Shown here in pieces: positions 1 through 64,000 of a stretch of 64,000 bases of DNA. A program made the translations under genes and the position numbers. How positions within the stretch are numbered: the first letter of the stretch is position 1; every line of letters begins with the position of its first letter. The notes under the pieces are model-generated. The model did no database searches and was not told the origin of the DNA. It was given only the letters and a program-made list of their open reading frames with translations. Source of the DNA: Inia geoffrensis. Lineage: Eukaryota; Chordata; Mammalia; Artiodactyla; Iniidae. The DNA lies in contig CM070899.1 in assembly GCA_036417435.1 (NCBI GenBank), forward strand, positions 150,116,237-150,180,236, in the 5' to 3' direction.

Positions 1-32
1 GACGCTCGACCACTGCGCCACCAGGGAAGCCC
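1..32 (-). mobile_element. CHR-type SINE, 5' end only (cut by window edge)
   Basis: The tRNA-related head of the minus-strand SINE is visible, including the A-box region and the characteristic terminal ccaccagggaagccc. It is followed by the target duplication gaaacactgctcttt at 33-47. Confidence 0.85.
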
Positions 33-485
33 GAAACACTGCTCTTTGAGGCACCATAGAGGAGCCTAGACATAATCACAGAACATGAGGTAAGTCGGAA
101 AGCAAAAGGCATATATCCTATGATATCACTTATAGGCGTCATCTAACAACTGACAAAAATGAACATATTTCCACAGAGAAAGGCACTCACAGACTAAGAA
201 AACAAACTACGCTTATCTAAAAGGAAAGGTGGCGGAATGGATAAATTAAGATCAGGGTTATCAAAAGTATACAAATACATATTAAATATACATATCAAAA
301 AGACCGACCATATAGCAAGGGAGGTCTACAGAACACTCTGCAATAATTTACATGGGAAGTGGATTTGTACATGAATATATATACATACATAGTACAAATG
401 AACCAGACTGTGTACACCTAAGACAAAAAATATTCTAATCGTTACCCGGGTTAAAAAACGTTAAAACATCGAACAACAAGTAACG
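1..485. repeat. Tail of subunit D of the preceding unit (unit 0, Type 1)
   Basis: This is the 3' part of a D subunit: the end of a SINE (1-32), the right copy of its target duplication (33-47), then degraded L1 3' UTR-like sequence up to the start of subunit A. It matches 4665-5149 of the next unit almost base for base, so the array continues to the left of the window. Confidence 0.93.
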
Positions 486-598
486 GACATAATCTTATGT
501 GGGGTTTTCCTGGCACATTCCATCCTAATTTACAACCTGGGAACATGACTTCCAGAAAGGCTCTGCTGCTCTAGTCATCAGATTTGGGAATGGAGAAA

Positions 599-617
599 TG
601 CTGCCGCCTTGTGGCCA
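599..617 (-). promoter_or_regulatory. CTCF-like motif, subunit A
   Basis: The plus strand reads TGCTGCCGCCTTGTGGCCA and the motif strand (minus) reads TGGCCACAAGGCGGCAGCA. Compared with the commonly cited core CCGCGNGGNGGCAG it matches except at the third and fifth positions, where the broader matrix also tolerates A. It contains one CpG. The match was made by eye; no score was computed and binding is not shown. Confidence 0.6.
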
Positions 618-717
618 TTTCGCACAATAGCAGCTTTAAACTCAGTGCTAATGGTCACTAAATATTCACACTCATTGCTGGCCTGTAAATGACACCTGCC
701 CTCAAAAAAAATCCTGG

Positions 718-732
718 GGTCGAAAATCGACC
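718..732. repeat. Short perfect inverted repeat in subunit A
   Basis: GGTCGAAAATCGACC has 6-base arms with a 3-base centre. It lies about 100 bp after the CTCF-like site. Subunit C has the counterpart GGTCGTATATCGACC at 2684-2698 with 5-base arms. It could be a dimeric-protein site or chance; no known factor is assigned. Confidence 0.5.
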
Positions 733-834
733 AAAAAATTCAAAAGAGGGCAACCTTCCGAGAAGACAATTTCAAGAGGTTTACTGTACTCACAGTTTTT
801 TTTTTTCTGTTTATCACAGATATAAAAAGGTGTG

Positions 835-1262
835 GAAAAATGCTGAACAGAATTATTAAAGACATGCAAATCCCAATTACAAAAACCTATCAGCTCACAC
901 CAGTCAGAATGGCCGTGAGCAAAATTTCTGCAAAAAATAAATTCTGTAGGGGCTGTGGAGAAATGCATACCCGCGGTTCAAACAGGAACATGGTAAGAGC
1001 CAGTAATGGAAACACAAACAAGGTGCCTTGAAAAGGTAAATATTGAGCTACCATTCAATCAGGCATACCCACTTCAGGGCCTATCGCCTCAGAGGATGAA
1101 AATGAAAAAGCCACAGGATAGCAATCCTGCACTCCAGCTATATTTACCATATCCAAGCTTTGGAAGCAAAGAAAATGTCCATCAACAGGGGAATGCACAA
1201 GGAAGAAGTGGTCCATGTACACAATGGCATATGGCTCCAATACCAAATATAAATTCAAATTA
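835..1262 (+). mobile_element. L1 3'-end fragment in subunit A (ORF2-derived, internally deleted)
   Basis: I recognise the order of short blocks typical of the end of mammalian L1 ORF2: an 'atgcaaat' block (864-871), 'ctcacaccagtcagaatggcc' (nearly intact), 'aaataaattctg..ggctgtggaga', and 'atgtccatcaacag..gaatg'. Frames are broken and it cannot encode an active protein. The 3' UTR part is missing. Boundaries are approximate. Confidence 0.75.
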
Positions 1263-1395
1263 AAAAACAAACATAAGTAAGGAGACATCAGCATTGGGTG
1301 GATTATCCGGGCACATTCCACTCTAATTTATAACCAAGGAACACCACTGGCAAGAAGGTCTGTCTCCCTTGTTACCAGAGTGGGGAAAGCAGAAA

Positions 1396-1414
1396 TGCTG
1401 CCGCCCTCTGGCCG
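1396..1414 (-). promoter_or_regulatory. CTCF-like motif, subunit B
   Basis: The motif strand reads CGGCCAGAGGGCGGCAGCA. The central CCAGAGGGCGGCAG is among the best matches in the unit to the CTCF core. Same orientation as in A, C and D. One CpG lies in the core and a second at the outer edge. Predicted by eye only. Confidence 0.65.
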
Positions 1415-1591
1415 TTACCTGCAACAGCAGCCTTAAGACCTGAGCTAAGGGTCACTTTATGTGCACAAGTACTGGAGGACTGTAAATGAACCTGCCCTCA
1501 AAATGTCTTGAGGGAGGTAATGCCCAAAATATTACAAATTGCAGCACATACTTCAGGAAAACGACATGAAGAGGTAAGCTGCACCCACAGA

Positions 1592-2440
1592 TTGAGGAAA
1601 AAACGGACATGCCTGAAAACTCAATTTCAAGGGGTTAGGAGACCCATGCAAATCCAACCACAAAGAGGTATCAGCTCACACCAGGCAGAATAAACATCAG
1701 AAAAAAACACAAACAGTAAATGCTGAAGGGGTTGTGGAGAAGGGCATACCCTCAACTTTAAGTGGGACGTAACCTGGTAAGAGCCACAAATGAGAACAGA
1801 ATGGACGTGCCGTTACAAGGTGAACATTGAGCTACCATATGATCCAGCAGGTCCACTCCTGGGCCTATAAGCTAAGAAGACAGATTTGGAAAGACACAGG
1901 CAGGCAAATCTGCATTGCAACTCTATTACAGTAGGCAAGACATGAAAGCAACCAAAACGTCCATCAACACATGAGTGGACAAAGAAGAACTGGTATATGT
2001 ACACACGGATATTAGCCAAGGAAAAAATGACACAATTCCATTTGCAGCACCATAGATGAGTCTAGGCGTAATCACGCAACTTATAGTTAGTCAGAAAGAG
2101 AAAGACACATATCCTAGGATATCACTTATCGGTGTTACCTAAAAATTGATACCAGTGAAGAGATTTCCACAGAGAAAGGCAATCACAGATTCATTAAACA
2201 AACTTATGGTTCACCAATGGAAAGGTGTGAGAGTTGGATACTTTAGGCTATTGTGGTTAAGACACATATACAAACACAGGTGAAGTATATAATCACCAAA
2301 GACCATGGGAAAAGGATGCCAGGAAGAATAGACACATGGATATGTGTAAAAGAACCACAGCTTGCACACGTACAACAAGCATAACATTGTAATCAAACTT
2401 GCTGTGATAAAAAAATAAAAATTAAATTAATAAAACGAAC
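1592..2440 (+). mobile_element. L1 3'-end fragment in subunit B (ORF2 end plus 3' UTR)
   Basis: L1-like blocks occur in the expected order: 'atgcaaatcca' (1646), 'tcagctcacaccaggcagaa', 'agtaaatgctgaaggggttgtggaga', 'gagctaccatatgatccagca', 'cactcctgggcctata', 'aaaacgtccatcaacacatgagtgga', 'agttagtcagaaagagaaa'. These are followed by a 3' UTR-like end with AATAAA. Multiple stops and small deletions show it is inactive. Start is approximate. Confidence 0.82.
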
Positions 2441-2564
2441 AACAAGCAGTGAGACATAAACTTAAGGCACTGTTTCCTGGCATCTTCCATTCCAATTTAC
2501 AGCCTACAACACGATTTCCATGGAGACTCTGTTGCCCTAGTAAACAGATTTTATAAAGGAGAAC

Positions 2565-2583
2565 TGCTGCCACATTGTGGCCG
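2565..2583 (-). promoter_or_regulatory. CTCF-like motif, subunit C (weakest of four)
   Basis: The motif strand reads CGGCCACAATGTGGCAGCA. The GGCAGCA end and CCAC start are kept, but the middle has T where the motif usually has G, and the CpG inside the core is lost. I regard it as a weaker candidate than A, B or D. Confidence 0.4.
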
Positions 2584-2683
2584 TTTCACACAACAGCAGC
2601 TTTAAACCCAGGGCTAATGGTCAGTTGATACTCAAAATAATTACAGGCCTGTAAATGACAACTGCCCTGAAAACAAATCCTGG

Positions 2684-2698
2684 GGTCGTATATCGACC
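2684..2698. repeat. Short inverted repeat in subunit C
   Basis: GGTCGTATATCGACC: arms GGTCG/CGACC around TATAT. It is the positional counterpart of the A-subunit palindrome and keeps the pairing arms although the centre differs. Confidence 0.45.
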
Positions 2699-2804
2699 AA
2701 AAAATTCAAGAGACATCCACAACTCAAAACGACAATTTCAAGAGGTCATTAATCACACACTTGTCTTCTCTTACTTTTTCTTTCTTTTTTTTTTTTGGTA
2801 AAAC

Positions 2805-3690
2805 AAATGGGAATGGGAAAATGCTTAACATCAGGAATTAATGAAGTCATGCAAATCCAATCTACAAAAACGTTCACCTCACAACCGTCAGAATGATCAT
2901 CATGCAAAAACGTGTATAAAGAATAAATGCTGAAGGGGTTTTAGAGAACGGCGTACCCTCTTGCTGCTGTTGGGATGTAACCTGGTAACAGCCAGTATTG
3001 AGAACAGAATGGAGGTGCATTGCAAGGTAAAAATTGAGCTACCATATGATCTGGTAGGCCCACTGTTGGGCCTATCTCCTGAATAGACTAGAATCAAAAA
3101 GGCACAGGCTGGCAATCCTGCACTCCAGCATCATGTACCATAGCCAAGAATTGGAAAAAACCAAAATGTCCATCAACAGATAAATGCACCAAAAAGAAGT
3201 GGTCCATGTACACAATGGAATATTAGCCAAGGAAAAGAATGAAACATTGCCGTTGGCACCACCATAGAAGGATCTAGAAATAATCAGCCCACTTGATCTA
3301 AGAAAGAACCCAAAAGACAGACATCCTATGACATCAGTTATAGGGGTTATCTAAATATTGAACCCATGAAATTATTTCCAAGAGAAGGACACACATGGAT
3401 TTAGAACACAAAAAATATATTTAACCACATGGAATGGTGTAAGGAACATATGAATTAGGATACGGGGGTTAGCAGACATGTACTAATACTTATGAAATAT
3501 ATAATCACAAAATACCTATGGAATACCAAGAGAGGCCTACTCCACACTCTGTAATGACCTACACGGGAAAGGATCCAAAGATGAATAGATCGATGCCTAG
3601 ATATAATGAACCAGATTCTGTACACCTAGAACACACACAATACTTTTATCAAATTTGCTCTGATAGTAAATAAAAATTAAATTTAAAACA
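2805..3690 (+). mobile_element. L1 3'-end fragment in subunit C
   Basis: L1-like order: 'aaaatgcttaacatcaggaa' and 'atgcaaatcca' (2849), 'gagctaccatatgatctggta', 'tccatcaacagataaatgca', 'gtacacaatggaatattagcc', then a 3' UTR-like stretch ending 'ctgtacacctagaacacacac' and an A-rich tail. This closely follows the canonical L1 end (acacctgaaactaacacaat type). Non-coding relic. Confidence 0.82.
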
Positions 3691-3816
3691 CAAGAAGTAA
3701 GGAGGTTTAAGCTCTTGGGGGTTTGCCCTGGCACATTTCTCTCGAATTTTAAGCCTGCTAACACAATTTCCAGGAAGGCTCTCTTGCCCCAAAACCCAGA
3801 TTTGGAAATGTAGGAA

Positions 3817-3835
3817 TGCTGCCGCCTTGTGGCCG
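3817..3835 (-). promoter_or_regulatory. CTCF-like motif, subunit D
   Basis: The motif strand reads CGGCCACAAGGCGGCAGCA, the same as A except for the first base. It is kept in every unit except unit 5, where two bases have changed, and it is retained at the edge of the deletion in the short units. Confidence 0.6.
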
Positions 3836-4338
3836 TTTCCCACTAAAGCGGCTTTAAACCCACAGCTAACAGTCACTGAACACTCACAAGGACTGAGGGC
3901 AGTAAAGGACACGTGACCTCAAAAAATGTCCTGGGCTGGGAATGGCCAAAAAAATTAAACACAGGCAAAGGTTTCAAGGAGATAGTATGAAGAGGCAAGT
4001 TTTACTCACTCTTTTTCCAAAAAAGAAAAATGGATAACAGCTCAACATCAGGAATTATTAGACTCATGCAAATGTAATTTACAAAAAGGATTCAACTCAC
4101 ACAAGTCAACTACCATCAGCAAAAAGTCAACAAACAATAAATGCCGAAGGGGTTTTAGAGAACTGCGTACCCTCTAACTGCTGGTGAGATGTAAAGTGGT
4201 AACAGCCCATAATGAGAACAGAAAGGAGTTGCATTTAAAAGTAAAAATTGAGCCAGCATTCCATCCAGCAGGGCCACCGCTGAGCCTCTCACCTGAGAAG
4301 ACCAGAGTCGAGAAGACCCAGGCTGCAACAGCTGCACT

Positions 4339-4350
4339 GCAGCCATTTTC
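4339..4350 (-). promoter_or_regulatory. YY1-like site in subunit D
   Basis: The minus strand reads GAAAATGGCTGC, close to the YY1 consensus AANATGGCGGC with one core-flank mismatch. It lies about 520 bp from the D CTCF-like site. The base context differs from ordinary L1 at this point, but chance is quite possible. Confidence 0.3.
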
Positions 4351-4466
4351 ACAATAGCCAAGACACGGAAGCAAGCAAAACGTCCATCAACACATGAATG
4401 GATAAAGAAGTGGTCTATGTACACAAAGGCATATTAACAATGGAAAACAATGAAACACTGCTCTTT

Positions 4467-4696
4467 TATTTTTATTTTTTTATTTTTTTTATTTTTATTT
4501 TTTAGCGGTACGCGGGCCTCTCACTGCTGTGGCCTCTCCCGCTGCGGAGCACAGGCTCCGGACGCTCAGGCTCAGTGGCCATGACTCACGGGCACAGCCG
4601 CTCCGCGGCATGTGGGATCCTCCCGGACCGGGGCACGAACCCGTGTCCCCTGCATCGGCAGGCAGACGCTCGACCACTGCGCCACCAGGGAAGCCC
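4467..4696 (-). mobile_element. CHR-type tRNA-derived SINE, unit 1 (230 bp)
   Basis: On the minus strand the element starts GGGCTTCCCTGGTGGCGCAG. It has an A box (TGGCGCAGTGG, plus-strand 4674-4684) and a B box (GGTTCGTGCCC, about 4631-4641), and ends in an A-rich tail seen here as T-rich 4467-4502. A 15-base target duplication gaaacactgctcttt flanks it at 4452-4466 and 4697-4711. The sequence matches my knowledge of cetacean CHR-2-like SINEs. Both RNA polymerase III boxes look intact. Confidence 0.9.
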
Positions 4697-5149
4697 GAAA
4701 CACTGCTCTTTGAGGCACCATAGAGGAGCCTAGACATAATCACAGAACATGAGGTAAGTCGGAAAGCAAAAGGCATATATCCTATGATATCACTTATAGG
4801 CGTCATCTAACAACTGACAAAAATGAACATATTTCCACAGAGAAAGGCACTCACAGACTAAGAAAACAAACTACGCTTATCTAAAAGGAAAGGTGGCGGA
4901 ATGGATAAATTAAGATCAGGGTTATCAAAAGTATACAAATACATATTAAATATACATATCAAAAAGACCGACCATATAGCAAGGGAGGTCTACAGAACAC
5001 TCTGCAATAATTTACATGGGAAGTGGATTTGTACATGAATATATATACATACATAGTACAAATGAACCAGACTGTGTACACCTAAGACAAAAAATATTCT
5101 AATCGTTACCCGGGTTAAAAAACGTTAAAACATCGAACAACAAGTAAGG

Positions 5150-8100
5150 GACATAATCTTATGTGGGGTTTTCCTGGCACATTCCATTCTAATTTACAAC
5201 CTGGGAACATGACTTCCAGAAAGGCTCTGCTGCTCTAGTCATCAGATTTGGGAATGGAGAAATGCTGCCGCCTTGTGGCCATTTCGCACAATAGCACCTT
5301 TAAACTCAGTGCTAATGGTCACTAAATATTCACACTCATTGCTGGCCTGTAAATGACACCTGCCCTCAAAAAAAATCCTGGGGTCGAAAATCGACCAAAA
5401 AATTCAAAAGAGGGCAACCTTCCGAGAAGACAATTTCAAGAGGTTTACTGTACTCACAGTTTTTTTTTCTCTTTATCACAGATATAAAAAGGTGTGGAAA
5501 AATGCTGAACAGAATTATTAAAGACATGCAAATCCCAATTACAAAAACCTATCAGCTCACACCAGTCAGAATGGCCGTGAGCAAAATTTCTGCAAAAAAT
5601 AAATTCTGTAGGGGCTGTGGAGAAATGCATACCCGCGGTTCAAACAGGAACATGGTAAGAGCCAGTAATGGAAACACAAACAAGGTGCCTTGAAAAGGTA
5701 AATATTGAGCTACCATTCAATCAGGCATACCCACTTCAGGGCCTATCGCCTCAGAGGATGAAAATGAAAAAGCCACAGGATAGCAATCCTGCACTCCAGC
5801 TATATTTACCATATCCAAGCTTTGGAAGCAAAGAAAATGTCCATCAACAGGGGAATGCACAAGGAAGAAGTGGTCCATGTACACAATGGCATATGGCTCC
5901 AATACCAAATATAAATTCAAATTAAAAAACAAACATAAGTAAGGAGACATCAGCATTGGGTGGATTATCCGGGCACATTCCACTCTAATTTATAACCAAG
6001 GAACACCACTGGCAAGAAGGTCTGTCTCCCTTGTTACCAGAGTGGGGAAAGCAGAAATGCTGCCGCCCTCTGGCCGTTACCTGCAACAGCAGCCTTAAGA
6101 CCTGAGCTAAGGGTCACTTTATGTGCACAAGTACTGGAGGACTGTAAATGAACCTGCCCTCAAAATGTCTTGAGGGAGGTAATGCCCAAAATATTACAAA
6201 TTGCAGCACATACTTCAGGAAAACGACATGAAGAGGTAAGCTGCACCCACAGATTGAGGAAAAAACGGACATGCCTGAAAACTCAATTTCAAGGGGTTAG
6301 GAGACCCATGCAAATCCAACCACAAAGAGGTATCAGCTCACACCAGGCAGAATAAACATCAGAAAAAAACACAAACAGTAAATGCTGAAGGGGTTGTGGA
6401 GAAGGGCATACCCTCAACTTTAAGTGGGACGTAACCTGGTAAGAGCCACAAATGAGAACAGAATGGACGTGCCGTTACAAGGTGAACATTGAGCTACCAT
6501 ATGATCCAGCAGGTCCACTCCTGGGCCTATAAGCTAAGAAGACAGATTTGGAAAGACACAGGCAGGCAAATCTGCATTGCAACTCTATTACAGTAGGCAA
6601 GACATGAAAGCAACCAAAACGTCCATCAACACATGAGTGGACAAAGAAGAACTGGTATATGTACACACGGATATTAGCCAAGGAAAAAATGACACAATTC
6701 CATTTGCAGCACCATAGATGAGTCTAGGCGTAATCACGCAACTTATAGTTAGTCAGAAAGAGAAAGACACATATCCTAGGATATCACTTATCGGTGTTAC
6801 CTAAAAATTGATACCAGTGAAGAGATTTCCACAGAGAAAGGCAATCACAGATTCATTAAACAAACTTATGGTTCACCAATGGAAAGGTGTGAGAGTTGGA
6901 TACTTTAGGCTATTGTGGTTAAGACACATATACAAACACAGGTGAAGTATATAATCACCAAAGACCATGGGAAAAGGATGCCAGGAAGAATAGACACATG
7001 GATATGTGTAAAAGAACCACAGCTTGCACACGTACAACAAGCATAACATTGTAATCAAACTTGCTGTGATAAAAAAATAAAAATTAAATTAATAAAACGA
7101 ACAACAAGCAGTGAGACATAAACTTAAGGCACTGTTTCCTGGCATCTTCCATTCCAATTTACAGCCTACAACACGATTTCCATGGAGACTCTGTTGCCCT
7201 AGTAAACAGATTTTATAAAGGAGAACTGCTGCCACATTGTGGCCGTTTCACACAACAGCAGCTTTAAACCCAGGGCTAATGGTCAGTTGATACTCAAAAT
7301 AATTACAGGCCTGTAAATGACAACTGCCCTGAAAACAAATCCTGGGGTCGTATATCGACCAAAAAATTCAAGAGACATCCACAACTCAAAACGACAATTT
7401 CAAGAGGTCATTAATCACACACTTGTCTTCTCTTACTTTTTCTTTCTTTTTTTTTTTTGGTAAAACAAATGGGAATGGGAAAATGCTTAACATCAGGAAT
7501 TAATGAAGTCATGCAAATCCAATCTACAAAAACGTTCACCTCACAACCGTCAGAATGATCATCATGCAAAAACGTGTATAAAGAATAAATGCTGAAGGGG
7601 TTTTAGAGAACGGCGTACCCTCTTGCTGCTGTTGGGATGTAACCTGGTAACAGCCAGTATTGAGAACAGAATGGAGGTGCATTGCAAGGTAAAAATTGAG
7701 CTACCATATGATCTGGTAGGCCCACTGTTGGGCCTATCTCCTGAATAGACTAGAATCAAAAAGGCACAGGCTGGCAATCCTGCACTCCAGCATCATGTAC
7801 CATAGCCAAGAATTGGAAAAAACCAAAATGTCCATCAACAGATAAATGCACCAAAAAGAAGTGGTCCATGTACACAATGGAATATTAGCCAAGGAAAAGA
7901 ATGAAACATTGCCGTTGGCACCACCATAGAAGGATCTAGAAATAATCAGCCCACTTGATCTAAGAAAGAACCCAAAAGACAGACATCCTATGACATCAGT
8001 TATAGGGGTTATCTAAATATTGAACCCATGAAATTATTTCCAAGAGAAGGACACACATGGATTTAGAACACAAAAAATATATTTAACCACATGGAATGGT

Positions 8101-9811
8101 GTAAGGAACATATGAATTAGGATACGGGGGTTAGCAGACATGTACTAATACTTATGAAATATATAATCACAAAATACCTATGGAATACCAAGAGAGGCCT
8201 ACTCCACACTCTGTAATGACCTACACGGGAAAGGATCCAAAGATGAATAGATCGATGCCTAGATATAATGAACCAGATTCTGTACACCTAGAACACACAC
8301 AATACTTTTATCAAATTTGCTCTGATAGTAAATAAAAATTAAATTTAAAACACAAGAAGTAAGGAGGTTTAAGCTCTTGGGGGTTTGCCCTGGCACATTT
8401 CTCTCGAATTTTAAGCCTGCTAACACAATTTCCAGGAAGGCTCTCTTGCCCCAAAACCCAGATTTGGAAATGTAGGAATGCTGCCGCCTTGTGGCCGTTT
8501 CCCACTAAAGCGGCTTTAAACCCACAGCTAACAGTCACTGAACACTCACAAGGACTGAGGGCAGTAAAGGACACGTGACCTCAAAAAATGTCCTGGGCTG
8601 GGAATGGCCAAAAAAATTAAACACAGGCAAAGGTTTCAAGGAGATAGTATGAAGAGGCAAGTTTTACTCACTCTTTTTCCAAAAAAGAAAAATGGATAAC
8701 AGCTCAACATCAGGAATTATTAGACTCATGCAAATGTAATTTACAAAAAGGATTCAACTCACACAAGTCAACTACCATCAGCAAAAAGTCAACAAACAAT
8801 AAATGCCGAAGGGGTTTTAGAGAACTGCGTACCCTCTAACTGCTGGTGAGATGTAAAGTGGTAACAGCCCATAATGAGAACAGAAAGGAGTTGCATTTAA
8901 AAGTAAAAATTGAGCCAGCATTCCATCCAGCAGGGCCACCGCTGAGCCTCTCACCTGAGAAGACCAGAGTCGAGAAGACCCAGGCTGCAACAGCTGCACT
9001 GCAGCCATTTTCACAATAGCCAAGACACGGAAGCAAGCAAAACGTCCATCAACACATGAATGGATAAAGAAGTGGTCTATGTACACAAAGGCATATTAAC
9101 AATGGAAAACAATGAAACACTGCTCTTTTATTTTTATTTTTTTATTTTTTTTATTTTTATTTTTTAGCGGTACGCGGGCCTCTCACTGCTGTGGCCTCTC
9201 CCGCTGCGGAGCACAGGCTCCGGACGCTCAGGCTCAGTGGCCATGACTCACGGGCACAGCCGCTCCGCGGCATGTGGGATCCTCCCGGACCGGGGCACGA
9301 ACCCGTGTCCCCTGCATCGGCAGGCAGACGCTCGACCACTGCGCCACCAGGGAAGCCCGAAACACTGCTCTTTGAGGCACCATAGAGGAGCCTAGACATA
9401 ATCACAGAACATGAGGTAAGTCGGAAAGCAAAAGGCATATATCCTATGATATCACTTATAGGCGTCATCTAACAACTGACAAAAATGAACATATTTCCAC
9501 AGAGAAAGGCACTCACAGACTAAGAAAACAAACTACGCTTATCTAAAAGGAAAGGTGGCGGAATGGATAAATTAAGATCAGGGTTATCAAAAGTATACAA
9601 ATACATATTAAATATACATATCAAAAAGACCGACCATATAGCAAGGGAGGTCTACAGAACACTCTGCAATAATTTACATGGGAAGTGGATTTGTACATGA
9701 ATATATATACATACATAGTACAAATGAACCAGACTGTGTACACCTAAGACAAAAAATATTCTAATCGTTACCCGGGTTAAAAAACGTTAAAACATCGAAC
9801 AACAAGTAAGG
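5150..9811. repeat. Unit 2, Type 1
   Basis: A 5150-5945, B 5946-7114, C 7115-8365, D 8366-9811. CTCF-like sites begin at 5263, 6058, 7227 and 8479. Differs from unit 1 by few bases, mainly a poly-T two bases shorter near 5460 and 'tctc' where unit 1 has 'tctg'. Confidence 0.92.
9129..9358 (-). mobile_element. CHR-type SINE, unit 2
   Basis: 230 bp, identical in layout to the unit 1 copy. Target duplications at 9114-9128 and 9359-9373 are the same 15 bases, so this copy came from repeat amplification and not from a new insertion. Confidence 0.9.
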
Positions 9812-12800
9812 GACATAATCTTATGTGGGGTTTTCCTGGCACATTCCATTCTAATTTACAACCTGGGAACATGACTTCCAGAAAGGCTCTGCTGCTCTAG
9901 TCATCAGATTTGGGAATGGAGAAATGCTGCCGCCTTGTGGCCATTTCGCACAATAGCACCTTTAAACTCAGTGCTAATGGTCACTAAATATTCACACTCA
10001 TTGCTGGCCTGTAAATGACACCTGCCCTCAAAAAAAATCCTGGGGTCGAAAATCGACCAAAAAATTCAAAAGAGGGCAACCTTCCGAGAAGACAATTTCA
10101 AGAGGTTTACTGTACTCACAGTTTTTTTTTTTCTGTTTATCACAGATATAAAAAGGTGTGGAAAAATGCTGAACAGAATTATTAAAGACATGCAAATCCC
10201 AATTACAAAAACCTATCAGCTCACACCAGTCAGAATGGCCGTGAGCAAAATTTCTGCAAAAAATAAATTCTGTAGGGGCTGTGGAGAAATGCATACCCGC
10301 GGTTCAAACAGGAACATGGTAAGAGCCAGTAATGGAAACACAAACAAGGTGCCTTGAAAAGGTAAATATTGAGCTACCATTCAATCAGGCATACCCACTT
10401 CAGGGCCTATCGCCTCAGAGGATGAAAATGAAAAAGCCACAGGATAGCAATCCTGCACTCCAGCTATATTTACCATATCCAAGCTTTGGAAGCAAAGAAA
10501 ATGTCCATCAACAGGGGAATGCACAAGGAAGAAGTGGTCCATGTACACAATGGCATATGGCTCCAATACCAAATATAAATTCAAATTAAAAAACAAACAT
10601 AAGTAAGGAGACATCAGCATTGGGTGGATTATCCGGGCACATTCCACTCTAATTTATAACCAAGGAACACCACTGGCAAGAAGGTCTGTCTCCCTTGTTA
10701 CCAGAGTGGGGAAAGCAGAAATGCTGCCGCCCTCTGGCCGTTACCTGCAACAGCAGCCTTAAGACCTGAGCTAAGGGTCACTTTATGTGCACAAGTACTG
10801 GAGGACTGTAAATGAACCTGCCCTCAAAATGTCTTGAGGGAGGTAATGCCCAAAATATTACAAATTGCAGCACATACTTCAGGAAAACGACATGAAGAGG
10901 TAAGCTGCACCCACAGATTGAGGAAAAAACGGACATGCCTGAAAACTCAATTTCAAGGGGTTAGGAGACCCATGCAAATCCAACCACAAAGAGGTATCAG
11001 CTCACACCAGGCAGAATAAACATCAGAAAAAAACACAAACAGTAAATGCTGAAGGGGTTGTGGAGAAGGGCATACCCTCAACTTTAACTGGGACGTAACC
11101 TGGTAAGAGCCACAAATGAGAACAGAATGGACGTGCCTTTACAAGGTGAACATTGAGCTACCATATGATCCAGCAGGTCCACTCCTGGGCCTATAAGCTA
11201 AGAAGACAGATTTGGAAAGACACAGGCAGGCAAATCTGCATTGCAACTCTATTACAGTAGGCAAGACATGAAAGCAACCAAAACGTCCATCAACACATGA
11301 GTGGACAAAGAAGAACTGGTATATGTACACACGGATATTAGCCAAGGAAAAAATGACACAATTCCATTTGCAGCACCATAGATGAGTCTAGGCGTAATCA
11401 CGCAACTTATAGTTAGTCAGAAAGAGAAAGACACATATCCTAGGATATCACTTATCGGTGTTACCTAAAAATTGATACCAGTGAAGAGATTTCCACAGAG
11501 AAAGGCAATCACAGATTCATTAAACAAACTTATGGTTCACCAATGGAAAGGTGTGAGAGTTGGATACTTTAGGCTATTGTGGTTAAGACACATATACAAA
11601 CACAGGTGAAGTATATAATCACCAAAGACCATGGGAAAAGGATGCCAGGAAGAATAGACACATGGATATGTGTAAAAGAACCACAGCTTGCACACGTACA
11701 ACAAGCATAACATTGTAATCAAACTTGCTGTGATAAAAAAATAAAAATTAAATTAATAAAACGAACAACAAGCAGTGAGACATAAACTTAAGGCACTGTT
11801 TCCTGGCATCTTCCATTCCAATTTACAGCCTACAACACGATTTCCATGGAGACTCTGTTGCCCTAGTAAACAGATTTTATAAAGGAGAACTGCTGCCACA
11901 TTGTGGCCGTTTCACACAACAGCAGCTTTAAACCCAGGGCTAATGGTCAGTTGATACTCAAAATAATTACAGGCCTGTAAATGACAACTGCCCTGAAAAC
12001 AAATCCTGGGGTCGTATATCGACCAAAAAATTCAAGAGACATCCACAACTCAAAACGACAATTTCAAGAGGTCATTATACACACATTTGTCTTCTCTTAC
12101 TTTTTCTTTCTTTTTTTTTTTTGGTAAAACAAATGGGAATGGGAAAATGCTTAACATCAGGAATTAATGAAGTCTTGCAAATCCAATCTACAAAAACGTT
12201 CACCTCACAACCGTCAGAATGATCATCATGCAAAAACGTGTATAAAGAATAAATGCTGAAGGGGTTTTAGAGAACGGCGTACCCTCTTGCTGCTGTTGGG
12301 ATGTAACCTGGTAACAGCCAGTATTGAGAACAGAATGGAGGTGCATTGCAAGGTAAAAATTGAGCTACCATATGATCTGGTAGGCCCACTGTTGGGCCTA
12401 TCTCCTGAATAGACTAGAATCAAAAAGGCACAGGCTGGCAATCCTGCACTCCAGCATCATGTACCATAGCCAAGAATTGGAAAAAACCAAAATGTCCATC
12501 AACAGATAAATGCACCAAAAAGAAGTGGTCCATGTACACAATGGAATATTAGCCAAGGAAAAGAATGAAACATTGCCGTTGGCACCACCATAGAAGGATC
12601 TAGAAATAATCAGCCCACTTGATCTAAGAAAGAACCCAAAAGACAGACATCCTATGACATCAGTTATAGGGGTTATCTAAATATTGAACCCATGAAATTA
12701 TTTCCAAGAGAAGGACACACATGGATTTAGAACACAAAAAATATATTTAACCACATGGAATGGTGTAAGGAACATATGAATTAGGATACGGGGGTTAGCA

Positions 12801-14475
12801 GACATGTACTAATACTTATGAAATATATAATCACAAAATACCTATGGAATACCAAGAGAGGCCTACTCCACACTCTGTAATGACCTACACGGGAAAGGAT
12901 CCAAAGATGAATAGGTCGATGCCTAGATATAATGAACCAGATTCTGTACACCTAGAACACACACAATACTTTTATCAAATTTGCTCTGATAGTAAATAAA
13001 AATTAAATTTAAAACACAAGAAGTAAGGAGGTTTAAGCTCTTGGGGGTTTGCCCTGGCACATTTCTCTCGAATTTTAAGCCTGCTAACACAATTTCCAGG
13101 AAGGCTCTCTTGCCCCAAAACCCAGATTTGGAAATGTAGGAATGCTGCCGCCTTGTGGCCGTTTCCCACTAAAGCGGCTTTAAACCCACAGCTAACAGTC
13201 ACTGAACACTCACAAGGACTGAGGGCAGTAAAGGACACGTGACCTCAAAAAATGTCCTGGGCTGGGAATGGCCAAAAAAATTAAACACAGGCAAAGGTTT
13301 CAAGGAGATAGTATGAAGAGGCAAGTTTTACTCACTCTTTTTCCAAAAAAGAAAAATGGATAACAGCTCAACATCAGGAATTATTAGACTCATGCAAATG
13401 TAATTTACAAAAAGGATTCAACTCACACAAGTCAACTACCATCAGCAAAAAGTCAACAAACAATAAATGCCGAAGGGGTTTTAGAGAACTGCGTACCCTC
13501 TAACTGCTGGTGAGATGTAAAGTGGTAACAGCCCATAATGAGAACAGAAAGGAGTTGCATTTAAAAGTAAAAATTGAGCCAGCATTCCATCCAGCAGGGC
13601 CACCGCTGAGCCTCTCACCTGAGAAGACCAGAGTCGAGAAGACCCAGGCTGCAACAGCTGCACTGCAGCCATTTTCACAATAGCCAAGACACGGAAGCAA
13701 GCAAAACGTCCATCAACACATGAATGGATAAAGAAGTGGTCTATGTACACAAAGGCATATTAACAATGGAAAACAATGAAACACTGCTCTTTTATTTTTA
13801 TTTTTTTATTTTTTTTATTTTTATTTTTTAGCGGTACGCGGGCCTCTCACTGCTGTGGCCTCTCCCGCTGCGGAGCACAGGCTCCGGACGCTCAGGCTCA
13901 GTGGCCATGACTCACGGGCACAGCCGCTCCGCGGCATGTGGGATCCTCCCGGACCGGGGCACGAACCCGTGTCCCCTGCATCGGCAGGCAGACGCTCGAC
14001 CACTGCGCCACCAGGGAAGCCCGAAACACTGCTCTTTGAGGCACCATAGAGGAGCCTAGACATAATCACAGAACATGAGGTAAGTCGGAAAGCAAAAGGC
14101 ATATATCCTATGATATCACTTATAGGCGTCATCTAACAACTGACAAAAATGAACATATTTCCACAGAGAAAGGCACTCACAGACTAAGAAAACAAACTAC
14201 GCTTATCTAAAACGAAAGGTGGCGGAATGGATAAATTAAGATCAGGGTTATCAAAAGTATACAAATACATATTAAATATACATATCAAAAAGACCGACCA
14301 TATAGCAAGGGAGGTCTACAGAACACTCTGCAATAATTTACATGGGAAGTGGATTTGTACATGAATATATATACATACATAGTACAAATGAACCAGACTG
14401 TGTACACCTAAGACAAAAAATATTCTAATCGTTACCCGGGTTAAAAAACGTTAAAACATCGAACAACAAGTAAGG
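9812..14475. repeat. Unit 3, Type 1
   Basis: A 9812-10609, B 10610-11778, C 11779-13029, D 13030-14475. CTCF-like sites begin at 9925, 10722, 11891 and 13143. The L1-derived octamer in C is changed to TTGCAAAT (12175-12182). Its C subunit shares 'ataggtcgatgcc' (near 12912) and 'cattatacacacattt' with unit 5 but not with units 1, 2 or 4. Confidence 0.92.
13793..14022 (-). mobile_element. CHR-type SINE, unit 3
   Basis: 230 bp with the common target duplication on both sides (13778-13792, 14023-14037). Confidence 0.9.
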
Positions 14476-17400
14476 GACATAATCTTATGTGGGGTTTTCC
14501 TGGCACATTCCATTCTAATTTACAACCTGGGAACATGACTTCCAGAAAGGCTCTGCTGCTCTAGTCATCAGATTTGGGAATGGAGAAATGCTGCCGCCTT
14601 GTGGCCATTTCGCACAATAGCACCTTTAAACTCAGTGCTAATGGTCACTAAATATTCACACTCATTGCTGGCCTGTAAATGACACCTGCCCTCAAAAAAA
14701 ATCCTGGGGTCGAAAATCGACCAAAAAATTCAAAAGAGGGCAACCTTCCGAGAAGACAATTTCAAGAGGTTTACTGTACTCACAGTTTTTTTTTTCTGTT
14801 TATCACAGATATAAAAAGGTGTGGAAAAATGCTGAACAGAATTATTAAAGACATGCAAATCCCAATTACAAAAACCTATCAGCTCACACCAGTCAGAATG
14901 GCCGTGAGCAAAATTTCTGCAAAAAATAAATTCTGTAGGGGCTGTGGAGAAATGCATACCCTCGGTTCAAACAGGAACATGGTAAGAGCCAGTAATGGAA
15001 ACACAAACAAGGTGCCTTGAAAAGGTAAATATTGAGCTACCATTCAATCAGGCATACCCACTTCAGGGCCTATCGCCTCAGAGGATGAAAATGAAAAAGC
15101 CACAGGATAGCAATCCTGCACTCCAGCTATATTTACCATATCCAAGCTTTGGAAGCAAAGAAAATGTCCATCAACAGGGGAATGCACAAGGAAGAAGTGG
15201 TCCATGTACACAATGGCATATGGCTCCAATACCAAATATAAATTCAAATTAAAAAACAAACATAAGTAAGGAGACATCAGCATTGGGTGGATTATCCGGG
15301 CACATTCCACTCTAATTTATAACCAAGGAACACCACTGGCAAGAAGGTCTGTCTCCCTTGTTACCAGAGTGGGGAAAGCAGAAATGCTGCCGCCCTCTGG
15401 CCGTTACCTGCAACACCAGCCTTAAGACCTGAGCTAAGGGTCACTTTATGTGCACAAGTACTGGAGGACTGTAAATGAACCTGCCCTCAAAATGTCTTGA
15501 GGGAGGTAATGCCCAAAATATTACAAATTGCAGCACATACTTCAGGAAAACGATATGAAGAGGTAAGCTGCACCCACAGATTGAGGAAAAAACGGACATG
15601 CCTGAAAACTCAATTTCAAGGGGTTAGGAGACCCATGCAAATCCAACCACAAAGAGGTATCAGCTCACACCAGGCAGAATAAACATCAGAAAAAAACACA
15701 AACAGTAAATGCTGAAGGGGTTGTGGAGAAGGGCATACCCTCAACTTTAACTGGGACGTAACCTGGTAAGAGCCACAAATGAGAACAGAATGGACGTGCC
15801 TTTACAAGGTGAACATTGAGCTACCATATGATCCAGCAGGTCCACTCCTGGGCCTATAAGCTAAGAAGACAGATTTGGAAAGACACAGGCAGGCAAATCT
15901 GCATTGCAACTCTATTACAGTAGGCAAGACATGAAAGCAACCAAAACGTCCATCAACACATGAGTGGACAAAGAAGAACTGGTATATGTACACACGGATA
16001 TTAGCCAAGGAAAAAATGACACAATTCCATTTGCAGCACCATAGATGAGTCTAGGCGTAATCACGCAACTTATAGTTAGTCAGAAAGAGAAAGACACATA
16101 TCCTAGGATATCACTTATCGGTGTTACCTAAAAATTGATACCAGTGAAGAGATTTCCACAGAGAAAGGCAATCACAGATTCATTAAACAAACTTATGGTT
16201 CACCAATGGAAAGGTGTGAGAGTTGGATACTTTAGGCTATTGTGGTTAAGACACATATACAAACACAGGTGAAGTATATAATCACCAAAGACCATGGGAA
16301 AAGGATGCCAGGAAGAATAGACACATGGATATGTGTAAAAGAACCACATCTTGCACACGTACAACAAGCATAACATTGTAATCAAACTTGCTGTGATAAA
16401 AAAATAAAAATTAAATTAATAAAACGAACAACAAGCAGTGAGACATAAACTTAAGGCACTGTTTCCTGGCATCTTCCATTCCAATTTACAGCCTACAACA
16501 CGATTTCCATGGAGACTCTGTTGCCCTAGTAAACAGATTTTATAAAGGAGAACTGCTGCCACATTGTGGCCGTTTCACACAACAGCAGCTTTAAACCCAG
16601 GGCTAATGGTCAGTTGATACTCAAAATAATTACAGGCCTGTAAATGACAACTGCCCTGAAAACAAATCCTGGGGTCGTATATCGACCAAAAAATTCAAGA
16701 GACATCCACAACTCAAAACGACAATTTCAAGAGGTCATTAATCACACACTTGTCTTCTCTTACTTTTTCTTTCTTTTTTTTTTTTGGTAAAACAAATGGG
16801 AATGGGAAAATGCTTAACATCAGGAATTAATGAAGTCATGCAAATCCAATCTACAAAAACGTTCACCTCACAACCGTCAGAATGATCATCATGCAAAAAC
16901 GTGTATAAAGAATAAATGCTGAAGGGGTTTTAGAGAACGGCGTACCCTCTTGCTGCTGTTGGGATGTAACCTGGTAACAGCCAGTATTGAGAACAGAATG
17001 GAGGTGCATTGCAAGGTAAAAATTGAGCTACCATATGATCTGGTAGGCCCACTGTTGGGCCTATCTCCTGAATAGACTAGAATCAAAAAGGCACAGGCTG
17101 GCAATCCTGCACTCCAGCATCATGTACCATAGCCAAGAATTGGAAAAAACCAAAATGTCCATCAACAGATAAATGCACCAAAAAGAAGTGGTCCATGTAC
17201 ACAATGGAATATTAGCCAAGGAAAAGAATGAAACATTGCCGTTGGCACCACCATAGAAGGATCTAGAAATAATCAGCCCACTTGATCTAAGAAAGAACCC
17301 AAAAGACAGACATCCTATGACATCAGTTATAGGGGTTATCTAAATATTGAACCCATGAAATTATTTCCAAGAGAAGGACACACATGGATTTAGAACACAA

Positions 17401-19138
17401 AAAATATATTTAACCACATGGAATGGTGTAAGGAACATATGAATTAGGATACGGGGGTTAGCAGACATGTACTAATACTTATGAAATATATAATCACAAA
17501 ATACCTATGGAATACCAAGAGAGGCCTACTCCACACTCTGTAATGACCTACACGGGAAAGGATCCAAAGATGAATAGATCGATGCCTAGATATAATGAAC
17601 CAGATTCTGTACACCTAGAACACACACAATACTTTTATCAAATTTGCTCTGATAGTAAATAAAAATTAAATTTAAAACACAAGAAGTAAGGAGGTTTAAG
17701 CTCTTGGGGGTTTGCCCTGGCACATTTCTCTCGAATTTTAAGCCTGCTAACACAATTTCCAGGAAGGCTCTCTTGCCCCAAAACCCAGATTTGGAAATGT
17801 AGGAATGCTGCCGCCTTGTGGCCGTTTCCCACTAAAGCGGCTTTAAACCCACAGCTAACAGTCACTGAACACTCACAAGGACTGAGGGCAGTAAAGGACA
17901 CGTGACCTCAAAAAATGTCCTGGGCTGGGAATGGCCAAAAAAATTAAACACAGGCAAAGGTTTCAAGGAGATAGTATGAAGAGGCAAGTTTTACTCACTC
18001 TTTTTCCAAAAAAGAAAAATGGATAACAGCTCAACATCAGGAATTATTAGACTCATGCAAATGTAATTTACAAAAAGGATTCAACTCACACAAGTCAACT
18101 ACCATCAGCAAAAAGTCAACAAACAATAAATGCCGAAGGGGTTTTAGAGAACTGCGTACCCTCTAACTGCTGGTGAGATGTAAAGTGGTAACAGCCCATA
18201 ATGAGAACAGAAAGGAGTTGCATTTAAAAGTAAAAATTGAGCCAGCATTCCATCCAGCAGGGCCACCGCTGAGCCTCTCACCTGAGAAGACCAGAGTCGA
18301 GAAGACCCAGGCTGCAACAGCTGCACTGCAGCCATTTTCACAATAGCCAAGACACGGAAGCAAGCAAAACGTCCATCAACACATGAATGGATAAAGAAGT
18401 GGTCTATGTACACAAAGGCATATTAACAATGGAAAACAATGAAACACTGCTCTTTTATTTTTATTTTTTTATTTTTTTTATTTTTATTTTTTAGCGGTAC
18501 GCGGGCCTCTCACTGCTGTGGCCTCTCCCGCTGCGGAGCACAGGCTCCGGACGCTCAGGCTCAGTGGCCATGACTCACGGGCACAGCCGCTCCGCGGCAT
18601 GTGGGATCCTCCCGGACCGGGGCACGAACCCGTGTCCCCTGCATCGGCAGGCAGACGCTCGACCACTGCGCCACCAGGGAAGCCCGAAACACTGCTCTTT
18701 GAGGCACCATAGAGGAGCCTAGACATAATCACAGAACATGAGGTAAGTCGGAAAGCAAAAGGCATATATCCTATGATATCACTTATAGGCGTCATCTAAC
18801 AACTGACAAAAATGAACATATTTCCACAGAGAAAGGCACTCACAGACTAAGAAAACAAACTACGCTTATCTAAAACGAAAGGTGGCGGAATGGATAAATT
18901 AAGATCAGGGTTATCAAAAGTATACAAATACATATTAAATATACATATCAAAAAGACCGACCATATAGCAAGGGAGGTCTACAGAACACTCTGCAATAAT
19001 TTACATGGGAAGTGGATTTGTACATGAATATATATACATACATAGTACAAATGAACCAGACTGTGTACACCTAAGACAAAAAATATTCTAATCGTTACCC
19101 GGGTTAAAAAACGTTAAAACATCGAACAACAAGTAAGG
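14476..19138. repeat. Unit 4, Type 1
   Basis: A 14476-15272, B 15273-16441, C 16442-17692, D 17693-19138. CTCF-like sites begin at 14589, 15385, 16554 and 17806. A and B share 'accctcggtt', 'caacaccagc' and 'cgatatgaag' with unit 5. A shorter poly-T leaves a 113-codon open frame at 14679-15020, which I regard as incidental. Confidence 0.92.
18456..18685 (-). mobile_element. CHR-type SINE, unit 4
   Basis: 230 bp with the common target duplication (18441-18455, 18686-18700). Confidence 0.9.
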
Positions 19139-22100
19139 GACATAATCTTATGTGGGGTTTTCCTGGCACATTCCATTCTAATTTACAACCTGGGAACATG
19201 ACTTCCAGAAAGGCTCTGCTGCTCTAGTCATCAGATTTGGGAATGGAGAAATGCTGCCGCCTTGTGGCCATTTCGCACAATAGCACCTTTAAACTCAGTG
19301 CTAATGGTCACTAAATATTCACACTCATTGCTGGCCTGTAAATGACACCTGCCCTCAAAAAAAATCCTGGGGTCGAAAATCGACCAAAAAATTCAAAAGA
19401 GGGCAACCTTCCGAGAAGACAATTTCAAGAGGTTTACTGTACTCACAGTTTTTTTTTTCTGTTTATCACAGATATAAAAAGGTGTGGAAAAATGCTGAAC
19501 AGAATTATTAAAGACATGCAAATCCCAATTACAAAAACCTATCAGCTCACACCAGTCAGAATGGCCGTGAGCAAAATTTCTGCAAAAAATAAATTCTGTA
19601 GGGGCTGTGGAGAAATGCATACCCTCGGTTCAAACAGGAACATGGTAAGAGCCAGTAATGGAAACACAAACAAGGTGCCTTGAAAAGGTAAATATTGAGC
19701 TACCATTCAATCAGGCATACCCACTTCAGGGCCTATCGCCTCAGAGGATGAAAATGAAAAAGCCACAGGATAGCAATCCTGCACTCCAGCTATATTTACC
19801 ATATCCAAGCTTTGGAAGCAAAGAAAATGTCCATCAACAGGGGAATGCACAAGGAAGAAGTGGTCCATGTACACAATGGCATATGGCTCCAATACCAAAT
19901 ATAAATTCAAATTAAAAAACAAACATAAGTAAGGAGACATCAGCATTGGGTGGATTATCCGGGCACATTCCACTCTAATTTATAACCAAGGAACACCACT
20001 GGCAAGAAGGTCTGTCTCCCTTGTTACCAGAGTGGGGAAAGCAGAAATGCTGCCGCCCTCTGGCCGTTACCTGCAACACCAGCCTTAAGACCTGAGCTAA
20101 GGGTCACTTTATGTGCACAAGTACTGGAGGACTGTAAATGAACCTGCCCTCAAAATGTCTTGAGGGAGGTAATGCCCAAAATATTACAAATTGCAGCACA
20201 TACTTCAGGAAAACGATATGAAGAGGTAAGCTGCACCCACAGATTGAGGAAAAAACGGACATGCCTGAAAACTCAATTTCAAGGGGTTAGGAGACCCATG
20301 CAAATCCAACCACAAAGAGGTATCAGCTCACACCAGGCAGAATAAACATCAGAAAAAAACACAAACAGTAAATGCTGAAGGGGTTGTGGAGAAGGGCATA
20401 CCCTCAACTTTAACTGGGACGTAACCTGGTAAGAGCCACAAATGAGAACAGAATGGACGTGCCTTTACAAGGTGAACATTGAGCTACCATATGATCCAGC
20501 AGGTCCACTCCTGGGCCTATAAGCTAAGAAGACAGATTTGGAAAGACACAGGCAGGCAAATCTGCATTGCAACTCTATTACAGTAGGCAAGACATGAAAG
20601 CAACCAAAACGTCCATCAACACATGAGTGGACAAAGAAGAACTGGTATATGTACACACGGATATTAGCCAAGGAAAAAATGACACAATTCCATTTGCAGC
20701 ACCATAGATGAGTCTAGGCGTAATCACGCAACTTATAGTTAGTCAGAAAGAGAAAGACACATATCCTAGGATATCACTTATCGGTGTTACCTAAAAATTG
20801 ATACCAGTGAAGAGATTTCCACAGAGAAAGGCAATCACAGATTCATTAAACAAACTTATGGTTCACCAATGGAAAGGTGTGAGAGTTGGATACTTTAGGC
20901 TATTGTGGTTAAGACACATATACAAACACAGGTGAAGTATATAATCACCAAAGACCATGGGAAAAGGATGCCAGGAAGAATAGACACATGGATATGTGTA
21001 AAAGAACCACATCTTGCACACGTACAACAAGCATAACATTGTAATCAAACTTGCTGTGATAAAAAAATAAAAATTAAATTAATAAAACGAACAACAAGCA
21101 GTGAGACATAAACTTAAGGCACTGTTTCCTGGCATCTTCCATTCCAATTTACAGCCTACAACACGATTTCCATGGAGACTCTGTTGCCCTAGTAAACAGA
21201 TTTTATAAAGGAGAACTGCTGCCACATTGTGGCCGTTTCACACAACAGCAGCTTTAAACCCAGGGCTAATGGTCAGTTGATACTCAAAATAATTACAGGC
21301 CTGTAAATGACAACTGCCCTGAAAACAAATCCTGGGGTCGTATATCGACCAAAAAATTCAAGAGACATCCACAACTCAAAACGACAATTTCAAGAGGTCA
21401 TTATACACACATTTGTCTTCTCTTACTTTTTCTTTCTTTTTTTTTTTTGGTAAAACAAATGGGAATGGGAAAATGCTTAACATCAGGAATTAATGAAGTC
21501 ATGCAAATCCAATCTACAAAAACGTTCACCTCACAACCGTCAGAATGATCATCATGCAAAAACGTGTATAAAGAATAAATGCTGAAGGGGTTTTAGAGAA
21601 CGGCGTACCCTCTTGCTGCTGTTGGGATGTAACCTGGTAACAGCCAGTATTGAGAACAGAATGGAGGTGCATTGCAAGGTAAAAATTGAGCTACCATATG
21701 ATCTGGTAGGCCCACTGTTGGGCCTATCTCCTGAATAGACTAGAATCATAAAGGCACAGGCTGGCAATCCTGCACTCCAGCATCATGTACCATAGCCAAG
21801 AACTGGAAAAAACCAAAATGTCCATCAACAGATAAATGCACCAAAAAGAAGTGGTCCATGTACACAATGGAATATTAGCCAAGGAAAAGAATGAAACATT
21901 GCCGTTGGCACCACCATAGAAGGATCTAGAAATAATCAGCCCACTTGATCTAAGAAAGAACCCAAAAGACAGACATCCTATGACATCAGTTATAGGGGTT
22001 ATCTAAATATTGAACCCATGAAATTATTTCCAAGAGAAGGACACACATGGATTTAGAACACAAAAAATATATTTAACCACATGGAATGGTGTAAGGAACA

Positions 22101-22468
22101 TATGAATTAGGATACGGGGGTTAGCAGACATGTACTAATACTTATGAAATATATAATCACAAAATACCTATGGAATACCAAGAGAGGCCTACTCCACACT
22201 CTGTAATGACCTACACGGGAAAGGATCCAAAGATGAATAGGTCGATGCCTAGATATAATGAACCAGATTCTGTACACCTAGAACACACACAATACTTTTA
22301 TCAAATTTGCTCTGATAGTAAATAAAAATTAAATTTAAAACACAAGAAGTAAGGAGGTTTAAGCTCTTGGGGGTTTGCCCTGGCACATTTCTCTCGAATT
22401 TTAAGCCTGCTAACACAATTTCCAGGAAGGCTCTCTTGCCCCAAAACCCAGATTTGGAAATGTAGGAA

Positions 22469-22487
22469 TGCTGCCGCCTCGTCGCCG
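22469..22487 (-). promoter_or_regulatory. Disrupted CTCF-like motif, unit 5 subunit D
   Basis: The plus strand reads TGCTGCCGCCTCGTCGCCG. Relative to all other D copies two bases differ (T to C and G to C), changing the highly constrained CCAC part of the motif. It is the only copy in the window with damage at that end. Confidence 0.6.
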
Positions 22488-23118
22488 TTTCCCACTAAAG
22501 CGGCTTTAAACCCACAGCTAACAGTCACTGAACACTCACAAGGACTGAGGGCAGTAAAGGACACGTGACCTCAAAAAATGTCCTGGGCTGGGAATGGCCA
22601 AAAAAATTAAACACAGGCAAAGGTTTCAAGGAGATAGTATGAAGAGGCAAGTTTTACTCACTCTTTTTCCAAAAAAGAAAAATGGATAACAGCTCAACAT
22701 CAGGAATTATTAGACTCATGCAAATGTAATTTACAAAAAGGATTCAACTCACACAAGTCAACTACCATCCGCAAAAAGTCAACAAACAATAAATGCCGAA
22801 GGGGTTTTAGAGAACTGCGTACCCTCTAACTGCTGGTGAGATGTAAAGTGGTAACAGCCCATAATGAGAACAGAAAGGAGTTGCATTTAAAAGTAAAAAT
22901 TGAGCCAGCATTCCATCCAGCAGGGCCACCGCTGAGCCTCTCACCTGAGAAGACCAGAGTCGAGAAGACCCAGGCTGCAACAGCTGCACTGCAGCCATTT
23001 TCACAATAGCCAAGACACGGAAGCAAGCAAAACGTCCATCAACACATGAATGGATAAAGAAGTGGTCTATGTACACAAAGGCATATTAACAATGGAAAAC
23101 AATGAAACACTGCTCTTT

Positions 23119-23348
23119 TATTTTTATTTTTTTATTTTTTTTATTTTTATTTTTTAGCGGTACGCGGGCCTCTCACTGCTGTGGCCTCTCCCGCTGCGGA
23201 GCACAGGCTCCGGACGCTCAGGCTCAGTGGCCATGACTCATGGGCACAGCCGCTCCGCGGCATGTGGGATCCTCCCGGACCGGGGCACGAACCCGTGTCC
23301 CCTGCATCGGCAGGCAGACGCTCGACCACTGCGCCACCAGGGAAGCCC
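23119..23348 (-). mobile_element. CHR-type SINE, unit 5
   Basis: 230 bp with the common target duplication (23104-23118, 23349-23363). It has one private change (actcatgggc for actcacgggc), a C to T at a CpG. Confidence 0.9.
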
Positions 23349-23801
23349 GAAACACTGCTCTTTGAGGCACCATAGAGGAGCCTAGACATAATCACAGAAC
23401 ATGAGGTAAGTCGGAAAGCAAAAGGCATATATCCTATGATATCACTTATAGGCGTCATCTAACAACTGACAAAAATGAACATATTTCCACAGAGAAAGGC
23501 ACTCACAGACTAAGAAAACAAACTACGCTTATCTAAAAGGAAAGGTGGCGGAATGGATAAATTAAGATCAGGGTTATCAAAAGTATACAAATACATATTA
23601 AATATACATATCAAAAAGACCGACCATATAGCAAGGGAGGTCTACAGAACACTCTGCAATAATTTACATGGGAAGTGGATTTGTACATGAATATATATAC
23701 ATACATAGTACAAATGAACCAGACTGTGTACACCTAAGACAAAAAATATTCTAATCGTTACCCGGGTTAAAAAACATTAAAACATCGAACAACAAGTAAG
23801 G

Positions 23802-26800
23802 GACATAATCTTATGTGGGGTTTTCCTGGCACATTCCATTCTAATTTGCAACCTGGGAACATGACTTCCAGAAAGGCTCTGCTGCTCTAGTCATCAGATT
23901 TGGGAATGGAGAAATGCTGCCGCCTTGTGGCCATTTCGCACAATAGCACCTTTAAACTCAGTGCTAATGGTCACTAAATATTCACACTCATTGCTGGCCT
24001 GTAAATGACACCTGCCCTCAAAAAAAATCCTGGGGTCGAAAATCGACCAAAAAATTCAAAAGAGGGCAACCTTCCGAGAAGACAATTTCAAGAGGTTTAC
24101 TGTACTCACAGTTTTGTTTTCTGTTTATCACAGATATAAAAAGGTGTGGAAAAATGCTGAACAGAATTATTAAAGACATGCAAATCCCAATTACAAAAAC
24201 ATATCAGCTCACACCAGTCAGAATGGCCGTGAGCAAAATTTCTGCACAAAATAAATTCTGTAGGGGCTGTGGAGAAATGCATACCCTCGGTTCAAACAGG
24301 AACATGGTAAGAGCCAGTAATGGAAACACAAACAAGGTGCCTTGAAAAGGTAAATATTGAGCTACCATTCAATCAGGCATACCCACTTCAGGGCCTATCG
24401 CCTCAGAGGATGAAAATGAAACAGCCACAGGATAGCAATCCTGCACTCCAGCTATATTTACCATATCCAAGCTTTGGAAGCAAAGAAAATGTCCATCAAC
24501 AGGGGAATGCACAAGGAAGAAGTGGTCCATGTACACAATGGCATATGGCTCCAATACCAAATATAAATTCAAATTAAAAAACAAACATAAGTAAGGAGAC
24601 ATCAGCATTGGGTGGATTATCCGGGCACATTCCACTCTAATTTATAACCAAGGAACACCACTGGCAAGAAGGTCTGTCTCCCTTGTTACCAGAGTGGGGA
24701 AAGCAGAAATGCTGCCGCCCTCTGGCCGTTACCTGCAACAGCAGCCTTAAGACCTGAGCTAAGGGTCACTTTATATGCACAAGTACTGGAGGACTGTAAA
24801 TGAACCTGCCCTCAAAATGTCTTGAGGGAGGTAATGCCCAAAATATTACAAATTGCAGCACATACTTCAGGAAAATGACATGAAGAGGTAAGCTGCACCC
24901 ACAGATTGAGGAAAAAACGGACATGCCTGAAAACTCAATTTCAAGGGGTTAGGAGACCCATGCAAATCCAACCACAAAGAGGTATCAGCTCACACCAGGC
25001 AGAATAAACATCAGAAAAAAACACAAACAGTAAATGCTGAAGGGGTTGTGGAGAAGGGCATACCCTCAACTTTAAGTGGGACATAACCTGGTAAGAGCCA
25101 CAAATGAGAACAGAATGGACGTGCCTTTACAAGGTGAACATTGAGCTACCATATGATCCAGCAGGCCCACTCCTGGGCCTATAAGCTAAGAAGACAGATT
25201 TGGAAAGACACAGGCAGGCAAATCTGCATTCCAACTCTATTACAGTAGGCAAGACATGAAAGCAAGCAAAATGTCCATCAACGCATGAGTGGACAAAGAA
25301 GAACTGGTATATGTACACACGGATATTAGCCTAGGAAAAAATGACACAATTCCATTTGCAGCACCATAGATGAGTCTAGACGTAATCACGCAACTTGTAG
25401 TTAGTCAGAAAGAGAAAGACACATATCCTAGGATATCACTTTTAGGTGTTACCTAAAAATTGATACCAGTGAAGAGATTTCCACAGAGAAAGACAATCAC
25501 AGATTCATTAAACAAACTTATGGTTCACCAATGGAAAGGTGTGAGAATTGGATACTTTAGGCTATTGTGGTTAAGACACATGTACAAACACAGGTGAAGT
25601 ATATAATCACCAAAGACCATGGGAAAAGGATGCCAGGAAGAATAGACACATGGATATGTGTAAAAGAACCACATCTTGCACACGTACAACAAGCATAACA
25701 TTGTAATCAAACTTGCTGTGATAAAAAAATAAAAATTAAATTAATAAAACGAACAACAAGCAGTGAGACATAAACTTAAGGCACTGTTTCCTGGCATCTT
25801 CCATTCCAATTTGCAGCCTACAACACGATTTCCATGGAGACTCTGTTGCCCTAGTAAACAGATTTTATAAAGGAGAACTGCTGCCACATTGTGGCCGTTT
25901 CACACAACAGCAGCTTTAAACCCAGGGCTAATGGTCAGTTCATATTCAAAATAATTACAGGCCTGTAAATGACAACTGCCCTGAAAACAAATCCTGGGGT
26001 CGTATATCGACCAAAAAATTCAAGAGACATCCACAACTCAAAACGACAATTTCAAGAGGTCATTATACACACATTTGTCTTCTCTTACTTTTTCTTTCTT
26101 TTTTTTTTTTTGGTAAAACAAATGGGAATGGGAAAATGCTTAACATCAGGAATTAATGAAGTCATGCAAATCCAATCTACAAAAACGTTCACCTCACAAC
26201 CGTCAGAATGATCATCATGCAAAAACGTGTATAAAGAATAAATGCTGAAGGGGTTTTAGAGAACGGCGTACCCTCTTGCTGCTGTTGGGATGTAACCTGG
26301 TAACAGCCAGTATTGAGAACAGAATGGAGGTGCATTGCAAGGTAAAAATTGAGCTACCATATGATCTGGTAGGCCCACTGTTGGGCCTATCTCCTGAATA
26401 GACTAGAATCAAAAAGGCACAGGCTGGCAATCCTGCACTCCAGCATCATGTACCATAGCCAAGAATTGGAAAAAACCAAAATGTCCATCAACAGATAAAT
26501 GCACCAAAAACAAGTGGTCCATGTACACAATGGAGTATTAGCCAAGGAAAAGAATGAAACATTGCCGTTGGCACCACCATAGAAGGATCTAGAAATAATC
26601 AGCCCACTTGATCTAAGAAAGAACCCAAAAGACAGACATCCTATGACATCAGTTATAGGGGTTATCTAAATATTGAACCCATGAAATTATTTCCAAGAGA
26701 AGGACACACATGGATTTAGAACACAAAAAATATATTTAACCACATGGAATGGTGTAAGGAACATATGAATTAGGATACGGGGGTTAGCAGACATGTACTA

Positions 26801-28220
26801 ATACTTATGAAATATATAATCACAAAATACCTATGGAATACCAAGAGAGGCCTACTCCACACTCTGTAATGACCTACACGGGAAAGGATCCAAAGATGAA
26901 TAGATCGATGCCTAGATATAATGAACCAGATTCTGTACACCTAGAACACACACAATACTTTTATCAAATTTGCTCTGATAGTAAATAAAAATTAAATTTA
27001 AAACACAAGAAGTAAGGAGGTTTAAGCTCTTGGGGGTTTGCCCTGGCACATTTCTCTCGAATTTTAAGCCTGCTAACACAATTTCCAGGAAGACTCTCTT
27101 GCCCCAAAACCCAGATTTGGAAATGTAGGAATGCTGCCGCCTTGTGGCCGTTTCCCGCTAAAGCGGCTTTAAACCCACAGCTAACAGTCACTGAACACTC
27201 ACAAGGACTCAGGGCAGTAAAGGATACGTGACCTCAAAAAATGTCCTGGGCTGGGAATGGCCAAAAAAATTAAACACAGGCAAAGGTTTCAAGGAGATAG
27301 TATGAAGAGGCAAGTTTTACTCACTCTTTTTCCAAAAAAGAAAAATGGATAACAGCTCAACATCAGGAATTATTAGACTCATGCAAATGTAATTTACAAA
27401 AAGGATTCAACTCACACAAGTCAACTACCATCCGCAAAAAGTCAACAAACAATAAATGCCGAAGGGGTTTTAGAGAACTGCGTACCCTCTAACTGCTGGT
27501 GAGATGTAAAGTGGTAACAGCCCATAATGAGAACAGAAAGGAGTTGCATTTAAAAGTAAAAATTGAGCCAGCATTCCATCCAGCAGGGCCACCGCTGAGC
27601 CTCTCACCTGAGAAGACCAGAGTCGAGAAGACCCAGGCTGCAACAGCCGCACTGCAGCCATTTTCACAATAGCCAAGACACGGAAGCAAGCAAAACGTCC
27701 ATCAACACGTGAATGGATAAAGAAGTGGTCTATGTACACAAAGGCATATTAACAATGGAAAACAATGAAACACTGCTCTTTGAGGCACCATAGAGGAGCC
27801 TAGAGATAATCACAGAACATGAGGTAAGTCGGAAAGCAAAAGACATATATCCTATGATATCACTTATAGGCGTCATCTAACAACTGACAAAAATGAACAC
27901 ATTTCCACAGAGAAAGACACTCACAGACGAAGAAAACAAACTACGCTTATCTAAAAGGAAAGGTGGCAGAATGGATAAATTAAGATTAGGGTTATCAAAA
28001 GTATACAAATACATATTAAATATACATATCAAAAAGACCGACCATATAGCAAGGAAGGTCTACAGAACACTAGGCAATAATTTACATGGGAAGGGGATTT
28101 GTACATGAATATATATACATACATGGTACAAATGAACCAGACTGTGTACACGTAAGACAAAACACATTCTAATCGTTAGCCGGGTTAAAAAAAATTAAAA
28201 CATCGAACAAGAAGTAATGT
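23802..28220. repeat. Unit 6, Type 2 (no SINE)
   Basis: A 23802-24597, B 24598-25766, C 25767-27018, D 27019-28220. CTCF-like sites begin at 23915, 24710, 25879 and 27132. The SINE is absent and the target is intact and single at 27767-27781. From here the A subunit has 'acatatcagc' where the Type 1 units have 'acctatcagc', marking a separate lineage. Confidence 0.92.
27767..27781. other. Empty SINE target site, unit 6
   Basis: gaaacactgctcttt occurs once, directly followed by gaggcaccatagagg. This is the pre-insertion allele and confirms the 15-base duplication seen in the Type 1 units. Confidence 0.9.
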
Positions 28221-29133
28221 GACATAATCTTATGTGGGGTTTTCCTGGCACATTCCATTCTAATTTACAACCTGGGAACATGACTTCCAGGAAGGCTCTG
28301 CTGCTCTAGTCATCAGATTTGGGAATGGAGAAATGCTGCCGCCTTGTGGCCATTTCGCACAATAGCACCTTTAAACTCAGTGCTAATGGTCACTAAATAT
28401 TCACACTCATTGCTGGCCTGTAAATGACACCTGCCCTGAAAAAAAATCCTGGGGTCGAAAATCGACCAAAAAATTCAAAAGAGGGCAACCTTCCGAGAAG
28501 ACAATTTCAAGAGGTTTACTGTACTCACAGTTTTTTTTTCTGTTTTTTTTCCACAGATATAAAACAGGCTTTGAAAAATGCTGAACAGAATTATTAAAGA
28601 CATGCAAATCCCAATTACAAAAACATATCAGCTCACACCAGTCAGAATGGCCGTGAGCAAAATTTCTGCAAAAAATAAATTCTGTAGGGGCTGTGGAGAA
28701 ATGCATACCCTCGGTTCAAACAGGAACATGGTAAGAGCCAGTAATGGAAACACAAACAAGGTGCCTTGAAAAGGTAAATATTGAGCTACCATTCAATCAG
28801 GCATACCCACTTCAGGGCCTATCGCCTCAGAGGATGAAAATGAAAAAGCCACAGGATAGCAATCCTGCACTCCAGCTATATTTACCATATCCAAGCTTTG
28901 GAAGCAAAGAAAATGTCCATCAACAGGGGAATGCACAAGGAAGAAGTGGTCCATGTACACAATGGCATATGGCTCCAATACGAAATATAAATTCAAATTA
29001 AAAAACAAACATAAGTAAGGAGACATCAGCATTGGGTGGATTATCCGGGCACATTCCACTCTAATTTATAACCAAGGAACACCACTGGCAAGAAGGTCTG
29101 CCTCCCTTGTTACCAGAGTGGGGAAAGCAGAAA

Positions 29134-29152
29134 TGCTGCTGCCCTCTGGCCG
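29134..29152 (-). promoter_or_regulatory. Variant CTCF-like motif, unit 7 subunit B
   Basis: The plus strand reads TGCTGCTGCCCTCTGGCCG. The core CpG of other B copies is changed to TG, giving GGGCAGCAG on the motif strand. The same change occurs in the B copies of units 8 (32230), 11 (42222) and 12 (45318). Confidence 0.5.
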
Positions 29153-30221
29153 TTTCCTGCAACAGCAGCCTTAAGACCTGAGCTAAGGGTCACTTTATGT
29201 GCACAAGTACTGGAGGACTGTAAATGAACCTCCCCTCAAAATGTCTTGAGGGAGGTAATGCCCAAAATATTACAAATTGCAGCACATACTTCAGGAAAAT
29301 GACATGAAGAGGTAAGCTGCACCCACAGATTGAGGAAAAAACGGACATGCCTGAAAACTCAATTTCAAGGGGTTAGGAGACCCATGCAAATCCAACCACA
29401 AAGAGGTATCAGCTCACACCAGGCAGAATAAACATCAGAAGAAACCACAAACAGTAAATGCTGAAGGGGTTGTGGAGAAGGGCATACCCTCAACTTTAAG
29501 TGGGACGTAACCTGGTAAGAGCCGCAAATGAGAACAGAATGGACGTGCCTTTACAAGGTGAACATTGAGCTACCATATGACCCAGCAGGCCCACTCCTGG
29601 GCCTATAAGCTAAGAAGACAGATTTGGAAAGACACAGGCAGGCAAATCTGCATTGCAACTCTATTACAGTAGCCAAGACATGAAAGCAACCAAAACATCC
29701 ATCAACACGTGAGTGGACAAAGAAGAACTGGTATATGTACACACGGATATTAGCCAAGGAAAAAATGACACAATTCCATTTGCAGCACCATAGATGAGTC
29801 TAGACGTAATCACGCAACTTGTAGTTAGTCAGAAAGAGAAAGACACATATCCTAGGATATCACTTATAGGTGTTACCTCAAAATTGATACCAGTGAAGAG
29901 ATTTCCACAGAGAAAGGCAATCACGGATTCATTAAACAAACTTATGGTTCACCAATGGAAAGGTGTGAGAATTGGATACTTTAGGCTCTTGTGGTTAAGA
30001 CACATGTACAAACAGAGGTGAAGTATATAATCACCAAAGACCATGGGAAAAGGATCCCAGGAAGAAAAGACACATGGATATGTGTAAAAGAACCACATCT
30101 TGCACACGTACCACAAGCATAACATTGTAATCAAACTTGCTGTGATAAAAAAATAAAAATTAAATTAATAAAACGAACAACAAGCAGCGAGACATAAACT
30201 GAAGGCACTGTTTCCTGGCAT

Positions 30222-30234
30222 CTTCCAGGAAGAT
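30222..30234. other. C/D deletion junction, unit 7
   Basis: C sequence '..ctggcatcttcca' runs directly into 'ggaagatgctgccgcc' of D. 'ttcca' and 'ggaa' are shared by C and D near the breakpoints, so a microhomology or unequal-exchange origin is plausible. The junction is identical in units 11 and 12. Confidence 0.75.
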
Positions 30235-30867
30235 GCTGCCGCCTTGTGGCCGTTTCCCGCTAAAGCGGCTTTAAACCCACAGCTAACAGTCACTTAACAC
30301 TCACAAGGACTCAGGGCAGTAAAGGACACGTGACCTCAAAAAATGTCCTGGGCTGGGAATGGCCAAAAAAATTAAACACAGGCAAAGGTTTCAAGGAGAT
30401 AGTATGAAGAGGCAAGTTTTACTCACTCTTTCTCCAAAAAAGAAAAATGGATAACAGCTCAACATCAGGGATTATTAGACTCATGCAAATCTAATTTACA
30501 AAAAGGATTCAACTCACACAATCAACTACCATCCGCAAAAAGTCAACAAACAATAAATGCCGAAGGGGTTTTAGAGAACTGCGTACCCTCTAACTGCTGG
30601 TGAGATGTAAAGTGGTAACAGCCCATAATGAGAACAGAAAGGAGTTGCATTTAAAAGTACAAATTAAGCCAGCATTCCATCCAGCAGGGCCACCGCTGAG
30701 CTTCTCACCTGAGAAGACCAGAGTCGAGAAGACCCAGGCTGCAACAGCCGCACTGCAGCCATTTTCACAATAGCCAAGACACGGAAGCAAGCAAAACGTC
30801 CATCAACACGTGAATGGATAAAGAAGTGGTCTATGTACACAAAGCCATATTAACAATGGACAACAAT

Positions 30868-30882
30868 GAAACACTGCTCTTT
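30868..30882. other. Empty SINE target site, unit 7
   Basis: A single copy of gaaacactgctcttt with no insertion. Confidence 0.88.
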
Positions 30883-31321
30883 GAGGCACCATAGAGGAGC
30901 CTAGAGATAATCACAGAACATGAGGTAAGTCGGAAAGCAAAAGACGTATATCCTATGATATCACTTGTAGGTGTCATCTAACAACTGACAAAAATGAACA
31001 CATTTCCACAGAGAAAGACACTCACAGACGAAGAAAACAAACTACGCTTATCTAAAAGGAAAGGTGGCGGAATGGATAAATTAAGACTAGGGTTATCAAA
31101 AGTATACAAATACATATTAAATATACATATCAAAAAGACCGACCATATAGCAAGGAAGGGCTACAGAACACTAGGCAATAATTTACATGGGAAGTGGATT
31201 TGTACATGAATATATATACATGCATGGTACAAATGAACCAGACTGTGTACACGTAAGACAAAAAACATTCTAATCATTAGCCGGGTTAAAAAAAATTAAA
31301 ACATCGAACAAGAAGTAATGT

Positions 31322-33057
31322 GACATAATCTTATGTGGGGTTTTCCTGGCACATTCCATTCTAATTTACAACCTGGGAACATGACTTCCAGGAAGGCTCT
31401 GCTGCTCTAGTCATCAGATTTGGGAATGGAGAAATGCTGCCGCCTTGTGGCCATTTCGCACAATAGCAGCTTTAAACTCAGTGCTAATGGTCACTAAATA
31501 TTCACACTCATTGCTGGCCTGTAAATGACACCTGCCCTCAAAAAAAATCCTGGGGTCGAAAATCGACCAAAAAATTCAAAAGAGGGCAACCTTCCGAGAA
31601 GACAATTTCAAGAGGTTTACTGTACTCACAGTTTTTTTTTCTGTTTATCACAGATACAAAAAGTTGTGGAAAAATGCTGAACAGAATTATTAAAGACATG
31701 CAAATCCCAATTACAAAAACATATCAGCTCACACCAGTCAGAATGGCCGTGAGCAAAATTTCTGCAAAAAATAAATTCTGTAGGGGCTGTGGAGAAATGC
31801 ATACCCTCGGTTCAAACAGGAACATGGTAAGAGCCAGTAATGGAAACACAAACAAGGTGCCTTGAAAAGGTAAATATTGAGCTACCATTCAATCAGGCAT
31901 ACCCACTTCAGGGCCTATCGCCTCAGAGGATGAAAATGAAAAAGCCACAGGATAGCAATCCTGCACTCCAGCTATATTTACCATATCCAAGCTTTGGAAG
32001 CAAAGAAAATGTCCATCAACAGGGGAATGCACAAGGAAGAAGTGGTCCATGTACACAATGGCATATGGCTCCAATACCAAATATAAATTCAAATTAAAAA
32101 ACAAACATAAGTAAGGAGACATCAGCATTGGGTGGATTATCCGGGCACATTCCACTCTAATTTATAACCAAGGAACACCACTGGCAAGAAGGTCTGCCTC
32201 CCTTGTTACCAGAGTGGGGAAAGCAGAAATGCTGCTGCCCTCTGGCCGTTTCCTGCAACAGCAGCCTTAAGACCTGAGCTAAGGGTCACTTTATGTGCAC
32301 AAGTACTGGAGGACTGTAAATGAACCTGCCCTCAAAATGTCTTGAGGGAGGTAATGCCCAAAATATTACAAATTGCAGCACATACTTCAGGAAAATGACA
32401 TGAAGAGGTAAGCTGCACCCACAGATTGAGGAAAAAACGGACATGCCTGAAAACTCAATTTCAAGGGGTTAGGAGACCCATGCAAATCCAACCACAAAGA
32501 GGTATCAGCTCACACCAGGCAGAATAAACATCAGAAGAAACCACAAACAGTAAATGCTGAAGGGGTTGTGGAGAAGGGCATACCCTCAACTTTAAGTGGG
32601 ACGTAACCTGGTAAGAGCCGCAAATGAGAACAGAATGGACGTGCCTTTACAAGGTGAACATTGAGCTACCATATGACCCAGCAGGCCCACTCCTGGGCCT
32701 ATAAGCTAAGAAGACAGATTTGGAAAGACACAGGCAGGCAAATCTGCATTGCAACTCTATTACAGTAGCCAAGACATGAAAGCAACCAAAACATCCATCA
32801 ACACGTGAGTGGACAAAGAAGAACTGGTATATGTACACACGGATATTAGCCAAGGAAAAAATGACACAATTCCATTTGCAGCACCATAGATGAGTCTAGA
32901 CGTAATCACGCAACTTGTAGTTAGTCAGAAAGAGAAAGACACATATCCTAGGATATCACTTATAGGTGTTACCTCAAAATTGATACCAGTGAAGAGATTT
33001 CCACAGAGAAAGGCAATCACGGATTCATTAAACAAACTTATGGTTCACCAATGGAAA
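31322..33057. repeat. Unit 8, partial, Type 3-like, cut by gap
   Basis: A 31322-32117 and the first 940 bp of B (32118-33057) are present; the rest is in the gap. CTCF-like sites begin at 31435 and 32230 (B variant with TG). B carries the Type 3 markers 'caacacgtgagtgg' and 'ttacctcaaaattg'. Whether its C is deleted cannot be seen. Confidence 0.85.
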
Positions 33058-33257
33058 NNNNNNNNNNNNNNNNNNNNNNNNNNNNNNNNNNNNNNNNNNN
33101 NNNNNNNNNNNNNNNNNNNNNNNNNNNNNNNNNNNNNNNNNNNNNNNNNNNNNNNNNNNNNNNNNNNNNNNNNNNNNNNNNNNNNNNNNNNNNNNNNNNN
33201 NNNNNNNNNNNNNNNNNNNNNNNNNNNNNNNNNNNNNNNNNNNNNNNNNNNNNNNNN
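33058..33257. other. Assembly gap (200 N)
   Basis: Exactly 200 N. The left side stops 940 bp into a B subunit; the right side starts 10 bp before the next B. A 200-base span cannot restore repeat phase, so this is a placeholder length. If phase is kept, at least about 2.1 kb (short unit) or 3.4 kb (long unit) is missing. Confidence 0.97.
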
Positions 33258-36200
33258 TAAGTAAGGAGACATCAGCATTGGGTGGATTATCCGGGCACAT
33301 TCCACTCTAATTTATAACCAAGGAACACCACTGGCAAGAAGGTCTGTCTCCCTTGTTATCAGAGTGGGGAAAGCAGAAATGCTGCCGCCCTCTGGCCGTT
33401 ACCTGCAACAGCAGCCTTAAGACCTGAGCTAAGGGTCACTTTATATGCACAAGTACTGGAGGACTGTAAATGAACCTGCCCTCAAAATGTCTTGAGGGAG
33501 GTAATGCCCAAAATATTACAAATTGCAGCACATACTTCAGGAAAATGACATGAAGAGGTAAGCTGCACCCACAGATTGAGGAAAAAACGGACATGCCTGA
33601 AAACTCAATTTCAAGGGGTTAGGAGACCCATGCAAATCCAACCACAAAGAGGTATCAGCTCACACCAGGCAGAATAAACATCAGAAAAAAACACAAACAG
33701 TAAATGCTGAAGGGGTTGTGGAGAAGGGCATACCCTCAACTTTAAGTGGGACATAACCTGGTAAGAGCCACAAATGAGAACAGAATGGACGTGCCTTTAC
33801 AAGGTGAACATTGAGCTACCATATGATCCAGCAGGCCCACTCCTGGGCCTATAAGCTAAGAAGACAGATTTGGAAAGACACAGGCAGGCAAATCTGCATT
33901 CCAACTCTATTACAGTAGGCAAGACATGAAAGCAAGCAAAATGTCCATCAACGCATGAGTGGACAAAGAAGAACTGGTATATGTACACACGGATATTAGC
34001 CTAGGAAAAAATGACACAATTCCATTTGCAGCACCATAGATGAGTCTAGACGTAATCACGCAACTTGTAGTTAGTCAGAAAGAGAAAGACACATATCCTA
34101 GGATATCACTTTTAGGTGTTACCTAAAAATTGATACCAGTGAAGAGATTTCCACAGAGAAAGACAATCACAGATTCATTAAACAAACTTATGGTTCACCA
34201 ATGGAAAGGTGTGAGAATTGGATACTTTAGGCTATTGTGGTTAAGACACATGTACAAACACAGGTGAAGTATATAATCACCAAAGACCATGGGAAAAGGA
34301 TGCCAGGAAGAATAGACACATGGATATGTGTAAAAGAACCACATCTTGCACACGTACAACAAGCATAACATTGTAATCAAACTTGCTGTGATAAAAAAAT
34401 AAAAATTAAATTAATAAAACGAACAACAAGCAGTGAGACATAAACTTAAGGCACTGTTTCCTGGCATCTTCCATTCCAATTTGCAGCCTACAACACGATT
34501 TCCATGGAGACTCTGTTGCCCTAGTAAACAGATTTTATAAAGGAGAACTGCTGCCACATTGTGGCCGTTTTACACAACAGCAGCTTTAAACCCAGGGCTA
34601 ATGGTCAGTTCATATTCAAAATAATTACAGGCCTGTAAATGACAACTGCCCTGAAAACAAATCCTGGGGTCGTATATCGACCAAAAAATTCAAGAGACAT
34701 CCACAACTCAAAACGACAATTTCAAGAGGTCATTATACACACATTTGTCTTCTCTTACTTTTTCTTTCTTTTTTTTTTTTTGGTAAAACAAATGGGAATG
34801 GGAAAATGCTTAACATCAGGAATTAATGAAGTCATGCAAATCCAATCTACAAAAACGTTCACCTCACAACCGTCAGAATGATCATCATGCAAAAACGTGT
34901 ATAAAGAATAAATGCTGAAGGGGTTTTAGAGAACGGCGTACCCTCTTGCTGCTGTTGGGATGTAACCTGGTAACAGCCAGTATTGAGAACAGAATGGAGG
35001 TGCATTGCAAGGTAAAAATTGAGCTACCATATGATCTGGTAGGCCCACTGTTGGGCCTATCTCCTGAATAGACTAGAATCAAAAAGGCACAGGCTGGCAA
35101 TCCTGCACTCCAGCATCATGTACCATAGCCAAGAATTGGAAAAAACCAAAATGTCCATCAACAGATAAATGCACCAAAAACAAGTGGTCCATGTACACAA
35201 TGGAGTATTAGCCAAGGAAAAGAATGAAACATTGCCGTTGGCACCACCATAGAAGGATCTAGAAATAATCAGCCCACTTGATCTAAGAAAGAACCCAAAA
35301 GACAGACATCCTATGACATCAGTTATAGGGGTTATCTAAATATTGAACCCATGAAATTATTTCCAAGAGAAGGACACACATGGATTTAGAACACAAAAAA
35401 TATATTTAACCACATGGAATGGTGTAAGGAACATATGAATTAGGATACGGGGGTTAGCAGACATGTACTAATACTTATGAAATATATAATCACAAAATAC
35501 CTATGGAATACCAAGAGAGGCCTACTCCACACTCTGTAATGACCTACACGGGAAAGGATCCAAAGATGAATAGATCGATGCCTAGATATAATGAACCAGA
35601 TTCTGTACACCTAGAACACACACAATACTTTTATCAAATTTGCTCTGATAGTAAATAAAAATTAAATTTAAAACACAAGAAGTAAGGAGGTTTAAGCTCT
35701 TGGGGGTTTGCCCTGGCACATTTCTCTCGAATTTTAAGCCTGCTAACACAATTTCCAGGAAGGCTCTCTTGCCCCAAAACCCAGATTTGGAAATGTAGGA
35801 ATGCTGCCGCCTTGTGGCCGTTTCCCGCTAAAGCGGCTTTAAACCCACAGCTAACAGTCACTGAACACTCACAAGGACTCAGGGCAGTAAAGGATACGTG
35901 ACCTCAAAAAATGTCCTGGGCTGGGAATGGCCAAAAAAATTAAACACAGGCAAAGGTTTCAAGGAGATAGTATGAAGAGGCAAGTTTTACTCACTCTTTT
36001 TCCAAAAAAGAAAAATGGATAACAGCTCAACATCAGGGAATATTAGACTCATGCAAATCTAATTTACAAAAAGGATTCAACTCACACAAGTCAACTACCA
36101 TCCGCAAAAAGTCAACAAACAATAAATGCCGAAGGGGTTTTAGAGAACTGCGTACCCTCTAACTGCTGGTGAGATGTAAAGTGGTAACAGCCCATAATGA

Positions 36201-36890
36201 GAACAGAAAGGAGTTGCATTTAAAAGTACAAATTGAGCCAGCATTCCATCCAGCAGGGCCACCGCTGAGCTTCTCACCTGAGAAGACCAGAGTCGAGAAG
36301 ACCCAGGCTGCAACAGCCGCACTGCAGCCATTTTCACAATAGCCAAGACATGGAAGCAAGCAAAACGTCCATCAACACGTGAATGGATAAAGAAGTGGTC
36401 TATGTACACAAAGGCATATTAACAATGGAAAACAATGAAACACTGCTCTTTGAGGCACCATAGAGGAGCCTAGAGATAATCACAGAACATGAGGTAAGTC
36501 GGAAAGCAAAAGACATATATCCTATGATATCACTTATAGGCGTCATCTAACAACTGACAAAAATGAACACATTTCCACAGAGAAAGAAACTCACAGACGA
36601 AGAAAACAAACTACGCTTATCTAAAAGGAAAGGTGGCAGAATGGATAAATTAAGATTAGGGTTATCAAAAGTATACAAATACATATTAAATATACATATC
36701 AAAAAGACCGACCATATAGCAAGGAAGGTCTACAGAACACTAGGCAATAATTTACATGGGAAGGGGATTTGTACATGAATATATATACATACATGGTACA
36801 AATGAACCAGACTGTGTACACGTAAGACAAAACACATTCTAATCGTTAGCCGGGTTAAAAAAAATTAAAACATCGAACAAGAAGTAATGT
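33258..36890. repeat. Unit 9, partial, Type 2 (starts at gap)
   Basis: B 33268-34436, C 34437-35688, D 35689-36890. CTCF-like sites begin at 33380, 34549 and 35802. Nearly identical to unit 10, sharing 'catcagggaatatt' in D, and distinct from unit 6. The empty SINE site is at 36437-36451. Confidence 0.9.
36437..36451. other. Empty SINE target site, unit 9
   Basis: A single gaaacactgctcttt followed by gaggcacc. Confidence 0.88.
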
Positions 36891-39800
36891 GACATAATCT
36901 TATGTGGGGTTTTCCTGGCACATTCCATTCTAATTTACAACCTGGGAACATGACTTCCAGGAAGGCTCTGCTGCTCTAGTCATCAGATTTGGGAATGGAG
37001 AAATGCTGCCGCCTTGTGGCCATTTCGCACAATAGCACCTTTAAACTCAGTGCTAATGGTCACTAAATATTCACACTCATTGCTGGCCTGTAAATGACAC
37101 CTGCCCTCAAAAAAAATCCTGGGGTCGAAAATCGGCCAAAAAATTCAAAAGAGGGCAACCTTCCGAGAAGACAATTTCAAGAGGTTTACTGTACTCACAG
37201 TTTTTTTTTCTGTTTATCACAGATATAAAAAGGTGTGGAAAAATGCTGAACAGAATTATTAAAGACATGCAAATCCCAATTACAAAAACATATCAGCTCA
37301 CACCAGTCAGAATGGCCGTGAGCAAAATTTCTGCAAAAAATAAATTCTGTAGGGGCTGTGGAGAAATGCATACCCGCGGTTCAAACAGGAACATGGTAAG
37401 AGCCAGTAATGGAAACACAAACAAGGTGCCTTGAAAAGGTAAATATTGAGCTACCATTCAATCAGGCATACCCACTTCAGGGCCTATCGCCTCAGAGGAT
37501 GAAAATGAAACAGCCACAGGATAGCAATCCTGCACTCCAGCTATATTTACCATATCCAAGCTTTGGAAGCAAAGAAAATGTCCATCAACAGGGGAATGCA
37601 CAAGGAAGAAGTGGTCCATGTACACAATGGCATATGGCTCCAATACCAAATATAAATTCAAATTAAAAAACAAACATAAGTAAGGAGACATCAGCATTGG
37701 GTGGATTATCCGGGCACATTCCACTCTAATTTATAACCAAGGAACACCACTGGCAAGAAGGTCTGTCTCCCTTGTTACCAGAGTGGGGAAAGCAGAAATG
37801 CTGCCGCCCTCTGGCCGTTACCTGCAACAGCAGCCTTAAGACCTGAGCTAAGGGTCACTTTATATGCACAAGTACTGGAGGACTGTAAATGAACCTGCCC
37901 TCAAAATGTCTTGAGGGAGGTAATGCCCAAAATATTACAAATTGCAGCACATACTTCAGGAAAATGACATGAAGAGGTAAGCTGCACCCACAGATTGAGG
38001 AAAAAACGGACATGCCTGAAAACTCAATTTCAAGGGGTTAGGAGACCCATGCAAATCCAACCACAAAGAGGTATCAGCTCACACCAGGCAGAATAAACAT
38101 CAGAAAAAAACACAAACAGTAAATGCTGAAGGGGTTGTGGAGAAGGGCATACCCTCAACTTTAAGTGGGACATAACCTGGTAAGAGCCACAAATGAGAAC
38201 AGAATGGACGTGCCTTTACAAGGTGAACATTGAGCTACCATATGATCCAGCAGGCCCACTCCTGGGCCTATAAGCTAAGAAGACAGATTTGGAAAGACAC
38301 AGGCAGGCAAATCTGCATTCCAACTCTATTACAGTAGGCAAGACATGAAAGCAAGCAAAATGTCCATCAACGCATGAGTGGACAAAGAAGAACTGGTATA
38401 TGTACACACGGATATTAGCCTAGGAAAAAATGACACAATTCCATTTGCAGCACCATAGATGAGTCTAGACGTAATCACGCAACTTGTAGTTAGTCAGAAA
38501 GAGAAAGACACATATCCTAGGATATCACTTTTAGGTGTTACCTAAAAATTGATACCAGTGAAGAGATTTCCACAGAGAAAGACAATCACAGATTCATTAA
38601 ACAAACTTATGGTTCACCAATGGAAAGGTGTGAGAATTGGATACTTTAGGCTATTGTGGTTAAGACACATGTACAAACACAGGTGAAGTATATAATCACC
38701 AAAGACCATGGGAAAAGGATGCCAGGAAGAATAGACACATGGATATGTGTAAAAGAACCACATCTTGCACACGTACAACAAGCATAACATTGTAATCAAA
38801 CTTGCTGTGATAAAAAAATAAAAATTAAATTAATAAAACGAACAACAAGCAGTGAGACATAAACTTAAGGCACTGTTTCCTGGCATCTTCCATTCCAATT
38901 TGCAGCATACAACACGATTTCCATGGAGACTCTGTTGCCCTAGTAAACAGATTTTATAAAGGAGAACTGCTGCCACATTGTGGCCGTTTCACACAACAGC
39001 AGCTTTAAACCCAGGGCTAATGGTCAGTTCATACTCAAAATAATTACAGGCCTGTAAATGACAACTGCCCTGAAAACAAATCCTGGGGTCGTATATCGAC
39101 CAAAAAATTCAAGAGACATCCACAACTCAAAACGACAATTTCAAGAGGTCATTATACACACATTTGTCTTCTCTTACTTTTTCTTTCTTTTTTTTTTTTT
39201 GGTAAAACAAATGGGAATGGGAAAATGCTTAACATCAGGAATTAATGAAGTCATGCAAATCCAATCTACAAAAACGTTCACCTCACAACCGTCAGAATGA
39301 TCATCATGCAAAAACGTGTATAAAGAATAAATGCTGAAGGGGTTTTAGAGAACGGCGTACCCTCTTGCTGCTGTTGGGATGTAACCTGGTAACAGCCAGT
39401 ATTGAGAACAGAATGGAGGTGCATTGCAAGGTAAAAATTGAGCTACCATATGATCTGGTAGGCCCACTGTTGGGCCTATCTCCTGAATAGACTAGAATCA
39501 AAAAGGCACAGGCTGGCAATCCTGCACTCCAGCATCATGTACCATAGCCAAGAATTGGAAAAAACCAAAATGTCCATCAACAGATAAATGCACCAAAAAC
39601 AAGTGGTCCATGTACACAATGGAGTATTAGCCAAGGAAAAGAATGAAACATTGCCGTTGGCACCACCATAGAAGGATCTAGAAATAATCAGCCCACTTGA
39701 TCTAAGAAAGAACCCAAAAGACAGACATCCTATGACATCAGTTATAGGGGTTATCTAAATATTGAACCCATGAAATTATTTCCAAGAGAAGGACACACAT

Positions 39801-41309
39801 GGATTTAGAACACAAAAAATATATTTAACCACATGGAATGGTGTAAGGAACATATGAATTAGGATACGGGGGTTAGCAGACATGTACTAATACTTATGAA
39901 ATATATAATCACAAAATACCTATGGAATACCAAGAGAGGCCTACTCCACACTCTGTAATGACCTACACGGGAAAGGATCCAAAGATGAATAGATCGATGC
40001 CTAGATATAATGAACCAGATTCTGTACACCTAGAACACACACAATACTTTTATCAAATTTGCTCTGATAGTAAATAAAAATTAAATTTAAAACACAAGAA
40101 GTAAGGAGGTTTAAGCTCTTGGGGGTTTGCCCTGGCACATTTCTCTCGAATTTTAAGCCTGCTAACACAATTTCCAGGAAGGCTCTCTTGCCCCAAAACC
40201 CAGATTTGGAAATGTAGGAATGCTGCCGCCTTGTGGCCGTTTCCCGCTAAAGCGGCTTTAAACCCACAGCTAACAGTCACTGAACACTCACAAGGACTCA
40301 GGGCAGTAAAGGATACGTGACCTCAAAAAATGTCCTGGGCTGGGAATGGCCAAAAAAATTAAACACAGGCAAAGGTTTCAAGGAGATAGTATGAAGAGGC
40401 AAGTTTTACTCACTCTTTTTCCAAAAAAGAAAAATGGATAACAGCTCAACATCAGGGAATATTAGACTCATGCAAATCTAATTTACAAAAAGGATTCAAC
40501 TCACACAAGTCAACTACCATCCGCAAAAAGTCAACAAACAATAAATGCCGAAGGGGTTTTAGAGAACTGCGTACCCTCTAACTGCTGGTGAGATGTAAAG
40601 TGGTAACAGCCCATAATGAGAACAGAAAGGAGTTGCATTTAAAAGTACAAATTGAGCCAGCATTCCATCCAGCAGGGCCACCGCTGAGCTTCTCACCTGA
40701 GAAGACCAGAGTCGAGAAGACCCAGGCTGCAACAGCCGCACTGCAGCCATTTTCACAATAGCCAAGACACGGAAGCAAGCAAAACGTCCATCAACACGTG
40801 AATGGATAAAGAAGTGGTCTATGTACACAAAGGCATATTAACAATGGAAAACAATGAAACACTGCTCTTTGAGGCACCATAGAGGAGCCTAGAGATAATC
40901 ACAGAACATGAGGTAAGTCGGAAAGCAAAAGACATATATCCTATGATATCACTTATAGGCGTCATCTAACAACTGACAAAAATGAACACATTTCCACAGA
41001 GAAAGACACTCACAGACGAAGAAAACAAACTACGCTTATCTAAAAGGAAAGGTGGCAGAATGGATAAATTAAGATTAGGGTTATCAAAAGTATACAAATA
41101 CATATTAAATATACATATCAAAAAGACCGACCATATAGCAAGGAAGGTCTACAGAACACTAGGCAATAATTTACATGGGAAGGGGATTTGTACATGAATA
41201 TATATACATACATGGTACAAATGAACCAGACTGTGTACACGTAAGACAAAACACATTCTAATCGTTAGCCGGGTTAAAAAAAATTAAAACATCGAACAAG
41301 AAGTAATGT
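36891..41309. repeat. Unit 10, Type 2 (no SINE)
   Basis: A 36891-37686, B 37687-38855, C 38856-40107, D 40108-41309. CTCF-like sites begin at 37004, 37799, 38968 and 40221. The A palindrome is broken to GGTCGAAAATCGGCC at 37123-37137. The empty SINE site is at 40856-40870. Confidence 0.92.
40856..40870. other. Empty SINE target site, unit 10
   Basis: A single gaaacactgctcttt followed by gaggcacc. Confidence 0.88.
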
Positions 41310-43309
41310 GACATAATCTTATGTGGGGTTTTCCTGGCACATTCCATTCTAATTTACAACCTGGGAACATGACTTCCAGGAAGGCTCTGCTGCTCTAGTC
41401 ATCAGATTTGGGAATGGAGAAATGCTGCCGCCTTGTGGCCATTTCGCACAATAGCACCTTTAAACTCAGTGCTAATGGTCACTAAATATTCACACTCATT
41501 GCTGGCCTGTAAATGACACCTGCCCTCAAAAAAAATCCTGGGGTCGAAAATCGACCAAAAAATTCAAAAGAGGGCAACCTTCCGAGAAGACAATTTCAAG
41601 AGGTTTACTGTACTCACAGTTTTTTTTTCTGTTTTTTTTCCACAGATATAAAAAGGTGTGGAAAAATGCTGAACAGAATTATTAAAGACATGCAAATCCC
41701 AATTACAAAAACATATCAGCTCACACCAGTCAGAATGGCCGTGAGCAAAATTTCTGCAAAAAATAAATTCTGTAGGGGCTGTGGAGAAATGCATACCCTC
41801 GGTTCAAACAGGAACATGGTAAGAGCCAGTAATGGAAACACAAACAAGGTGCCTTGAAAAGGTAAATATTGAGCTACCATTCAATCAGGCATACCCACTT
41901 CAGGGCCTATCGCCTCAGAGGATGAAAATGAAAAAGCCACAGGATAGCAATCCTGCACTCCAGCTATATTTACCATATCCAAGCTTTGGAAGCAAAGAAA
42001 ATGTCCATCAACAGGGGAATGCACAAGGAAGAAGTGGTCCATGTACACAATGGCATATGGCTCCAATACCAAATATAAATTCAAATTAAAATACAAACAT
42101 AAGTAAGGAGACATCAGCATTGGGTGGATTATCCGGACACATTCCACTCTAATTTATAACCAAGGAACACCACTGGGAAGAAGGTCTGTCTCCCTTGTTA
42201 CCAGAGTGGGGAAAGCAGAAATGCTGCTGCCCTCTGGCCATTACCTGCAACAGCAGCCTTAAGACCTGAGCTAAGGGTCACTTTATATGCACAAGTACTG
42301 GAGGACTGTAAATGAACCTGCCCTCAAAATGTCTTCAGGGAGGTAATGCCCAAAATATTACAAATTGCAGCACATACTTCAGGAAAATGACATGAAGAGG
42401 TAAGCTGCACCCACAGATTGAGGAAAAAATGGACATGCCTGAAAACTCAATTTCAAGGGGTTAGGAGACCCATGCAAATCCAACCACAAAGAGGTATCAG
42501 CTCACACCAGGCAGAATAAACATCAGAAGAAACCACAAACAGTAAATGCTGAAGGGGTTGTGGAGAAGGGCATACCCTCAACTTTAAGTGGGACGTAACC
42601 TGGTAAGAGCCGCAAATGAGAACAGAATGGACGTGCCTTTACAAGGTGAACATTGAGCTACCATATGACCCAGCAGGCCCACTCCTGGGCCTATAAGCTA
42701 AGAAGACAGATTTGGAAAGACACAGGCAGGCAAATCTGCATTGCAACTCTATTACAGTAGCCAAGACATGAAAGCAACCAAAACATCCATCAACACGTGA
42801 GTGGACAAAGAAGAACTGGTATATGTACACACGGATATTAGCCAAGGAAAAAATGACACAATTCCATTTGCAGCACCATAGATGAGTCTAGACGTAATCA
42901 CGCAACTTGTAGTTAGTCAGAAAGAGAAAGACACATATCCTAGGATATCACTTATAGGTGTTACCTCAAAATTGATACCAGTGAAGAGATTTCCACAGAG
43001 AAAGGCAATCACGGATTCATTAAACAAACTTATGGTTCACCAATGGAAAGGTGTGAGAATTGGATACTTTAGGCTCTTGTGGTTAAGACACATGTACAAA
43101 CAGAGGTGAAGTATATAATCACCAAAGACCATGGGAAAAGGATCCCAGGAAGAAAAGACACATGGATATGTGTAAAAGAACCACATCTTGCACACGTACC
43201 ACAAGCATAACATTGTAATCAAACTTGCTGTGATAAAAAAATAAAAATTAAATTAATAAAACGAACAACAAGCAGCGAGACATAAACTGAAGGCACTGTT
43301 TCCTGGCAT

Positions 43310-43322
43310 CTTCCAGGAAGAT
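43310..43322. other. C/D deletion junction, unit 11
   Basis: Same fusion sequence as in units 7 and 12, so all three descend from a single deletion. Confidence 0.75.
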
Positions 43323-43955
43323 GCTGCCGCCTTGTGGCCGTTTCCCGCTAAAGCGGCTTTAAACCCACAGCTAACAGTCACTTAACACTCACAAGGACTC
43401 AGGGCAGTAAAGGACACGTGACCTCAAAAAATGTCCTGGGCTGGGAATGGCCAAAAAAATTAAACACAGGCAAAGGTTTCAAGGAGATAGTATGAAGAGG
43501 CAAGTTTTACTCACTCTTTCTCCAAAAAAGAAAAATGGATAACAGCTCAACATCAGGGATTATTAGACTCATGCAAATCTAATTTAAAAAAAGGATTCAA
43601 CTCACACAATCAACTACCATCCGCAAAAAGTCAACAAACAATAAATGCCGAAGGGGTTTTAGAGAACTGCGTACCCTCTAACTGCTGGTGAGATGTAAAG
43701 TGGTAACAGCCCATAATGAGAACAGAAAGGAGTTGCATTTAAAAGTACAAATTAAGCCAGCATTCCATCCAGCAGGGCCACCGCTGAGCTTCTCACCTGA
43801 GAAGACCAGAGTCGAGAAGACCCAGGCTGCAACAGCCGCACTGCAGCCATTTTCACAATAGCCAAGACACGGAAGCAAGCAAAACGTCCATCAACACGTG
43901 AATGGATAAAGAAGTGGTCTATGTACACAAAGCCATATTAACAACGGAAAACAAT

Positions 43956-43970
43956 GAAACACTGCTCTTT
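43956..43970. other. Empty SINE target site, unit 11
   Basis: A single gaaacactgctcttt; upstream the L1 part reads 'acaacggaaaac' (Type 3 variant). Confidence 0.88.
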
Positions 43971-46405
43971 GAGGCACCATAGAGGAGCCTAGAGATAATC
44001 ACAGAACATGAGGTAAGTCGGAAAGCAAAAGACGTATATCCTATGATATCACTTGTAGGTGTCATCTAACAACTGACAAAAATGAACACATTTCCACAGA
44101 GAAAGACACTCACAGACGAAGAAAACAAACTACGCTTATCTAAAAGGAAAGGTGGCGGAATGGATAAATTAAGACTAGGGTTATCAAAAGTATACAAATA
44201 CATATTAAATATACATATCAAAAAGACCGACCATATAGCAAGGAAGGGCTACAGAACACTAGGCAATAATTTACATGGGAAGTGGATTTGTACATGAATA
44301 TATATACATGCATGGTACAAATGAACCAGACTGTGTACACGTAAGACAAAAAACATTCTAATCATTAGCCGGGTTAAAAAAAATTAAAACATCGAACAAG
44401 AAGTAATGTGACATAATCTTATGTGGGGTTTTCCTGGCACATTCCATTCTAATTTACAACCTGGGAACATGACTTCCAGGAAGGCTCTGCTGCTCTAGTC
44501 ATCAGATTTGGGAATGGAGAAATGCTGCCGCCTTGTGGCCATTTCGCACAATAGCAGCTTTAAACTCAGTGCTAATGGTCACTAAATATTCACACTCATT
44601 GCTGGCCTGTAAATGACACCTGCCCTCAAAAAAAATCCTGGGGTCGAAAATCGACCAAAAAATTCAAAAGAGGGCAACCTTCCGAGAAGACAATTTCAAG
44701 AGGTTTACTGTACTCACAGTTTTTTTTTCTGTTTATCACAGATATAAAAAGGTGTGGAAAAATGCTGAACAGAATTATTAAAGACATGCAAATCCCAATT
44801 ACAAAAACATATCAGCTCACACCAGTCAGAATGGCCGTGAGCAAAATTTCTGCAAAAAATAAATTCTGTAGGGGCTGTGGAGAAATGCATACCCTCGGTT
44901 CAAACAGGAACATGGTAAGAGCCAGTAATGGAAACACAAACAAGGTGCCTTGAAAAGGTAAATATTGAGCTACCATTCAATCAGGCATACCCACTTCAGG
45001 GCCTATCGCCTCAGAGGATGAAAATGAAAAAGCCACAGGATAGCAATCCTGCACTCCAGCTATATTTACCATATCCAAGCTTTGGAAGCAAAGAAAATGT
45101 CCATCAACAGGGGAATGCACAAGGAAGAAGTGGTCCATGTACACAATGGCATATGGCTCCAATACCAAATATAAATTCAAATTAAAAAACAAACATAAGT
45201 AAGGAGACATCAGCATTGGGTGGATTATCCGGACACATTCCACTCTAATTTATAACCAAGGAACACCACTGGGAAGAAGGTCTGTCTCCCTTGTTACCAG
45301 AGTGGGGAAAGCAGAAATGCTGCTGCCCTCTGGCCGTTACCTGCAACAGCAGCCTTAAGACCTGAGCTAAGGGTCACTTTATATGCACAAGTACTGGAGG
45401 ACTGTAAATGAACCTGCCCTCAAAATGTCTTCAGGGAGGTAATGCCCAAAATATTACAAATTGCAGCACATACTTCAGGAAAATGACATGAAGAGGTAAG
45501 CTGCACCCACAGATTGAGGAAAAAATGGACATGCCTGAAAACTCAATTTCAAGGGGTTAGGAGACCCATGCAAATCCAACCACAAAGAGGTATCAGCTCA
45601 CACCAGGCAGAATAAACATCAGAAGAAACCACAAACAGTAAATGCTGAAGGGGTTGTGGAGAAGGGCATACCCTCAACTTTAAGTGGGACGTAACCTGGT
45701 AAGAGCCGCAAATGAGAACAGAATGGACGTGCCTTTACAAGGTGAACATTGAGCTACCATATGACCCAGCAGGCCCACTCCTGGGCCTATAAGCTAAGAA
45801 GACAGATTTGGAAAGACACAGGCAGGCAAATCTGCATTGCAACTCTATTACAGTAGCCAAGACATGAAAGCAACCAAAACATCCATCAACACGTGAGTGG
45901 ACAAAGAAGAACTGGTATATGTACACACGGATATTAGCCAAGGAAAAAATGACACAATTCCATTTGCAGCACCATAGATGAGTCTAGGCGTAATCACGCA
46001 ACTTGTAGTTAGTCAGAAAGAGAAAGACACATATCCTAGGATATCACTTATAGGTGTTACCTCAAAATTGATACCAGTGAAGAGATTTCCACAGAGAAAG
46101 GCAATCACGGATTCATTAAACAAACTTATGGTTCACCAATGGAAAGGTGTGAGAATTGGATACTTTAGGCTCTTGTGGTTAAGACACATGTACAAACAGA
46201 GGTGAAGTATATAATCACCAAAGACCATGGGAAAAGGATCCCAGGAAGAAAAGACCCATGGATATGTGTAAAAGAACCACATCTTGCACACGTACCACAA
46301 GCATAACATTGTAATCAAACTTGCTGTGATAAAAAAATAAAAATTAAATTAATAAAACGAACAACAAGCAGCGAGACATAAACTGAAGGCACTGTTTCCT
46401 GGCAT

Positions 46406-46418
46406 CTTCCAGGAAGAT
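46406..46418. other. C/D deletion junction, unit 12
   Basis: Same fusion as in units 7 and 11; the D CTCF-like site starts at once after it. Confidence 0.75.
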
Positions 46419-47051
46419 GCTGCCGCCTTGTGGCCGTTTCCCGCTAAAGCGGCTTTAAACCCACAGCTAACAGTCACTTAACACTCACAAGGACTCAGGG
46501 CAGTAAAGGACACGTGACCTCAAAAAATGTCCTGGGCTGGGAATGGCCAAAAAAATTAAACACAGGCAAAGGTTTCAAGGAGATAGTATGAAGAGGCAAG
46601 TTTTACTCACTCTTTCTCCAAAAAAGAAAAATGGATAACAGCTCAACATCAGGGATTATTAGACTCATGCAAATCTAATTTAAAAAAAGGATTCAACTCA
46701 CACAATCAACTACCATCCGCAAAAAGTCAACAAACAATAAATGCCGAAGGGGTTTTAGAGAACTGCGTACCCTCTAACTGCTGGTGAGATGTAAAGTGGT
46801 AACAGCCCATAATGAGAACAGAAAGGAGTTGCATTTAAAAGTACAAATTAAGCCAGCATTCCATCCAGCAGGGCCACCGCTGAGCTTCTCACCTGAGAAG
46901 ACCAGAGTCGAGAAGACCCAGGCTGCAACAGCCGCACTGCAGCCATTTTCACAATAGCCAAGACACGGAAGCAAGCAAAACGTCCATCAACACGTGAATG
47001 GATAAAGAAGTGGTCTATGTACACAAAGCCATATTAACAACGGAAAACAAT

Positions 47052-47066
47052 GAAACACTGCTCTTT
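47052..47066. other. Empty SINE target site, unit 12
   Basis: A single gaaacactgctcttt. The last empty site before the SINE-bearing units resume. Confidence 0.88.
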
Positions 47067-47505
47067 GAGGCACCATAGAGGAGCCTAGAGATAATCACAG
47101 AACATGAGGTAAGTCGGAAAGCAAAAGACGTATATCCTATGATATCACTTGTAGGTGTCATCTAACAACTGACAAAAATGAACACATTTCCACAGAGAAA
47201 GACACTCACAGACGAAGAAAACAAACTACGCTTATCTAAAAGGAAAGGTGGCGGAATGGATAAATTAAGACTAGGGTTATCAAAAGTATACAAATACATA
47301 TTAAATATACATATCAAAAAGACCGACCATATAGCAAGGAAGGGCTACAGAACACTAGGCAATAATTTACATGGGAAGTGGATTTGTACATGAATATATA
47401 TACATGCATGGTACAAATGAACCAGACTGTGTACACGTAAGACAAAAAACATTCTAATCATTAGCCGGGTTAAAAAAAATTAAAACATCGAACAAGAAGT
47501 AATGT

Positions 47506-50500
47506 GACATAATCTTATGTGGGGTTTTCCTGGCACATTCCATTCTAATTTACAACCTGGGAACATGACTTCCAGGAAGGCTCTGCTGCTCTAGTCATCA
47601 GATTTGGGAATGGAGAAATGCTGCCGCCTTGTGGCCATTTCGCACAATAGCAGCTTTAAACTCAGTGCTAATGGTCACTAAATATTCACACTCATTGCTG
47701 GCCTGTAAATGACACCTGCCCTCAAAAAAAATCCTGGGGTCGAAAATCGACCAAAAAATTCAAAAGAGGGCAACCTTCCGAGAAGACAATTTCAAGAGGT
47801 TTACTGTACTCACAGTTTTTTTTTCTGTTTATCACAGATATAAAAAGGTGTGGAAAAATGCTGAACAGAATTATTAAAGACATGCAAATCCCAATTACAA
47901 AAACCTATCAGCTCACACCAGTCAGAATGGCCGTGAGCAAAATTTCTGCAAAAAATAAATTCTGTAGGGGCTGTGGAGAAATGCATACCCTCGGTTCAAA
48001 CAGGAACATGGTAAGAGCCAGTAATGGAAACACAAACAAGGTGCCTTGAAAAGGTAAATATTGAGCTACCATTCAATCAGGCATACCCACTTCAGGGCCT
48101 ATCGCCTCAGAGGATGAAAATGAAAAAGCCACAGGATAGCAATCCTGCACTCCAGCTATATTTACCATATCCAAGCTTTGGAAGCAAAGAAAATGTCCAT
48201 CAACAGGGGAATGCACAAGGAAGAAGTGGTCCATGTACACAATGGCATATGGCTCCAATACCAAATATAAATTCAAATTAAAAAACAAACATAAGTAAGG
48301 AGACATCAGCATTGGGTGGATTATCCGGGCACATTCCACTCTAATTTATAACCAAGGAACACCACTGGCAAGAAGGTCTGTCTCCCTTGTTACCAGAGTG
48401 GGGAAAGCAGAAATGCTGCCGCCCTCTGGCCGTTACCTGCAACAGCAGCCTTAAGACCTGAGCTAAGGGTCACTTTATGTGCACAAGTACTGGAGGACTG
48501 TAAATGAACCTGCCCTCAAAATGTCTTGAGGGAGGTAATGCCCAAAATATTACAAATTGCAGCACATACTTCAGGAAACCGATATGAAGAGGTAAGCTGC
48601 ACCCACAGATTGAGGAAAAAACGGACATGCCTGAAAACTCAATTTCAAGGGGTTAGGAGACCCATGCAAATCCAACCACAAAGAGGTATCAGCTCACACC
48701 AGGCAGAATAAACATCAGAAAAAAACACAAACAGTAAATGCTGAAGGGGTTGTGGAGAAGGGCATACCCTCAACTTTAAGTGGGACGTAACCTGGTAAGA
48801 GCCACAAATGAGAACAGAATGGACGTGCCGTTACAAGGTGAACATTGAGCTACCATATGATCCAGCAGGTCCACTCCTGGGCCTATAAGCTAAGAAGACA
48901 GATTTGGAAAGACACAGGCAGGCAAATCTGCATTGCAACTCTATTACAGTAGGCAAGACATGAAAGCAACCAAAACGTCCATCAACACATGAGTGGACAA
49001 AGAAGAACTGGTATATGTACACACGGATATTAGCCAAGGAAAAAATGACACAATTCCATTTGCAGCACCATAGATGAGTCTAGGCGTAATCACGCAACTT
49101 ATAGTTAGTCAGAAAGAGAAAGACACATATCCTAGGATATCACTTATCGGTGTTACCTAAAAATTGATACCAGTGAAGAGATTTCCACAGGGAAAGGCAA
49201 TCACAGAGTCATTAAACAATCTTATGGTTCACCAATGGAAAGGTGTGAGAATTGGATACTTTAGGCTATTGTGGTTAAGACACATATACAAACACAGGTG
49301 AAGTATATAATCACCAAAGACCATGGGAAAAGGATGCCAGGAAGAATAGACACATGGATATGTGTAAAAGAACCACATCTTGCACACGTACAACAAGCAT
49401 AACATTGTAATCAAACTTGCTGTGATAAAAAAATAAAAATTAAATTAATAAAACGAACAACAAGCAGTGAGACATAAACTTAAGGCACTGTTTCCTGGCA
49501 TCTTCCATTCCAATTTACAGCCTACAACACGATTTCCATGGAGACTCTGTTGCCCTAGTAAACAGATTTTATAAAGGAGAACTGCTGCCACATTGTGGCC
49601 GTTTCACACAACAGCAGCTTTAAACCCAGGGCTAATGGTCAGTTGATACTCAAAATAATTACAGGCCTGTAAATGACAACTGCCCTGAAAACAAATCCTG
49701 GGGTCGTATATCGACCAAAAAATTCAAGAAACATCCACAACTCAAAACGACAATTTCAAGAGGTCATTATACACACATTTGTCTTGTCTTACTTTTTCTT
49801 TCTTTTTTTTTTTTGGTAAAACAAATGGGAATGGGAAAATGCTTAACATCAGGAATTAATGAAGTCATGCAAATCCAATCTACAAAAACGTTCACCTCAC
49901 AACCGTCAAAATGATCATCATGCAAAAACGTGTATAAACAATAAATGCTGAAGGGGTTTTAGAGAACGGCATACCCTCTTGCTGCTGTTGGGATGTAACC
50001 TGGTAACAGCCAGTATTGAGAACAGAATGGAGGTGCATTGCAAGGTAAAAATTGAGCTACCATATGATCTGGTAGGCCCACTGTTGGGCCTATCTCCTGA
50101 ATAGACTAGAATCAAAAAGGCACAGGCTGGCAATCCTGCACTCCAGCATCATGTACCATAGCCAAGAATTGGAAAAAACCAAAATGTCCATCAACAGATA
50201 AATGCACCAAAAACAAGTGGTCCATGTACACAATGGAATATTAGCCAAGGAAAAGAATGAAACATTGCCGTTGGCACCACCATAGAAGGTTCTAGAAATA
50301 ATCAGCCCACTTGATCTAAGAAAGAACCCAAAAGACAGACATCCTATGACATCAGTTATAGGGGTTATCTAAATATTGAACCCATGAAATTATTTCCAAG
50401 AGAAGGACACACATGGATTTAGAACACAAAAAATATATTTAACCACATGGAATGGTGTAAGGAACATATGAATTAGGATACGGGGGTTAGCAGACATGTA

Positions 50501-52159
50501 CTAATACTTATGAAATATATAATCACAAAATACCTATGGAATACCAAGAGAGACCTACTCCACACTCTGTAATGACCTACACGGGAAAGGATCCAAAGAT
50601 GAATAGATCGATGCCTAGATATAATGAACCAGATTCTGTACACCTAGAACACACACAATACTTTTATCAAATTTGCTCTGATAGTAAATAAAAATTAAAT
50701 TTAAAACACAAGAAGTAAGGAGGTTTAAGCTCTTGGGGGTTTGCCCTGGCACATTTCTCTCGAATTTTAAGCCTGCTAACACAATTTCCAGGAAGGCTCT
50801 CTTGCCCCAAAACCCAGATTTGGAAATGTAGGAATGCTGCCGCCTTGTGGCCGTTTCCCGCTAAAGCGGCTTTAAACCCACAGCTAACAGTCACTGAACA
50901 CTCACAAGGACTGAGGGCAGTAAAGGACACGTGACCTCAAAAAATGTCCTGGGCTGGGAATGGCCAAAAAAATTAAACACAGGCAAAGGTTTCAAGGAGA
51001 TAGTATGAAGAGGCAAGTTTTACTCACTCTTTTTCCAAAAAAGAAAAATGGATAACAGCTCAACATCAGGAATTATTAGACTCATGCAAATGTAATTTAC
51101 AAAAAGGATTCAACTCACACAAGTCAACTACCATCAGCAAAAAGTCAACAAACAATAAATGCCGAAGGGGTTTTAGAGAACTGCGTACCCTCTAACTGCT
51201 GGTGAGATGTAAAGTGGTAACAGCCCATAATGAGAACAGAAAGGAGTTGCATTTAAAAGTAAAAATTGAGCCAGCATTCCATCCAGCAGGGCCACCGCTG
51301 AGCCTCTCACCTGAGAAGACCAGAGTCGAGAAGACCCAGGCTGCAACAGCTGCACTGCAGCCATTTTCACAATAGCCAAGACACGGAAGCAAGCAAAACG
51401 TCCATCAACACATGAATGGATAAAGAAGTGGTCTATGTACACAAAGGCATATTAACAATGGAAAACAATGAAACACTGCTCTTTTATTTTTATTTTTTTT
51501 ATTTTTATTTTTTAGCGGTACGCGGGCCTCTCACTGCTGTGGCCTCTCCCGCTGCGGAGCACAGGCTCCGGACGCTCAGGCTCAGTGGCCATGACTCACG
51601 GGCACAGCCGCTCCGCAGCATGTGGGATCCTCCCGGACCGGGGCACGAACCCGTGTCCCCTGCATCGGCAGGCAGACGCTCGACCACTGCGCCACCAGGG
51701 AAGCCCGAAACACTGCTCTTTGAGGCACCACAGAGGAGCCTAGACATAATCACAGAACATGAGGTAAGTCGGAAAGCAAAAGGCATATATCCTATGATAT
51801 CACTTATAGGCGTCATCTAACAACTGACAAAAATGAACATATTTCCACAGAGAAAGGCACTCACAGACTAAGAAAACAAACTACGCTTATCTAAAAGGAA
51901 AGGTGGCGGAATGGATAAATTAAGATCAGGGTTATCAAAAGTATACAAATACATATTAAATATACATATCAAAAAGACCGACCATATAGCAAGGGAGGTC
52001 TACAGAACACTCTGCAATAATTTACATGGGAAGTGGATTTGTACATGAATATATATACATACATAGTACAAATGAACCAGACTGTGTACACCTAAGACAA
52101 AAAATATTCTAATCGTTACCCGGGTTAAAAAACGTTAAAACATCGAACAACAAGTAACG
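47506..52159. repeat. Unit 13, Type 1 (transition unit)
   Basis: A 47506-48301, B 48302-49470, C 49471-50721, D 50722-52159. CTCF-like sites begin at 47619, 48414, 49583 and 50835. The start of A looks Type 3-like ('gaagtaatgtgacat' and 'atagcagc'), while from 'acctatcagc' on it is Type 1. The type switch therefore lies inside A, roughly 47650-47905. Confidence 0.9.
51485..51706 (-). mobile_element. CHR-type SINE, unit 13 (222 bp)
   Basis: Same insertion as in units 1-5, with the target duplication at 51470-51484 and 51707-51721, but the T-rich tail is 8 bases shorter. It has one private change (ctccgcagca for ctccgcggca). The shorter tail opens a 134-codon frame at 51416-51820 that starts in an L1 ORF2 relic and runs through the SINE antisense; it is not a gene. 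Confidence 0.9.
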
Positions 52160-55100
52160 GACATAATCTTATGTGGGGTTTTCCTGGCACATTCCATTCT
52201 AATTTACAACCTGGGAACATGACTTCCAGAAAGGCTCTGCTGCTCTAGTCATCAGATTTGGGAATGGAGAAATGCTGCCGCCTTGTGGCCATTTCGCACA
52301 ATAGCACCTTTAAACTCAGTGCTAATGGTCACTAAATATTCACACTCATTGCTGGCCTGTAAATGACACCTGCCCTCAAAAAAAATCCTGGGGTCGAAAA
52401 TCGACCAAAAAATTCAAAAGAGGGCAACCTTCCGAGAAGACAATTTCAAGAGGTTTACTGTACTCACAGTTTTTTTTTTCTGTTTATCACAGATATAAAA
52501 AGGTGTGGAAAAATGCTGAACAGAATTATTAAAGACATGCAAATCCCAATTACAAAAACCTATCAGCTCACACCAGTCAGAATGGCCGTGAGCAAAATTT
52601 CTGCAAAAAATAAATTCTGTAGGGGCTGTGGAGAAATGCATACCCGCGGTTCAAACAGGAACATGGTAAGAGCCAGTAATGGAAACACAAACAAGGTGCC
52701 TTGAAAAGGTAAATATTGAGCTACCATTCAATCAGGCATACCCACTTCAGGGCCTATCGCCTCAGAGGATGAAAATGAAAAAGCCACAGGATAGCAATCC
52801 TGCACTCCAGCTATATTTACCATATCCAAGCTTTGGAAGCAAAGAAAATGTCCATCAACAGGGGAATGCACAAGGAAGAAGTGGTCCATGTACACAATGG
52901 CATATGGCTCCAATACCAAATATAAATTCAAATTAAAAAACAAACATAAGTAAGGAGACATCAGCATTGGGTGGATTATCCGGGCACATTCCACTCTAAT
53001 TTATAACCAAGGAACACCACTGGCAAGAAGGTCTGTCTCCCTTGTTACCAGAGTGGGGAAAGCAGAAATGCTGCCGCCCTCTGGCCGTTACCTGCAACAG
53101 CAGCCTTAAGACCTGAGCTAAGGGTCACTTTATGTGCACAAGTACTGGAGGACTGTAAATGAACCTGCCCTCAAAATGTCTTGAGGGAGGTAATGCCCAA
53201 AATATTACAAATTGCAGCATATACTTCAGGAAAACGATATGAAGAGGTAAGCTGCATCCACAGATTGAGGAAAAAACGGACATGCCTGAAAACTCAATTT
53301 CAAGGGGTTAGGAGACCCATGCAAATCCAACCACAAAGAGGTATCAGCTCACACCAGGCAGAATAAACATCAGAAAAAAACACAAACAGTAAATGCTGAA
53401 GGGGTTGTGGAGAAGGGCATACCCTCAACTTTAAGTGGGACGTAACCTGGTAAGAGCCACAAATGAGAACAGAATGGACGTGCCGTTACAAGGTGAACAT
53501 TGAGCTACCATATGATCCAGCAGGTCCACTCCTGGGCCTATAAGCTAAGAAGACAGATTTGGAAAGACACAGGCAGGCAAATCTGCATTGCAACTCTATT
53601 ACAGTAGGCAAGACATGAAAGCAACCAAAACGTCCATCAACACATGAGTGGACAAAGAAGAACTGGTATATGTACACACGGATATTAGCCAAGGAAAAAA
53701 TGACACAATTCCATTTGCAGCACCATAGATGAGTCTAGGCGTAATCACGCAACTTATAGTTAGTCAGAAAGAGAAAGACACATATCCTAGGATATCACTT
53801 ATCGGTGTTACCTAAAAATTGATACCAGTGAAGAGATTTCCACAGAGAAAGGCAATCACAGATTCATTAAACAAACTTATGGTTCACCAATGGAAAGGTG
53901 TGAGAATTGGATACTTTAGGCTATTGTGGTTAAGACACATATACAAACACAGGTGAAGTATATAATCACCGAAGACCATGGGAAAAGGATGCCAGGAAGA
54001 ATAGACACATGGATATGTGTAAAAGAACCACAGCTTGCACACGTACAACAAGCATAACATTGTAATCAAACTTGCTGTGATAAAAAAATAAAAATTAAAT
54101 TAATAAAACGAACAACAAGCAGTGAGACATAAACTTAAGGCACTGTTTCCTGGCATCTTCCATTCCAATTTACAGCCTACAACACGATTTCCATGGAGAC
54201 TCTGTTGCCCTAGTAAACAGATTTTATAAAGGAGAACTGCTGCCACATTGTGGCCGTTTCACACAACAGCAGCTTTAAACCCAGGGCTAATGGTCAGTTG
54301 ATACTCAAAATAATTACAGGCCTGTAAATGACAACTGCCCTGAAAACAAATCCTGGGGTCGTATATCGACCAAAAAATTCAAGAGACATCCACAACTCAA
54401 AACGACAATTTCAAGAGGTCATTAATCACACATTTGTCTTCTCTTACTTTTTCTTTCTTTTTTTTTTTTTGGTAAAACAAATGGGAATGGGAAAATGCTT
54501 AACATCAGGAATTAATGAAGTCATGCAAATCCAATCTACAAAAACGTTCACCTCACAACCGTCAGAATGATCATCATGCAAAAACGTGTATAAAGAATAA
54601 ATGCTGAAGGGGTTTTAGAGAACGGCGTACCCTCTTGCTGCTGTTGGGATGTAACCTGGTAACAGCCAGTATTGAGAACAGAATGGAGGTGCATTGCAAG
54701 TTAAAAATTGAGCTACCATATGATCTGGTAGGCCCACTGTTGGGCCTATCTCCTGAATAGACTAGAATCAAAAAGGCACAGGCTGGCAATCCTGCACTCC
54801 AGCATCATGTACCATAGCCAAGAATTGGAAAAAACCAAAATGTCCATCAACAGATAAATGCACCAAAAAGAAGTGGTCCATGTACACAATGGAATATTAG
54901 CCAAGGAAAAGAATGAAACATTGCCGTTGGCACCACCATAGAAGGATCTAGAAATAATCAGCCCACTTGATCTAAGAAAGAACCCAAAAGACAGACATCC
55001 TATGACATCAGTTATAGGGGTTATCTAAATATTGAACCCATGAAATTATTTCCAAGAGAAGGACACACATGGATTTAGAACACAAAAAATATATTTAACC

Positions 55101-56815
55101 ACATGGAATGGTGTAAGGAACATATGAATTAGGATACGGGGGTTAGCAGACATGTACTAATACTTATGAAATATATAATCACAAAATACCTATGGAATAC
55201 CAAGAGAGGCCTACTCCACACTCTGTAATGACCTACACGGGAAAGGATCCAAAGATGAATAGATCGATGCCTAGATATAATGAACCAGATTCTGTACACC
55301 TAGAACACACACAATACTTTTATCAAATTTGCTCTGATAGTAAATAAAAATTAAATTTAAAACACAAGAAGTAAGGAGGTTTAAGCTCTTGGGGGTTTGC
55401 CCTGGCACATTTCTCTCGAATTTTAAGCCTGCTAACACAATTTCCAGGAAGGCTCTCTTGCCCCAAAACCCAGATTTGGAAATGTAGGAATGCTGCCGCC
55501 TTGTGGCCGTTTCCCACTAAAGCGGCTTTAAACCCACAGCTAACAGTCACTGAACACTCACAAGGACTGAGGGCAGTAAAGGACACGTGACCTCAAAAAA
55601 TGTCCTGGGCTGGGAATGGCCAAAAAAATTAAACACAGGCAAAGGTTTCAAGGAGATAGTATGAAGAGGCAAGTTTTACTCACTCTTTTTCCAAAAAAGA
55701 AAAATGGATAACAGCTCAACATCAGGAATTATTAGACTCATGCAAATGTAATTTACAAAAAGGATTCAACTCACACAAGTCAACTACCATCAGCAAAAAG
55801 TCAACAAACAATAAATGCCGAAGGGGTTTTAGAGAACTGCGTACCCTCTAACTGCTGGTGAGATGTAAAGTGGTAACAGCCCATAATGAGAACAGAAAGG
55901 AGTTGCATTTAAAAGTAAAAATTGAGCCAGCATTCCATCCAGCAGGGCCACCGCTGAGCCTCTCACCTGAGAAGACCAGAGTCGAGAAGACCCAGGCTGC
56001 AACAGCTGCACTGCAGCCATTTTCACAATAGCCAAGACACGGAAGCAAGCAAAACGTCCATCAACACATGAATGGATAAAGAAGTGGTCTATGTACACAA
56101 AGGCATATTAACAATGGAAAACAATGAAACACTGCTCTTTTATTTTTATTTTTTTTATTTTTATTTTTTAGCGGTACGCGGGCCTCTCACTGCTGTGGCC
56201 TCTCCCGCTGCGGAGCACAGGCTCCGGACGCTCAGGCTCAGTGGCCATGACTCACGGGCACAGCCGCTCCGCGGCATGTGGGATCCTCCCGGACCGGGGC
56301 ACGAACCCGTGTCCCCTGCATCGGCAGGCAGACGCTCGACCACTGCGCCACCAGGGAAGCCCGAAACACTGCTCTTTGAGGCACCATAGAGGAGCCTAGA
56401 CATAATCACAGAACATGAGGTAAGTCGGAAAGCAAAAGGCATATATCCTATGATATCACTTATAGGCGTCATCTAACAACTGACAAAAATGAACATATTT
56501 CCACAGAGAAAGGCACTCACAGACTAAGAAAACAAACTACGCTTATCTAAAAGGAAAGGTGGCGGAATGGATAAATTAAGATCAGGGTTATCAAAAGTAT
56601 ACAAATACATATTAAATATACATGTCAAAAAGACCGACCATATAGCAAGGGAGGTCTACAGAACACTCTGCAATAATTTACATGGGAAGTGGATTTGTAC
56701 ATGAATATATATACATACATAGTACAAATGAACCAGACTGTGTACACCTAAGACAAAAAATATTCTAATCGTTACCCGGGTTAAAAAACATTAAAACATC
56801 GAACAACAAGTAACG
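52160..56815. repeat. Unit 14, Type 1
   Basis: A 52160-52956, B 52957-54125, C 54126-55377, D 55378-56815. CTCF-like sites begin at 52273, 53069, 54238 and 55491. Shares 'atcaccgaagacc' (near 53966) with unit 16 but not with unit 15. Confidence 0.92.
56141..56362 (-). mobile_element. CHR-type SINE, unit 14 (222 bp)
   Basis: Short-tail form. Target duplication at 56126-56140 and 56363-56377. Confidence 0.9.
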
Positions 56816-59800
56816 GACATAATCTTATGTGGGGTTTTCCTGGCACATTCCATTCTAATTTACAACCTGGGAACATGACTTCCAGAAAGGCTCTGCTGCT
56901 CTAGTCATCAGATTTGGGAATGGAGAAATGCTGCCGCCTTGTGGCCATTTCGCACAATAGCACCTTTAAACTCAGTGCTAATGGTCACTAAATATTCACA
57001 CTCATTGCTGGCCTGTAAATGACACCTGCCCTCAAAAAAAATCCTGGGGTCGAAAATCGACCAAAAAATTCAAAAGAGGGCAACCTTCCGAGAAGACAAT
57101 TTCAAGAGGTTTACTGTACTCACAGTTTTTTTTTTCTGTTTATCACAGATATAAAAAGGTGTGGAAAAATGCTGAACAGAATTATTAAAGACATGCAAAT
57201 CCCAATTACAAAAACCTATCAGCTCACACCAGTCAGAATGGCCGTGAGCAAAATTTCTGCAAAAAATAAATTCTGTAGGGGCTGTGGAGAAATGCATACC
57301 CGCGGTTCAAACAGGAACATGGTAAGAGCCAGTAATGGAAACACAAACAAGGTGCCTTGAAAAGGTAAATATTGAGCTACCATTCAATCAGGCATACCCA
57401 CTTCAGGGCCTATCGCCTCAGAGGATGAAAATGAAAAAGCCACAGGATAGCAATCCTGCACTCCAGCTATATTTACCATATCCAAGCTTTGGAAGCAAAG
57501 AAAATGTCCATCAACAGGGGAATGCACAAGGAAGAAGTGGTCCATGTACACAATGGCATATGGCTCCAATACCAAATATAAATTCAAATTAAAAAACAAA
57601 CATAAGTAAGGAGACATCAGCATTGGGTGGATTATCCGGGCACATTCCACTCTAATTTATAACCAAGGAACACCACTGGCAAGAAGGTCTGTCTCCCTTG
57701 TTACCAGAGTGGGGAAAGCAGAAATGCTGCCGCCCTCTGGCCGTTACCTGCAACAGCAGCCTTAAGACCTGAGCTAAGGGTCACTTTATGTGCACAAGTA
57801 CTGGAGGACTGTAAATGAACCTGCCCTCAAAATGTCTTGAGGGAGGTAATGCCCAAAATATTACAAATTGCAGCATATACTTCAGGAAAACGATATGAAG
57901 AGGTAAGCTGCATCCACAGATTGAGGAAAAAACGGACATGCCTGAAAACTCAATTTCAAGGGGTTAGGAGACCCATGCAAATCCAACCACAAAGAGGTAT
58001 CAGCTCACACCAGGCAGAATAAACATCAGAAAAAAACACAAACAGTAAATGCTGAAGGGGTTGTGGAGAAGGGCATACCCTCAACTTTAAGTGGGACGTA
58101 ACCTGGTAAGAGCCACAAATGAGAACAGAATGGACGTGCCGTTACAAGGTGAACATTGAGCTACCATATGATCCAGCAGGTCCACTCCTGGGCCTATAAG
58201 CTAAGAAGACAGATTTGGAAAGACACAGGCAGGCAAATCTGCATTGCAACTCTATTACAGTAGGCAAGACATGAAAGCAACCAAAACGTCCATCAACACA
58301 TGAGTGGACAAAGAAGAACTGGTATATGTACACACGGATATTAGCCAAGGAAAAAATGACACAATTCCATTTGCAGCACCATAGATGAGTCTAGGCGTAA
58401 TCACGCAACTTATAGTTAGTCAGAAAGAGAAAGACACATATCCTAGGATATCACTTATCGGTGTTACCTAAAAATTGATACCAGTGAAGAGATTTCCACA
58501 GAGAAAGGCAATCACAGATTCATTAAACAAACTTATGGTTCACCAATGGAAAGGTGTGAGAATTGGATACTTTAGGCTATTGTGGTTAAGACACATATAC
58601 AAACACAGGTGAAGTATATAATCACCAAAGACCATGGGAAAAGGATCCCAGGAAGAAAAGACACATGGATATGTGTAAAAGAACCACAGCTTGCACACGT
58701 ACAACAAGCATAACATTGTAATCAAACTTGCTGTGATAAAAAAATAAAAATTAAATTAATAAAACGAACAACAAGCAGTGAGACATAAACTTAAGGCACT
58801 GTTTCCTGGCATCTTCCATTCCAATTTACAGCCTACAACACGATTTCCATGGAGACTCTGTTGCCCTAGTAAACAGATTTTATAAAGGAGAACTGCTGCC
58901 ACATTGTGGCCGTTTCACACAACAGCAGCTTTAAACCCAGGGCTAATGGTCAGTTGATACTCAAAATAATTACAGGCCTGTAAATGACAACTGCCCTGAA
59001 AACAAATCCTGGGGTCGTATATCGACCAAAAAATTCAAGAGACATCCACAACTCAAAACGACAATTTCAAGAGGTCATTAATCACACATTTGTCTTCTCT
59101 TACTTTTTCTTTCTTTTTTTTTTTTTGGTAAAACAAATGGGAATGGGAAAATGCTTAACATCAGGAATTAATGAAGTCATGCAAATCCAATCTACAAAAA
59201 CGTTCACCTCACAACCGTCAGAATGATCATCATGCAAAAACGTGTATAAAGAATAAATGCTGAAGGGGTTTTAGAGAACGGCGTACCCTCTTGCTGCTGT
59301 TGGGATGTAACCTGGTAACAGCCAGTATTGAGAACAGAATGGAGGTGCATTGCAAGGTAAAAATTGAGCTACCATATGATCTGGTAGGCCCACTGTTGGG
59401 CCTATCTCCTGAATAGACTAGAATCAAAAAGGCACAGGCTGGCAATCCTGCACTCCAGCATCATGTACCATAGCCAAGAATTGGAAAAAACCAAAATGTC
59501 CATCAACAGATAAATGCACCAAAAAGAAGTGGTCCATGTACACAATGGAATATTAGCCAAGGAAAAGAATGAAACATTGCCGTTGGCACCACCATAGAAG
59601 GATCTAGAAATAATCAGCCCACTTGATCTAAGAAAGAACCCAAAAGACAGACATCCTATGACATCAGTTATAGGGGTTATCTAAATATTGAACCCATGAA
59701 ATTATTTCCAAGAGAAGGACACACATGGATTTAGAACACAAAAAATATATTTAACCACATGGAATGGTGTAAGGAACATATGAATTAGGATACGGGGGTT

Positions 59801-61471
59801 AGCAGACATGTACTAATACTTATGAAATATATAATCACAAAATACCTATGGAATACCAAGAGAGGCCTACTCCACACTCTGTAATGACCTACACGGGAAA
59901 GGATCCAAAGATGAATAGATCGATGCCTAGATATAATGAACCAGATTCTGTACACCTAGAACACACACAATACTTTTATCAAATTTGCTCTGATAGTAAA
60001 TAAAAATTAAATTTAAAACACAAGAAGTAAGGAGGTTTAAGCTCTTGGGGGTTTGCCCTGGCACATTTCTCTCGAATTTTAAGCCTGCTAACACAATTTC
60101 CAGGAAGGCTCTCTTGCCCCAAAACCCAGATTTGGAAATGTAGGAATGCTGCCGCCTTGTGGCCGTTTCCCACTAAAGCGGCTTTAAACCCACAGCTAAC
60201 AGTCACTGAACACTCACAAGGACTGAGGGCAGTAAAGGACACGTGACCTCAAAAAATGTCCTGGGCTGGGAATGGCCAAAAAAATTAAACACAGGCAAAG
60301 GTTTCAAGGAGATAGTATGAAGAGGCAAGTTTTACTCACTCTTTTTCCAAAAAAGAAAAATGGATAACAGCTCAACATCAGGAATTATTAGACTCATGCA
60401 AATGTAATTTACAAAAAGGATTCAACTCACACAAGTCAACTACCATCAGCAAAAAGTCAACAAACAATAAATGCCGAAGGGGTTTTAGAGAACTGCGTAC
60501 CCTCTAACTGCTGGTGAGATGTAAAGTGGTAACAGCCCATAATGAGAACAGAAAGGAGTTGCATTTAAAAGTAAAAATTGAGCCAGCATTCCATCCAGCA
60601 GGGCCACCGCTGAGCCTCTCACCTGAGAAGACCAGAGTCGAGAAGACCCAGGCTGCAACAGCTGCACTGCAGCCATTTTCACAATAGCCAAGACACGGAA
60701 GCAAGCAAAACGTCCATCAACACATGAATGGATAAAGAAGTGGTCTATGTACACAAAGGCATATTAACAATGGAAAACAATGAAACACTGCTCTTTTATT
60801 TTTATTTTTTTTATTTTTATTTTTTAGCGGTACGCGGGCCTCTCACTGCTGTGGCCTCTCCCGCTGCGGAGCACAGGCTCCGGACGCTCAGGCTCAGTGG
60901 CCATGACTCACGGGCACAGCCGCTCCGCGGCATGTGGGATCCTCCCGGACCGGGGCACGAACCCGTGTCCCCTGCATCGGCAGGCAGACGCTCGACCACT
61001 GCGCCACCAGGGAAGCCCGAAACACTGCTCTTTGAGGCACCATAGAGGAGCCTAGACATAATCACAGAACATGAGGTAAGTCGGAAAGCAAAAGGCATAT
61101 ATCCTATGATATCACTTATAGGCGTCATCTAACAACTGACAAAAATGAACATATTTCCACAGAGAAAGGCACTCACAGACTAAGAAAACAAACTACGCTT
61201 ATCTAAAAGGAAAGGTGGCGGAATGGATAAATTAAGATCAGGGTTATCAAAAGTATACAAATACATATTAAATATACATATCAAAAAGACCGACCATATA
61301 GCAAGGGAGGTCTACAGAACACTCTGCAATAATTTACATGGGAAGTGGATTTGTACATGAATATATATACATACATAGTACAAATGAACCAGACTGTGTA
61401 CACCTAAGACAAAAAATATTCTAATCGTTACCCGGGTTAAAAAACGTTAAAACATCGAACAACAAGTAACG
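56816..61471. repeat. Unit 15, Type 1 (with conversion-like patch)
   Basis: A 56816-57612, B 57613-58781, C 58782-60033, D 60034-61471. CTCF-like sites begin at 56929, 57725, 58894 and 60147. Within B, about 58626-58660 carries the Type 3 bases 'ggatcccaggaagaaaag', whereas flanking bases are Type 1. Confidence 0.92.
60797..61018 (-). mobile_element. CHR-type SINE, unit 15 (222 bp)
   Basis: Short-tail form. Target duplication at 60782-60796 and 61019-61033. Confidence 0.9.
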
Positions 61472-64000
61472 GACATAATCTTATGTGGGGTTTTCCTGGC
61501 ACATTCCATTCTAATTTACAACCTGGGAACATGACTTCCAGAAAGGCTCTGCTGCTCTAGTCATCAGATTTGGGAATGGAGAAATGCTGCCGCCTTGTGG
61601 CCATTTCGCACAATAGCACCTTTAAACTCAGTGCTAATGGTCACTAAATATTCACACTCATTGCTGGCCTGTAAATGACACCTGCCCTCAAAAAAAATCC
61701 TGGGGTCGAAAATCGACCAAAAAATTCAAAAGAGGGCAACCTTCCGAGAAGACAATTTCAAGAGGTTTACTGTACTCACAGTTTTTTTTTTCTGTTTATC
61801 ACAGATATAAAAAGGTGTGGAAAAATGCTGAACAGAATTATTAAAGACATGCAAATCCCAATTACAAAAACCTATCAGCTCACACCAGTCAGAATGGCCG
61901 TGAGCAAAATTTCTGCAAAAAATAAATTCTGTAGGGGCTGTGGAGAAATGCATACCCGCGGTTCAAACAGGAACATGGTAAGAGCCAGTAATGGAAACAC
62001 AAACAAGGTGCCTTGAAAAGGTAAATATTGAGCTACCATTCAATCAGGCATACCCACTTCAGGGCCTATCGCCTCAGAGGATGAAAATGAAAAAGCCACA
62101 GGATAGCAATCCTGCACTCCAGCTATATTTACCATATCCAAGCTTTGGAAGCAAAGAAAATGTCCATCAACAGGGGAATGCACAAGGAAGAAGTGGTCCA
62201 TGTACACAATGGCATATGGCTCCAATACCAAATATAAATTCAAATTAAAAAACAAACATAAGTAAGGAGACATCAGCATTGGGTGGATTATCCGGGCACA
62301 TTCCACTCTAATTTATAACCAAGGAACACCACTGGCAAGAAGGTCTGTCTCCCTTGTTACCAGAGTGGGGAAAGCAGAAATGCTGCCGCCCTCTGGCCGT
62401 TACCTGCAACAGCAGCCTTAAGACCTGAGCTAAGGGTCACTTTATGTGCACAAGTACTGGAGGACTGTAAATGAACCTGCCCTCAAAATGTCTTGAGGGA
62501 GGTAATGCCCAAAATATTACAAATTGCAGCATATACTTCAGGAAAACGATATGAAGAGGTAAGCTGCATCCACAGATTGAGGAAAAAACGGACATGCCTG
62601 AAAACTCAATTTCAAGGGGTTAGGAGACCCATGCAAATCCAACCACAAAGAGGTATCAGCTCACACCAGGCAGAATAAACATCAGAAAAAAACACAAACA
62701 GTAAATGCTGAAGGGGTTGTGGAGAAGGGCATACCCTCAACTTTAAGTGGGACGTAACCTGGTAAGAGCCACAAATGAGAACAGAATGGACGTGCCGTTA
62801 CAAGGTGAACATTGAGCTACCATATGATCCAGCAGGTCCACTCCTGGGCCTATAAGCTAAGAAGACAGATTTGGAAAGACACAGGCAGGCAAATCTGCAT
62901 TGCAACTCTATTACAGTAGGCAAGACATGAAAGCAACCAAAACGTCCATCAACACATGAGTGGACAAAGAAGAACTGGTATATGTACACACGGATATTAG
63001 CCAAGGAAAAAATGACACAATTCCATTTGCAGCACCATAGATGAGTCTAGGCGTAATCACGCAACTTATAGTTAGTCAGAAAGAGAAAGACACATATCCT
63101 AGGATATCACTTATCGGTGTTACCTAAAAATTGATACCAGTGAAGAGATTTCCACAGAGAAAGGCAATCACAGATTCATTAAACAAACTTATGGTTCACC
63201 AATGGAAAGGTGTGAGAATTGGATACTTTAGGCTATTGTGGTTAAGACACATATACAAACACAGGTGAAGTATATAATCACCGAAGACCATGGGAAAAGG
63301 ATGCCAGGAAGAATAGACACATGGATATGTGTAAAAGAACCACAGCTTGCACACGTACAACAAGCATAACATTGTAATCAAACTTGCTGTGATAAAAAAA
63401 TAAAAATTAAATTAATAAAACGAACAACAAGCAGTGAGACATAAACTTAAGGCACTGTTTCCTGGCATCTTCCATTCCAATTTACAGCCTACAACACGAT
63501 TTCCATGGAGACTCTGTTGCCCTAGTAAACAGATTTTATAAAGGAGAACTGCTGCCACATTGTGGCCGTTTCACACAACAGCAGCTTTAAACCCAGGGCT
63601 AATGGTCAGTTGATACTCAAAATAATTACAGGCCTGTAAATGACAACTGCCCTGAAAACAAATCCTGGGGTCGTATATCGACCAAAAAATTCAAGAGACA
63701 TCCACAACTCAAAACGACAATTTCAAGAGGTCATTAATCACACATTTGTCTTCTCTTACTTTTTCTTTCTTTTTTTTTTTTTGGTAAAACAAATGGGAAT
63801 GGGAAAATGCTTAACATCAGGAATTAATGAAGTCATGCAAATCCAATCTACAAAAACGTTCACCTCACAACCGTCAGAATGATCATCATGCAAAAACGTG
63901 TATAAAGAATAAATGCTGAAGGGGTTTTAGAGAACGGCGTACCCTCTTGCTGCTGTTGGGATGTAACCTGGTAACAGCCAGTATTGAGAACAGAATGGAG
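61472..64000. repeat. Unit 16, partial (cut by window end)
   Basis: A 61472-62268, B 62269-63437, C from 63438 to the window end. CTCF-like sites begin at 61585, 62381 and 63550. The sequence follows unit 14 closely, so the array continues to the right. The SINE site is outside the window. Confidence 0.92.

What the first reader, a model, noticed from the sequence alone, without database searches (positions are those of the whole stretch)
1..64000. Every subunit of the macrosatellite carries a co-oriented CTCF-like site
I find 57 copies of one 19-base element, about 112 bases into each subunit, at spacings of about 0.8, 1.17, 1.25 and 1.2-1.4 kb, always with the motif on the minus strand. Across A, B, C and D, 14 of the 19 positions are identical, and the differences mostly fall where the CTCF matrix is tolerant. 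The reverse complement (for example CGGCCAGAGGGCGGCAGCA) is a good CTCF-core match. From established knowledge, DXZ4 and ICCE on the eutherian X are macrosatellites whose sequence is not conserved but whose co-oriented CTCF motifs are, and they anchor inactive-X superloops. This array may be a cetacean element of that class or an independent one. Caveat: a nearby 29-base stretch is also about 59% invariant across the four subunits, so the excess conservation is modest by my count.
Basis: partly seen in the sequence, partly recalled or inferred. Interest (0 to 1): 0.87.

Follow-up and report, generated by a model that had tools for sequence, protein, structure and literature searches.

The report
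LINE-1-tail satellite studded with CTCF sites

Summary
All 57 elements are there, all on the minus strand. None of 2000 column-permuted matrices does as well across the four subunit types.

The array consists of LINE-1 tails: subunit A matches human L1 ORF2p (E 2.7e-7). Reviews give this make-up for the common cetacean satellite. It is not DXZ4: the 34-bp DXZ4 CTCF signature is absent, and dolphin DXZ4 is reported as homologous to human DXZ4. An ICCE identity and the chromosome could not be tested; the genome search did not complete.

Evidence for past use is mixed. For: of 29 aligned CpG columns, only the two inside the site are kept in three or more types, and four-way survival is unlikely without constraint (P 0.002-0.11 over the settings tried). 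Against: within-type variation is not reduced, the variable positions are not the tolerant ones, and co-orientation follows from tandem duplication.

Verdict: a real inherited CTCF-class site in an L1-derived, probably cetacean array; binding likely but untested; X-superloop role unsupported.

The parts
1..64000 (+). Higher-order tandem array; 57 subunits of types A, B, C, D, all head to tail in one orientation; 200-N assembly gap at 33058-33257
481..5144 (+). One complete higher-order unit A-B-C-D with SINE (period about 4.66 kb)
481..820 (+). Subunit A head: non-L1 block carrying the CTCF-like site (borders approximate, set by eye)
1278..1620 (+). Subunit B head (borders approximate)
2446..2800 (+). 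Subunit C head (borders approximate)
3701..4010 (+). Subunit D head (borders approximate)
816..971 (+). LINE-1 ORF2 C-terminal piece in subunit A (matches residues 1089-1138 of a human L1 ORF2p chain)
   Evidence: E 2.7e-7; the same block aligns in B, C and D
821..1277 (+). L1 tail of subunit A, shortened (most of the 3' part missing)
1621..2445 (+). L1 tail of subunit B (ORF2 end and 3' region, A-rich end)
   Evidence: by alignment to A
2801..3700 (+). L1 tail of subunit C
   Evidence: by alignment to A
4011..5144 (+). L1 tail of subunit D, interrupted by the SINE
4467..4696 (-). SINE insertion in D (CHR-type, name recalled), flanked by 15-bp target-site duplications 4452-4466 and 4697-4711; present in 8 of 14 D subunits, absent in 6
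30184..30427 (+). C/D fusion head; the D part begins at the edge of the motif; same fusion at 43272-43515 and 46368-46611
599..617 (-). CTCF-like site, A, 17.33 bits (the same 19-mer in all 15 A: also 5263, 9925, 14589, 19252, 23915, 28334, 31435, 37004, 41423, 44523, 47619, 52273, 56929, 61585)
1396..1414 (-). CTCF-like site, B, 11.29 bits (12 of 16 B: also 6058, 10722, 15385, 20048, 24710, 33380, 37799, 48414, 53069, 57725, 62381)
2565..2583 (-). CTCF-like site, C, 13.33 bits (12 of 12 C: also 7227, 11891, 16554, 21217, 25879, 34549, 38968, 49583, 54238, 58894, 63550)
3817..3835 (-). CTCF-like site, D, 16.67 bits (13 of 14 D: also 8479, 13143, 17806, 27132, 30234, 35802, 40221, 43322, 46418, 50835, 55491, 60147)
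22469..22487 (-). Degraded CTCF-like site in a D subunit, 3.38 bits
29134..29152 (-). Degraded B site, 5.10 bits; others at 32230 (5.10), 42222 (5.75) and 45318 (same 19-mer as 29134)

Best explanation
This is a higher-order tandem array of LINE-1-tail subunits in which 52 of 57 subunits carry one CTCF-consensus site on the minus strand, and the array is likely bound by CTCF in at least some cells and would then act as a dense one-sided barrier to loop extrusion. Shown: the array, the L1 origin of the tail, the sites, their match quality, and CpGs kept in three or more types only inside the site. Inferred: a single ancestral unit (a head of about 340 bp with a canonical CTCF site plus a 5'-truncated L1 tail) was tandemly duplicated, diverged into A-D, and was amplified again as ABCD. 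By the convergent-motif rule (established, not tested here) minus-strand sites would stop cohesin arriving from lower coordinates, so loops would extend towards the left of the window. CTCF occupancy in the germline would explain why the CpGs inside the site escaped methylation decay. It is probably a relative of the common cetacean satellite, not DXZ4.
For: 52 of 57 sites score at least 11.29 bits, all on one strand; best non-overlapping site 5.94. 0 of 2000 column-permuted matrices reach the observed minimum (11.29) or mean (14.65) over A-D; the best permuted values were 10.55 and 13.20. At the head's own rate (0.187 minority letters per site) all four would stay at or above 11.29 bits with P 0.004-0.03; over all rates and ancestors tried the range is 0.002-0.11. 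The conserved block coincides with the site within 2 bp: head windows with at most 5 minority letters start only at columns 117-121, 203, 205 and 206 (8 of 303). CpG columns kept in at least 3 of 4 types: 2 of 2 in the site, 0 of 27 elsewhere, whereas other dinucleotides are kept at 25-39%. L1 tail: E 2.7e-7 to L1 ORF2p. Macrosatellites with a CTCF site in each unit are a published kind (DXZ4, passages; the 1q23.3 tRNA array, abstract).
Against: Within-type variation in the site (7 of 1026 letters) is not clearly lower than in flanks (147 of 17319) (54 of 57 copies, the three C/D fusions left out). Variable positions include 9 and 10, among the most informative of the matrix; three of four types carry the disfavoured C at position 12 and all four a disfavoured A at position 8; mean information is higher at the 5 variable positions (1.04 bits) than at the 14 invariant ones (0.85) (arithmetic). 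5 of 57 sites are degraded. 62 of 705 windows are as invariant as the site, and 18 of 705 have as few minority letters, 10 of these in the L1 tail. CpG depletion (o/e 0.37) suggests methylated, probably silent chromatin, in which CTCF is often excluded. No occupancy data. The simulations assume a star tree, and CTCF was chosen after the motif was seen.
Confidence: 0.45

Rival explanations
1. Fossil site: the founding unit happened to carry a CTCF site, and the array copies it passively; the array is constitutive heterochromatin and CTCF is not bound in normal cells.
For: Co-orientation and number follow from tandem duplication alone. Within-type variation is not reduced, degraded copies exist (four B copies share one change), and high-information positions have changed. 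Common cetacean satellite is described as heterochromatin (paper title and review passages).
Against: Survival in all four types has P 0.004-0.03 at the head's own rate and 0.002-0.11 over all settings; CpG retention in three or more types is confined to the site.
Confidence: 0.4
2. X-linked superloop anchor of the DXZ4/ICCE class: the array is on the cetacean X and folds the inactive X.
For: Tandem organisation with one CTCF site per subunit in one orientation; ICCE sequence is not conserved between mammals (recalled).
Against: The DXZ4 34-bp signature is absent; dolphin DXZ4 is reported and is homologous to human DXZ4 (passage, data not shown there); AT-rich and CpG-poor; YY1-type patterns (recalled) absent in A, B and C and seen once in D, outside the head. 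Location unknown.
Confidence: 0.05
3. The conserved 19-mer serves another zinc-finger protein or the testis paralogue CTCFL/BORIS, active only in the germline.
For: Changes fall at CTCF-critical positions while the block as a whole is conserved, and CpG retention needs only germline occupancy. CTCFL is described as binding repeats (title and start of abstract of PMC5007689 in a listing).
Against: The CTCF matrix beats all 2000 permuted matrices; no independent evidence for another factor; no other factor's matrix was scanned.
Confidence: 0.1

Closest known systems
Common cetacean satellite (L1-derived; Kapitonov et al. 1998, Widegren et al. 1985; seen only as reference entries and in review passages)
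   Same: Tandem array whose unit is similar to the 3' end of LINE-1.
   Different: The published killer-whale unit is 1,579 bp (title); here subunits are 0.8-1.25 kb (without the SINE) in a 4.66-kb four-part unit, with a head of about 340 bp in which I found no L1. No monomer sequence was available for direct comparison, and no CTCF site is mentioned in the passages I read.
DXZ4 macrosatellite (PMC3491370 and PMC8662614, passages)
   Same: Macrosatellite with a CTCF site per unit; a single reverse-oriented site per unit in cat repeat A and in human.
   Different: Lacks the 34-bp signature, is AT-rich and CpG-poor, built from L1; dolphin DXZ4 is reported as human-like.
ICCE repeat (Westervelt and Chadwick 2018; title only; content recalled)
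   Same: Large tandem repeat with CTCF motifs, sequence not conserved between mammals (recalled).
   Different: Location in NBDY untested; no DXZ4-like motif and no shared YY1 pattern found here.
tRNA tandem repeat at human 1q23.3 (PMC4041453, abstract)
   Same: Autosomal macrosatellite whose units bind CTCF, and whose CTCF site outlives most of the sequence.
   Different: GC-rich 7.3-kb units with tRNA genes; occupancy is shown there, not here.

Membership tests
DXZ4 macrosatellite | 34-bp CTCF signature drawn from 25 mammals | tested here: not met
   Best match 16 mismatches of 34 in window 1-28000, both strands; five shuffles reach 13-15; the IUPAC form gives 7 mismatches, shuffles 6-7
DXZ4 macrosatellite | Location between PLS3 and AGTR2 on X | not testable with these tools
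   No flank in the window; the genome search not answered
DXZ4 macrosatellite | Tandem array with CTCF site in each unit | tested here: met
   52 of 57 subunits with a site of at least 11.29 bits
DXZ4 macrosatellite | GC-rich, CpG-island-like unit (primates; not mouse) | tested here: not met
   GC 0.39-0.43 in 2-kb windows, CpG o/e 0.37
ICCE repeat | Location in an NBDY intron (recalled) | not testable with these tools
   No flanking sequence
ICCE repeat | CTCF and YY1 motifs, CTCF motif resembling that of DXZ4 (recalled) | tested here: inconclusive
   CTCF present; DXZ4-like 34-mer absent; YY1-type patterns absent in A, B, C and once in D
Common cetacean satellite | Monomer derived from the L1 3' end | tested here: met
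   L1 ORF2p residues 1089-1138, E 2.7e-7 from subunit A; B-D by alignment; the D piece alone and Pfam scans of four pieces found nothing relevant
Common cetacean satellite | Unit of 1,579 bp (killer whale) | tested here: not met
   Subunits 0.8, 1.17, 1.25 and 1.2 kb (D without SINE); higher-order unit 4.66 kb
Common cetacean satellite | Sequence identity with published monomers | not testable with these tools
   No eukaryotic sequence collection on hand
Functional CTCF array | CTCF occupancy in cells | not testable with these tools
   No ChIP, methylation or Hi-C data

The most novel reading that the evidence does not exclude
A whole L1-tail satellite family of whales is a CTCF-site reservoir: each monomer kept a CTCF site since before the A-D split, its CpGs shielded by germline occupancy, so that cetacean chromosomes carry long one-way CTCF walls made from mobile-element debris, autosomal counterparts of DXZ4 that arose independently.
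Probability: 0.2. Interest if true: 0.75.

Novelty: new variant of a known kind. Interest (0 to 1): 0.4.

Why it matters
If the sites are bound, a satellite made from LINE-1 tails would show that CTCF arrays of the DXZ4 type can arise repeatedly from mobile-element debris, possibly outside the X chromosome, and that satellites can act on genome folding. The contrast between CpGs kept inside the site and lost elsewhere would be a sequence record of germline binding that can be tested with cetacean methylation and CTCF data. If they are not bound, the array is a good warning: dozens of perfectly co-oriented CTCF motifs can be a plain by-product of tandem duplication.

Tried and rejected
DXZ4 identity was rejected by the missing 34-bp signature and by the reported dolphin DXZ4. 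Co-orientation as evidence was rejected because tandem duplication forces it. Raw invariance as evidence was rejected: 62 of 705 windows match it. Reduced variation among copies was looked for and not found. A structured-RNA role was not pursued: Rfam gave 0 matches at gathering thresholds. Inverted repeats in window 1-14000: the 25 longest of 63 pairs are A/T-rich arms only. Pfam found nothing in four L1 pieces, and the D piece found only chance matches in the PDB. No paper in the held library has 'CTCF', 'cetacean' and 'satellite DNA' together; 'cetacean' with 'macrosatellite' gave one review, and the passages seen describe no such array; further searches for cetacean satellites listed reviews and unrelated papers, of which I read passages of three (20, 39, 40) and found no sequence.
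Full report
What is there. The 64-kb window is one head-to-tail array with no flank on either side. I cut it at the conserved site and found 57 subunits of four types: 15 A, 16 B, 12 C, 14 D. The main higher-order unit is A-B-C-D, 4.66 kb with a SINE in D and 4.42 kb without. Three units are A-B-(C/D fusion), where the D part starts at the edge of the site and 69 bases of head are missing by spacing. An assembly gap of 200 N lies at 33058-33257, so copy number and order there are uncertain. Copies of one type are 97.7-99.5% identical on average (55 of 57 copies, one B with N and one cut C left out), whereas the consensus sequences of A-D are 63-77% identical pairwise (JC distance 0.28-0.51, head or L1 part).

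What it is made of. Each subunit has a head of about 340 bases and a LINE-1 tail; the border was set by eye. The tail is shown by a match of subunit A to residues 1089-1138 of human L1 ORF2p (E 2.7e-7); B, C and D align to the same block. The D piece by itself gave no L1 match, and Pfam gave none for four pieces, as expected for decayed fragments. The origin of the head is unknown. Eight of 14 D subunits hold a SINE of 222-230 bases between perfect 15-base duplications, and six carry the 15-mer once, as an empty site; the window also starts inside a ninth SINE copy. I recognise the SINE as CHR-type, which points to cetaceans or close relatives; that name is recalled. Reviews state that the common cetacean satellite is similar to the L1 3' end (PMC9659126, passage; PMC6947457, table line and reference; original paper by title only). 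Unit length differs from the 1,579 bp of the killer whale (title), and I had no monomer to compare, so kinship is likely but untested.

The CTCF-like site. The next scores, 6.75 and 6.31, are shifted registers of B sites, and the best non-overlapping site is 5.94. Degraded are four B copies and one D copy. By chance 64 kb would hold 0.03-0.10 sites of 17.33 bits but 1.3-3.3 of 11.29 bits, so A and D are the strong matches. In 500 dinucleotide shuffles of one unit the best score averaged 8.81 and reached 17.33 once. Of 2000 column-permuted matrices none reached the observed minimum or mean over the four aligned subunits. So the site is a real CTCF-class motif, most simply present in the common ancestor of A-D. 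The 57 copies count as about four lineages, not 57 observations, and their common orientation is forced by tandem duplication.

Was it kept for a reason? Four results speak for it. First, if each copy had drifted at the rate of the rest of the head (0.188 minority letters per site, against 0.066 in the site and 0.151 in the L1 part), all four would still score 11.29 or more with P 0.004 (majority ancestor), 0.006 (A-like ancestor) or 0.03 (better-scoring supposed ancestor). Over all rates tried (0.14-0.20) the range is 0.002-0.11. Second, in the head only two blocks have as few minority letters, and one coincides with the site within 2 bases (8 of 303 head windows, the site's own included); the L1 part has 10 more such windows, so 18 of 705 over all. 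Third, of 29 CpG columns in the part aligned in all four types, the only two kept in three types are the two in the site; outside it is 0 of 27, while other dinucleotides are kept in three or more at 25-39%. CpG decay is the mark of germline methylation (established knowledge), so the site seems to have been spared. Fourth, the DXZ4 consensus, whose array is bound by CTCF (passages), itself scores only 3.66 bits with this matrix and allows C or T at position 12, so the C at position 12 here need not prevent binding.

Other results speak against it. Among copies of one type the site varies about as much as its flanks (7 of 1026 letters against 147 of 17319; 54 of 57 copies, the three fusions left out). 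The five variable positions include positions 9 and 10, where B and C carry damaging bases, three of four types carry the disfavoured C at 12, and the variable positions are on average more informative (1.04 bits) than the invariant ones (0.85); selection for CTCF binding would predict the reverse. And 18 of 19 dinucleotides in the site are kept in three subunits or more against 417 of 682 outside, so CpG retention partly follows from general conservation of the block. The star-tree simulation is simple, and CTCF was named after the motif had been seen. I read this as likely past occupancy with weak or no present constraint.

DXZ4 and ICCE. The 34-base DXZ4 signature is missing: best match 16 mismatches in the first 28 kb, five shuffles 13-15 (the rest of the window is further copies and fusions of the same subunits). 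Dolphin is listed among mammals whose DXZ4 units show substantial homology to human DXZ4 (PMC3491370, passage, there as data not shown). The window is 39-43% GC with CpG o/e 0.37. It is therefore not DXZ4. ICCE cannot be excluded, because its sequence is not conserved (recalled) and the location is unknown; no DXZ4-like motif and no shared YY1 pattern was found.

How it would work. Minus-strand CTCF sites stop cohesin that arrives from lower coordinates and anchor loops extending to that side (established convergent rule, not tested). An array of dozens of such sites would be a strong one-way barrier, if it is unmethylated and bound. Whether it is, no tool here can tell.

Age. JC distances of 0.28-0.51 between types would, at slow cetacean rates (recalled), predate living cetaceans. 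This is inference, as satellites can evolve faster; orthologues in hippopotamus and ruminants would decide it.

Verdict. Observation confirmed; CTCF-like nature supported; DXZ4 rejected; X-superloop role unsupported. Most likely an L1-tail satellite related to the common cetacean satellite, with an inherited and possibly functional CTCF site per subunit.

Noticed in passing
4452-4711 and 7 further D subunits; absent in 6 D subunits with sites at 27132, 30234, 35802, 40221, 43322, 46418: A SINE with perfect 15-bp target-site duplications is present in the outer higher-order units and absent from the middle ones, so the array is a mosaic of two lineages of the unit.
   Followed up: yes
30184-30427, 43272-43515, 46368-46611: Three C/D fusion heads, identical around the junction, with 69 bases missing by spacing; the junction lies at the very edge of the CTCF-like site, leaving it intact.
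   Followed up: partly
33058-33257: Gap of 200 N between two B subunits (B-N-B), probably a scaffold join inside the array; copy number is uncertain.
   Followed up: no
alignment columns 203-225, about 80 bases from the site (for example window 680-703): A second conserved block in the head (GGCCTGTAAATGACACCTGCCCTC in A), the only head block besides the CTCF-like site with as few minority letters; no factor assigned.
   Followed up: partly
1571-1580 (B head): The B head holds GAGGTAAGCT, which resembles a splice donor; the same place differs in A, C and D. Origin of the head is unknown.
   Followed up: no
821-1277 and the other A subunits: A subunits lack most of the L1 3' region that B, C and D keep, which makes them about 0.8 kb long.
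   Followed up: no
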